64,000 nt of DNA, from contig CM055115.1 of the NCBI GenBank assembly GCA_029204225.1, positions 7,713,710 through 7,777,709 of the forward strand, given 5' to 3'. Below are positions 1 to 64,000 of this stretch, one piece after another (positions within the stretch are counted from its first letter, which is position 1; each line of letters starts with the position of its first letter). Source of the DNA: Diphasiastrum complanatum (taxonomy: Eukaryota; Streptophyta; Lycopodiopsida; Lycopodiales; Lycopodiaceae). Made by a program: the position numbers and the translations under genes. The notes beneath the pieces are model-generated. The model did no database searches. It was not told the DNA's origin and was given only the letters and a program-made list of their open reading frames with translations.

Positions 1-132
1 CCCCCAACGTGGACGCACCCGTGCTTACACCGTGGGCAGCACCTTGCACAACGATCGTCCCGATGAACCCCAAACAATGGCCATCCCCGTGAGATCCACA
101 TAGCTGACGGGCCAGTCGGCTCTGACACCACA
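1..132 (-). repeat. Partial internal region of an array unit at the window edge
   Basis: Matches the primer-site side of the internal region (compare 2783-2914). It shows that the array continues to the left of the window. It holds the primer site at 118-130. Confidence 0.9.
118..130 (-). other. Primer-binding site of the array element (tRNA-iMet type)
   Basis: The minus strand reads TGGTGTCAGAGCC, starting 2 bp after the LTR's terminal ACA. The standard plant initiator-Met-tRNA primer site is TGGTATCAGAGCC, so one of 13 bases differs. The same site recurs beside every untruncated LTR 3' end, for example at 2900-2912, and on the plus strand at 39940, 42517 and 51731. Confidence 0.85.
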
Positions 133-242
133 TGTAGCGCAGGCATCCCGAAGGGAGCCGGGAGCCACGACTTAGCTTCCCAGCCTTCAACTCTTGCCGT
201 CCAAACCCACTTGACATACAAGCAGCCAGCTCGCCAACAACG

Positions 243-497
243 ATCAAACTTAAGCAGCTGGAAGTTCAGAAACCAGCATTGAGATCCAACCTGGCGCCGT
301 GCCAGATCGGGGGTCCCGATGTGGGTGACTCTCCTCCTAGCAAGTCGCCCGACATACATCAAACTTAACCAACTCGAAGCTTCCTTACAAACGAGTAACA
401 TCCATTCCAAGCGAGTGGTTTGACTTACATCAGACTCAACCAACCGAAAGCTTCGTCACGAGCGCTGGAAGCCAACCTGGCGCCACGCCAGACTGGA
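243..497 (-). repeat. Diverged duplicated modules inside the LTR
   Basis: The module at about 243-311 resembles that at about 428-497: both pair a segment of the form atca.actta/ctcaa.ca..t/c.gaa with a downstream core AACCTGGCGCC followed by a GCCAGA. A third related segment lies at 355-383. The LTR thus grew by internal duplication. Seen by eye; exact limits are approximate. A 13-bp deletion inside this region marks the copies at about 17883, 27123 and 61910. Confidence 0.65.
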
Positions 498-646
498 CAG
501 CCATAAACAGGTAACTTCCACCCGAGCAAGCCATCCAACTCAGCCGACAGGTTAGAGCCCGTTCCCCGAGAGCTTAGCCCATTCACGTTCATGCAAGGAA
601 CATTCAGAACCACAAGCCGCGACAGATGTGGAGACAACCAGTTCCT

Positions 647-720
647 GGACCAAATGGTCCCGACAGCATACCGCTGGCGCCACGGACCGAACGGTCCCGA
701 CGGCATACCGCTGGCGTCCC
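647..720 (-). repeat. 37-bp tandem duplication in the LTR
   Basis: Two 37-bp copies (647-683 and 684-720) share GGTCCCGAC.GCATACCGCTGGCG and differ at a few positions. The pair lies downstream of the polyadenylation signal in the sense direction and recurs in all LTR copies that reach this point. Confidence 0.85.
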
Positions 721-838
721 GGGATACGACCCTCGGCTATGTGCCAAATTAAAAAGTCTTAAGCGGCCTTACAACTGGCGCTTTTACCGAACACTGAAAC
801 CCAGAAGGTGATCAGAGTCAGCTTGAGGAAAGTGCCAC

Positions 839-844
839 TTTATT
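839..844 (-). promoter_or_regulatory. AATAAA polyadenylation signal in the array LTR
   Basis: The minus strand reads tatcAATAAAgtgg, about 475 bp after the LTR's sense start. The solo LTR of the second family has an AATAAA in a similar context (aatgtaacctctt...AATAAA against aatgtaaccttct...AATAAA). Two inversion breakpoints fall within about 30 bp of this site in other copies. Confidence 0.6.
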
Positions 845-1034
845 GATAAATCTGAGAAGGTTACATTTCGAGTGTGTGACCGACCCTAGTCTCCGGGGCG
901 CTGGCATGCCAAGGCAAGTGCCAGGACAACATTCCAGCAAGGGAGGCTGAGACTTGGTTGGAGCTCGCCCTGAGTCGCAACCCGCACTCCCCTATACTGT
1001 TGGTGGGATTCGCCACCTCCCCTCATACCAAGTA

Positions 1035-1054
1035 CTCTACCCAGGCTGGTAGAG
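1035..1054. other. Small inverted repeat in the LTR
   Basis: CTCTACC and GGTAGAG form a perfect 7-bp stem with a 6-base loop. It is broken in some copies (actatacc near 18636, 25116, 27876 and 30651; actttacc near 33425; tatcc near 57117), so it is not strictly kept. The ctggtagagcac stretch resembles a tRNA D-arm but has no B box after it. Confidence 0.6.
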
Positions 1055-1062
1055 CACGTTTT

Positions 1063-1086
1063 CTCTCTCTCTCTCTCTCTCTCTCT
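1063..1086 (-). repeat. (GA)n / (CT)n microsatellite in the LTR
   Basis: Twelve CT dinucleotides on the plus strand in this copy. Other copies range from about 9 (12192-12209, 18658-18675) to 13 (38113-38138). It accounts for most length differences between otherwise equal LTRs. Confidence 0.95.
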
Positions 1087-1200
1087 AGAGTTTATTGAGC
1101 TTCCTTTAATCATGCCTAGATCGTGTGAGGCGATTGCACATCGATCTGAGCTCTCTGGACTTCGCTAGAACCGATGAAAGATTTTCAGCCATAGGGACTT

Positions 1201-1286
1201 GGCGCCGGCTGTATTCTGGTCACAGTGGCGCCGGGAGCGACAGGGGTGCTGCTGGCGCCGGGGACAATGTTGGCGCCGCCGGCGCC
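1201..1286. promoter_or_regulatory. Cluster of five GGCGCC palindromes at the start of U3
   Basis: GGCGCC occurs at 1201-1206, 1227-1232, 1254-1259, 1272-1277 and 1281-1286, within about 120 bp of the LTR's sense start. Spacings are 26, 27, 18 and 9 bp. The position fits a U3 enhancer-like or protein-binding element, but function is inferred only. One copy (near 12349) has lost a site by G to T. Confidence 0.5.
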
Positions 1287-1319
1287 GGAAGTAAAGCTTG
1301 TAGGCGTAACTTTACAACA

Positions 1320-1333
1320 TCCACCCCACCTTT
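1320..1333 (-). other. Polypurine tract of the array element
   Basis: The minus strand reads AAAGGTGGGGTGGA immediately before the LTR start TGTTGT. Twelve of the 14 bases are purines. The position is that of the plus-strand primer in LTR elements. It recurs before every LTR start. Confidence 0.7.
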
Positions 1334-1338
1334 ATAAA

Positions 1339-1358
1339 ATCTGATGTCCTCATCAGAT
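1339..1358. other. Perfect 8-bp hairpin next to the polypurine tract
   Basis: ATCTGATG, a TCCT loop, then CATCAGAT. In sense direction it lies just upstream of the purine tract. It recurs in the units; the copy near 28171 has one stem mismatch (atccgatg). Confidence 0.65.
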
Positions 1359-2282
1359 GTCAGGTTAAAGTAAAGGTGTCTCCCAAAAATTAACTATACA
1401 TTTGAGCTACTTGGCACAGTACTCAATTTACTGGCCACTTTTTATTAACATTGAAGCTGGCACGCCACAAGTCGGAGGCTCAGCTCTTTGTACTGAAAAA
1501 TTACTTAACTTTGAAAATATCACTTTGTCTGGGAAAAGCGTAGATTAAATTTATATTGCTTTCGTAAAACCCAAGAACCTTATTAACTGGTGACAAAGGC
1601 CTTTCTGTGAGATGTTCGCCCCTGTCGCTGCTGACTTCTGACATTGGAACTCCTTTGAGCTCCTGATTTGTCCTTGATGCACTTTGTGCTGAGCTCCCCG
1701 ATCTCCAGATTTGATCGATTCCGCACAGGTATCAGGGCTCCCTAAGCCAAAGGATACTTCATGGTCCACTCCGCGCCTTGTTGCTTCTGCACCTTGATTT
1801 CTCTCCTTGTCATTTAAGTGAGTTTCAGTTCCGAAGGTAGCCATCCCAAATGAAGACCAACTGCTCCATAGAAGATCTCCCTTGAAATTGCTCTTTCCAA
1901 CTTTTGACTTCCTGCTTGCGTTTGGTGGGCGTCGTCGCAAATGAAAGTAACCCAAGAAATAGGCCAGCCATCCATCCTTTGCAAACATCGAGTCGTTTCG
2001 TTGTCGTTCACGTGCGAGTACTTGAACTGCGAATCCGCCCCCATATTCTGTAGTCCTCTTTGTTTGATGGCGTCAGCCTTCAAAAGAAAGGTCCCTTCTC
2101 AAGCCATCAGCTCCTTGTATCACAAGCAATCATGCAAACCTCACCACGAATACATGCAAGCAAGACACTCAGGCAGGTTCACTAACAGGTAACAAAGACA
2201 AGGTCCCCCTTTGAGATAGTCCTGCCAAAGGACCTTTGCCTGGCCGCGCCCATACAGATGGATCACAGAACCAGCCCACAGA

Positions 2283-2850
2283 GGACACCCCTCCAACTAC
2301 CCGTGCTTTCACCATTAAGCAGGACATTGCCTCGGTCACGCCCCACCACTTTTTGCTCGATAGCCCTTATAGCTAAACGATCGGCAGCTATCCTTGAATA
2401 TACCACCCCCGCGGACGCACCCGTGCTTTCACCGTTGAACAGCACATTGCCTCAGTGACGCCCCCACCAAATCTAGTCGATAGCCCTTATAGCTAAACGA
2501 TCGACCGCATACCACCCCAATCGTGGACGCACCCGTGCTTTCACCGTTAGGCAGCACATCGCCTCAGTAACGCCCCCACCAAATTTGGTCGATAGCCCTT
2601 ATAGCTAAACGAACGGTGGCTATCGCGAATATGTCACCCCGCACCCCACAAGGCACAGACCGTGCCCAATGGCAGCGCATTGTCCTACGTGCAGACGGCG
2701 CCAGGCCCGAGCCGCGGAAACTGACCGCGCTTACGCCTCAAGGGGAGCACCTTGACTCATCAAGCCCCCGTTTTGCCGACCACCCCCAACGTGGACGCAC
2801 CCGTGCTTACACCGTGGGCAGCACCTTGCACAACGATCGTCCCGATGAAC
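2283..2850 (-). repeat. Sub-repeats in the internal leader of the array element
   Basis: Copies begin at 2283, 2413 and 2525 (spacings 130 and 112 bp), with a shorter diverged copy at about 2793-2850. Each carries CACCCGTGCTTTCACCGTT or a close variant, cagcac..tgcctcagt, and (in the first three) GATAGCCCTTATAGCTAAACGA. They lie just after the primer site in sense direction. Such leader sub-repeats are common in LTR elements; what these do is unknown. Confidence 0.85.
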
Positions 2851-4101
2851 CCCAAACAATGGCCATCCCCGTGAGATCCACATAGCTGACGGGCCAGTCG
2901 GCTCTGACACCACATGTAGCGCAGGCATCCCGAAGGGAGCCGGGAGCCACGACTTAGCTTCCCAGCCTTCAACTCTTGCCGTCCAAACCCACTTGACATA
3001 CAAGCAGCCAGCTCGCCAACAACGATCAAACTTAAGCAGCTGGAAGTTCAGAAACCAGCATTGAGATCCAACCTGGCGCCGTGCCAGATCGGGGGTCCCG
3101 ATGTGGGTGACTCTCCTCCTAGCAAGTCGCCCGACATACATCAAACTTAACCAACTCGAAGCTTCCTTACAAACGAGTAACATCCATTCCAAGCGAGTGG
3201 TTTGACTTACATCAGACTCAACCAACCGAAAGCTTCGTCACGAGCGCTGGAAGCCAACCTGGCGCCACGCCAGACTGGACAGCCATAAACAGGTAACTTC
3301 CACCCGAGCAAGCCATCCAACTCAGCCGACAGGTTAGAGCCCGTTCCCCGAGAGCTTAGCCCATTCACGTTCATGCAAGGAACATTCAGAACCACAAGCC
3401 GCGACAGATGTGGAGACAACCAGTTCCTGGACCAAATGGTCCCGACAGCATACCGCTGGCGCCACGGACCGAACGGTCCCGACGGCATACCGCTGGCGTC
3501 CCGGGATACGACCCTCGGCTATGTGCCAAATTAAAAAGTCTTAAGCGGCCTTACAACTGGCGCTTTTACCGAACACTGAAACCCAGAAGGTGATCAGAGT
3601 CAGCTTGAGGAAAGTGCCACTTTATTGATAAATCTGAGAAGGTTACATTTCGAGTGTGTGACCGACCCTAGTCTCCGGGGCGCTGGCATGCCAAGGCAAG
3701 TGCCAGGACAACATTCCAGCAAGGGAGGCTGAGACTTGGTTGGAGCTCGCCCTGAGTCGCAACCCGCACTCCCCTATACTGTTGGTGGGATTCGCCACCT
3801 CCCCTCATACCAAGTACTCTACCCAGGCTGGTAGAGCACGTTTTCTCTCTCTCTCTCTCTCTCTCTCTAGAGTTTATTGAGCTTCCTTTAATCATGCCTA
3901 GATCGTGTGAGGCGATTGCACATCGATCTGAGCTCTCTGGACTTCGCTAGAACCGATGAAAGATTTTCAGCCATAGGGACTTGGCGCCGGCTGTATTCTG
4001 GTCACAGTGGCGCCGGGAGCGACAGGGGTGCTGCTGGCGCCGGGGACAATGTTGGCGCCGCCGGCGCCGGAAGTAAAGCTTGTAGGCGTAACTTTACAAC
4101 A

Positions 4102-6883
4102 TCCACCCCACCTTTATAAAATCTGATGTCCTCATCAGATGTCAGGTTAAAGTAAAGGTGTCTCCCAAAAATTAACTATACATTTGAGCTACTTGGCACA
4201 GTACTCAATTTACTGGCCACTTTTTATTAACATTGAAGCTGGCACGCCACAAGTCGGAGGCTCAGCTCTTTGTACTGAAAAATTACTTAACTTTGAAAAT
4301 ATCACTTTGTCTGGGAAAAGCGTAGATTAAATTTATATTGCTTTCGTAAAACCCAAGAACCTTATTAACTGGTGACAAAGGCCTTTCTGTGAGATGTTCG
4401 CCCCTGTCGCTGCTGACTTCTGACATTGGAACTCCTTTGAGCTCCTGATTTGTCCTTGATGCACTTTGTGCTGAGCTCCCCGATCTCCAGATTTGATCGA
4501 TTCCGCACAGGTATCAGGGCTCCCTAAGCCAAAGGATACTTCATGGTCCACTCCGCGCCTTGTTGCTTCTGCACCTTGATTTCTCTCCTTGTCATTTAAG
4601 TGAGTTTCAGTTCCGAAGGTAGCCATCCCAAATGAAGACCAACTGCTCCATAGAAGATCTCCCTTGAAATTGCTCTTTCCAACTTTTGACTTCCTGCTTG
4701 CGTTTGGTGGGCGTCGTCGCAAATGAAAGTAACCCAAGAAATAGGCCAGCCATCCATCCTTTGCAAACATCGAGTCGTTTCGTTGTCGTTCACGTGCGAG
4801 TACTTGAACTGCGAATCCGCCCCCATATTCTGTAGTCCTCTTTGTTTGATGGCGTCAGCCTTCAAAAGAAAGGTCCCTTCTCAAGCCATCAGCTCCTTGT
4901 ATCACAAGCAATCATGCAAACCTCACCACGAATACATGCAAGCAAGACACTCAGGCAGGTTCACTAACAGGTAACAAAGACAAGGTCCCCCTTTGAGATA
5001 GTCCTGCCAAAGGACCTTTGCCTGGCCGCGCCCATACAGATGGATCACAGAACCAGCCCACAGAGGACACCCCTCCAACTACCCGTGCTTTCACCATTAA
5101 GCAGGACATTGCCTCGGTCACGCCCCACCACTTTTTGCTCGATAGCCCTTATAGCTAAACGATCGGCAGCTATCCTTGAATATACCACCCCCGCGGACGC
5201 ACCCGTGCTTTCACCGTTGAACAGCACATTGCCTCAGTGACGCCCCCACCAAATCTAGTCGATAGCCCTTATAGCTAAACGATCGACCGCATACCACCCC
5301 AATCGTGGACGCACCCGTGCTTTCACCGTTAGGCAGCACATCGCCTCAGTAACGCCCCCACCAAATTTGGTCGATAGCCCTTATAGCTAAACGAACGGTG
5401 GCTATCGCGAATATGTCACCCCGCACCCCACAAGGCACAGACCGTGCCCAATGGCAGCGCATTGTCCTACGTGCAGACGGCGCCAGGCCCGAGCCGCGGA
5501 AACTGACCGCGCTTACGCCTCAAGGGGAGCACCTTGACTCATCAAGCCCCCGTTTTGCCGACCACCCCCAACGTGGACGCACCCGTGCTTACACCGTGGG
5601 CAGCACCTTGCACAACGATCGTCCCGATGAACCCCAAACAATGGCCATCCCCGTGAGATCCACATAGCTGACGGGCCAGTCGGCTCTGACACCACATGTA
5701 GCGCAGGCATCCCGAAGGGAGCCGGGAGCCACGACTTAGCTTCCCAGCCTTCAACTCTTGCCGTCCAAACCCACTTGACATACAAGCAGCCAGCTCGCCA
5801 ACAACGATCAAACTTAAGCAGCTGGAAGTTCAGAAACCAGCATTGAGATCCAACCTGGCGCCGTGCCAGATCGGGGGTCCCGATGTGGGTGACTCTCCTC
5901 CTAGCAAGTCGCCCGACATACATCAAACTTAACCAACTCGAAGCTTCCTTACAAACGAGTAACATCCATTCCAAGCGAGTGGTTTGACTTACATCAGACT
6001 CAACCAACCGAAAGCTTCGTCACGAGCGCTGGAAGCCAACCTGGCGCCACGCCAGACTGGACAGCCATAAACAGGTAACTTCCACCCGAGCAAGCCATCC
6101 AACTCAGCCGACAGGTTAGAGCCCGTTCCCCGAGAGCTTAGCCCATTCACGTTCATGCAAGGAACATTCAGAACCACAAGCCGCGACAGATGTGGAGACA
6201 ACCAGTTCCTGGACCAAATGGTCCCGACAGCATACCGCTGGCGCCACGGACCGAACGGTCCCGACGGCATACCGCTGGCGTCCCGGGATACGACCCTCGG
6301 CTATGTGCCAAATTAAAAAGTCTTAAGCGGCCTTACAACTGGCGCTTTTACCGAACACTGAAACCCAGAAGGTGATCAGAGTCAGCTTGAGGAAAGTGCC
6401 ACTTTATTGATAAATCTGAGAAGGTTACATTTCGAGTGTGTGACCGACCCTAGTCTCCGGGGCGCTGGCATGCCAAGGCAAGTGCCAGGACAACATTCCA
6501 GCAAGGGAGGCTGAGACTTGGTTGGAGCTCGCCCTGAGTCGCAACCCGCACTCCCCTATACTGTTGGTGGGATTCGCCACCTCCCCTCATACCAAGTACT
6601 CTACCCAGGCTGGTAGAGCACGTTTTCTCTCTCTCTCTCTCTCTCTCTCTAGAGTTTATTGAGCTTCCTTTAATCATGCCTAGATCGTGTGAGGCGATTG
6701 CACATCGATCTGAGCTCTCTGGACTTCGCTAGAACCGATGAAAGATTTTCAGCCATAGGGACTTGGCGCCGGCTGTATTCTGGTCACAGTGGCGCCGGGA
6801 GCGACAGGGGTGCTGCTGGCGCCGGGGACAATGTTGGCGCCGCCGGCGCCGGAAGTAAAGCTTGTAGGCGTAACTTTACAACA
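4102..6883 (-). repeat. Array unit 2
   Basis: 2782 bp: internal region 4102-5696, LTR 5697-6883. Near-identical to unit 1 by eye. Confidence 0.9.
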
Positions 6884-9403
6884 TCCACCCCACCTTTATA
6901 AAATCTGATGTCCTCATCAGATGTCAGGTTAAAGTAAAGGTGTCTCCCAAAAATTAACTATACATTTGAGCTACTTGGCACAGTACTCAATTTACTGGCC
7001 ACTTTTTATTAACATTGAAGCTGGCACGCCACAAGTCGGAGGCTCAGCTCTTTGTACTGAAAAATTACTTAACTTTGAAAATATCACTTTGTCTGGGAAA
7101 AGCGTAGATTAATTTATATTGCTTTCGTAAAACCCAAGAACCTTATTAACTGGTGACAAAGGCCTTTCTGTGAGATGTTCGCCCCTGTCGCTGCTGACTT
7201 CTGACATTGGAACTCCTTTGAGCTCCTGATTTGTCCTTGATGCACTTTGTGCTGAGCTCCCCGATCTCCAGATTTGATCGATTCCGCACAGGTATCAGGG
7301 CTCCCTAAGCCAAAGGATACTTCATGGTCCACTCCGCGCCTTGTTGCTTCTGCACCTTGATTTCTCTCCTTGTCATTTAAGTGAGTTTCAGTTCCGAAGG
7401 TAGCCATCCCAAATGAAGACCAACTGCTCCATAGAAGATCTCCCTTGAAATTGCTCTTTCCAACTTTTGACTTCCTGCTTGCGTTTGGTGGGCGTCGTCG
7501 CAAATGAAAGTAACCCAAGAAATAGGCCAGCCATCCATCCTTTGCAAACATCGAGTCGTTTCGTTGTCGTTCACGTGCGAGTACTTGAACTGCGAATCCG
7601 CCCCCATATTCTGTAGTCCTCTTTGTTTGATGGCGTCAGCCTTCAAAAGAAAGGTCCCTTCTCAAGCCATCAGCTCCTTGTATCACAAGCAATCATGCAA
7701 ACCTCACCACGAATACATGCAAGCAAGACACTCAGGCAGGTTCACTAACAGGTAACAAAGACAAGGTCCCCCTTTGAGATAGTCCTGCCAAAGGACCTTT
7801 GCCTGGCCGCGCCCATACAGATGGATCACAGAACCAGCCCACAGAGGACACCCCTCCAACTACCCGTGCTTTCACCATTAAGCAGGACATTGCCTCGGTC
7901 ACGCCCCACCACTTTTTGCTCGATAGCCCTTATAGCTAAACGATCGGCAGCTATCCTTGAATATACCACCCCCGCGGACGCACCCGTGCTTTCACCGTTG
8001 AACAGCACATTGCCTCAGTGACGCCCCCACCAAATCTAGTCGATAGCCCTTATAGCTAAACGATCGACCGCATACCACCCCAATCGTGGACGCACCCGTG
8101 CTTTCACCGTTAGGCAGCACATCGCCTCAGTAACGCCCCCACCAAATTTGGTCGATAGCCCTTATAGCTAAACGAACGGTGGCTATCGCGAATATGTCAC
8201 CCCGCACCCCACAAGGCACAGACCGTGCCCAATGGCAGCGCATTGTCCTACGTGCAGACGGCGCCAGGCCCGAGCCGCGGAAACTGACCGCGCTTACGCC
8301 TCAAGGGGAGCACCTTGACTCATCAAGCCCCCGTTTTGCCGACCACCCCCAACGTGGACGCACCCGTGCTTACACCGTGGGCAGCACCTTGCACAACGAT
8401 CGTCCCGATGAACCCCAAACAATGGCCATCCCCGTGAGATCCACATAGCTGACGGGCCAGTCGGCTCTGACACCACATGTAGCGCAGGCATCCCGAAGGG
8501 AGCCGGGAGCCACGACTTAGCTTCCCAGCCTTCAACTCTTGCCGTCCAAACCCACTTGACATACAAGCAGCCAGCTCGCCAACAACGATCAAACTTAAGC
8601 AGCTGGAAGTTCAGAAACCAGCATTGAGATCCAACCTGGCGCCGTGCCAGATCGGGGGTCCCGATGTGGGTGACTCTCCTCCTAGCAAGTCGCCCGACAT
8701 ACATCAAACTTAACCAACTCGAAGCTTCCTTACAAACGAGTAACATCCATTCCAAGCGAGTGGTTTGACTTACATCAGACTCAACCAACCGAAAGCTTCG
8801 TCACGAGCGCTGGAAGCCAACCTGGCGCCACGCCAGACTGGACAGCCATAAACAGGTAACTTCCACCCGAGCAAGCCATCCAACTCAGCCGACAGGTTAG
8901 AGCCCGTTCCCCGAGAGCTTAGCCCATTCACGTTCATGCAAGGAACATTCAGAACCACAAGCCGCGACAGATGTGGAGACAACCAGTTCCTGGACCAAAT
9001 GGTCCCGACAGCATACCGCTGGCGCCACGGACCGAACGGTCCCGACGGCATACCGCTGGCGTCCCGGGATACGACCCTCGGCTATGTGCCAAATTAAAAA
9101 GTCTTAAGCGGCCTTACAACTGGCGCTTTTACCGAACACTGAAACCCAGAAGGTGATCAGAGTCAGCTTGAGGAAAGTGCCACTTTATTGATAAATCTGA
9201 GAAGGTTACATTTCGAGTGTGTGACCGACCCTAGTCTCCGGGGCGCTGGCATGCCAAGGCAAGTGCCAGGACAACATTCCAGCAAGGGAGGCTGAGACTT
9301 GGTTGGAGCTCGCCCTGAGTCGCAACCCGCACTCCCCTATACTGTTGGTGGGATTCGCCACCTCCCCTCATACCAAGTACTCTACCCAGGCTGGTAGAGC
9401 ACG

Positions 9404-9434
<31 letters not shown>

Positions 9435-9667
9435 AGAGTTTATTGAGCTTCCTTTAATCATGCCTAGATCGTGTGAGGCGATTGCACATCGATCTGAGCT
9501 CTCTGGACTTCGCTAGAACCGATGAAAGATTTTCAGCCATAGGGACTTGGCGCCGGCTGTATTCTGGTCACAGTGGCGCCGGGAGCGACAGGGGTGCTGC
9601 TGGCGCCGGGGACAATGTTGGCGCCGCCGGCGCCGGAAGTAAAGCTTGTAGGCGTAACTTTACAGCA
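6884..9667 (-). repeat. Array unit 3
   Basis: 2784 bp: internal region 6884-8477, LTR 8478-9667. One A is lost at about 7112 (gattaattt). Its LTR start is altered to TGCTGT (g at 9665), and its microsatellite is longer with an extra T at about 9407. Confidence 0.9.
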
Positions 9668-12442
9668 TCCACCCCACCTTTATAAAATCTGATGTCCTCA
9701 TCAGATGTCAGGTTAAAGTAAAGGTGTCTCCCAAAAATGAACTATACATTTGAGCTACTTGGCACAGTACTCAATTTACTGGCCACTTTTTATTAACATT
9801 GAAGCTGGCACGCCACAAGTCGGAGGCTCAGCTCTTTGTACTGAAAAATTACTTAACTTTGAAAATATCACTTTGTCTGGGAAAAGCGTAGATTAATTTA
9901 TATTGCTTTCGTAAAACCCAAGAACCTTATTAACTGGTGACAAAGGCCTTTCTGTGAGATGTTCGCCCCTGTCGCTGCTGACTTCTGACATTGGAACTCC
10001 TTTGAGCTCCTGATTTGTCCTTGATGCACTTTGTGCTGAGCTCCCCGATCTCCAGATTTGATCGATTCCGCACAGGTATCAGGGCTCCCTAAGCCAAAGG
10101 ATACTTCATGGTCCACTCCGCGCCTTGTTGCTTCTGCACCTTGATTTCTCTCCTTGTCATTTCAGTGAGTTTCAGTTCCGAAGGTAGCCATCCCAAATGA
10201 AGACCAACTGCTCCATAGAAGATCTCCCTTGAAATTGCTCTTTCCAACTTTTGACTTCCTGCTTGCGTTTGGTGGGCGTCGTCGCAAATGAAAGTAACCC
10301 AAGAAATAGGCCAGCCATCCATCCTTTGCAAACATCGAGTCGTTTCGTTGTCGTTCACGTGCGAGTACTTGAACTGCGAATCCGCCCCCATATTCTGTAG
10401 TCCTCTTTGTTTGATGGCGTCAGCCTTCAAAAGAAAGGTCCCTTCTCAAGCCATCAGCTCCTTGTATCACAAGCAATCATGCAAACCTCACCACGAATAC
10501 ATGCAAGCAAGACACTCAGGCAGGTTCACTAACAGGTAACAAAGACAAGGTCCCCCTTTGAGATAGTCCTGCCAAAGGACCTTTGCCTGGCCGCGCCCAT
10601 ACAGATGGATCACAGAACCAGCCCACAGAGGACACCCCTCCAACTACCCGTGCTTTCACCATTAAGCAGCACATTGCCTCGGTCACGCCCCACCACTTTT
10701 TGCTCGATAGCCCTTATAGCTAAACGATCGGCAGCTATCCTTGAATATACCACCCCCGCGGACGCACCCGTGCTTTCACCGTTGAACAGCACATTGCCTC
10801 AGTGACGCCCCCACCAAATCTAGTCGATAGCCCTTATAGCTAAACGATCGACCGCATACCACCCCAATCGTGGACGCACCCGTGCTTTCACCGTTAGGCA
10901 GCACATCGCCTCAGTAACGCCCCCACCAAATTTGGTCGATAGCCCTTATAGCTAAACGAACGGTGGCTATCGCGAATATGTCACCCCGCACCCCACAAGG
11001 CACAGACCGTGCCCAATGGCAGCGCATTGTCCTACGTGCAGACGGCGCCAGGCCCGAGCCGCGGAAACTGACCGCGCTTACGCCTCAAGGGGAGCACCTT
11101 GACTCATCAAGCCCCCGTTTTGCCGACCACCCCCAACGTGGACGCACCCGTGCTTACACCGTGGGCAGCACCTTGCACAACGATCGTCCCGATGAACCCC
11201 AAACAATGGCCATCCCCGTGAGATCCACATAGCTGACGGGCCAGTCGGCTCTGACACCACATGTAGCGCAGGCATCCCGAAGGGAGCCGGGAGCCACGAC
11301 TTAGCTTCCCAGCCTTCAACTCTTGCGTCCAAACCCACTTGACATACAAGCAGCCAGCTCGCCAACAACGATCAAACTTAAGCAGCTGGAAGTTCAGAAA
11401 CCAGCATTGAGATCCAACCTGGCGCCGTGCCAGATCGGGGGTCCCGATGTGGGTGACTCTCCTCCTAGCAAGTCGCCCGACATACATCAAACTTAACCAA
11501 CTCGAAGCTTCCTTACAAACGAGTAGCATCCATTCCAAGCGAGTGGTTTGACTTACATCAGACTCAACCAACCGAAAGCCTTCGTCACGAGCGCTGGAAG
11601 CCAACCTGGCGCCACGCCAGACTGGGCAGCCATAAACAGGTAACTTCCACCCGAGCAAGCCATCCAACTCAGCCGACAGGTTAGAGCCCGTTCCCCGAGA
11701 GCTTAGCCCATTCACGTTCATGCAAGGAACATTCAGAACCACAAGCCGCGACAGATGTGGAGACAACCAGTTCCTGGACCAAATGGTCCCGACAGCATAC
11801 CGCTGGCGCCACGGACCGAACGGTCCCGACGGCATACCGCTGGCGTCCCGGGATACGACCCTCGGCTATGTGCCAAATTAAAAAGTCTTAAGCGGCCTTA
11901 CAACTGGCGCTTTTACCGAACACTGAAACCCAGAAGGTGATCAGAGTCAGCTTGAGGAAAGTGCCACTTTATTGATAAATCTGAGAAGGTTACATTTCGA
12001 GTGTGTGACCGACCCTAGTCTCCGGGGCGCTGGCATGCCAAGGCAAGTGCCAGGACAACATTCCAGCAAGGGAGGCTGAGACTTGGTTGGAGCTCGCCCT
12101 GAGTCGCAACCCGCACTCCCCTATACTGTTGGTGGGATTCGCCACCTCCCCTCATACCAAGTACTCTACCCAGGCTGGTAGAGCACGTTTTCTCTCTCTC
12201 TCTCTCTCTAGAGTTTATTGAGCTTCCTTTAATCATGCCTAGATCGTGTGAGGTGATTGCACATCGATCTGAGCTCTCTGGACTTCGCTAGAACCGATGA
12301 AAGATTTTCAGCCATAGGGACTTGGCGCCGGCTGTATTCTGGTCACAGTTGCGCCGGGAGCGACAGGGGTGCTTCTGGCGCCGGGGACAATGTTGGCGCC
12401 GCCGGCGCCGGAAGTAAAGCTTGTAGGCGTAACTTTACAACA
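9668..12442 (-). repeat. Array unit 4
   Basis: 2775 bp: internal region 9668-11261, LTR 11262-12442. It has a base change at 10163 (atttcag for atttaag), a lost C at about 11325 and a gained C at about 11579. The last two join separate frames into an open frame of 242 codons at 11107-11835 (minus), which I do not call a gene. Its microsatellite is short. Confidence 0.9.
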
Positions 12443-14921
12443 TCCACCCCACCTTTATAAAATCTGATGTCCTCATCAGATGTCAGGTTAAAGTAAAGGT
12501 GTCTCCCAAAAATTAACTATACATTTGAGCTACTTGGCACAGTACTCAATTTACTGGCCACTTTTTATTAACATTGAAGCTGGCACGCCACAAGTCGGAG
12601 GCTCAGCTCTTTGTACTGAAAAATTACTTAACTTATAAAATATCACTTTGTCTGGGAAAAGCGTAGATTTAATTTATATTGCTTTCGTAAAACCCAAGAA
12701 CCTTATTAACTGGTGACAAAGGCCTTTCTGTGAGATGTTCGCCCCTGTCGCTGCTGACTTCTGACATTGGAACTCCTTTGAGCTCCTGATTTGTCCTTGA
12801 TGCACTTTGTGCTGAGCTCCCCGATCTCCAGATTTGATCGATTCCGCACAGGTATCAGGGCTCCCTAAGCCAAAGGATACTTCATGGTCCACTCCGCGCC
12901 TTGTTGCTTCTGCACCTTGATTTCTCTCCTTGTCATTTAAGTGAGTTTCAGTTCCGAAGGTAGCCATCCCAAATGAAGACCAACTGCTCCATAGAAGATC
13001 TCCCTTGAAATTGCTCTTTCCAACTTTTGACTTCCTGCTTGCGTTTGGTGGGCGTCGTCGCAAATGAAAGTAACCCAAGAAATAGGCCAGCCATCCATCC
13101 TTTGCAAACATCGAGTCGTTTCGTTGTCGTTCACGTGCGAGTACTTGAACTGCGAATCCGCCCCCATATTCTGTAGTCCTCTTTGTTTGATGGCGTCAGC
13201 CTTCAAAAGAAAGGTCCCTTCTCAAGCCATCAGCTCCTTGTATCACAAGCAATCATGCAAACCTCACCACGAATACATGCAAGCAAGACACTCAGGCAGG
13301 TTCACTAACAGGTAACAAAGACAAGGTCCCCCTTTGAGATAGTCCTGCCAAAGGACCTTTGCCTGGACGCGCCCATACAGATGGATCACAGAACCAGCCC
13401 ACAGAGGACACCCCTCCAACTACCCGTGCTTTCACCATTAAGCAGGACATTGCCTCGGTCACGCCCCACCACTTTTTGCTCGATAGCCCTTATAGCTAAA
13501 CGATCGGCAGCTATCCTTGAATATACCACCCCCGCGGACGCACCCGTGCTTTCACCGTTGAACAGCACATTGCCTCAGTGACGCCCCCACCAAATCTAGT
13601 CGATAGCCCTTATAGCTAAACGATCGACCGCATACCACCCCAATCGTGGACGCACCCGTGCTTTCACCGTTAGGCAGCACATCGCCTCAGTAACGCCCCC
13701 ACCAAATTTGGTCGATAGCCCTTATAGCTAAACGAACGGTGGCTATCGCGAATATGTCACCCCGCACCCCACAAGGCACAGACCGTGCCCAATGGCAGCG
13801 CATTGTCCTACGTGCAGACGGCGCCAGGCCCGAGCCGCGGAAACTGACCGCGCTTACGCCTCAAGGGGAGCACCTTGACTCATCAAGCCCCCGTTTTGCC
13901 GACCACCCCCAACGTGGACGCACCCGTGCTTACACCGTGGGCAGCACCTTGCACAACGATCGTCCCGATGAACCCCAAACAATGGCCATCCCCGTGAGAT
14001 CCACATAGCTGACGGGCCAGTCGGCTCTGACACCACATGTAGCGCAGGCATCCCGAAGGGAGCCGGGAGCCACGACTTAGCTTCCCAGCCTTCAACTCTT
14101 GCCGTCCAAACCCACTTGACATACAAGCAGCCAGCTCGCCAACAACGATCAATCTTAAGCAGCTGGAAGTTCAGAAACCAGCATTGAGATCCAACCTGGC
14201 GCCGTGCCAGATCGGGTGTCCCGATGTGGGTGACTCTCCTCCTAGCAAGTCGCCCGACATACATCAAACTTAACCAACTCGAAGCTTCCTTACAAACGAG
14301 TAACATCCATTCCAAGCGAGTGGTTTGACTTACATCAGACTCAACCAACCGAAAGCTTCGTCACGAGCGCTGGAAGCCAACCTGGCGCCACGCCAGACTG
14401 GACAGCCATAAACAGGTAACTTCCACCCGAGCAAGCCATCCAACTCAGCCGACAGGTTAGAGCCCGTTCCCCGAGAGCTTAGCCCATTCACGTTCATGCA
14501 AGGAACATTCAGAACCACAAGCCGCGACAGATGTGGAGACAACCAGTTCCTGGACCAAATGGTCCCGACAGCATACCGCTGGCGCCACGGACCGAACGGT
14601 CCCGACGGCATACCGCTGGCGTCCCGGGATACGACCCTCGACTATGTGCCAAACTAAAAAGTCTTAAGCGGCCTTACAACTGGCGCTTTTACCGAACACT
14701 GAAACCCAGAAGGTGATCAGAGTCAGCTTGAGGAAAGTGCCACTTTATTGATAAATCTGAGAAGGTTACATTTCGAGTGTGTGACCGACCCTAGTCTCCG
14801 GGGCGCTGGCATGCCAAGGCAAGCGCCAGGACAACATTCCAGCAAGGGAGGCTGAGACTTGGTTGGAGCTCGCCCTGAGTCGCAACCCGCACTCCCCTAT
14901 ACTGTTGGTGGGATTCGCCAC

Positions 14922-15841
14922 TGTTGTAAAGCTGACTTGGGTGCACCCAGCGTGCCCTGTAAGACTCAAAGGGGTGACACTCCCTAAGGTCCCAGAGCAA
15001 GTTAGAATGTCAAGGACTGAGCCTCCGACCTGTGGTGAGCCAGTCAAGTAGTCACAAAGTCATGAGCTAGCTTTGGAGCTCGAGTCATGGCCTAGTCAGG
15101 AAAGCAGGTTGATTCGGCCGCCGGGACGGCTCCCGGGACCCATGTCCGGGAGCCAGACTGATTCTGCCAGGCTTGCCAGGCTTAATCAGCAAAATAAAAA
15201 CTAAGTCCTAAAAAGCGTGCTTTACCAGAAAGCACTATGTTTCAAACCAGAGGGGGTGCGCCGAATCACAGCAGAACTATAGGGGGAGTCCGGCAGACAG
15301 AAACTTGGGCAGCTCAACCAGCGCCAGGAATCCAGTCGCCAGGTCTCAGCTCCCTCTACCAGCACGAGCCAGGCACAATGCCCAGCACGTGTTGGTGGCC
15401 CCGAGACCGGTCAGTCTATGTATGAATGTAACCTCTTCCAAATCTAATAAAGTTGATCCTTGGGGATTATTACCATTTCGGTTTCGCCTCCGGGACTGGT
15501 CCAAGTGGAAGGACCCTTACTACAACCTTTTTGCGTCGCTGGCGCCTAAGGGTCCCTGTCATCGACATGGGGCTTGCCGCTATGCCAATTGGTCAGTTTG
15601 GCGACCACTATGCCTTGGGTTTCATGTGTGGCTTGTCTTTGCCTTTGGTTACCTTTTGGGGACGGATTCTGAGTTGGCTTTCGGGTTGGTTGGGATTCCA
15701 GTTTTCTTAAGTCTGAATGGTTAAGCTTGTTACGATTCTGAGTTGGCTTTTACGTAAGTGCATGATGGATGAATGTTAGACTTAAGCGCGTGTTGGGGAA
15801 ACCGCTCAAGTCCCAGCGCCCTTTGAGGCGCCGGCACAATA
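14922..15841 (+). mobile_element. Solo LTR of a second LTR-retrotransposon family, copy 1
   Basis: 920 bp, flanked on both sides by the 5-bp direct repeat GCCAC (14917-14921 and 15842-15846), which occurs once at this point in uninterrupted units. Ends are TGTTGT...ACAATA, so the usual final CA is TA here. An AATAAA lies at 15446-15451. The first ten bases equal those of the array LTR and the context of AATAAA is similar, so the families look related. No primer site, internal sequence or second LTR is present: this is what recombination between two LTRs of an inserted element leaves. It lies inside an array LTR, in the opposite orientation. Confidence 0.88.
15128..15154. other. 9-bp GC-rich inverted repeat in the solo LTR
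   Basis: GGCTCCCGG and CCGGGAGCC pair perfectly around a 9-base loop. It is upstream of AATAAA. The same hairpin lies at 21594-21620 in copy 2. Function unknown. Confidence 0.6.
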
Positions 15842-16145
15842 GCCACCTCCCCTCATACCAAGTACTCTACCCAGGCTGGTAGAGCACGTTTTCTCTCTCT
15901 CTCTCTCTCTCTAGAGTTTATTGAGCTTCCTTTAATCATGCCTAGATCGTGTGAGGCGATTGCACATCGATCTGAGCTCTCTGGACTTCGCTAGAACCGA
16001 TGAAAGATTTTCAGCCATAGGGACTTGGCGCCGGCTGTATTCTGGTCACAGTGGCGCCGGGAGCGACAGGGGTGCTGCTGGCGCCGGGGACAATGTTGGC
16101 GCCGCCGGCGCCGGAAGTAAAGCTTGTAGGCGTAACTTTACAACA

Positions 16146-18908
16146 TCCACCCCACCTTTATAAAATCTGATGTCCTCATCAGATGTCAGGTTAAAGTAAA
16201 GGTGTCTCCCAAAAATTAACTATACATTTGAGCTACTTGGCACAGTACTCAATTTACTGGCCACTTTTTATTAACATTGAAGCTGGCACGCCACAAGTCG
16301 GAGGCTCAGCTCTTTGTACGGAAAAGTTACTTAACTTTGAAAATATCACTTTGTCTGGGAAAAGCGTAGATTAAATTTATATTGCTTTCGTAAAACCCAA
16401 GAAGCTTATTAACTGGTGACAAAGGCCTTTCTGTGAGATGTTCGCCCCTGTCGCTGCTGACTTCTGACATTGGAACTCCTTTGAGCTCCCGATTTGTCCT
16501 TGATGCACTTTGTGCTGAGCTCCCCGATCTCCAGATTTGATCGATTCCGCACAGGTATCAGGGCTCCCTAAGCCAAAGGATACTTCATGGTCCACTCCGC
16601 GCCTTGTTGCTTCTGCACCTTGATTTCTCTCCTTGTCATTTAAGTGAGTTTCAGTTCCGAAGGTAGCCATCCCAAATGAAGACCAACTGCTCCATAGAAG
16701 ATCTCCCTTGAAATTGCTCTTTCCAACTTTTGACTTCCTGCTTGCGTTTGGTGGGCGTCGTCGCAAATGAAAGTAACCCAAGAAATAGGCCAGCCATCCA
16801 TCCTTTGCAAACATCGAGTCGTTTCGTTGTCGTTCACGTGCGAGTACTTGAACTGCGAATCCGCCCCCATATTCTGTAGTCCTCTTTGTTTGATGGCGTC
16901 AGCCTTCAAAAGAAAGGTCCCTTCTCAAGCCATCAGCTCCTTGTATCACAAGCAATCATGCAAACCTCACCACGAATACATGCAAGCAAGACACTCAGGC
17001 AGGTTCACTAACAGGTAACAAAGACAAGGTCCCCCTTTGAGATAGTCCTGCCAAAGGACCTTTGCCTGGCCGCGCCCATACAGATGGATCACAGAACCAG
17101 CCCACAGAGGACACCCCTCCAACTACCCGTGCTTTCACCATTAAGCAGGACATTGCCTCGGTCACGCCCCACCACTTTCTGCTCGATAGCCCTTATAGCT
17201 AAACGATCGGCAGCTATCCTTGAATATACCACCCCCGCGGACGCACCCGTGCTTTCACCGTTGAACAGCACATTGCCTCAGTGACGCCCCCACCAAATCT
17301 AGTCGATAGCCCTTATAGCTAAACGATCGACCGCATACCACCCCAATCGTGGACGCACCCGTGCTTTCACCGTTAGGCAGCACATCGCCTCAGTAACGCC
17401 CCCACCAAATTTGGTCGATAGCCCTTATAGCTAAACGAACGGTGGCTATCGCGAATATGTCACCCCGCACCCCACAAGGCACAGACCGTGCCCAATGGCA
17501 GCGCATTGTCCTACGTGCAGACGGCGCCAGGCCCGAGCCGCGGAAACTGACCGCGCTTACGCCTCAAGGGGAGCACCTTGACTCATCAAGCCCCCGTTTT
17601 GCCGACCACCCCCAACGTGGACGCACCCGTGCTTACACCGTGGGCAGCACCTTGCACAACGATCGTCCCGATGAACCCCAAACAATGGCCATCCCCGTGA
17701 GATCCACATAGCTGACGGGCCAGTCGGCTCTGACACCACATGTAGCGCAGGCATCCCGAAGGGAGCCGGGAGCCACGACTTAGCTTCCCAGCCTTCAACT
17801 CTTGCCGTCCAAACCCACTTGACATACAAGCAGCCAGCTCGCCAACAACGATCAATCTTAAGCAGCTGGAAGTTCAGAAACCAACCTGGCGCCGTGCCAG
17901 ATCGGGGGTCCCGATGTGGGTGACTCTCCTCCTAGCAAGTCGCCCGACATACATCAAACTTAACCAACTCGAAGCTTCCTTACAAACGAGTAACATCCAT
18001 TCCAAGCGAGTGGTTTGACTTACATCAGACTCAACCAACCGAAAGCTTCGTCACGAGCGCTGGAAGCCAACCTGGCGCCACGCCAGACTGGACAGCCATA
18101 AACAGGTAACTTCCACCCGAGCAAGCCATCCAACTCAGCCGACAGGTTAGAGCCCGTTCCCCGAGAGCTTAGCCCATTCACGTTCATGCAAGGAACATTC
18201 AGAACCACAAGCCGCGACAGATGTGGAGACAACCAGTTCCTGGACCAAATGGTCCCGACAGCATACCGCTGGCGCCACGGACCGAACGGTCCCGACGGCA
18301 TACCGCTGGCGTCCCGGGATACGACCCTCGGCTATGTGCCAAACTAAAAAGTCTTAAGCGGCCTTACAACTGGCGCTTTTACCGAACACTGAAACCCAGA
18401 AGGTGATCAGAGTCAGCTTGAGGAAAGTGCCACTTTATTGATAAATCTGAGAAGGTTACATTTCGAGTGTGTGACCGACCCTAGTCTCCGGGGCGCTGGC
18501 ATGCCAAGGCAAGTGCCAGGACAACATTCCAGCAAGGGAGGCTGAGACTTGGTTGGAGCTCGCCCTGAGTCGCAACCCGCACTCCCCTATACTGTTGGTG
18601 GGATCAGCCACCTCCCCTCATACCAAGTACTATACCCAGGCTGGTAGAGCACGTTTTCTCTCTCTCTCTCTCTCTAGAGTTTATTGAGCTTCCTTTAATC
18701 ATGCCTAGATCGTGTGAGGCGATTGCACATCGATCTGAGCTCTCTGGACTTCGCTAGAACCGATGAAAGATTTTCAGCCATAGGGACTTGGCGCCGGCTG
18801 TATTCTGGTCACAGTGGCGCCGGGAGCGACAGGGGTGCTGCTGGCGCCGGGGACAATGTTGGCGCCGCCGGCGCCGGAAGTAAAGCTTGTAGGCGTAACT
18901 TTACAACA
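16146..18908 (-). repeat. Array unit 6
   Basis: 2763 bp: internal region 16146-17740, LTR 17741-18908. The LTR lacks 13 bp at about 17883 and carries gggatcagcc (near 18601) and actatacc (near 18629). Unit 9 has the same length and the same markers. Confidence 0.9.
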
Positions 18909-21900
18909 TCCACCCCACCTTTATAAAATCTGATGTCCTCATCAGATGTCAGGTTAAAGTAAAGGTGTCTCCCAAAAATTAACTATACATTTGAGCTACT
19001 TGGCACAGTACTCAATTTACTGGCCACTTTTTATTAACATTGAAGCTGGCACGCCACAAGTCGGAGGCTCAGCTCTTTGTACTGAAAAATTACTTAACTT
19101 TGAAAATATCACTTTGTCTGGGAAAAGCGTAGATTAAATTTATATTGCTTTCGTAAAACCCAAGAAGCTTATTAACTGGTGACAAAGGCCTTTCTGTGAG
19201 ATGTTCGCCCCTGTCGCTGCTGACTTCTGACATTGGAACTCCTTTGAGCTCCCGATTTGTCCTTGATGCACTTTGTGCTGAGCTCCCCGATCTCCAGATT
19301 TGATCGATTCCGCACAGGTATCAGGGCTCCCTAAGCCAAAGGATACTTCATGGTCCACTCCGCGCCTTGTTGCTTCTGCACCTTGATTTCTCTCCTTGTC
19401 ATTTAAGTGAGTTTCAGTTCCGAAGGTAGCCATCCCAAATGAAGACCAACTGCTCCATAGAAGATCTCCCTTGAAATTGCTCTTTCCAACTTTTGACTTC
19501 CTGCTTGCGTTTGGTGGGCGTCGTCGCAAATGAAAGTAACCCAAGAAATAGGCCAGCCATCCATCCTTTGCAAACATCGAGTCGTTTCGTTGTCGTTCAC
19601 GTGCGAGTACTTGAACTGCGAATCCGCCCCCATATTCTGTAGTCCTCTTTGTTTGATGGCGTCAGCCTTCAAAAGAAAGGTCCCTTCTCAAGCCATCAGC
19701 TCCTTGTATCACAAGCAATCATGCAAACCTCACCACGAATACATGCAAGCAAGACACTCAGGCAGGTTCACTAACAGGTAACAAAGACAAGGTCCCCCTT
19801 TGAGATAGTCCTGCCAAAGGACCTTTGCCTGGACGCGCCCATACAGATGGATCACAGAACCAGCCCACAGAGGACACCCCTCCAACTACCCGTGCTTTCA
19901 CCATTAAGCAGGACATTGCCTCGGTCACGCCCCACCACTTTTTGCTCGATAGCCCTTATAGCTAAACGATCGGCAGCTATCCTTGAATATACCACCCCCG
20001 CGGACGCACCCGTGCTTTCACCGTTGAACAGCACATTGCCTCAGTGACGCCCCCACCAAATCTAGTCGATAGCCCTTATAGCTAAACGATCGACCGCATA
20101 CCACCCCAATCGTGGACGCACCCGTGCTTTCACCGTTAGGCAGCACATCGCCTCAGTAACGCCCCCACCAAATTTGGTCGATAGCCCTTATAGCTAAACG
20201 AACGGTGGCTATCGCGAATATGTCACCCCGCACCCCACAAGGCACAGACCGTGCCCAATGGCAGCGCATTGTCCTACGTGCAGACGGCGCCAGGCCCGAG
20301 CCGCGGAAACTGACCGCGCTTACGCCTCAAGGGGAGCACCTTGACTCATCAAGCCCCCGTTTTGCCGACCACCCCCAACGTGGACGCACCCGTGCTTACA
20401 CCGTGGGCAGCACCTTGCACAACGATCGTCCCGATGAACCCCAAACAATGGCCATCCCCGTGAGATCCACATAGCTGACGGGCCAGTCGGCTCTGACACC
20501 ACATGTAGCGCAGGCATCCCGAAGGGAGCCGGGAGCCACGACTTAGCTTCCCAGCCTTCAACTCTTGCCGTCCAAACCCACTTGACATACAAGCAGCCAG
20601 CTCGCCAACAACGATCAATCTTAAGCAGCTGGAAGTTCAGAAACCAGCATTGAGATCCAACCTGGCGCCGTGCCAGATCGGGTGTCCCGATGTGGGTGAC
20701 TCTCCTCCTAGCAAGTCGCCCGACATACATCAAACTTAACCAACTCGAAGCTTCCTTACAAACGAGTAACATCCATTCCAAGCGAGTGGTTTGACTTACA
20801 TCAGACTCAACCAACCGAAAGCTTCGTCACGAGCGCTGGAAGCCAACCTGGCGCCACGCCAGACTGGACAGCCATAAACAGGTAACTTCCACCCGAGCAA
20901 GCCATCCAACTCAGCCGACAGGTTAGAGCCCGTTCCCCGAGAGCTTAGCCCATTCACGTTCATGCAAGGAACATTCAGAACCACAAGCCGCGACAGATGT
21001 GGAGACAACCAGTTCCTGGACCAAATGGTCCCGACAGCATACCGCTGGCGCCACGGACCGAACGGTCCCGACGGCATACCGCTGGCGTCCCGGGATACGA
21101 CCCTCGACTATGTGCCAAACTAAAAAGTCTTAAGCGGCCTTACAACTGGCGCTTTTACCGAACACTGAAACCCAGAAGGTGATCAGAGTCAGCTTGAGGA
21201 AAGTGCCACTTTATTGATAAATCTGAGAAGGTTACATTTCGAGTGTGTGACCGACCCTAGTCTCCGGGGCGCTGGCATGCCAAGGCAAGCGCCAGGACAA
21301 CATTCCAGCAAGGGAGGCTGAGACTTGGTTGGAGCTCGCCCTGAGTCGCAACCCGCACTCCCCTATACTGTTGGTGGGATTCGCCACTGTTGTAAAGCTG
21401 ACTTGGGTGCACCCAGCGTGCCCTGTAAGACTCAAAGGGGTGACACTCCCTAAGGTCCCAGAGCAAGTTAGAATGTCAAGGACTGAGCCTCCGACCTGTG
21501 GTGAGCCAGTCAAGTAGTCACAAAGTCATGAGCTAGCTTTGGAGCTCGAGTCATGGCCTAGTCAGGAAAGCAGGTTGATTCGGCCGCCGGGACGGCTCCC
21601 GGGACCCATGTCCGGGAGCCAGACTGATTCTGCCAGGCTTGCCAGGCTTAATCAGCAAAATAAAAACTAAGTCCTAAAAAGCGTGCTTTACCAGAAAGCA
21701 CTATGTTTCAAACCAGAGGGGGTGCGCCGAATCACAGCAGAACTATAGGGGGAGTCCGGCAGACAGAAACTTGGGCAGCTCAACCAGCGCCAGGAATCCA
21801 GTCGCCAGGTCTCAGCTCCCTCTACCAGCACGAGCCAGGCACAATGCCCAGCACGTGTTGGTGGCCCCGAGACCGGTCAGTCTATGTATGAATGTAACCT

Positions 21901-22611
21901 CTTCCAAATCTAATAAAGTTGATCCTTGGGGATTATTACCATTTCGGTTTCGCCTCCGGGACTGGTCCAAGTGGAAGGACCCTTACTACAACCTTTTTGC
22001 GTCGCTGGCGCCTAAGGGTCCCTGTCATCGACATGGGGCTTGCCGCTATGCCAATTGGTCAGTTTGGCGACCACTATGCCTTGGGTTTCATGTGTGGCTT
22101 GTCTTTGCCTTTGGTTACCTTTTGGGGACGGATTCTGAGTTGGCTTTCGGGTTGGTTGGGATTCCAGTTTTCTTAAGTCTGAATGGTTAAGCTTGTTACG
22201 ATTCTGAGTTGGCTTTTACGTAAGTGCATGATGGATGAATGTTAGACTTAAGCGCGTGTTGGGGAAACCGCTCAAGTCCCAGCGCCCTTTGAGGCGCCGG
22301 CACAATAGCCACCTCCCCTCATACCAAGTACTCTACCCAGGCTGGTAGAGCACGTTTTCTCTCTCTCTCTCTCTCTCTAGAGTTTATTGAGCTTCCTTTA
22401 ATCATGCCTAGATCGTGTGAGGCGATTGCACATCGATCTGAGCTCTCTGGACTTCGCTAGAACCGATGAAAGATTTTCAGCCATAGGGACTTGGCGCCGG
22501 CTGTATTCTGGTCACAGTGGCGCCGGGAGCGACAGGGGTGCTGCTGGCGCCGGGGACAATGTTGGCGCCGCCGGCGCCGGAAGTAAAGCTTGTAGGCGTA
22601 ACTTTACAACA
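18909..22611 (-). repeat. Array unit 7, LTR interrupted by a solo LTR
   Basis: 3703 bp, the same length as unit 5: internal region 18909-20503, LTR 20504-22611. It shares the solo LTR and nearby private variants with unit 5. The similarity fades leftwards by about 19.1 kb and rightwards by about 22.95 kb (gagctcctg against gagctcccg). Confidence 0.9.
21388..22307 (+). mobile_element. Solo LTR of a second family, copy 2
   Basis: 920 bp with the same GCCAC target duplication (21383-21387 and 22308-22312) at the same point of an array LTR. I see no difference from copy 1. Same insertion site and same flanking variants mean it was copied with its host unit, not inserted again. Confidence 0.88.
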
Positions 22612-25387
22612 TCCACCCCACCTTTATAAAATCTGATGTCCTCATCAGATGTCAGGTTAAAGTAAAGGTGTCTCCCAAAAATTAACTATACATTTGAGCT
22701 ACTTGGCACAGTACTCAATTTACTGGCCACTTTTTATTAACATTGAAGCTGGCACGCCACAAGTCGGAGGCTCAGCTCTTTGTACGGAAAAGTTACTTAA
22801 CTTTGAAAATATCACTTTGTCTGGGAAAAGCGTAGATTAAATTTATATTGCTTTCGTAAAACCCAAGAAGCTTATTAACTGGTGACAAAGGCCTTTCTGT
22901 GAGATGTTCGCCCCTGTCGCTGCTGACTTCTGACATTGGAACTCCTTTGAGCTCCTGATTTGTCCTTGATGCACTTTGTGCTGAGCTCCCCGATCTCCAG
23001 ATTTGATCGATTCCGCACAGGTATCAGGGCTCCCTAAGCCAAAGGATACTTCATGGTCCACTCCGCGCCTTGTTGCTTCTGCACCTTGATTTCTCTCCTT
23101 GTCATTTAAGTGAGTTTCAGTTCCGAAGGTAGCCATCCCAAATGAAGACCAACTGCTCCATAGAAGATCTCCCTTGAAATTGCTCTTTCCAACTTTTGAC
23201 TTCCTGCTTGCGTTTGGTGGGCGTCGTCGCAAATGAAAGTAACCCAAGAAATAGGCCAGCCATCCATCCTTTGCAAACATCGAGTCGTTTCGTTGTCGTT
23301 CACGTGCGAGTACTTGAACTGCGAATCCGCCCCCATATTCTGTAGTCCTCTTTGTTTGATGGCGTCAGCCTTCAAAAGAAAGGTCCCTTCTCAAGCCATC
23401 AGCTCCTTGTATCACAAGCAATCATGCAAACCTCACCACGAATACATGCAAGCAAGACACTCAGGCAGGTTCACTAACAGGTAACAAAGACAAGGTCCCC
23501 CTTTGAGATAGTCCTGCCAAAGGACCTTTGCCTGGCCGCGCCCATACAGATGGATCACAGAACCAGCCCACAGAGGACACCCCTCCAACTACCCGTGCTT
23601 TCACCATTAAGCAGGACATTGCCTCGGTCACGCCCCACCACTTTTTGCTCGATAGCCCTTATAGCTAAACGATCGGCAGCTATCCTTGAATATACCACCC
23701 CCGCGGACGCACCCGTGCTTTCACCGTTGAACAGCACATTGCCTCAGTGACGCCCCCACCAAATCTAGTCGATAGCCCTTATAGCTAAACGATCGACCGC
23801 ATACCACCCCAATCGTGGACGCACCCGTGCTTTCACCGTTAGGCAGCACATCGCCTCAGTAACGCCCCCACCAAATTTGGTCGATAGCCCTTATAGCTAA
23901 ACGAACGGTGGCTATCGCGAATATGTCACCCCGCACCCCACAAGGCACAGACCGTGCCCAATGGCAGCGCATTGTCCTACGTGCAGACGGCGCCAGGCCC
24001 GAGCCGCGGAAACTGACCGCGCTTACGCCTCAAGGGGAGCACCTTGACTCATCAAGCCCCCGTTTTGCCGACCACCCCCAACGTGGACGCACCCGTGCTT
24101 ACACCGTGGGCAGCACCTTGCACAACGATCGTCCCGATGAACCCCAAACAATGGCCATCCCCGTGAGATCCACATAGCTGACGGGCCAGTCGGCTCTGAC
24201 ACCACATGTAGCGCAGGCATCCCGAAGGGAGCCGGGAGCCACGACTTAGCTTCCCAGCCTTCAACTCTTGCCGTCCAAACCCACTTGACATACAAGCAGC
24301 CAGCTCGCCAACAACGATCAATCTTAAGCAGCTGGAAGTTCAGAAACCAGCATTGAGATCCAACCTGGCGCCGTGCCAGATCGGGGGTCCCGATGTGGGT
24401 GACTCTCCTCCTAGCAAGTCGCCCGACATACATCAAACTTAACCAACTCGAAGCTTCCTTACAAATGAGTAACATCCATTCCAAGCGAGTGGTTTGACTT
24501 ACATCAGACTCAACCAACCGAAAGCTTCGTCACGAGCGCTGGAAGCCAACCTGGCGCCACGCCAGACTGGACAGCCATAAACAGGTAACTTCCACCCGAG
24601 CAAGCCATCCAACTCAGCCGACAGGTTAGAGCCCGTTCCCCGAGAGCTTAGCCCATTCACGTTCATGCAAGGAACATTCAGAACCACAAGCCGCGACAGA
24701 TGTGGAGACAACCAGTTCCTGGACCAAATGGTCCCGACAGCATACCGCTGGCGCCACGGACCGAACGGTCCCGACGGCATACCGCTGGCGTCCCGGGATA
24801 CGACCCTCGGCTATGTGCCAAACTAAAAAGTCTTAAGCGGCCTTACAACTGGCGCTTTTACCGAACACTGAAACCCAGAAGGTGATCAGAGTCAGCTTGA
24901 GGAAAGTGCCACTTTATTGATAAATCTGAGAAGGTTACATTTCGAGTGTGTGACCGACCCTAGTCTCCGGGGCGCTGGCATGCCAAGGCAAGTGCCAGGA
25001 CAACATTCCAGCAAGGGAGGCTGAGACTTGGTTGGAGCTCGCCCTGAGTCGCAACCCGCACTCCCCTATACTGTTGGTGGGATCAGCCACCTCCCCTCAT
25101 ACCAAGTACTATACCCAGGCTGGTAGAGCACGTTTTCTCTCTCTCTCTCTCTCTAGAGTTTATTGAGCTTCCTTTAATCATGCCTAGATCGTGTGAGGCG
25201 ATTGCACATCGATCTGAGCTCTCTGGACTTCGCTAGAACCGATGAAAGATTTTCAGCCATAGGGACTTGGCGCCGGCTGTATTCTGGTCACAGTGGCGCC
25301 GGGAGCGACAGGGGTGCTGCTGGCGCCGGGGACAATGTTGGCGCCGCCGGCGCCGGAAGTAAAGCTTGTAGGCGTAACTTTACAACA
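22612..25387 (-). repeat. Array unit 8
   Basis: 2776 bp: internal region 22612-24206, LTR 24207-25387. It carries acaaatgag (near 24463), shared with unit 10, and the gggatcagcc/actatacc markers. Confidence 0.9.
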
Positions 25388-28150
25388 TCCACCCCACCTT
25401 TATAAAATCTGATGTCCTCATCAGATGTCAGGTTAAAGTAAAGGTGTCTCCCAAAAATTAACTATACATTTGAGCTACTTGGCACAGTACTCAATTTACT
25501 GGCCACTTTTTATTAACATTGAAGCTGGCACGCCACAAGTCGGAGGCTCAGCTCTTTGTACTGAAAAATTACTTAACTTTGAAAATATCACTTTGTCTGG
25601 GAAAAGCGTAGATTAAATTTATATTGCTTTCGTAAAACCCAAGAAGCTTATTAACTGGTGACAAAGGCCTTTCTGTGAGATGTTCGCCCCTGTCGCTGCT
25701 GACTTCTGACATTGGAACTCCTTTGAGCTCCCGATTTGTCCTTGATGCACTTTGTGCTGAGCTCCCCGATCTCCAGATTTGATCGATTCCGCACAGGTAT
25801 CAGGGCTCCCTAAGCCAAAGGATACTTCATGGTCCACTCCGCGCCTTGTTGCTTCTGCACCTTGATTTCTCTCCTTGTCATTTAAGTGAGTTTCAGTTCC
25901 GAAGGTAGCCATCCCAAATGAAGACCAACTGCTCCATAGAAGATCTCCCTTGAAATTGCTCTTTCCAACTTTTGACTTCCTGCTTGCGTTTGGTGGGCGT
26001 CGTCGCAAATGAAAGTAACCCAAGAAATAGGCCAGCCATCCATCCTTTGCAAACATCGAGTCGTTTCGTTGTCGTTCACGTGCGAGTACTTGAACTGCGA
26101 ATCCGCCCCCATATTCTGTAGTCCTCTTTGTTTGATGGCGTCAGCCTTCAAAAGAAAGGTCCCTTCTCAAGCCATCAGCTCCTTGTATCACAAGCAATCA
26201 TGCAAACCTCACCACGAATACATGCAAGCAAGACACTCAGGCAGGTTCACTAACAGGTAACAAAGACAAGGTCCCCCTTTGAGATAGTCCTGCCAAAGGA
26301 CCTTTGCCTGGCCGCGCCCATACAGATGGATCACAGAACCAGCCCACAGAGGACACCCCTCCAACTACCCGTGCTTTCACCATTAAGCAAGACATTGCCT
26401 CGGTCACGCCCCACCACTTTTTGCTCGATAGCCCTTATAGCTAAACGATCGGCAGCTATCCTTGAATATACCACCCCCGCGGACGCACCCGTGCTTTCAC
26501 CGTTGAACAGCACATTGCCTCAGTGACGCCCCCACCAAATCTAGTCGATAGCCCTTATAGCTAAACGATCGACCGCATACCACCCCAATCGTGGACGCAC
26601 CCGTGCTTTCACCGTTAGGCAGCACATCGCCTCAGTAACGCCCCCACCAAATTTGGTCGATAGCCCTTATAGCTAAACGAACGGTGGCTATCGCGAATAT
26701 GTCACCCCGCACCCCACAAGGCACAGACCGTGCCCAATGGCAGCGCATTGTCCTACGTGCAGACGGCGCCAGGCCCGAGCCGCGGAAACTGACCGCGCTT
26801 ACGCCTCAAGGGGAGCACCTTGACTCATCAAGCCCCCGTTTTGCCGACCACCCCCAACGTGGACGCACCCGTGCTTACACCGTGGGCAGCACCTTGCACA
26901 ACGATCGTCCCGATGAACCCCAAACAATGGCCATCCCCGTGAGATCCACATAGCTGACGGGCCAGTCGGCTCTGACACCACATGTAGCGCAGGCATCCCG
27001 AAGGGAGCCGGGAGCCACGACTTAGCTTCCCAGCCTTCAACTCTTGCCGTCCAAACCCACTTGACATACAAGCAGCCAGCTCGCCAACAACGATCAATCT
27101 TAAGCAGCTGGAAGTTCAGAAACCAACCTGGCGCCGTGCCAGATCGGGGGTCCCGATGTGGGTGACTCTCCTCCTAGCAAGTCGCCCGACATACATCAAA
27201 CTTAACCAACTCGAAGCTTCCTTACAAACGAGTAACATCCATTCCAAGCGAGTGGTTTGACTTACATCAGACTCAACCAACCGAAAGCTTCGTCACGAGC
27301 GCTGGAAGCCAACCTGGCGCCACGCCAGACTGGACAGCCATAAACAGGTAACTTCCACCCGAGCAAGCCATCCAACTCAGCCGACAGGTTAGAGCCCGTT
27401 CCCCGAGAGCTTAGCCCATTCACGTTCATGCAAGGAACATTCAGAACCACAAGCCGCGACAGATGTGGAGACAACCAGTTCCTGGACCAAATGGTCCCGA
27501 CAGCATACCGCTGGCGCCACGGACCGAACGGTCCCGACGGCATACCGCTGGCGTCCCGGGATACGACCCTCGGCTATGTGCCAAACTAAAAAGTCTTAAG
27601 CGGCCTTACAACTGGCGCTTTTACCGAACACTGAAACCCAGAAGGTGATCAGAGTCAGCTTGAGGAAAGTGCCACTTTATTGATAAATCTGAGAAGGTTA
27701 CATTTCGAGTGTGTGACCGACCCTAGTCTCCGGGGCGCTGGCATGCCAAGGCAAGTGCCAGGACAACATTCCAGCAAGGGAGGCTGAGACTTGGTTGGAG
27801 CTCGCCCTGAGTCGCAACCCGCACTCCCCTATACTGTTGGTGGGATCAGCCACCTCCCCTCATACCAAGTACTATACCCAGGCTGGTAGAGCACGTTTTC
27901 TCTCTCTCTCTCTCTCTAGAGTTTATTGAGCTTCCTTTAATCATGCCTAGATCGTGTGAGGCGATTGCACATCGATCTGAGCTCTCTGGACTTCGCTAGA
28001 ACCGATGAAAGATTTTCAGCCATAGGGACTTGGCGCCGGCTGTATTCTGGTCACAGTGGCGCCGGGAGCGACAGGGGTGCTGCTGGCGCCGGGGACAATG
28101 TTGGCGCCGCCGGCGCCGGAAGTAAAGCTTGTAGGCGTAACTTTACAACA
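25388..28150 (-). repeat. Array unit 9
   Basis: 2763 bp: internal region 25388-26982, LTR 26983-28150. It has the 13-bp deletion at about 27123, as in unit 6, and a private change attaagcaag near 26382. Confidence 0.9.
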
Positions 28151-30928
28151 TCCACCCCACCTTTATAAAATCCGATGTCCTCATCAGATGTCAGGTTAAA
28201 GTAAAGGTGTCTCCCAAAAATTAACTATACATTTGAGCTACTTGGCACAGTACTCAATTTACTGGCCACTTTTTATTAACATTGAAGCTGGCACGCCACA
28301 AGTCGGAGGCTCAGCTCTTTGTACTGAAAAATTACTTAACTTTGAAAATATCACTTTGTCTGGGAAAAGCGTAGATTAAATTTATATTGCTTTCGTAAAA
28401 CCCAAGAAGCTTATTAACTGGTGACAAAGGCCTTTCTGTGAGATGTTCGCCCCTGTCGCTGCTGACTTCTGACATTGGAACTCCTTTGAGCTCCCGATTT
28501 GTCCTTGATGCACTTTGTGCTGAGCTCCCCGATCTCCAGATTTGATCGATTCCGCACAGGTATCAGGGCTCCCTAAGCCAAAGGATACTTCATGGTCCAC
28601 TCCGCGCCTTGTTGCTTCTGCACCTTGATTTCTCTCCTTGTCATTTAAGTGAGTTTCAGTTCCGAAGGTAGCCATCCCAAATGAAGACCAACTGCTCCAT
28701 AGAAGATCTCCCTTGAAATTGCTCTTTCCAACTTTTGACTTCCTGCTTGCGTTTGGTGGGCGTCGTCGCAAATGAAAGTAACCCAAGAAATAGGCCAGCC
28801 ATCCATCCTTTGCAAACATCGAGTCGTTTCGTTGTCGTTCACGTGCGAGTACTTGAACTGCGAATCCGCCCCCATATTCTGTAGTCCTCTTTGTTTGATG
28901 GCGTCAGCCTTCAAAAGAAAGGTCCCTTCTCAAGCCATCAGCTCCTTGTATCACAAGCAATCATGCAAACCTCACCACGAATACATGCAAGCAAGACACT
29001 CAGGCAGGTTCACTAACAGGTAACAAAGACAAGGTCCCCCTTTGAGATAGTCCTGCCAAAGGACCTTTGCCTGGCCGCGCCCATACAGATGGATCACAGA
29101 ACCAGCCCACAGAGGACACCCCTCCAACTACCCGTGCTTTCACCATTAAGCAGGACATTGCCTCGGTCACGCCCCACCACTTTTTGCTCGATAGCCCTTA
29201 TAGCTAAACGATCGGCAGCTATCCTTGAATATACCACCCCCGCGGACGCACCCGTGCTTTCACCGTTGAACAGCACATTGCCTCAGTGACGCCCCCACCA
29301 AATCTAGTCGATAGCCCTTATAGCTAAACGATCGACCGCATACCACCCCAATCGTGGACGCACCCGTGCTTTCACCGTTAGGCAGCACATCGCCTCAGTA
29401 ACGCCCCCACCAAATTTGGTCGATAGCCCTTATAGCTAAACGAACGGTGGCTATCGCGAATATGTCACCCCGCACCCCACAAGGCACAGACCGTGCCCAA
29501 TGGCAGCGCATTGTCCTACGTGCAGACGGCGCCAGGCCCGAGCCGCGGAAACTGACCGCGCTTACGCCTCAAGGGGAGCACCTTGACTCATCAAGCCCCC
29601 GTTTTGCCGACCACCCCCAACGTGGACGCACCCGTGCTTACACCGTGGGCAGCACCTTGCACAACGATCGTCCCGATGAACCCCAAACAATGGCCATCCC
29701 CGTGAGATCCACATAGCTGACGGGCCAGTCGGCTCTGACACCACATGTAGCGCAGGCATCCCGAAGGGAGCCGGGAGCCACGACTTAGCTTCCCAGCCTT
29801 CAACTCTTGCCGTCCAAACCCACTTGACATACAAGCAGCCAGCTCGCCAACAACGATCAATCTTAAGCAGCTGGAAGTTCAGAAACCAGCATTGAGATCC
29901 AACCTGGCGCCGTGCCAGATCGGGGGTCCCGATGTGGGTGACTCTCCTCCTAGCAAGTCGCCCGACATACATCAAACTTAACCAACTCGAAGCTTCCTTA
30001 CAAATGAGTAACATCCATTCCAAGCGAGTGGTTTGACTTACATCAGACTCAACCAACCGAAAGCTTCGTCACGAGCGCTGGAAGCCAACCTGGCGCCACG
30101 CCAGACTGGACAGCCATAAACAGGTAACTTCCACCCGAGCAAGCCATCCAACTCAGCCGACAGGTTAGAGCCCGTTCCCCGAGAGCTTAGCCCATTCACG
30201 TTCATGCAAGGAACATTCAGAACCACAAGCCGCGACAGATGTGGAGACAACCAGTTCCTGGACCAAATGGTCCCGACAGCATACCGCTGGCGCCACGGAC
30301 CGAACGGTCCCGACGGCATACCGCTGGCGTCCCGGGATACGACCCTCGGCTATGTGCCAAACTAAAAAGTCTTAAGCGGCCTTACAACTGGCGCTTTTAC
30401 CGAACACTGAAACCCAGAAGGTGATCAGAGTCAGCTTGAGGAAAGTGCCACTTTATTGATAAATCTGAGAAGGTTACATTTCGAGTGTGTGACCGACCCT
30501 AGTCTCCGGGGCGCTGGCATGCCAAGGCAAGTGCCAGGACAACATTCCAGCAAGGGAGGCTGAGACTTGGTTGGAGCTCGCCCTGAGTCGCAACCCGCAC
30601 TCCCCTATACTGTTGGTGGGATCAGCCACCTCCCCTCATACCAAGTACTATACCCAGGCTGGTAGAGCACGTTTTCTCTCTCTCTCTCTCTCTCTAGAGT
30701 TTATTGAGCTTCCTTTAATCATGCCTAGATCGTGTGAGGCGATTGCACATCGATCTGAGCTCTCTGGACTTCGCTAGAACCGATGAAAGATTTTCAGCCA
30801 TAGGGACTTGGCGCCGGCTGTATTCTGGTCACAGTGGCGCCGGGAGCGACAGGGGTGCTGCTGGCGCCGGGGACAATGTTGGCGCCGCCGGCGCCGGAAG
30901 TAAAGCTTGTAGGCGTAACTTTACAACA
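28151..30928 (-). repeat. Array unit 10
   Basis: 2778 bp: internal region 28151-29745, LTR 29746-30928. It shares acaaatgag (near 30002) with unit 8. One mismatch in the hairpin near 28171. Confidence 0.9.
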
Positions 30929-33708
30929 TCCACCCCACCTTTATAAAATCTGATGTCCTCATCAGATGTCAGGTTAAAGTAAAGGTGTCTCCCAAAAATT
31001 AACTATACATTTGAGCTACTTGGCACAGTACTCAATTTACTGGCCACTTTTTATTAACATTGAAGCTGGCACGCCACAAGTCGGAGGCTCAGCTCTTTGT
31101 ACTGAAAAATTACTTAACTTTGAAAATATCACTTTGTCTGGGAAAAGCGTAGATTAAATTTATATTGCTTTCGTAAAACCCAAGAAGCTTATTAACTGGT
31201 GACAAAGGCCTTTCTGTGAGATGTTCGCCCCTGTCGCTGCTGACTTCTGACATTGGAACTCCTTTGAGCTCCCGATTTGTCCTTGATGCACTTTGTGCTG
31301 AGCTCCCCGATCTCCAGATTTGATCGATTCCGCACAGGTATCAGGGCTCCCTAAGCCAAAGGATACTTCATGGTCCACTCCGCGCCTTGTTGCTTCTGCA
31401 CCTTGATTTCTCTCCTTGTCATTTAAGTGAGTTTCAGTTCCGAAGGTAGCCATCCCAAATGAAGACCAACTGCTCCATAGAAGATCTCCCTTGAAATTGC
31501 TCTTTCCAACTTTTGACTTCCTGCTTGCGTTTGGTGGGCGTCGTCGCAAATGAAAGTAACCCAAGAAATAGGCCAGCCATCCATCCTTTGCAAACATCGA
31601 GTCGTTTCGTTGTCGTTCACGTGCGAGTACTTGAACTGCGAATCCGCCCCCATATTCTGTAGTCCTCTTTGTTTGATGGCGTCAGCCTTCAAAAGAAAGG
31701 TCCCTTCTCAAGCCATCAGCTCCTTGTATCACAAGCAATCATGCAAACCTCACCACGAATACATGCAAGCAAGACACTCAGGCAGGTTCACTAACAGGTA
31801 ACAAAGACAAGGTCCCCCTTTGAGATAGTCCTGCCAAAGGACCTTTGCCTGGCCGCGCCCATACAGATGGATCACAGAACCAGCCCACAGAGGACACCCC
31901 TCCAACTACCCGTGCTTTCACCATTAAGCAGGACATTGCCTCGGTCACGCCCCACCACTTTTTGCTCGATAGCCCTTATAGCTAAACGATCGGCAGCTAT
32001 CCTTGAATATACCACCCCCGCGGACGCACCCGTGCTTTCACCGTTGAACAGCACATTGCCTCAGTGACGCCCCCACCAAATCTAGTCGATAGCCCTTATA
32101 GCTAAACGATCGACCGCATACCACCCCAATCGTGGACGCACCCGTGCTTTCACCGTTAGGCAGCACATCGCCTCAGTAACGCCCCCACCAAATTTGGTCG
32201 ATAGCCCTTATAGCTAAACGAACGGTGGCTATCGCGAATATGTCACCCCGCACCCCACAAGGCACAGACCGTGCCCAATGGCAGCGCATTGTCCTACGTG
32301 CAGACGGCGCCAGGCCCGAGCCGCGGAAACTGACCGCGCTTACGCCTCAAGGGGAGCACCTTGACTCATCAAGCCCCCGTTTTGCCGACCACCCCCAACG
32401 TGGACGCACCCGTGCTTACACCGTGGGCAGCACCTTGCACAACGATCGTCCCGATGAACCCCAAACAATGGCCATCCCCGTGAGATCCACATAGCTGACG
32501 GGCCAGTCGGCTCTGACACCACATGTAGCGCAGGCATCCCGAAGGGAGCCGGGAGCCACGACTTAGCTTCCCAGCCTTCAACTCTTGCCGTCCAAACCCA
32601 CTCGACATACAAGCAGCCAGCTCGCCAACAACGATCAATCTTAAGCAGCTGGAAGTTCAGAAACCAGCATTGAGATCCAACCTGGCGCCGTGCCAGATCG
32701 GGGGTCCCGATGTGGGTGACTCTCCTCCTAGCAAGTCGCCCGACATACATCAAACTTAACCAACTCGAAGCTTCCTTACAAACGAGTAACATCCATTCCA
32801 AGCGAGTGGTTTGACTTACATCAGACTCAACCAACCGAAAGCTTCGTCACGAGCGCTGGAAGCCAACCTGGCGCCACGCCAGACTGGACAGCCATAAACA
32901 GGTAACTTCCACCCGAGCAAGCCATCCAACTCAGCCGACAGGTTAGAGCCCGTTCCCCGAGAGCTTAGCCCATTCACGTTCATGCAAGGAACATTCAGAA
33001 CCACAAGCCGCGACAGATGTGGAGACAACCAGTTCCTGGACCAAATGGTCCCGACAGCATACCGCTGGCGCCACGGACCGAACGGTCCCGACGGCATACC
33101 GCTGGCGTCCCGGGATACGACCCTCGGCTATGTGCCAAACTAAAAAGTCTTAAGCGGCCTTACAACTGGCGCTTTTACCGAACACTGAAACCCAGAAGGT
33201 GATCAGAGTCAGCTTGAGGAAAGTGCCACTTTATTGATAAATCTGAGAAGGTTACATTTCGAGTGTGTGACCGACCCTAGTCTCCGGGGCGCTGGCACGC
33301 CAAGGCAAGTGCCAGGACAACATTCCAGCAAGGGAGGCTGAGACTTGGTTGGAGCTCGCCCTGAGTCGCAACCCGCACTCCCCTATACTGTTGGTGGGAT
33401 TCGCCACCTCCCCTCATACCAAGTACTTTACCCAGGCTGGTAGAGCACGTTTTCTCTCTCTCTCTCTCTCTCTCTAGAGTAAATTGAGCTTCCTTTAATC
33501 ATGCCTAGATCGTGTGAGGCGATTGCACATCGATCTGAGCTCTCTGGACTTCGCTAGAACCGATGAAAGATTTTCAGCCATAGGGACTTGGCGCCGGCTG
33601 TATTCTGGTCACAGTGGCGCCGGTAGCGACAGGGGTGCTGCTGGCGCCGGGGACAATGTTGGCGCCGCCGGCGCCGGAAGTAAAGCTTGTAGGCGTAACT
33701 TTACAACA
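30929..33708 (-). repeat. Array unit 11
   Basis: 2780 bp: internal region 30929-32523, LTR 32524-33708. The LTR has actttacc near 33425, gagtaaattg near 33476 and ccggtagcg near 33621. Confidence 0.9.
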
Positions 33709-35587
33709 TCCACCCCACCTTTTTAAAATCTGATGTCCTCATCAGATGTCAGGTTAAAGTAAAGGTGTCTCCCAAAAATTAACTATACATTTGAGCTACT
33801 TGGCACAGTACTCAATTTACTGGCCACTTTTTATTAACATTGAAGCTGGCACGCCACAAGTCGGAGGCTCAGCTCTTTGTACTGAAAAATTACTTAACTT
33901 TGAAAATATCACTTTGTCTGGGAAAAGCGTAGATTAAATTTATATTGCTTTCGTAAAACCCAAGAAGCTTATTAACTGGTGACAAAGGCCTTTCTGTGAG
34001 ATGTTCGCCCCTGTCGCTGCTGACTTCTGACATTGGAACTCCTTTGAGCTCCCGATTTGTCCTTGATGCACTTTGTGCTGAGCTCCCCGATCTCCAGATT
34101 TGATCGATTCCGCACAGGTATCAGGGCTCCCTAAGCCAAAGGATACATCATGGTCCACTCCGCGCCTTGTTGCTTCTGCACCTTGATTTCTCTCCTTGTC
34201 ATTTAAGTGAGTTTCAGTTCCGAAGGTAGCCATCCCAAATGAAGACCAACTGCTCCATAGAAGATCTCCCTTGAAATTGCTCTTTCCAACTTTTGACTTC
34301 CTGCTTGCGTTTGGTGGGCGTCGTCGCAAATGAAAGTAACCCAAGAAATAGGCCAGCCATCCATCCTTTGCAAACATCGAGTCGTTTCGTTGTCGTTCAC
34401 GTGCGAGTACTTGAACTGCGGATCCGCCCCCATATTCTGTAGTCCTCTTTGTTTGATGGCGTCAGCCTTCAAAAGAAAGGTCCCTTCTCAAGCCATCAGC
34501 TAACAACGATCAATCTTAAGCAGCTGGAAGTTCAGAAACCAGCATTGAGATCCAACCTGGCGCCGTGCCAGATCGGGGGTCCCGATGTGGGTGACTCTCC
34601 TCCTAGCAAGTCGCCCGACATACATCAAACTTAACCAACTCGAAGCTTCCTTACAAACGAGTAACATCCATTCCAAGCGAGTGGTTTGACTTACATCAGA
34701 CTCAACCAACCGAAAGCTTCGTCACGAGCGCTGGAAGCCAACCTGGCGCCACGCCAGACTGGACAGCCATAAACAGGTAACTTCCACCCGAGCAAGCCAT
34801 CCAACTCAGCCGACAGGTCAGAGCCCGTTCCCCGAGAGCTTAGCCCATTCACGTTCATGCAAGGAACATTCAGAACCACAAGCCGCGACAGATGTGGAGA
34901 CAACCAGTTCCTGGACCAAATGGTCCCGACAGCATACCGCTGGCGCCACGGACCGAACGGTCCCGACGGCATACCGCTGGCGTCCCGGGATACGACCCTC
35001 GGCTATGTGCCAAACTAAAAAGTCTTAAGCGGCCTTACAACTGGCGCTTTTACCGAACACTGAAACCCAGAAGGTGATCAGAGTCAGCTTGAGGAAAGTG
35101 CCACTTTATTGATAAATCTGAGAAGGTTACATTTCGAGTGTGTGACCGACCCTAGTCTCCGGGGCGTTGGCATGCCAAGGCAAGTGCCAGGACAACATTC
35201 CAGCAAGGGAGGCTGAGACTTGGTTGGAGCTCGCCCTGAGTCGCAACCCGCACTCCCCTATACTGTTGGTGGGATTCGCCACCTCCCCTCATACCAAGTA
35301 CTCTACCCAGGCTGGTAGAGCACGTTTTCTCTCTCTCTCTCTCTCTCTCTCTCTAGAGTTTATTGAGCTTCCTTTAATCATGCCTAGATCGTGTGAGGCG
35401 ATTGCACATCGATCTGAGCTCTCTGGACTTCGCTAGAACCGATGAAAGATTTTCAGCCATAGGGACTTGGCGCCGGCTGTATTTTGGTCACAGTGGCGCC
35501 GGGAGCGACAGGGGTGCTGCTGGCGCCGGGGACAATGTTGGCGCCGCCGGCGCCGGAAGTAAAGCTTGTAGGCGTAACTTTACAACA
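33709..35587 (-). repeat. Array unit 12, with a 905-bp internal deletion
   Basis: 1879 bp: internal remnant 33709-34501 joined directly to LTR remnant 34502-35587. Compared with unit 13, positions equivalent to 36381-37285 are missing: the leader sub-repeats, the primer site and about 100 bp of the LTR's sense 3' end. The join reads ccatcagct/aacaacg; both parents have AGCT near the break. Private changes in this unit include tttttaaaat near 33720 and gcggatccg near 34419. Confidence 0.9.
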
Positions 35588-38371
35588 TCCACCCCACCTT
35601 TATAAAATCTGATGTCCTCATCAGATGTCAGGTTAAAGTAAAGGTGTCTCCCAAAAATTAACTATACATTTGAGCTACTTGGCACAGTACTCAATTTACT
35701 GGCCACTTTTTATTAACATTGAAGCTGGCACGCCACAAGTCGGAGGCTCAGCTCTTTGTACTGAAAAATTACTTAACTTTGAAAATATCACTTTGTCTGG
35801 GAAAAGCGTAGATTAAATTTATATTGCTTTCGTAAAACCCAAGAAGCTTATTAACTGGTGACAAAGGCCTTTCTGTGAGATGTTCGCCCCTGTCGCTGCT
35901 GACTTCTGACATTGGAACTCCTTTGAGCTCCCGATTTGTCCTTGATGCACTTTGTGCTGAGCTCCCCGATCTCCAGATTTGATCGATTCCGCACAGGTAT
36001 CAGGGCTCCCTAAGCCAAAGGATACTTCATGGTCCACTCCGCGCCTTGTTGCTTCTGCACCTTGATTTCTCTCCTTGTCATTTAAGTGAGTTTCAGTTCC
36101 GAAGGTAGCCATCCCAAATGAAGACCAACTGCTCCATAGAAGATCTCCCTTGAAATTGCTCTTTCCAACTTTTGACTTCCTGCTTGCATTTGGTGGGCGT
36201 CGTCGCAAATGAAAGTAACCCAAGAAATAGGCCAGCCATCCATCCTTTGCAAACATCGAGTCGTTTCGTTGTCGTTCACGTGCGAGTACTTGAACTGCGA
36301 ATCCGCCCCCATATTCTGTAGTCCTCTTTGTTTGATGGCGTCAGCCTTCAAAAGAAAGGTCCCTTCTCAAGCCATCAGCTCCTTGTATCACAAGCAATCA
36401 TGCAAACCTCACCACGAATACATGCAAGCAAGACACTCAGGCAGGTTCACTAACAGGTAACAAAGACAAGGTCCCCCTTTGAGATAGTCCTGCCAAAGGA
36501 CCTTTGCCTGGCCGCGCCCATACAGATGGATCACAGAACCAGCCCACAGAGGACACCCCTCCAACTACCCGTGCTTTCACCATTAAGCAGGACATTGCCT
36601 CGGTCACGCCCCACCACTTTTTGCTCGATAGCCCTTATAGCTAAACGATCGGCAGCTATCCTTGAATATACCACCCCCGCGGACGCACCCGTGCTTTCAC
36701 CGTTGAACAGCACATTGCCTCAGTGACGCCCCCACCAAATCTAGTCGATAGCCCTTATAGCTAAACGATCGACCGCATACCACCCCAATCGTGGACGCAC
36801 CCGTGCTTTCACCGTTAGGCAGCACATCGCCTCAGTAACGCCCCCACCAAATTTGGTCGATAGCCCTTATAGCTAAACGAACGGTGGCTATCGCGAATAT
36901 GTCACCCCGCACCCCACAAGGCACAGACCGTGCCCAATGGCAGCGCATTGTCCTACGTGCAGACGGCGCCAGGCCCGAGCCGCGGAAACTGACCGCGCTT
37001 ACGCCTCAAGGGGAGCACCTTGACTCATCAAGCCCCCGTTTTGCCGACCACCCCCAACGTGGACGCACCCGTGCTTACACCGTGGGCAGCACCTTGCACA
37101 ACGATCGTCCCGATGAACCCCAAACAATGGCCATCCCCGTGAGATCCACATAGCTGACGGGCCAGTCGGCTCTGACACCAAATGTAGCGCAGGCATCCCG
37201 AAGGGAGCCGGGAGCCACGACTTAGCTTCCCAGCCTTCAACTCTTGCCGTCCAAACCCACTTGACATACAAGCAGCCAGCTCGCCAACAACAATCAATCT
37301 TAAGCAGCTGGAAGTTCAGAAACCAGCATTGAGATCCAACCTGGCGCCGTGCCAGATCGGGGGTCCCGATGTGGGTGACTCTCCTCCTAGCAAGTCGCCC
37401 GACATACATCAAACTTAACCAACTCGAAGCTTCCTTACAAACGAGTAACATCCATTCCAAGCGAGTGGTTTGACTTACATCAGACTCAACCAACCGAAAG
37501 CTTCGTCACGAGCGCTGGAAGCCAACCTGGCGCCACGCCAGACTGGACAGCCATAAACAGGTAACTTCCACCCGAGCAAGCCATCCAACTCAGCCGACAG
37601 GTTAGAGCCCGTTCCCCGAGAGCTTAGCCCATTCACGTTCATGCAAGGAACATTCAGAACCACAAGCCGCGACAGATGTGGAGACAACCAGTTCCTGGAC
37701 CAAATGGTCCCGACAGCATACCGCTGGCGCCACGGACCGAACGGTCCCGACGGCATACCGCTGGCGTCCCGGGATACGACCCTCGGCTATGTGCCAAACT
37801 AAAAAGTCTTAAGCGGCCTTACAACTGGCGCTTTTACCGAACACTGAAACCCAGAAGGTGATCAGAGTCAGCTTGAGGAAAGTGCCACTTTATTGATAAA
37901 TCTGAGAAGGTTACATTTCGAGTGTGTGACCGACCCTAGTCTCCGGGGCGCTGGCATGCCAAGGCAAGTGCCAGGACAACATTCCAGCAAGGGAGGCTGA
38001 GACTTGGTTGGAGCTCGCCCTGAGTCGCAACCCGCACTCCCCTATACTGTTGGTGGGATTCGCCACCTCCCCTCATACCAAGTACTCTACCCAGGCTGGT
38101 AGAGCACATTTTCTCTCTCTCTCTCTCTCTCTCTCTCTAGAGTTTATTGAGCTTCCTTTAATCATGCCTAGATCGTGTGAGGCGATTGCACATCGATCTG
38201 AGCTCTCTGGACTTCGCTAGAACCGATGAAAGATTTTCAGCCATAGGGACTTGGCGCCGGCTGTATTTTGGTCACAGTGGCGCCGGGAGCGATAGGGGTG
38301 CTGTTGGCGCCGGGGACAATGTTGGCGCCGCCGGCGCCGGAAGTAAAGCTTGTAGGCGTAACTTTATAACA
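35588..38371 (-). repeat. Array unit 13
   Basis: 2784 bp: internal region 35588-37182, LTR 37183-38371. Private changes: ccaaatgtag near 37180 and caacaatc near 37287. Its LTR has (CT)13 and a changed start tttataaca on the plus strand near 38363. Confidence 0.9.
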
Positions 38372-39209
38372 TCCACCCCACCTTTATAAAATCTGATGTC
38401 CTCATCAGATGTCAGGTTAAAGTAAAGGTGTCTCCCAAAAATTAACTATACATTTGAGCTACTTGGCACAGTACTCAATTTACTGGCCACTTTTTATTAA
38501 CATTGAAGCTGGCACGCCACAAGTCGGAGGCTCAGCTCTTTGTACTGAAAAATTACTTAACTTTGAAAATATCACTTTGTCTGGGAAAAGCGTAGATTAA
38601 ATTTATATTGCTTTCGTAAAACCCAAGAAGCTTATTAACTGGTGACAAAGGCCTTTCTGTGAGATGTTCGCCCCTGTCGCTGCTGACTTCTGACATTGGA
38701 ACTCCTTTGAGCTCCCGATTTGTCCTTGATGCACTTTGTGCTGAGCTCCCCGATCTCCAGATTTGATCGATTCCACACAGGTATCAGGGCTCCCTAAGCC
38801 AAAGGATACGTCATGGTCCACTCCGCGCCTTGTTGCTTCTGCACCTTGATTTCTCTCCTTGTCATTTAAGTGAGTTTCAGTTCCGAAGGTAGCCATCCCA
38901 AATGAAGACCAACTGCTCCATAGAAGATCTCCCTTGAAATTGCTCTTTCCAACTTTTGACTTCCTGCTTGCGTTTGGTGGGCGTCGTCGCAAATGAAAGT
39001 AACCCAAGAAATAGGCCAGCCATCCATCCTTTGCAAACATCGAGTCGTTTCGTTGTCGTTCACTGTGCGAGTACTTGAACTGCGAATCCGCCCCCATATT
39101 CTGTAGTCCTCTTTGTTTGATGGCGTCAGCCTTCAAAAGAAAGGTCCCTTCTCAAGCCATCAGCTCCTTGTATCACAAGCAATCATGCAAACCTCACCAC
39201 GAATACATG
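38372..39209 (-). repeat. Truncated internal region before the first inversion
   Basis: Normal internal sequence up to gaatacatg, then a switch to inverted LTR sequence. It has private variants ttccacacagg (near 38771) and gatacgtcatgg (near 38805), shared with 41003-41786, and an extra T at about 39064 (cactgtgcg). Confidence 0.88.
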
Positions 39210-39211
39210 CC
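39209..39211. other. Inversion junction J1 (minus-sense to plus-sense array)
   Basis: Internal sequence ending acatgc meets LTR sequence beginning cttctcag in the opposite orientation. Only one C is shared at the join. The same join recurs at 41786-41788. Confidence 0.88.
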
Positions 39212-41002
39212 TTCTCAGATTTATCAATAAAGTGGCACTTTCCTCAAGCTGACTCTGATCACCTTCTGGGTTTCAGTGTTCGGTAAAAGCGCCAGTTGTA
39301 AGGCCGCTTAAGACTTTTTAGTTTGGCACATAGCCGAGGGTCGTATCCCGGGACGCCAGCGGTATGCCGTCGGGACCGTTCGGTCCGTGGCGCCAGCGGT
39401 ATGCTGTCGGGACCATTTGGTCCAGGAACTGGTTGTCTCCACATCTGTCGCGGCTTGTGGTTCTGAATGTTCCTTGCATGAACAGGAATGGGCTAAGCTC
39501 TCGGGGAACGGGCTCTAACCTGTCGGCTGAGTTGGATGGCTTGCTCGGGTGGAAGTTACCTGTTTATGGCTGTCCAGTCTGGCGTGGCGCTAGGTTGGCT
39601 TCCAGCGCTCGTGACGAAGCTTTCGGTTGGTTGAGTCTGATGTAAGTCAAACCACTCGCTTGGAATGGATGTTACTCGTTTGTAAGGAAGCTTCGAGTTG
39701 GTTAAGTTTGATGTATGTCGGGCGACTTGCTAGGAGGAGAGTCACCCACATCGGGACCCCCGATCTGGCACGGCGCCAGGTTGGATCTCAATGCTGGTTT
39801 CTGAACTTCCAGCTGCTTAAGATTGATCGTTGTTGGCGAGCTGGCTGCTTGTATGTCAAGTGGGTTTGGACGGCAAGAGTTGAAGGCTGGGAAGCTAAGT
39901 CGTGGCTCCCGGCTCCCTTCGGGATGCCTGCGCTACATGTGGTGTCAGAGCCGACTGGCCCGTCAGCTATGTGGATCTCACGGGGATGGCCATTGTTTGG
40001 GGTTCATCGGGACGATCGTTGTGCAAGGTGCTGCCCACGGTGTAAGCACGGGTGCGTCCACGTTGGGGGTGGTCGGCAAAACGGGGGCTTGATGAGTCAA
40101 GGTGCTCCCCTTGAGGCGTAAGCGCGGTCAGTTTCCGCGGCTCGGGCCTGGCGCCGTCTGCACGTAGGACAATGCGCTGCCATTGGGCACGGTCTGTGCC
40201 TTGTGGGGTGCGGGGTGACATATTCGCGATAGCCACCGTTCGTTTAGCTATAAGGGCTATCGACCAAATTTGGTGGGGGCGTTACTGAGGCGATGTGCTG
40301 CCTAACGGTGAAAGCACGGGTGCGTCCACGATTGGGGTGGTATGCGGTCGATCGTTTAGCTATAAGGGCTATCGACTAGATTTGGTGGGGGCGTCACTGA
40401 GGCAATGTGCTGTTCAACGGTGAAAGCACGGGTGCGTCCGCGGGGGGTGGTATATTCAAGGATAGCTGCCGATCGTTTAGCTATAAGGGCTATCGAGCAA
40501 AAAGTGGTGGGGCGTGACCGAGGCAATGTCTTGCTTAATGGTGAAAGCACGGGTAGTTGGAGGGGTGTCCTCTGTGGGCTGGTTCTGTGATCCATCTGTA
40601 TGGGCGCGGCCAGGCAAAGGTCCTTTGGCAGGACTATCTCAAAGGGGGACCTTGTCTTTGTTACCTGTTAGTGAACCTGCCTGAGTGTCTTGCTTGCATG
40701 TATTCGTGGTGAGGTTTGCATGATTGCTTGTGATACAAGGAGCTGATGGCTTGAGAAGGGACCTTTCTTTTGAAGGCTGACGCCATCAAACAAAGAGGAC
40801 TACAGAATATGGGGGCGGATTCGCAGTTCAAGTACTCGCACGTGAACGACAACGAAACGACTCGATGTTTGCAAAGGATGGATGGCTGGCCTATTTCTTG
40901 GGTTACTTTCATTTGCGACGACGCCCACCAAACGCAAGCAGGAAGTCAAAAGTTGGAAAGAGCAATTTCAAGGGAGATCTTCTATGGAGCAGTTGGTCTT
41001 CA
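39210..41002 (+). repeat. Inverted array segment 1
   Basis: Partial LTR 39210-39937, primer site from 39940, partial internal region to 41002. Private variants gaacaggaatgg (near 39479) and gtggcgctagg (near 39583) recur in 41787-43776. One extra G lengthens a G run at about 40441-40446. Confidence 0.88.
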
Positions 41003-41004
41003 GG
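41002..41004. other. Junction J2, start of the second copy of a 2577-bp duplication
   Basis: Plus-sense internal sequence ending ggtcttca meets minus-sense internal sequence gtgtctccc with one extra G between. Because the flanking blocks repeat with offset 2577, this join is best read as the boundary between two tandem copies of about 38426-41002. Confidence 0.8.
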
Positions 41005-41786
41005 GTGTCTCCCAAAAATTAACTATACATTTGAGCTACTTGGCCACAGTACTCAATTTACTGGCCACTTTTTATTAACATTGAAGCTGGCACGCCACAA
41101 GTCGGAGGCTCAGCTCTTTGTACTGAAAAATTACTTAACTTTGAAAATATCACTTTGTCTGGGAAAAGCGTAGATTAAATTTATATTGCTTTCGTAAAAC
41201 CCAGAAGCTTATTAACTGGTGACAAAGGCCTTTCTGTGAGATGTTCGCCCCCTGTCGCTGCTGACTTCTGACATTGGAACTCCTTTGAGCTCCCGATTTG
41301 TCCTTGATGCACTTTGTGCTGAGCTCCCCGATCTCCAGATTTGATCGATTCCACACAGGTATCAGGGCTCCCTAAGCCAAAGGATACGTCATGGTCCACT
41401 CCGCGCCTTGTTGCTTCTGCACCTTGATTTCTCTCCTTGTCATTTAAGTGAGTTTCAGTTCCGAAGGTAGCCATCCCAAATGAAGACCAACTGCTCCATA
41501 GAAGATCTCCCTTGAAATTGCTCTTTCCAACTTTTGACTTCCTGCTTGCGTTTGGTGGGCGTCGTCGCAAATGAAAGTAACCCAAGAAATAGGCCAGCCA
41601 TCCATCCTTTGCAAACATCGAGTCGTTTCGTTGTCGTTCACGTGCGAGTACTTGAACTGCGAATCCGCCCCCATATTCTGTAGTCCTCTTTGTTTGATGG
41701 CGTCAGCCTTCAAAAGAAAGGTCCCTTCTCAAGCCATCAGCTCCTTGTATCACAAGCAATCATGCAAACCTCACCACGAATACATG
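41003..41786 (-). repeat. Short internal-region segment, second copy
   Basis: Equivalent to 38427-39209, with the same private variants. It has three single-base indels against other units: an extra C at about 41044, a lost A at about 41203 and an extra C at about 41251. These alter every frame here. Confidence 0.85.
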
Positions 41787-41788
41787 CC
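41786..41788. other. Inversion junction J3, duplicate of J1
   Basis: The same base-level join as J1 (acatgc/cttctcag), 2577 bp to the right. Confidence 0.88.
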
Positions 41789-43776
41789 TTCTCAGATTTA
41801 TCAATAAAGTGGCACTTTCCTCAAGCTGACTCTGATCACCTTCTGGGTTTCAGTGTTCGGTAAAAGCGCCAGTTGTAAGGCCGCTTAAGACTTTTTAGTT
41901 TGGCACATAGCCGAGGGTCGTATCCCGGGACGCCAGCGGTATGCCGTCGGGACCGTTCGGTCCGTGGCGCCAGCGGTATGCTGTCGGGACCATTTGGTCC
42001 AGGAACTGGTTGTCTCCACATCTGTCGCGGCTTGTGGTTCTGAATGTTCCTTGCATGAACAGGAATGGGCTAAGCTCTCGGGGAACGGGCTCTAACCTGT
42101 CGGCTGAGTTGGATGGCTTGCTCGGGTGGAAGTTACCTGTTTATGGCTGTCCAGTCTGGCGTGGCGCTAGGTTGGCTTCCAGCGCTCGTGACGAAGCTTT
42201 CGGTTGGTTGAGTCTGATGTAAGTCAAACCACTCGCTTGGAATGGATGTTACTCGTTTGTAAGGAAGCTTCGAGTTGGTTAAGTTTGATGTATGTCGGGC
42301 GACTTGCTAGGAGGAGAGTCACCCACATCGGGACCCCCGATCTGGCACGGCGCCAGGTTGGATCTCAATGCTGGTTTCTGAACTTCCAGCTGCTTAAGAT
42401 TGATCGTTGTTGGCGAGCTGGCTGCTTGTATGTCAAGTGGGTTTGGACGGCAAGAGTTGAAGGCTGGGAAGCTAAGTCGTGGCTCCCGGCTCCCTTCGGG
42501 ATGCCTGCGCTACATGTGGTGTCAGAGCCGACTGGCCCGTCAGCTATGTGGATCTCACGGGGATGGCCATTGTTTGGGGTTCATCGGGACGATCGTTGTG
42601 CAAGGTGCTGCCCACGGTGTAAGCACGGGTGCGTCCACGTTGGGGGTGGTCGGCAAAACGGGGGCTTGATGAGTCAAGGTGCTCCCCTTGAGGCGTAAGC
42701 GCGGTCAGTTTCCGCGGCTCGGGCCTGGCGCCGTCTGCACGTAGGACAATGCGCTGCCATTGGGCACGGTCTGTGCCTTGTGGGGTGCGGGGTGACATAT
42801 TCGCGATAGCCACCGTTCGTTTAGCTATAAGGGCTATCGACCAAATTTGGTGGGGGCGTTACTGAGGCGATGTGCTGCCTAACGGTGAAAGCACGGGTGC
42901 GTCCACGATTGGGGTGGTATGCGGTCGATCGTTTAGCTATAAGGGCTATCGACTAGATTTGGTGGGGGCGTCACTGAGGCAATGTGCTGTTCAACGGTGA
43001 AAGCACGGGTGCGTCCGCGGGGGTGGTATATTCAAGGATAGCTGCCGATCGTTTAGCTATAAGGGCTATCGAGCAAAAAGTGGTGGGGCGTGACCGAGGC
43101 AATGTCTTGCTTAATGGTGAAAGCACGGGTAGTTGGAGGGGTGTCCTCTGTGGGCTGGTTCTGTGATCCATCTGTATGGGCGCGGCCAGGCAAAGGTCCT
43201 TTGGCAGGACTATCTCAAAGGGGGACCTTGTCTTTGTTACCTGTTAGTGAACCTGCCTGAGTGTCTTGCTTGCATGTATTCGTGGTGAGGTTTGCATGAT
43301 TGCTTGTGATACAAGGAGCTGATGGCTTGAGAAGGGACCTTTCTTTTGAAGGCTGACGCCATCAAACAAAGAGGACTACAGAATATGGGGGCGGATTCGC
43401 AGTTCAAGTACTCGCACGTGAACGACAACGAAACGACTCGATGTTTGCAAAGGATGGATGGCTGGCCTATTTCTTGGGTTACTTTCATTTGCGACGACGC
43501 CCACCAAACGCAAGCAGGAAGTCAAAAGTTGGAAAGAGCAATTTCAAGGGAGATCTTCTATGGAGCAGTTGGTCTTCATTTGGGATGGCTACCTTCGGAA
43601 CTGAAACTCACTTAAATGACAAGGAGAGAAATCAAGGTGCAGAAGCAACAAGGCGCGGAGTGGACCATGAAGTATCCTTTGGCTTAGGGAGCCCTGATAC
43701 CTGTGCGGAATCGATCAAATCTGGAGATCGGGGAGCTCAGCACAAAGTGCATCAAGGACAAATCAGGAGCTCAAAG
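41787..43776 (+). repeat. Inverted array segment 2, left of the copia insertion
   Basis: Partial LTR 41787-42514, primer site from 42517, internal region 42515-43776. The internal region resumes at 50213 after the copia element and runs to 50545. Confidence 0.88.
43772..43776 (+). other. Left target-site repeat of the copia element
   Basis: CAAAG before the element; CAAAA follows it at 50208-50212. Uninterrupted units read caaaggagttcc, while the right flank reads caaaaaagttcc, so two adjacent G to A differences lie at the right edge. Confidence 0.7.
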
Positions 43777-43853
43777 TGTGAAAATTGTCAACATTTCCTA
43801 GGTAGTTTGAGGCCTAAATTGGCTAAAATTGTAAATAGTTTTGGTTCTGGAGT

Positions 43854-43867
43854 TTCACACGTGTGAA
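43854..43867. promoter_or_regulatory. 14-bp palindrome with a G-box core in copia U3
   Basis: TTCACACGTGTGAA is a perfect palindrome centred on CACGTG, the plant G-box recognised by bZIP and bHLH factors. It lies about 125 bp before the TATA-like sequence. The 3' LTR has it at 49630-49643. A regulatory role is inferred. Confidence 0.5.
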
Positions 43868-43908
43868 CCAGGCCACAATGTTTTTATTTACTGTATTTTT
43901 TCAGTATG

Positions 43909-43951
43909 ATGAAGTGTCAAACTTCATACCCTTCAAAATGAGACCATTTTG
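43909..43951. other. Two adjacent hairpins in copia U3
   Basis: ATGAAGT/ACTTCAT (43909-43915 and 43921-43927) has a 5-base loop; CAAAATG/CATTTTG (43934-43940 and 43945-43951) has a 4-base loop. Both are perfect 7-bp stems. Confidence 0.6.
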
Positions 43952-43990
43952 ATGTATTTTGGTCATATAAGCCATTTTTAGCTATTTTTC

Positions 43991-44000
43991 CTATATAGGG
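43991..44000 (+). promoter_or_regulatory. Probable TATA box of the copia element
   Basis: CTATATAGGG about 215 bp into the LTR. The RNA start would be shortly downstream; not resolved from sequence. Confidence 0.55.
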
Positions 44001-44431
44001 AATATCTAGGGTCAAGTACCTTCTAGAGAGAGGAGAGAGAGTCATCTTCCTCATCCATAAATAGTAGGGAAGTCGTGGAGAACAGGTTGGAGAAACCTTT
44101 TGTATGCTTCATTGAGATCAATAGATCATTGTCATTGTTTCTTCCTCCATTGAGAGCATTGTTGTGTGTATTGTCTTCAAGCTATTGTGTATGATCTTAG
44201 GTGCTTTCCAAAAGTGATAGGCTGATGTATTATGGACTGTATAATGCTATTTTGGGCCGCACTTGATGTTTATGGAAGTTTCCATTTGTGATAAATGCTT
44301 TTTGATCAAGTTCTTTGCATTCTAGGTAGCATAGAATGTGTTGCCAATTCCTAGCTTATGTAGTTTGGAGTGCAAGCATTCAAGCCAATGATCTTGGAGT
44401 TTAGATCCACTTAGGATCTGTATTTTTCACA

Positions 44432-44443
44432 TGGTATCAGAGC
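44432..44443 (+). other. Primer-binding site of the copia element (tRNA-iMet)
   Basis: TGGTATCAGAGC follows the LTR directly and matches the complement of the 3' end of plant initiator Met-tRNA over 12 bases. Confidence 0.92.
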
Positions 44444-45603
44444 TGGTTGGCTTCTATTTACAGTAAGTATTCCATTTTTGGTCATATTTGGATGTTTGAT
44501 CAAGTTCTAGCATGATTTTGCATTGCTTTGTTGATCAAATCTTACTAACCTTTGTTTTGTGAGTTGAACTTGTGGATCAAAAGCATATTTCAGGTCTATT
44601 GAAGATCAGAGGCTGAAAAGAAACTATTTTGGATCAGATCATAACACCTAATCATTTGTGATTGTGAGGCTTGTGCATATTCAATACTAACAATGTTCTT
44701 TTCAATCCTATTGTTGACAATCTCCATTCTTGGATGAACACTCTCCTTAAGTGGATGAAACTTCTCCTTAAGTGGATGACAAATGCTCTTTTGAGTGAGT
44801 TGTAATTCTCCTAAAGGCTGAGCAAAGCTCCCATTTGGATGAAAGATCCCCTTTTTTGGGTGAACATATTGTAAGCTCCATTGTGAAGAGCATATTGTAA
44901 AGATTGTCATCAATTTTGGCATAAATTTTGGTGTACTTTGTTGAGCATGTAAGTAACTCTCCTTATGTAATTTGATTGGAGCATTTGCTGGAAGGTGTTA
45001 ACCATTATGCAAGTGTGTTTTCAGGTTCTTAACAGGTTGAGGAACATTCTCATGTGAAGTGATCTTAGATCTACATCTAAACACCAAGATTTGACAAGAT
45101 AGTGAAGCTAGTCTTGTGATTCACTAAGTGTGCTCATTCATTCACCTCTAAATCTTGTATTTATCACTTGCTGGAGTTTATAAACTTTTAGAAGTGTGGT
45201 TTACATGTGGTTTTACAGGTTGAATCAATATCTTAGTGTGTTGATCATATGTTGATCAAGTTTGTTCATTACTAGGTAATCTTGGCATCCTAGTTTTGGG
45301 TATTTTCTAAGAATGCAAGTAACTCTTCACACCATAACTTGATTTGGTCACTTGCTGGAAAGTTTGAGAGCTTAAGCAAGAGTGTGTTCAGGTTGGTTTG
45401 ATTTTGTAATCCATTCTTAGTGTGTGCAAAGTGTTGCATGTGTTTCAATCTTCCTTTCTATGCTTGGAAACCATCTAGGTTCAAGATAGAAGTGTTTTAG
45501 GGTCCTAAATCTTCATAGATCTCTTTATCTATCATTTGTTGAGAGAAAAGTGAGTGCTAAGTGCTTTAGGACAGAACCTAAAAGTTGAAGAAACATTAGA
45601 ATC
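44444..45603 (+). other. Long untranslated leader of the copia element with internal repeats
   Basis: 1160 bp with no supported gene. Two diverged copies of a block of about 78 bp lie at 44950-45027 and 45316-45393 (shared: aagtaactct, ttgctggaa, gtgtgtt..caggtt), with a partial third at about 45173-45221. A shorter pair, CTCCTTAAGTGGATGA, lies at 44743-44758 and 44764-44779. Long repeated leaders can carry packaging or translation signals in LTR elements; none can be assigned here. Confidence 0.75.
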
Positions 45604-48600
45604 ATGGCTTCCAATGGTGGGATCATGCTAGAGTCTAGTGAAAGGTTGAGTTCATCAAACTACTCTACTTGGAAAGTGAGGATGGAGTCCTTACTTGAGT
45701 TGAATGAACTCATGGACATAGTTGCAGAAATTGAAGAGAGACCTCTCACACTTCAAGAGCAACAAAGTTTTGATAAGAAGGCCAAAAGGGCTCTTCATAT
45801 CATTAAAATGAATGTTACAAATGAACTTCTCAAGGAAGTTGGAAAGTGTCAAAGTGCAAGTGAGGCATGGAATGCCTTAAAGAAGCTCTTTGAATCAAAG
45901 TCCACATCTAGGGTATTGACCCTAAGGAGACAAATATTTTCTAGTAGGCAAAGAGAGGGTGAAAGTGCTCATGCATTTATCTTGAGAGTTAAGTCCCTAA
46001 GTGATGATTTAGCATGCATTGATGAGAACATAAAAGATGGTGAAATAGTCCAACTTATGTTGAATGGTTTGCTAAATGAACATGCTAACCTTGTGCAAAG
46101 TTTTGCCATTCAAAGAGTCTTGCCAAGTGTGGTTGACTTGCAAGAAATCTTATTGGCTGAAGAACATAGGTTGCAATCAAAGCTTGATGGTGCATCCTTG
46201 CAAGGTGGAGGTGAAGAGGCTTTCTTCACAAAAGGCAAATTCAAGGGCAAAGGTAAAGGCAAAGGGAAATGGTCCAAAGGTGGTAACTTTGATCATGATG
46301 ATCACTCTTCCTCTTCCTCTTCTACTAAGAACAATAAGTCAAAGTTCAAGTGCTTTTATTGTGGGATAAAAGGTCATTTTGCAAATGAATGTTATAAGAA
46401 GAAAAGAGAGCAAGGAGAGAGGCAAGGAAATCTTACAATAGATGAGGAAGAACATAACACATGTGAATCACTTGTTATGACTTCAAGTTTGTTAGCCAAC
46501 ATAGATGATAATGATCCTTGGTGGATTGATAGTGGAGCCTCATCTCACATGACAAGACATAAGGAATACTTTACATCCTTATTGTCTTATGAGGGAGAAG
46601 GTAACATCATCTACACTGCAAATGATGGTCAATGTGACATCAAAGGCATAGGCACTATTCCTATTTCCCTTTCAACAAATAGGAAAGCAAATCTTGAAAA
46701 TGTTTTGTACATTCCTTCAATCACTAAGAATTTGCTTAGTGTAAGTCAAATGATTGACAAAGGACTTGATGTGGAGTTCATTGGAGATGCATGTTTGATA
46801 AGTAAATGTGGATCCTTGATTGCTCAAGGTAGGAGGCATGGTAAACTTTTCAAGCTTGATGCATGTGTGATCTCTAATCATGAAGGATGTATGGCTAGGG
46901 AGCAATTGACAAACCAAGAAGTTTGGCACAAGAGGTTGGGCCATCCCAACTTCAAATCTTTGGAGGTAATGGCAAAGAAAGAGCTTGTTCTTGGTCTCCC
47001 TAAAAGTCTTGTTGCAAACAATAGTGTTTGTGAACATTGTGCCTTGTCCAAATCTCATAGACTTGCTTATTCTAGATCTACTTCTAGATCTAAAGAAGCT
47101 TTTCAACTTGTGCATTCTGATATTCATTCTTCTAGTACAACTAGCAATGGTGGGGCAAAGATGTATGCAACTTTCATTGATGACTTTAGTAGGTATACTT
47201 GGATCTATCTTCTTAAAAGTAAGGATGAAGTGTTTGCTGCATTTGTCAAGTTCAAGAATGAAATGGAAAACCAATTCAATACAAAGATCAAATGCTTAAG
47301 ATCTGATAATGGAGGGGAATACACCTCAAATAGGTTCAAAGACTTTTGTATAGCACATGGGATTAAGAGGGAGATGTCTAGTCCTAGGACTCCACAACAG
47401 AATGGAGTGGCCGAGAGGAAGAATAGAACCCTTTGTGAATGTGCCAAGGCAATGAGACTACATGCTAATCTTGCTAAGTCTTTTTGGGGGGAAGCTTTAG
47501 CATGTGCTAACTATCTATGTAATAGATGGACAAGTGCTTCCTTGGATGGTAAAACTCCTCATGAGGTTCTTTATGGTAGAAGGCCGAGTGTCAAGCATTG
47601 TAGGATCTTTGGATGTACATGTTTTGTCAATATCACACTTGATGATAGAACTAAAGAAGATCCTTCATCAAAGAAGGGTGTGTTTGTTGGCTATAGTGAA
47701 GTAAGCAAGGCTTACAAAGTGTACATTCCTTCTACAAAGAAAGTTGTCATAAGTAGGGATGTCATCTTTCATGAAGAGAATGTTTCCAATGTTGTTGATG
47801 TTGATGTTGATGTGCCTACTAATCATCATGATGTGCAAGATGTCTTGGATGAAGATGGAGATGCCACTCCAAAGCAAACTTCAAGGAAGACTCAAAGGCA
47901 AAGGGCTAAGCCATCAAGGCTAACCTATGATGAAAAAGGAAAGCAAGTGGTGGACAACTCTGACTTTGCTTTTCTTACCTCTTTTGATGAACCAACTTGT
48001 GTAGGTGAAGCAATTCAAAAGAAGGAATGGATCCAAGCCATGGATCATGAGCATCAAGCACTCATCAAAAGCAACACATGGAGGTTGGTAAAGCTTCCAA
48101 AGGACAAGAAGGCAATTGGTTGTAAGTGGATCTTCAAGATCAAGACAAATCAAGATGGATCAATCAACAAGTACAAGGCAAGGTTGGTGGCAAAGGGGTA
48201 TGCTCAAGAATATGGTATTGACTATGATGAGACCTTTGCACCCGTGGCAAAGATGGTAACTATTCGAATCCTAATCTCTCTTGCAACTCTTTATGATTGG
48301 GATATGTGGCAAATGGATGTTACTAATGCCTTCTTGAATGGTGATCTTGAAGAAGATATTTACATGGAGCAACCCGAGGGCTATGTTTCACATGATGAGC
48401 CTAATCATGTGTGCTATCTCCAAAAGAGTTTGTATGGGCTAAAGCAAGCACCAAGGAGTTGGTATGCTAAGCTCAATTCCTTCTTACTTTCTCAAAACTT
48501 TGTTATGAGTGAGTATGATCATTCTCTCTACTTTAGATTGAATGAAAATGATATCACTTTACTTTTGATCTATGTTGATGACATTATCTTAAGTGGTGGT

Positions 48601-49557
48601 AACAATCTAGATATAGATGAAATCAAGATGGCACTCAAAAGAGAGTTTGAAATTCAAGATCTTGGTAAACTTCATTATATCTTAGGAATAGAGATTATTA
48701 GAACTTCTAAATCTACATTCATATGTCAAGAAAAGTATGTTAACTCTATTCTAAAAAGGTTTCATATGGAAGATTGTAAAGTTGTTTCTACTCCTATGGA
48801 ATCAAATGTAAAGCTAACTACAAGAAGTAATGAAAGATCCTTCAAGGACATTACTCTCTATAGAAAGCTAATAGGATCTCTTATATGGTTAACCATCACA
48901 AGACCTGATCTAAGCTTTGTGGTTGGTAAACTAAGTCAATTTATGCAAGATCCTAGTGAGGCTCATTGGAAGCTAGGAAAGAGAGTACTTAGATACATCT
49001 CGGGATCTAGAGATTTTGGCATCTTGTATGGAGGTACTACACCTAACCTTTGTGGATTTTCAGATTCAGATTTTGCAGGTGATCAAATGGATAGGAAGTC
49101 AACAAGTGCCTTTGCAATCTATCTTGGAGATGGAGTGGTCTCATGGCTATCAAAGAAGCAACCAACTATCTCTCTATCTTCCACCGAAGCCGAGTACAAG
49201 GCATTAACAACATGCACCAAGGAGATTCTTTGGATCAAGAGGATGTTATTGGATGTTCACTTGCTGGAACCAGAGAAGACTCCAATCATACTTTGTGATA
49301 ACCTTTCAGCCCAAAGCTTGGCAAGCAATCCTGTTTTTCATGCAAGGAGCAAGCACATTGAGATTGCTCACCATTTTGTGAGAGATCAAGTCATTGCCAA
49401 AGAGGTGGAGCTTCAACATGTCTCTTCAAAGGAGTGTGTGGCTGATATCTTCACCAAACCATTGGGAAAGGACCTATATTTAATGCATAGATCTAATCTT
49501 GGAATGTGCTCAAAGACTATGTTGAAACTAGCATCCAATGTTGAAGAGGGAGTGTGA
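45604..49557 (+). CDS. Ty1/copia GAG-POL polyprotein
   Basis: 1317 residues in one unbroken frame. It provides the capsid and enzymes that copy the element's RNA into DNA in cytoplasmic particles and insert it into the genome. In order: GAG with an N-terminal SNYSTWKVRMESLL segment (about 18-31) and UBN2-type capsid region (about 55-195); a lysine/glycine-rich stretch (210-227); a CX2CX4HX4C zinc knuckle (C250, C253, H258, C263); protease with D309-S310-G311; integrase with an HHCC zinc site (H442, H447, C476, C479) and DDE residues D506, D568, E604, the last two 35 residues apart as is typical; reverse transcriptase (about 810-1060) with YVDD at 990-993; RNase H (about 1150-1290) with D1154/D1156, E1195 or E1197 and D1232 as acidic candidates. 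All key motifs are present. The start has A at -3 and G at +4. The stop TGA (49555-49557) lies inside the 3' LTR's first five bases. GAG and POL share one frame, so GAG excess would need another mechanism. Confidence 0.97.
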   Translation: MASNGGIMLESSERLSSSNYSTWKVRMESLLELNELMDIVAEIEERPLTLQEQQSFDKKAKRALHIIKMNVTNELLKEVGKCQSASEAWNALKKLFESKSTSRVLTLRRQIFSSRQREGESAHAFILRVKSLSDDLACIDENIKDGEIVQLMLNGLLNEHANLVQSFAIQRVLPSVVDLQEILLAEEHRLQSKLDGASLQGGGEEAFFTKGKFKGKGKGKGKWSKGGNFDHDDHSSSSSSTKNNKSKFKCFYCGIKGHFANECYKKKREQGERQGNLTIDEEEHNTCESLVMTSSLLANIDDNDPWWIDSGASSHMTRHKEYFTSLLSYEGEGNIIYTANDGQCDIKGIGTIPISLSTNRKANLENVLYIPSITKNLLSVSQMIDKGLDVEFIGDACLISKCGSLIAQGRRHGKLFKLDACVISNHEGCMAREQLTNQEVWHKRLGHPNFKSLEVMAKKELVLGLPKSLVANNSVCEHCALSKSHRLAYSRSTSRSKEAFQLVHSDIHSSSTTSNGGAKMYATFIDDFSRYTWIYLLKSKDEVFAAFVKFKNEMENQFNTKIKCLRSDNGGEYTSNRFKDFCIAHGIKREMSSPRTPQQNGVAERKNRTLCECAKAMRLHANLAKSFWGEALACANYLCNRWTSASLDGKTPHEVLYGRRPSVKHCRIFGCTCFVNITLDDRTKEDPSSKKGVFVGYSEVSKAYKVYIPSTKKVVISRDVIFHEENVSNVVDVDVDVPTNHHDVQDVLDEDGDATPKQTSRKTQRQRAKPSRLTYDEKGKQVVDNSDFAFLTSFDEPTCVGEAIQKKEWIQAMDHEHQALIKSNTWRLVKLPKDKKAIGCKWIFKIKTNQDGSINKYKARLVAKGYAQEYGIDYDETFAPVAKMVTIRILISLATLYDWDMWQMDVTNAFLNGDLEEDIYMEQPEGYVSHDEPNHVCYLQKSLYGLKQAPRSWYAKLNSFLLSQNFVMSEYDHSLYFRLNENDITLLLIYVDDIILSGGNNLDIDEIKMALKREFEIQDLGKLHYILGIEIIRTSKSTFICQEKYVNSILKRFHMEDCKVVSTPMESNVKLTTRSNERSFKDITLYRKLIGSLIWLTITRPDLSFVVGKLSQFMQDPSEAHWKLGKRVLRYISGSRDFGILYGGTTPNLCGFSDSDFAGDQMDRKSTSAFAIYLGDGVVSWLSKKQPTISLSSTEAEYKALTTCTKEILWIKRMLLDVHLLEPEKTPIILCDNLSAQSLASNPVFHARSKHIEIAHHFVRDQVIAKEVELQHVSSKECVADIFTKPLGKDLYLMHRSNLGMCSKTMLKLASNVEEGV
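49543..49552 (+). other. Polypurine tract of the copia element
   Basis: GAAGAGGGAG, all purine, directly before the 3' LTR. It is also coding: it encodes the last residues of the polyprotein. Confidence 0.9.
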
Positions 49558-50207
49558 AAATTGTCAACATTTCCTAGGTAGTTTGAGGCCTAAATTGGCT
49601 AAAATTGTAAATAGTTTTGGTTCTGGAGTTTCACACGTGTGAACCAGGCCACAATGTTTTTATTTACTGTATTTTTTCAGTATGATGAAGTGTCAAACTT
49701 CATACCCTTCAAAATGAGACCATTTTGATGTATTTTGGTCATATAAGCCATTTTTAGCTATTTTTCCTATATAGGGAATATCTAGGGTCAAGTACCTTCT
49801 AGAGAGAGGAGAGAGAGTCATCTTCCTCATCCATAAATAGTAGGGAAGTCGTGGAGAACAGGTTGGAGAAACCTTTTGTATGCTTCATTGAGATCAATAG
49901 ATCATTGTCATTGTTTCTTCCTCCATTGAGAGCATTGTTGTGTGTATTGTCTTCAAGCTATTGTGTATGATCTTAGGTGCTTTCCAAAAGTGATAGGCTG
50001 ATGTATTATGGACTGTATAATGCTATTTTGGGCCGCACTTGATGTTTATGGAAGTTTCCATTTGTGATAAATGCTTTTTGATCAAGTTCTTTGCATTCTA
50101 GGTAGCATAGAATGTGTTGCCAATTCCTAGCTTATGTAGTTTGGAGTGCAAGCATTCAAGCCAATGATCTTGGAGTTTAGATCCACTTAGGATCTGTATT
50201 TTTCACA
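49553..50207 (+). repeat. 3' LTR of the copia element
   Basis: 655 bp, offset 5776 from the 5' LTR, with the same TGTGAAAA...TTTTCACA ends. No difference seen on reading side by side. Confidence 0.96.
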
Positions 50208-50212
50208 CAAAA

Positions 50213-50545
50213 AAGTTCCAATGTCAGAAGTCAGCAGCGACAGGGGCGAACATCTCACAGAAAGGCCTTTGTCACCAGTTAATAAGGTTCTTGGGTTTTA
50301 CGAAAGCAATATAAATTTAATCTACGCTTTTCCCAGACAAAGTGATATTTTCAAAGTTAAGTAATTTTTCAGTACAAAGAGCTGAGCCTCCGACTTGTGG
50401 CGTGCCAGCTTCAATGTTAATAAAAAGTGGCCAGTAAATTGAGTACTGTGCCAAGTAGCTCAAATGTATAGTTAATTTTTGGGAGACACCTTTACTTTAA
50501 CCTGACATCTGATGAGGACATCAGATTTTATAAAGGTGGGGTGGA
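50213..50545 (+). repeat. Inverted array segment 2, right of the copia insertion
   Basis: Completes the internal region begun at 42515. It ends with the hairpin and the purine tract before the LTR at 50546. It carries the aaggttctt variant of the left-end group (near 50285), unlike the aagcttctt of 53065. Confidence 0.88.
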
Positions 50546-53323
50546 TGTTGTAAAGTTACGCCTACAAGCTTTACTTCCGGCGCCGGCGGCGCCAACATTG
50601 TCCCCGGCGCCAGCAGCACCCCTGTCGCTCCCGGCGCCACTGTGACCAGAATACAGCCGGCGCCAAGTCCCTATGGCTGAAAATCTTTCATCGGTTCTAG
50701 CGAAGTCCAGAGAGCTCAGATCGATGTGCAATCGCCTCACACGATCTAGGCATGATTAAAGGAAGCTCAATAAACTCTAGAGAGAGAGAGAGAGAGAGAA
50801 AACGTGCTCTACCAGCCTGGGTAGAGTACTTGGTATGAGGGGAGGTGGCGAATCCCACCAACAGTATAGGGGAGTGCGGGTTGCGACTCAGGGCGAGCTC
50901 CAACCAAGTCTCAGCCTCCCTTGCTGGAATGTTGTCCTGGCACTTGCCTTGGCATGCCAGCGCCCCGGAGACTAGGGTCGGTCACACACTCGAAATGTAA
51001 CCTTCTCAGATTTATCAATAAAGTGGCACTTTTCTCAAGCTGACTCTGATCACCTTCTGGGTTTCAGTGTTCGGTAAAAGCGCCAGTTGTAAGGCCGCTT
51101 AAGACTTTTTAGTTTGGCACATAGCCGAGGGTCGTATCCCGGGACGCCAGCGGTATGCCGTCGGGACCGTTCGGTCCGTGGCGCCAGCGGTATGCTGTCG
51201 GGACCATTTGGTCCAGGAACTGGTTGTCTCCACATCTGTCGCGGCTTGTGGTTCTGAATGTTCCTTGCATGAACGTGAATGGGCTAAGCTCTCGGGGAAC
51301 GGGCTCTAACCTGTCGGCTGAGTTGGATGGCTTGCTCGGGTGGAAGTTACCTGTTTATGGCTGTCCAGTCTGGCGTGGCGCCAGGTTGGCTTCCAGCGCT
51401 CATGACGAAGCTTTCGGTTGGTTGAGTCTGATGTAAGTCAAACCACTCGCTTGGAATGGATGTTACTCGTTTGTAAGGAAGCTTCGAGTTGGATAAGTTT
51501 GATGTATGTCGGGCGACTTGCTAGGAGGAGAGTCACCCACATCGGGACCCCCGATCTGGCACGGCGCCAGGTTGGATCTCAATGCTGGTTTCTGAACTTC
51601 CAGCTGCTTAAGATTGATCGTTGTTGACGAGCTGGCTGCTTGTATGTCAAGTGGGTTTGGACGGCAAGAGTTGTAGGCTGGGAAGCTAAGTCGTGGCTCC
51701 CGGCTCCCTTCGGGATGCCTGCGCTACATGTGGTGTCAGAGCCGACTGGCCCGTCAGCTATGTGGATCTCACGGGGATGGCCATTGTTTGGGGTTCATCG
51801 GGACGATCGTTGTGCAAGGTGCTGCCCACGGTGTAAGCACGGGTGCGTCCACGTTGGGGGTGGTCGGCAAAACGGGGGCTTGATGAGTCAAGGTGCTCCC
51901 CTTGAGGCGTAAGCGCGGTCAGTTTCCGCGGCTCGGGCCTGGCGCCGTCTGCACGTAGGACAATGCGCTGCCATTGGGCACGGTCTGTGCCTTGTGGGGT
52001 GCGGGGTGACATATTCGCGATAGCCACCGTTCGTTTAGCTATAAGGGCTATCGACCAAATTTGGTGGGGGCGTTACTGAGGCGATGTGCTGCCTAACGGT
52101 GAAAGCACGGGTGCGTCCACGATTGGGGTGGTATGCGGTCGATCGTTTAGCTATAAGGGCTATCGACTAGATTTGGTGGGGGCGTCACTGAGGCAATGTG
52201 CTGTTCAACGGTGAAAGCACGGGTGCGTCCGCGGGGGTGGTATATTCAAGGATAGCTGCCGATCGTTTAGCTATAAGGGCTATCGAGCAAAAAGTGGTGG
52301 GGCGTGACCGAGGCAATGTCCTGCTTAATGGTGAAAGCACGGGTAGTTGGAGGGGTGTCCTCTGTGGGCTGGTTCTGTGATCCATCTGTATGGGCGCGGC
52401 CAGGCAAAGGTCCTTTGGCAGGACTATCTCAAAGGGGGACCTTGTCTTTGTTACCTGTTAGTGAACCTGCCTGAGTGTCTTGCTTGCATGTATTCGTGGT
52501 GAGGTTTGCATGATTGCTTGTGATACAAGGAGCTGATGGCTTGAGAAGGGACCTTTCTTTTGAAGGCTGACGCCATCAAACAAAGAGGACTACAGAATAT
52601 GGGGGCGGATTCGCAGTTCAAGTACTCGCACGTGAACGACAACGAAACGACTCGATGTTTGCAAAGGATGGATGGCTGGCCTATTTCTTGGGTTACTTTC
52701 ATTTGCGACGACGCCCACCAAACGCAAGCAGGAAGTCAAAAGTTGGAAAGAGCAATTTCAAGAGAGATCTTCTATGGAACAGTTGGTCTTCATTTGGGAT
52801 GGCTACCTTCGGAACTGAAACTCACTTAAATGACAAGGAGAGAAATCAAGGTGCAGAAGCAACAAGGCGCGGAGTGGACCATGAAGTATCCTTTGGCTTA
52901 GGGAGCCCTGATACCTGTGCGGAATCGATCAAATCTGGAGATCGGGGAGCTCAGCACAAAGTGCATCAAGGACAAATCGGGAGCTCAAAGGAGTTCCAAT
53001 GTCAGAAGTCAGCAGCGACAGGGGCGAACATCTCACAGAAAGGCCTTTGTCACCAGTTAATAAGCTTCTTGGGTTTTACGAAAGCAATATAAATTTAATC
53101 TACGCTTTTCCCAGACAAAGTGATATTTTCAAAGTTAAGTAATTTTTCAGTACAAAGAGCTGAGCCTCCGACTTGTGGCGTGCCAGCTTCAATGTTAATA
53201 AAAAGTGGCCAGTAAATTGAGTACTGTGCCAAGTAGCTCAAATGTATAGTTAATTTTTGGGAGACACCTTTACTTTAACCTGACATCTGATGAGGACATC
53301 AGATTTTATAAAGGTGGGGTGGA
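50546..53323 (+). repeat. Inverted array unit, complete
   Basis: 2778 bp: LTR 50546-51728 (1183 bp), primer site 51731-51743, internal region 51729-53323. Read on the plus strand, this is the easiest copy for seeing the element in sense. Changes include gatgagctgg-type gttgacgagc near 51625 (gttggcgagc elsewhere) and agttgtagg near 51667. Confidence 0.92.
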
Positions 53324-53826
53324 TGTTGTAAAGTTACGCCTACAAGCTTTACTTCCGGCGCCGGCGGCGCCAACATTGTCCCCGGCGCCAGCAGCACCCC
53401 TGTCGCTCCCGGCGCCACTGTGACCAAAATACAGCCGGCGCCAAGTCCCTATGGCTGAAAATCTTTCATCGGTTCTAGCGAAGTCCAGAGAGCTCAGATC
53501 GATGTGCAATCGCCTCACACGATCTAGGCATGATTAAAGGAAGCTCAATAAACTCTAGAGAGAGAGAGAGAGAGAGAGAAAACGTGCTCTACCAGCCTGG
53601 GTAGAGTACTTGGTATGAGGGGAGGTGGCGAATCCCACCAACAGTATAGGGGAGTGCGGGTTGCGACTCAGGGCGAGCTCCAACCAAGTCTCAGCCTCCC
53701 TTGCTGGAATGTTGTCCTGGCACTTGCCTTGGCATGCCAGCGCCCCGGAGACTAGGGTCGGTCACACACTCGAAATGTAACCTTCTCAGATTTATCAATA
53801 AAGTGGCACTTTCCTCAAGCTGACTC
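53324..53826 (+). repeat. Inverted LTR, truncated at the third inversion
   Basis: LTR from TGTTGTAAAG to gctgactc, ending about 26 bp after AATAAA. Confidence 0.88.
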
Positions 53827-53832
53827 ATCGCC
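53822..53832. other. Inversion junction J5 with unclear filler
   Basis: Plus-sense LTR ending gactc meets minus-sense internal sequence gcccccaccaaa. The bases atc between them match neither side continuously. They may be filler, or come from the acatcgcc 13 bp upstream in the minus-sense parent after a small deletion. Confidence 0.75.
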
Positions 53833-54614
53833 CCCACCAAATTTGGTCGATAGCCCTTATAGCTAAACGAACGGTGGCTATCGCGAATATGTCACCCCGC
53901 ACCCCACAAGGCACAGACAGATGTGGAGACAACCAGTTCCTGGACCAAATGGTCCCGACAGCATACCGCTGGCGCCACGGACCGAACGGTCCCGACGGCA
54001 TACCGCTGGCGTCCCGGGATACGACCCTCGGCTTTGTGCCAAACTAAAAAGTCTTAAGCGGCCTTACAACTGGCGCTTTTACCGAACACTGAAACCCAGA
54101 AGGTGATCAGAGTCAGCTTGAGGAAAGTGCCACTTTATTGATAAATCTGAGAAGGTTACATTTCGAGTGTGTGACCGACCCTAGTCTCCGGGGCGCTGGC
54201 ATGCCAAGGGAAGTGCCAGGACAACATTCCAGCAAGGGAGGCTGAGACTTGGTTGGAGCTCGCCCTGAGTCGCAACCCGCACTCCCCTATACTGTTGGTG
54301 GGATTTGCCACCTCCCCTCATACCAAGTACTCTACCCAGGCTGGAAGAGCACGTTTTCTCTCTCTCTCTCTCTCTCTCTCTAGAGTTTATTGAGCTTCCT
54401 TTAATCATGCCTAGATCGTGTGAGGCGATTGCACATCGATCTGAGCTCTCTGGACTTCGCTAGAACCGATGAAAGATTTTCAGCCATAGGGACTTGGCGC
54501 CGGCTGTATTTTGGTCACAGTGGCGCCGGGAGCGACAGGGGTGCTGCTGGCGCCGGGGACAATGTTGGCGCCGCCGGCGCCGGAAGTAAAGCTTGTAGGC
54601 GTAACTTTACAACA
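53829..54614 (-). repeat. Rearranged unit after J5, with a deletion of about 745 bp
   Basis: A piece of internal leader of about 88 bp (to about 53916) is joined to LTR sequence from about 53917 to 54614. The join cacagacagatg has GAC in common with both parents. Relative to unit 1, positions about 2661-3405 are missing, including the primer site and LTR sense 3' end. Confidence 0.88.
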
Positions 54615-57394
54615 TCCACCCCACCTTTATAAAATCTGATGTCCTCATCAGATGTCAGGTTAAAGTAAAGGTGTCTCCCAAAAATTAACTATACATTTGA
54701 GCTACTTGGCACAGTACTCAATTTACTGGCCACTTTTTATTAACATTGAAGCTGGCACGCCACAAGTCGGAGGCTCAGCTCTTTGTACTGAAAAATTACT
54801 TAACTTTGAAAATATCACTTTGTCTGGGAAAAGCGTAGATTAAATTTATATTGCTTTCGTAAAATCCAAGAAGCTTATTAACTGGTGACAAAGGCCTTTC
54901 TGTGAGATGTTCGCCCCTGTCGCTGCTGACTTCTGACATTGGAACTCCTTTGAGCTCCCGATTTGTCCTTGATGCACTTTGTGCTGAGCTCCCCGATCTC
55001 CAGATTTGATCGATTCCGCACAGGTATCAGGGCTCCCTAAGCCAAAGGATACTTCATGGTCCACTCCGCGCCTTGTTGCTTCTGCACCTTGATTTCTCTC
55101 CTTGTCATTTAAGTGAGTTTCAGTTCCGAAGGTAGCCATCCCAAATGAAGACCAACTGCTCCATAGAAGATCTCCCTTGAAATTGCTCTTTCCAACTTTT
55201 GACTTCCTGCTTGCGTTTGGTGGGCGTCGTCGCAAATGAAAGTAACCCAAGAAATAGGCCAGCCATCCATCCTTTGCAAACATCGAGTCGTTTCGTTGTC
55301 GTTCACGTGCGAGTACTTGAACTGCGAATCCGCCCCCATATTCTGTAGTCCTCTTTGTTTGATGGCGTCAGCCTTCAAAAGAAAGGTCCCTTCTCAAGCC
55401 ATCAGCTCCTTGTATCACAAGCAATCATGCAAACCTCACCACGAATACATGCAAGCAAGACACTCAGGCAGGTTCACTAACAGGTAACAAAGACAAGGTC
55501 CCCCTTTGAGATAGTCCTGCCAAAGGACCTTTGCCTGGCCGCGCCCATACAGATGGATCACAGAACCAGCCCACAGAGGACACCCCTCCAACTACCCGTG
55601 CTTTCACCATTAAGCAGGACATTGCCTCGGTCACGCCCCACCACTTTTTGCTCGATAGCCCTTATAGCTAAACGATCGGCAGCTATCCTTGAATATACCA
55701 CCCCCGCGGACGCACCCGTGCTTTCACCGTTGAACAGCACATTGCCTCAGTGACGCCCCCACCAAATCTAGTCGATAGCCCTTATAGCTAAACGATCGAC
55801 TGCATACCACCCCAATCGTGGACGCACCCGTGCTTTCACCGTTAGGCAGCACATCGCCTCAGTAACGCCCCCACCAAATTTGGTCGATAGCCCTTATAGC
55901 TAAACGAACGGTGGCTATCGCGAATATGTCACCCCGCACCCCACAAGGCACAGACCGTGCCCAATGGCAGCGCATTGTCCTACGTGCAGACGGCGCCAGG
56001 CCCGAGCCGCGGAAACTGACCGCGCTTACGCCTCAAGGGGAGCACCTTGACTCATCAAGCCCCCGTTTTGCCGACCACCCCCAACGTGGACGCACCCGTG
56101 CTTACACCATGGGCAGCACCTTGCACAACGATCGTCCCGATGAACCCCAAACAATGGCCATCCCCGTGAGATCCACATAGCTGACGGGCCAGTCGGCTCT
56201 GACACCACATGTAGCGCAGGCATCCCGAAGGGAGCCGGGAGCCACGACTTAGCTTCCCAGCATACAACTCTTGCCGTCCAAACCCACTTGACATACAAGA
56301 AGCCAGCTCGCCAACAACGATCAATCTTAAGCAGCTGGAAGTTCAGAAACCAGCATTGAGATCCAACCTGGCGCCGTGCCAGATCGGGGGTCCCGATGTG
56401 GGTGACTCTCCTCCTAGCAAGTCGCCCGACATACATCAAACTTAACCAAATCGAAGCTTCCTTACAAACGAGTAACATCCATTCCAAGCGAGTGGTTTGA
56501 CTTACATCAGACTCAACCAACCGAAAGCTTCGTCACGAGCGCTGGAAGCCAACCTGGCGCCACGCCAGACTGGACAGCCATAAACAGGTAACTTCCACCC
56601 GAGCAAGCCATCCAACTCAGCCGACAGGTTAGAGCCCGTTCCCCGAGAGCTTAGCCCATTCACGTTCATGCAAGGAACATTCAGAACCACAAGCCGCGAC
56701 AGATGTGGAGACAACCAGTTCCTGGACCAAATGGTCCCGACAGCATACCGCTGGCGCCACGGACCGAACAGTCCCGACGGCATACCGCTGGCGTCCCGGG
56801 ATACGACCCTCGGCTATGTGCCAAACTAAAAAGTCTTAAGCGGCCTTACAACTGGCGCTTTTACCGAACACTGAAACCCAGAAGGTGATCAGAGTCAGCT
56901 TGAGGAAAGTGCCACTTTATTGATAAATCTAAGAAGGTTACATTTCGAGTGTGTGACCGACCCTAGTCTCCGGGGCGCTGGCACGCCAAGGCAAGTGCCA
57001 GGACTACATTCCAGCAAGGGAGGCTGAGACTTGGTTGGAGCTCGCCCTGAGTCGCAACCCGCACTCCCCTATACTGTTGGTGGGATTCGCCACCTCCCCT
57101 CATACCAAGTACTCTATCCAGGCTGGTAGAGCACGTTTTCTCTCTCTCTCTCTCTCTCTCTAGAGTTTATTGAGCTTCCTTTAATCATGCCTAGATCGTG
57201 TGAGGCGATTGCACATCGATCTGAGCTCTCTGGACTTCGCTAGAACCGATGAAAGATTTTCAGCCATAGGGACTTGGCGCCGGCTGTATTTTGGTCACAG
57301 TGGCGCCGGGAGCGACAGGGGTGCTGCTGGCGCCGGGGACAATGTTGGCGCCGCCGGCGCCGGAAGTAAAGCTTGTAGGCGTAACTTTACAACA
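54615..57394 (-). repeat. Array unit 15
   Basis: 2780 bp: internal region 54615-56209, LTR 56210-57394. It has more private changes than most units (gcatacaact near 56260, caagaagcc near 56297, gaacagtcc near 56767, ctatccagg near 57113). Confidence 0.9.
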
Positions 57395-60172
57395 TCCACC
57401 CCACCTTTATAAAATCTGATGTCCTCATCAGATGTCAGGTTAAAGTAAAGGTGTCTCCCAAAAATTAACTATACATTTGAGCTACTTGGCACAGTACTCA
57501 ATTTACTGGCCACTTTTTATTAACATTGAAGCTGGCACGCCACAAGTCGGAGGCTCAGCTCTTTGTACTGAAAAATTACTTAACTTTGAAAATATCACTT
57601 TGTCTGGGAAAAGCGTAGATTAAATTTATATTGCTTTCGTGAAACCCAAGAAGCTTATTAACTGGTGACAAAGGCATTTCTGTGAGATGTTCGCCCCTGT
57701 CGCTGCTGACTTCTGACATTGGAACTCCTTTGAGCTCCCGATTTGTCCTTGATGCACTTTGTGCTGAGCTCCCCCATCTCCAGATTTGATCGATTCCACA
57801 CAGGTATCAGGGCTCCCTAAGCCAAAGGATACTTCATGGTCCACTCCGCGCCTTGTTGCTTCTGCACCTTGATTTCTCTCCTTGTCATTTAAGTGAGTTT
57901 CAGTTCCGAAGGTAGCCATCCCAAATGAAGACCAACTGCTCCATAGAAGATCTCCCTTGAAATTGCTCTTTCCAACTTTTGACTTCCTGCTTGCGTTTGG
58001 TGGGCGTCGTCGCAAATGAAAGTAACCCAAGAAATAGGCCAGCCATCCATCCTTTGCAAACATCGAGTCGTTTCGTTGTCGTTCACGTGCGAGTACTTGA
58101 ACTGCGAATCCGCCCCCATATTCTGTAGTCCTCTTTGTTTGATGGCGTCAGCCTTCAAAAGAAAGGTCCCTTCTCAAGCCATCAGCTCCTTGTATCACAA
58201 GCAATCATGCAAACCTCACCACGAATACATGCAAGCAAGACACTCAGGCAGGTTCACTAACAGGTAACAAAGACAAGGTCCCCCTTTGAGATAGTCCTGC
58301 CAAAGGACCTTTGCCTGGCCGCGCCCATACAGATGGATCACAGAACCAGCCCACAGAGGACACCCCTCCAACTACCCATGCTTTCACCATTAAGCAGGAC
58401 ATTGCCTCGGTCACGCCCCACCACTTTTTGCTCGATAGCCCTTATAGCTAAACGATCGGCAGCTATCCTTGAATATACCACCCCCGCGGACGCACCCGTG
58501 CTTTCACCGTTGAACAGCACATTGCCTCAGTGACGCCCCCACCAAATCTAGTCGATAGCCCTTATAGCTAAACGATCGACCGCATACCACCCCAATCGTG
58601 GACGCACCCGTGCTTTCACCGTTAGGCAGCACATCGCCTCAGTAACGCCCCCACCAAATTTGGTCGATAGCCCTTATAGCTAAACGAACGGTGGCTATCG
58701 CGAATATGTCACCCCGCACCCCACAAGGCACAGACCGTGCCCAATGGCAGCGCATTGTCCTACGTGCAGACGGCGCCAGGCCCGAGCCGCGGAAACTGAC
58801 CGCGCTTACGCCTCAAGGGGAGCACCTTGACTCATCAAGCCCCCGTTTTGCCGACCACCCCCAACGTGGACGCACCCGTGCTTACACCGTGGGCAGCACC
58901 TTGCACAACGATCGTCCCGATGAACCCCAAACAATGGCCATCCCCGTGAGATCCACATAGCTGACGGGCCAGTCGGCTCTGACACCACATGTAGCGCAGG
59001 CATCCCGAAGGGAGCCGGGAGCCACGACTTAGCTTCCCAGCCTTCAACTCTTGCCGTCCAAACCCACTTGACATACAAGCAGCCAGCTCGCCAACAACGA
59101 TCAATCTTAAGCAGCTGGAAGTTCAGAAACCAGCATTGAGATCCAACCTGGCGCCGTGCCAGATCGGGGGTCCCGATGTGGGTGACTCTCCTCCTAGCAA
59201 GTCGCCCGACATACATCAAACTTAACCAACTCGAAGCTTCCTTACAAACGAGTAACATCCATTCCAAGCGAGTGGTTTGACTTACATCAGACTCAACCAA
59301 CCGAAAGCTTCGTCACGAGCGCTGGAAGCCAACCTGGCGCCACGCCAGACTGGACAGCCATAAACAGGTAACTTCCACCCGAGCAAGCCATCCAACTCAG
59401 CCGACAGGTTAGAGCCCGTTCCCCGAGAGCTTAGCCCATTCACGTTCATGCAAGGAACATTCAGAACCACAAGCCGCGACAGATGTGGAGACAACCAGTT
59501 CCTGGACCAAATGGTCCCGACAGCATACCGCTGGCGCCACGGACCGAACGGTCCCGACGGCATACCGCTGGCGTCCCGGGATACGACCCTCGGCTATGTG
59601 CCAAACTAAAAAGTCTTAAGCGGCCTTACAACTGGCGCTTTTACCGAACACTGAAACCCAGAAGGTGATCAGAGTCAGCTTGAGGAAAGTGCCACTTTAT
59701 TGATAAATCTGAGAAGGTTACATTTCGAGTGTGTGACCGACCCTAGTCTCCGGGGCGCTGGCATGCCAAGGCAAGTGCCAGGACAACATTCCAGCAAGGG
59801 AGGCTGAGACTTGGTTGGAGATCGCCCTGAGTCGCAACCCGCACTCCCCTATACTGTTGGTGGGATTCGCCACCTCCCCTCATACCAAGTACTCTACCCA
59901 GGCTGGTAGAGCACGTTTTCTCTCTCTCTCTCTCTCTCTAGAGTTTATTGAGCTTCCTTTAATCATGCCTAGATCGTGTGAGGCGATTGCACATCGATCT
60001 GAGCTCTCTGGACTTCACTAGAACCGATGAAAGATTTTCAGCCATAGGGACTTGGCGCCGGCTGTATTCTGGTCACAGTGGCGCCGGGAGCGACAGGGGT
60101 GTTGCTGGCGCCGGGGACAATGTTGGCGCCGCCGGCGCCGGAAGTAAAGCTTGTAGGCGTAACTTTACAACA
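57395..60172 (-). repeat. Array unit 16
   Basis: 2778 bp: internal region 57395-58989, LTR 58990-60172. Private changes include aggcatttc near 57673, ctcccccatc near 57770 and ggagatcgcc near 59817. Confidence 0.9.
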
Positions 60173-62683
60173 TCCACCCCACCTTTATAAAATCTGATGT
60201 CCTCATCAGATGTCAGGTTAAAGTAAAGGTGTCTCCCAAAAATTAACTATACATTTGAGCTACTTGGCACAGTACTCAATTTACTGGCCACTTTTTATTA
60301 ACATTGAAGCTGGCACGCCACAAGTCGGAGGCTCAGCTCTTTGTACTGAAAAATTACTTAACTTTGAAAATATCACTTTGTCTGGGAAAAGCGTAGATTA
60401 AATTTATATTGCTTTCGTAAAACCCAAGAAGCTTATTAACTGGTGACAAAGGCCTTTCTGTGAGATGTTCGCCCCTGTCGCTGCTGACTTCTGACATTGG
60501 AACTCCTTTGAGCTCCTGATTTGTCCTTGATGCACTTTGTGCTGAGCTCCCCGATCTCCAGATTTGATCGATTCCGCACAGGTATCAGGGCTCCCTAAGC
60601 CAAAGGATACTTCATGGTCCACTCCGCGCCTTGTTGCTTCTGCACCTTGATTTCTCTCCTTGTCATTTAAGTGAGTTTCAGTTCCGAAGGTAGCCATCCC
60701 AAATGAAGACCAACTGCTCCATAGAAGATCTCCCTTGAAATTGCTCTTTCCAACTTTTGACATCCTGCTTGCGTTTGGTGGGCGTCGTCGCAAATGAAAG
60801 TAACCCAAGAAATAGGCCAGCCATCCATCCTTTGCAAACATCGAGTCGTTTCGTTGTCGTTCACGTGCGAGTACTTGAACTGCGAATCCGCCCCCATATT
60901 CTGTAGTCCTCTTTGTTTGATGGCGTCAGCCTTCAAAAGAAAGGTCCCTTCTCAAGCCATCAGCTCCTTGTATCACAAGCAATCATGCAAACCTCACCTC
61001 GAATACATGCAAGCAAGACACTCAGGCAGGTTCACTAACAGGTAACAAAGACAAGGTCCCCCTTTGAGATAGTCCTGCCAAAGGACCTTTGCCTGGCCGC
61101 GCCCATACAGATGGATCACAGAACCAGCCCACAGAGGACACCCCTCCAACTACCCGTGCTTTCACCATTAAGCAGGACATTGCCTCGGTCACGCCCCACC
61201 ACTTTTTGCTCGATAGCCCTTATAGCTAAACGATCGGCAGCTATCCTTGAATATACCACCCCCGCGGACGCACCCGTGCTTTCACCGTTGAACAGCACAT
61301 TGCCTCAGTGACGCCCCCACCAAATCTAGTCGATAGCCCTTATAGCTAAACAATCGACCGCATACCACCCCAATCGTGGACGCACCCGTGCTTTCACCGT
61401 TAGGCAGCACATCGCCTCAGTAACGCCCCCACCAAATTTGGTCGATAGCCCTTATAGCTAAACGAACGGTGGCTATCGCGAATATGTCACCCCGCACCCC
61501 ACAAGGCACAGACCGTGCCCAATGGCAACGCATTGTCCTACGTGCAGACGGCGCCAGGCCCGAGCCGCGAAAACTGACCGCGCTTATGCCTCAAGGGGAG
61601 CACCTTGACTCATCAAGCCCCCGTTTTGCCGACCACCCCCAACGTGGACGCACCCGTGCTTACACCGTGGGCAGCACCTTGCACAACGATCGTCCCGATG
61701 AACCCCAAACAATGGCCATCCCCGTGAGATCCACATAGCTGACGGGCCAGTCGGCTCTGACACCACATGTAGCGCAGGCATCCCGAAGGGAGCCGGGAGC
61801 CACGACTTAGCTTCCCAGCCTTCAACTCTTGCCGTCCAAACCCACTTGACATACAAGCAGCCAGCTCGCCAACAACGATCAATCTTAAGCAGCTGGAAGT
61901 TCAGAAACCAACCTGGCGCCGTGCCAGATCGGGGGTCCCGATGTGGGTGACTCTCCTCCTAGCAAGTCGCCCGACATACATCAAACTTAACCAACTCGAA
62001 GCTTCCTTACAAACGAGTAACATCCATTCCAAGCGAGTGGTTTGACTTACATCAGACTCAACCAACCGAAAGCTTCGTCACGAGCGCTGGAAGCCAACCT
62101 GGCGCCACGCCAGACTGGACAGCCATAAACAGGTAACTTCCACCCGAGCAAGCCATCCAACTCAGCCGACAGGTTAGAGCCCGTTCCCCGAGAGCTTAGC
62201 CCATTCACGTTCATGCAAGGAACATTCAGAACCACAAGCCGCGACAGATGTGGAGACAACCAGTTCCTGGACCAAATGGTCCCGACAGCATACCGCTGGC
62301 GCCACGGACCGAACGGTCCCGACGGCATACCGCTGGCGTCCCGGGATACGACCCTCGGCTATGTGCCAAACTAAAAAGTCTTAAGCGGCCTTACAACTGG
62401 CGCTTTTACCGAACACTGAAACCCAGAAGGTGATCAGAGTCAGCTTGAGGAAAGTGCCACTTTATTGATAAATCTGAGAAGGTTACATTTCGAGTGTGTG
62501 ACCGACCCTAGTCTCCGGGGCGCTTGCATGCCAAGGCAAGTGCCAGGACAACATTCCAGCAAGGGAGGCTGAGACTTGGTTGGAGCTCGCCCTGAGTCGC
62601 AACCCGCACTCCCCTATACTGTTGGTGGGATTCGCCACCTCCCCTCATACCAAGTACTCTACCCAGGCTGGTAGAGCACGTTT

Positions 62684-62714
<31 letters not shown>

Positions 62715-62943
62715 TTTATTGAGCTTCCTTTAATCATGCCTAGATCGTGTGACGCGATTGCACATCGATCTGAGCTCTCTGGACTTCGCTAGAACCGATG
62801 AAAGATTTTCAGCCATAGGGACTTGGCGCCGGCTGTATTCTGGTCACAGTGGCGCCGGGAGCGACAGGGGTGCTGCTGGCGCCGGGGACAATGTTGGCGC
62901 CGCCGGCGCCGGAAGTAAAGCTTGTAGGCGTAACTTTACAACA
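60173..62943 (-). repeat. Array unit 17
   Basis: 2771 bp: internal region 60173-61767, LTR 61768-62943. It has the 13-bp deletion of units 6 and 9 (at about 61910) but keeps gggattcgcc, so the deletion marker is combined with a different LTR half. Confidence 0.9.
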
Positions 62944-64000
62944 TCCACCCCACCTTTATAAAATCTGATGTCCTCATCAGATGTCAGGTTAAAGTAAAGG
63001 TGTCTCCCAAAAATTAACTATACATTTGAGCTACTTGGCACAGTACTCAATTTACTGGCCACTTTTTATTAACATTGAAGCTGGCACGCCACAAGTCGGA
63101 GGCTCAGCTCTTTGTACTGAAAAATTACTTAACTTTGAAAATATCACTTTGTCTGGGAAAAGCGTAGATTAAATTTATATTGCTTTCGTAAAACCCAAGA
63201 ACCTTATTAACTGGTGACAAAGGCCTTTCTGTGAGATGTTCGCCCCTGTCGCTGCTGACTTCTGACATTGGAACTCCTTTGAGCTCCTGATTTGTCCTTG
63301 ATGCACTTTGTGCTGAGCTCCCCGATCTCCAGATTTGATCGATTCCGCACAGGTATCAGGGCTCCCTAAGCCAAAGGATACTTCATGGTCCACTCCGCGC
63401 CTTGTTGCTTCTGCACCTTGATTTCTCTCCTTGTCATTTAAGTGAGTTTCAGTTCCGAAGGTAGCCATCCCAAATGAAGACCAACTGCTCCATAGAAGAT
63501 CTCCCTTGAAATTGCTCTTTCCAACTTTTGACTTCCTGCTTGCGTTTGGTGTGCGTCGTCGCAAATGAAAGTAACCCAAGAAATAGGCCAACCATCCATC
63601 CTTTGCAAACATCGAGTCGTTTCGTTGTCGTTCACGTGCGAGTACTTGAACTGCGAATCCGCCCCCATATTCTGTAGTCCTCTTTGTTTGATGGCGTCAG
63701 CCTTCAAAAGAAAGGTCCCTTCTCAAGCCATCAGCTCCTTGTATCACAAGCAATCATGCAAACCTCACCACGAATACATGCAAGCAAGGACACTCAGGCA
63801 GGTTCACTAACAGGTAACAAAGACAAGGTCCCCCTTTGAGATAGTCCTGCCAAAGGACCTTTGCCTGGCCGCGCCCATACAGATGGATCACAGAACCAGC
63901 CCACAGAGGACACCCCTCCAACTACCCGTGCTTTCACCATTAAGCAGGACATTGCCTCGGTCACGCCCCACCACTTTTTGCTCGATAGCCCTTATAGCTA
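62944..64000 (-). repeat. Partial array unit at the right edge
   Basis: Internal region running off the window, so the array continues. It returns to left-end group markers (agaacctt near 63198, gctcctgat near 63282). Confidence 0.9.

What the first reader, a model, noticed from the sequence alone, without database searches (positions are those of the whole stretch)
1..64000. A tandem array whose repeat unit is an LTR retrotransposon sharing LTRs
Seen: about 20 units with one LTR plus one internal region each, primer site and purine tract in the right places, and no target duplications between units. Known: multimers of small non-autonomous LTR elements form by unequal exchange between LTRs. 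Inference: this is satellite DNA born from a retroelement, and the array is longer than the window at both ends. Such arrays may occupy centromeric or heterochromatic sites; nothing here proves that.
Basis: partly seen in the sequence, partly recalled or inferred. Interest (0 to 1): 0.8.

Follow-up and report, generated by a model that had tools for sequence, protein, structure and literature searches.

The report
Satellite array built from a retrotransposon
The window is part of a plant tandem array in which each repeat is one long terminal repeat plus the non-coding interior of a retrotransposon; scattered relatives with proper insertion ends exist in the same genome, but this version was found only in arrays and damaged leftovers, so a mobile element seems to have become satellite DNA.

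Summary
Primer site and purine tract are in place, mostly on the minus strand; 39.2-53.8 kb is inverted and holds a copia insertion. A trimer sharing LTRs inside one target duplication, on C1, looks like the intermediate. New here: the array-type LTR start occurs 180 times, always after an A as behind the purine tract, and 0 times after another base; the dispersed type has 2,424 starts after another base. In LTR trees the dispersed rows stand apart from all sampled arrays. In 3 of 5 array loci measured, units are nearly identical. Best reading: satellite DNA born from a non-autonomous LTR retrotransposon by LTR-LTR exchange, now spreading as DNA. The kind is known (rice LTR tandems, Cassandra arrays, CRM1TR, kangaroo megasatellite). 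Array ends lie in gaps; centromere position is untested.

The parts
1..39210 (-). array block, units head to tail, retroelement sense on the minus strand
39210..53826 (+). inverted part of the array (mostly plus sense; 41,004-41,787 is minus) with fold-back junctions; the same junction (interior 759 / LTR 460) occurs at 39,210 and 41,787
53904..64000 (-). array block, minus sense, running into the assembly gap at the window end
2915..4101 (-). representative LTR, TGTTGT...GCTACA, 1,187 bp
   Evidence: ends agree with dispersed insertions
2900..2912 (-). primer binding site TGGTGTCAGAGCC, two bases behind the LTR end
1320..2914 (-). representative non-coding internal region, 1,595 bp
4102..4115 (-). 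polypurine tract AAAGGTGGGGTGGA directly before the LTR start
2299..2646 (-). three 112-bp subrepeats inside the internal region
14922..15841 (+). 920-bp solo LTR of another family inside an array LTR, target duplication GCCAC
21388..22307 (+). second copy of that solo LTR at the same unit position; the compared 925 bp (insert + duplication) are identical: copied together with its unit
43777..50207 (+). Ty1/copia element inserted in an array unit: LTRs 43,777-44,431 and 49,553-50,207 identical; 1,322-aa stop-to-stop frame; flanks CAAAG / CAAAA

Best explanation
The window is part of a satellite array whose monomer is one LTR plus the whole non-coding interior (primer site to purine tract) of a non-autonomous LTR retrotransposon. 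Shown: the family exists as thousands of dispersed LTR insertions in this genome; one site carries a trimer that shares LTRs inside one target duplication; the sampled array LTRs stand apart from the sampled dispersed LTRs; the array-type LTR start was never found at a free 5' end; a two-unit block was copied within the window. Inferred: an insertion gained extra units by unequal exchange or gene conversion between its LTRs, the reverse product being solo LTRs; the array then grew by exchange of blocks, was homogenised, and seeded other loci (four clusters on C14; C6; C21; a remnant on C10) as DNA rather than by retrotransposition.
For: Anatomy. Dispersed full copies with perfect TSDs, LTR pairs 95.28% and 99.68% identical; solo LTRs with perfect TSDs. 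C1 trimer 47,766,988-47,779,627: outer flanks GTCAC/GTCAC; two of its three inner purine-tract|LTR junctions and three of four LTRs read in full; the three LTRs differ by 0.08-0.33%, the compared 1,239-bp part of the three interiors by 0%. Array-type LTR starts: 180 after A, 0 after another base (that pattern read backwards, the tool's control, matched 28 times). Dispersed type: 2,424 after a base other than A. Tree of 45 LTRs: the 22 dispersed rows are one side of a branch, SH-aLRT 99; in the earlier 43-row tree the 18 dispersed rows have support 0.987. LTR substitutions within C24 0.05% (left, 5 LTRs) and 0.75% (10 of the 17 complete window LTRs), within C1881 0.08%, within C14 11 Mb 0.00%. 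A two-unit block with its solo-LTR insert was copied at 6,466 bp distance, and the first three units differ by no substitution.
Against: No TSD can be shown for the window's own array: both ends lie in gaps. No direct parent of the array lineage was found; array LTRs differ from two dispersed LTRs by 6.4-9.2% substitutions, so the founding insertion is inferred. Homogenisation is not general: two LTRs at C14 5.7 Mb differ by 4.0% and two at C14 2.7 Mb by 3.3%, while C24 and C6/C1881 differ by only 0.85-1.1%. In the first tree the C14 2.7 Mb arrays group with the dispersed rows (support 0.827), and in the second the fork joining all arrays has support 6: one array origin is not shown. One locus (L010) has a TSD and an array-like 3' LTR, with a dispersed-type 5' LTR piece. 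Nine free 3' LTR ends carry the array's base at the one site where array and dispersed ends differ; I did not fetch them, and one base is a weak marker. The changed primer site is not common to all arrays: C14 5.7 and 2.69 Mb and C10 have TGGTATCAGAGCC. Exchange cannot be told from concatenated cDNA or rolling circles by sequence alone.
Confidence: 0.86

Rival explanations
1. The multimers were made before integration: template switching, or read-through transcription of one-LTR circles, gave concatenated cDNA that was inserted as a tandem.
For: The C1 trimer is bounded by one TSD and the compared part of its interiors is identical; such routes are discussed for Cassandra and for rice tandems.
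Against: It does not explain about 40 units in one array (38 exact primer-site junctions on C24), the copying of a two-unit block with its later solo-LTR insert, or the lack of free array-type 5' ends.
Confidence: 0.3
2. Rolling-circle amplification of one-LTR circles and re-integration of the product made the arrays and moved them between chromosomes.
For: Related arrays or array pieces on C14, C21, C6, C10 and C24 without free array-type 5' LTR ends.
Against: No circle was tested. C24 may be an unplaced part or the other haplotype of a placed chromosome, which would lower the number of transfers.
Confidence: 0.3
3. The arrays arose more than once, each from its own insertion by LTR-LTR exchange.
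For: The C1 trimer shows that the dispersed type can start a tandem; the C14 2.7 Mb type groups with dispersed rows in one tree (0.827), and no well supported branch joins all arrays.
Against: In both trees the dispersed rows are one group (0.987; 99), so no sampled array nests within them; array and dispersed LTR starts differ.
Confidence: 0.2
4. Nested or neighbouring independent insertions that only look tandem.
For: The family nests: the C1 trimer sits inside another LTR of the family.
Against: No TSD at unit junctions; one LTR per interior; full units 99.1-100% identical to the reference unit.
Confidence: 0.02
5. Assembly artefact: repeated units placed between gaps.
For: The array lies between two N gaps; the unplaced contig C1881 repeats the C6 edge.
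Against: Units carry private substitutions and indels, two carry solo LTRs, one a copia element; related arrays occur at other loci.
Confidence: 0.04

Closest known systems
Tandem LTR retrotransposons sharing internal LTRs in rice and other plants (PMC11899658; abstract, passages and discussion seen)
   Same: alternating LTR and interior with shared LTRs, one outer TSD (seen here at the C1 trimer)
   Different: the 28 selected rice tandems encode retrotransposon domains; of the two loci described in what I saw, one has two interiors and three LTRs, and I saw no array lengths for the rest; here the element is non-coding, the array has tens of units, and its lineage showed no free 5' LTR end
Cassandra TRIM tandem arrays (PMC7215508; abstract and discussion seen)
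   Same: non-autonomous LTR element, unit of LTR plus interior, near-identical units
   Different: Cassandra carries 5S RNA in its LTR and up to 12 repeats per array are reported; no Rfam family matches here and the LTR is 1.19 kb
CRM1TR and CRM4TR of maize, and sobo of wild potato as cited there (PMC3648361; passages seen)
   Same: long plant arrays derived from LTR retrotransposons, CRM arrays interrupted by later LTR insertions
   Different: CRM monomers hold part of the LTR and UTR with an internal deletion; the unit here keeps a complete LTR, primer site, interior and purine tract
Kangaroo KERV megasatellite with retained provirus structure (seen only as a reference title and a sentence in PMC11899658; paper not read)
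   Same: by that account tandem LTR structures, in centromeres
   Different: marsupial endogenous retrovirus; details not checked

Membership tests
LTR retrotransposon (parent element) | LTRs TG...CA, primer site behind the 5' LTR, purine tract before the 3' LTR | tested here: met
LTR retrotransposon (parent element) | insertions flanked by a 5-bp target duplication exactly at the LTR ends | tested here: met
   dispersed relatives: ATAGA, GTATG, CCTTC, GGAGG, trimer GTCAC; not shown for the array lineage itself
LTR retrotransposon (parent element) | gag and pol (autonomous element) | tested here: not met
   three frames of the array unit and one of the solo-LTR insert: 0 Pfam families at E <= 1; no stop-to-stop frame over 242 codons on the element strand in the three 10-kb dispersed pieces; hence read as non-autonomous
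Tandem LTR retrotransposon sharing LTRs | alternating LTR and interior, no TSD between units | tested here: met
Tandem LTR retrotransposon sharing LTRs | one TSD around the whole tandem | tested here: inconclusive
   window array ends lie in gaps; met for the C1 trimer of the dispersed type
Satellite DNA | long tandem array of near-identical units | tested here: met
   about 120 kb between two gaps on C24 with 38 exact primer-site junctions
Satellite DNA | more alike within an array than between arrays | tested here: inconclusive
   within 0.00-0.75% at C24, C1881 and C14 11 Mb, but 4.0% and 3.3% at two C14 loci; between most loci 2.2-7.9%, C24 to C6/C1881 0.85-1.1%
Centromeric satellite | CENH3 association | not testable with these tools
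   no chromatin data
Cassandra TRIM | 5S RNA sequence in the LTR | tested here: not met
   0 Rfam matches in the window at gathering score
CRM-derived tandem repeats | partial LTR-UTR monomer with internal deletion | tested here: not met
   unit holds the whole LTR and the interior from primer site to purine tract

The most novel reading that the evidence does not exclude
An LTR retrotransposon lineage has gone over to life as a satellite: it has lost its free insertions, persists in arrays and their fragments, and reaches new chromosomal sites as DNA, while its sister lineage still retrotransposed recently and is caught starting a new tandem in the same genome. The genome would thus show the stages of the change side by side.
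Probability: 0.45. Interest if true: 0.6.

Novelty: new member of a known kind. Interest (0 to 1): 0.42.

Why it matters
The origin of satellites from mobile elements is often inferred from the end product. Here dispersed insertions, solo LTRs, a TSD-bounded trimer and long arrays occur in one genome, so the order of events and the switch from retrotransposition to DNA-level amplification can be tested by comparing plants of the species. The concentration on C14 and C24 (61 and 29 of the first 100 listed array-type LTR starts) is testable by FISH.

Tried and rejected
A unit length of 3.97 kb: that is the LTR-interior-LTR length; the unit is 2.78 kb. Noncoding RNA genes (5S as in Cassandra): 0 Rfam matches. 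Coding capacity of the unit: 0 Pfam families for the three unit frames tried. Array-type dispersed copies: of the lone junctions on C1-C23 I fetched all six. L008 (C1) is a fragment, 99% like two unplaced contigs, L011 and L012; L009 (C10) is interior-LTR-interior; L010 is the hybrid; L054 and L055 are truncated fragments; L056 (C16) has only a weak 95-base match to the array LTR. None of the six shows an array-type free 5' LTR end, in line. The three array-type primer-site hits outside arrays (C11 twice, C21 once) are dispersed-type elements by their LTRs. C1881 as a separate array: its edge equals the C6 edge, so I treat it as the same array or its other haplotype. A DNA search with a whole unit returned only 3 matches because candidates are capped, so I used patterns.

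Limits: pattern counts are exact-match counts and miss mutated ends; one search shows an A before the LTR start, not the whole purine tract (the tract itself was in the 33-base pattern, 338 places with up to 3 mismatches). Lists show only the first 100 places (of 180, 338,636,424,470). The 12 dispersed loci were picked by me from the 100 listed C1 places, so they are all from C1; L016 was cut on the wrong side and dropped, leaving 11. The nine places were not fetched. In one search, 16 interiors and 15 LTRs of the window were compared, ten window LTRs. Parts of the C1 trimer (two stretches, with one LTR start) were not fetched. Sister divergence was not turned into years. The species is not identified; 'plant' is my inference from the copia element and the primer site.
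Full report
The window is C24:7,713,710-7,777,709 of a 1.74-Gb assembly. Its commonest repeat spacings are 2,763-2,784 bp, and full units are 99.1-100% identical to the unit at 1,062-3,843. Three 112-bp subrepeats and a TC tract recur in the units. No Rfam family reaches its gathering score.

Read on the minus strand, one unit is an LTR (TGTTGTAAAG...GCGCTACA, 1,187 bp), the bases TG, the primer site TGGTGTCAGAGCC, a 1,595-bp interior and the purine tract AAAGGTGGGGTGGA, directly followed by the next LTR. From I count 22 LTR copies, 17 of them complete. The frames of the unit that I tried (173, 168 and 252 aa) match no Pfam family.

The window is not a plain ladder. From 39,210 to about 53,826 the array is inverted for the most part, with the same fold-back junction (interior 759 / LTR 460) at 39,210 and 41,787. 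A copia element with identical LTRs and a 1,322-aa frame lies at 43,777-50,207, flanked by CAAAG/CAAAA. Two units carry a 920-bp solo LTR of another family with duplication GCCAC at the same place; the compared 925 bp are identical, and the exact match at 6,466 bp distance runs from 12,788 to 16,489. So a block of units was copied as DNA after that insertion. The first three units differ by no substitution.

Extent. To the left the array continues in 2.78-kb steps to C24:7,657,529, where a gap begins. To the right the window ends at a gap of at least 10 kb. Of ten 400-bp samples between 7.50 and 7.98 Mb outside the gaps, 0 match the array. On C24, 38 array-type primer-site junctions match exactly.

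Dispersed relatives. The last 17 bases of the LTR followed by a base other than T (so not by the TG before the primer site) occur 2,470 times. Of 12 loci fetched from the C1 part of that list, 11 were usable. All 11 hold family LTR sequence; in 10 of 11 it begins at the array LTR's first base and ends at its last (L026 with an internal deletion), while L022 is rearranged. For two I compared both ends of the full copy: TSD ATAGA with LTRs 95.28% identical, and TSD GTATG with LTRs 99.68% identical. L018 and L027 are solo LTRs with TSDs CCTTC and GGAGG; L023 and L025 have flanks that differ by one base (CATGA/CATAA, TTGCT/ATGCT). The 5' LTRs of two dispersed copies are followed by TGTGGTATCAGAGCC; the purine tract agrees; the interior differs in length and has no long frame. 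Array LTRs differ from two dispersed LTRs by 6.4-9.2% substitutions.

An intermediate. Primer-site hits at 3,809-bp steps on C1 pointed to a tandem. The pieces read fit LTR-interior-LTR-interior-LTR-interior-LTR at 47,766,988-47,779,627: outer flanks GTCAC on both sides; two of three inner LTR starts read, both directly behind the purine tract; three of four LTRs read in full, 0.08-0.33% apart; the fourth LTR read for 304 bases; the compared 1,239-bp part of the three interiors identical. The trimer is of the dispersed type and sits inside another LTR of the family.

No free 5' end in the array lineage. The array-type LTR start (TGYNGTAAAGTTACSCC) occurs 180 times after an A, as behind the purine tract, and 0 times after another base (a narrower pattern also 0). 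The tool's control, the pattern read backwards, matched 28 times, so a pattern of this length can match by chance; 0 is then all the more telling. The dispersed type occurs 2,424 times after a base other than A, so the test can see free ends. Among the first 100 of the 180 places, 61 lie on C14, 29 on C24, 5 on C6, 2 on C21 and one each on C1, C10 and C16; the other 80 are not listed. The six lone places on C1-C23 were fetched: fragments, an interior-LTR-interior remnant, a weak match and the hybrid L010. Against the reading: L010 has TSD CACTG, a dispersed-type 5' LTR piece and an array-like 3' LTR, which hints at a mobile past; and nine free 3' LTR ends carry the array's base at the one nearby site where the two types differ. 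I did not fetch those nine; one base is a weak marker.

Primer sites. The change to TGGTGTCAGAGCC is shared by C24, C6 and C1881; C14 5.7 and 2.69 Mb and C10 keep TGGTATCAGAGCC, and C14 2.72 and 2.77 Mb show other changes. So the missing free ends are not explained by that one change.

Tree and divergence. In a tree of 45 LTRs the 22 dispersed rows form one side of a branch (SH-aLRT 99). Array rows fall into groups: C14 2.72 and 2.77 Mb with C21 (100); C14 11 Mb, the fragment at C14 20 Mb and two of three C14 5.7 Mb LTRs (99); C24 with C6 and C1881 (98). The fork that would join all arrays has support 6. The earlier tree of 43 LTRs keeps the 18 dispersed rows together (0.987) but puts the C14 2.72/2.77 Mb arrays with them (0.827). 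So the dispersed copies are apart from the arrays, but one origin of all arrays is not shown. Substitutions within a locus are 0.05-0.75% at C24, 0.08% at C1881 and 0.00% at C14 11 Mb, but 4.0% at C14 5.7 Mb and 3.3% at C14 2.7 Mb (two LTRs each); between loci 2.2-7.9%, except C24 to C6/C1881 (0.85-1.1%) and C6 to C1881 (0.29%). Three of five loci thus look homogenised. C24 is a 10.9-Mb scaffold and C1881 repeats the C6 edge, so the C24-C6 likeness may be a matter of assembly; one type shared by C14, C21 and the C6 edge is better evidence of movement between chromosomes.

Mechanism. Best supported: an insertion of a non-autonomous LTR element multiplied by LTR-LTR exchange, with solo LTRs as the counter-product, then block duplication, homogenisation in part and spread as DNA. 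Shown are the dispersed insertions, the trimer inside one TSD, the block copy and the lack of free array-type 5' ends; the exchange itself and the way of spreading are inferred. Concatenated cDNA and rolling circles remain open for the first and last step.

Known context. Tandem LTR retrotransposons sharing LTRs and bounded by one TSD are described in rice (PMC11899658: abstract, passages and discussion seen), Cassandra arrays in many plants (PMC7215508: abstract and discussion), retrotransposon-derived tandem repeats in maize (PMC3648361: passages), and expansion of subrepeats inside retrotransposons in Lathyrus sativus (PMC7004042: passages). Passages of a review (PMC9659126) and of a Vaccinium study (PMC7290377) were also seen. 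The kangaroo megasatellite I know only from PMC11899658. I ran five literature searches and make no claim that the array-only pattern is absent from print. The finding is a well-documented new member of a known kind.

The main confidence stays.

Noticed in passing
43777-50207: Copia element with identical LTRs and a 1,322-aa stop-to-stop frame holding gag, integrase and reverse transcriptase domains, inserted in an array unit: a recent insertion.
   Followed up: partly
39210 and 41787: The same fold-back junction (interior 759 joined to inverted LTR 460) occurs twice, 2,577 bp apart: an inversion junction that was duplicated.
   Followed up: partly
L010:3454-5187 (C14:15.34 Mb): Insertion with TSD CACTG whose 5' LTR piece is dispersed-type and whose 3' LTR is array-like; two LTRs of one insertion should start out identical.
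   Followed up: partly
14922-15841 and 21388-22307: Solo LTR of a weakly related family that starts TGTTGTAAAG and ends in ACAATA, not CA.
   Followed up: partly
L008, L011, L012: A 6.5-kb stretch 99% alike on C1 and two unplaced contigs holds a 291-bp array-like LTR piece next to a long diverged inverted repeat.
   Followed up: no
L032, L033 (C14:2.72 and 2.77 Mb): An array of another type (87-94% identical to the window unit) in which units with a complete LTR alternate with units whose LTR match begins at base 50: perhaps a two-unit higher-order repeat.
   Followed up: no
window units: LTRs vary about twice as much as interiors within the array (mean 0.63% against 0.32% of columns per pair; 15 LTRs and 16 interiors).
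   Followed up: no
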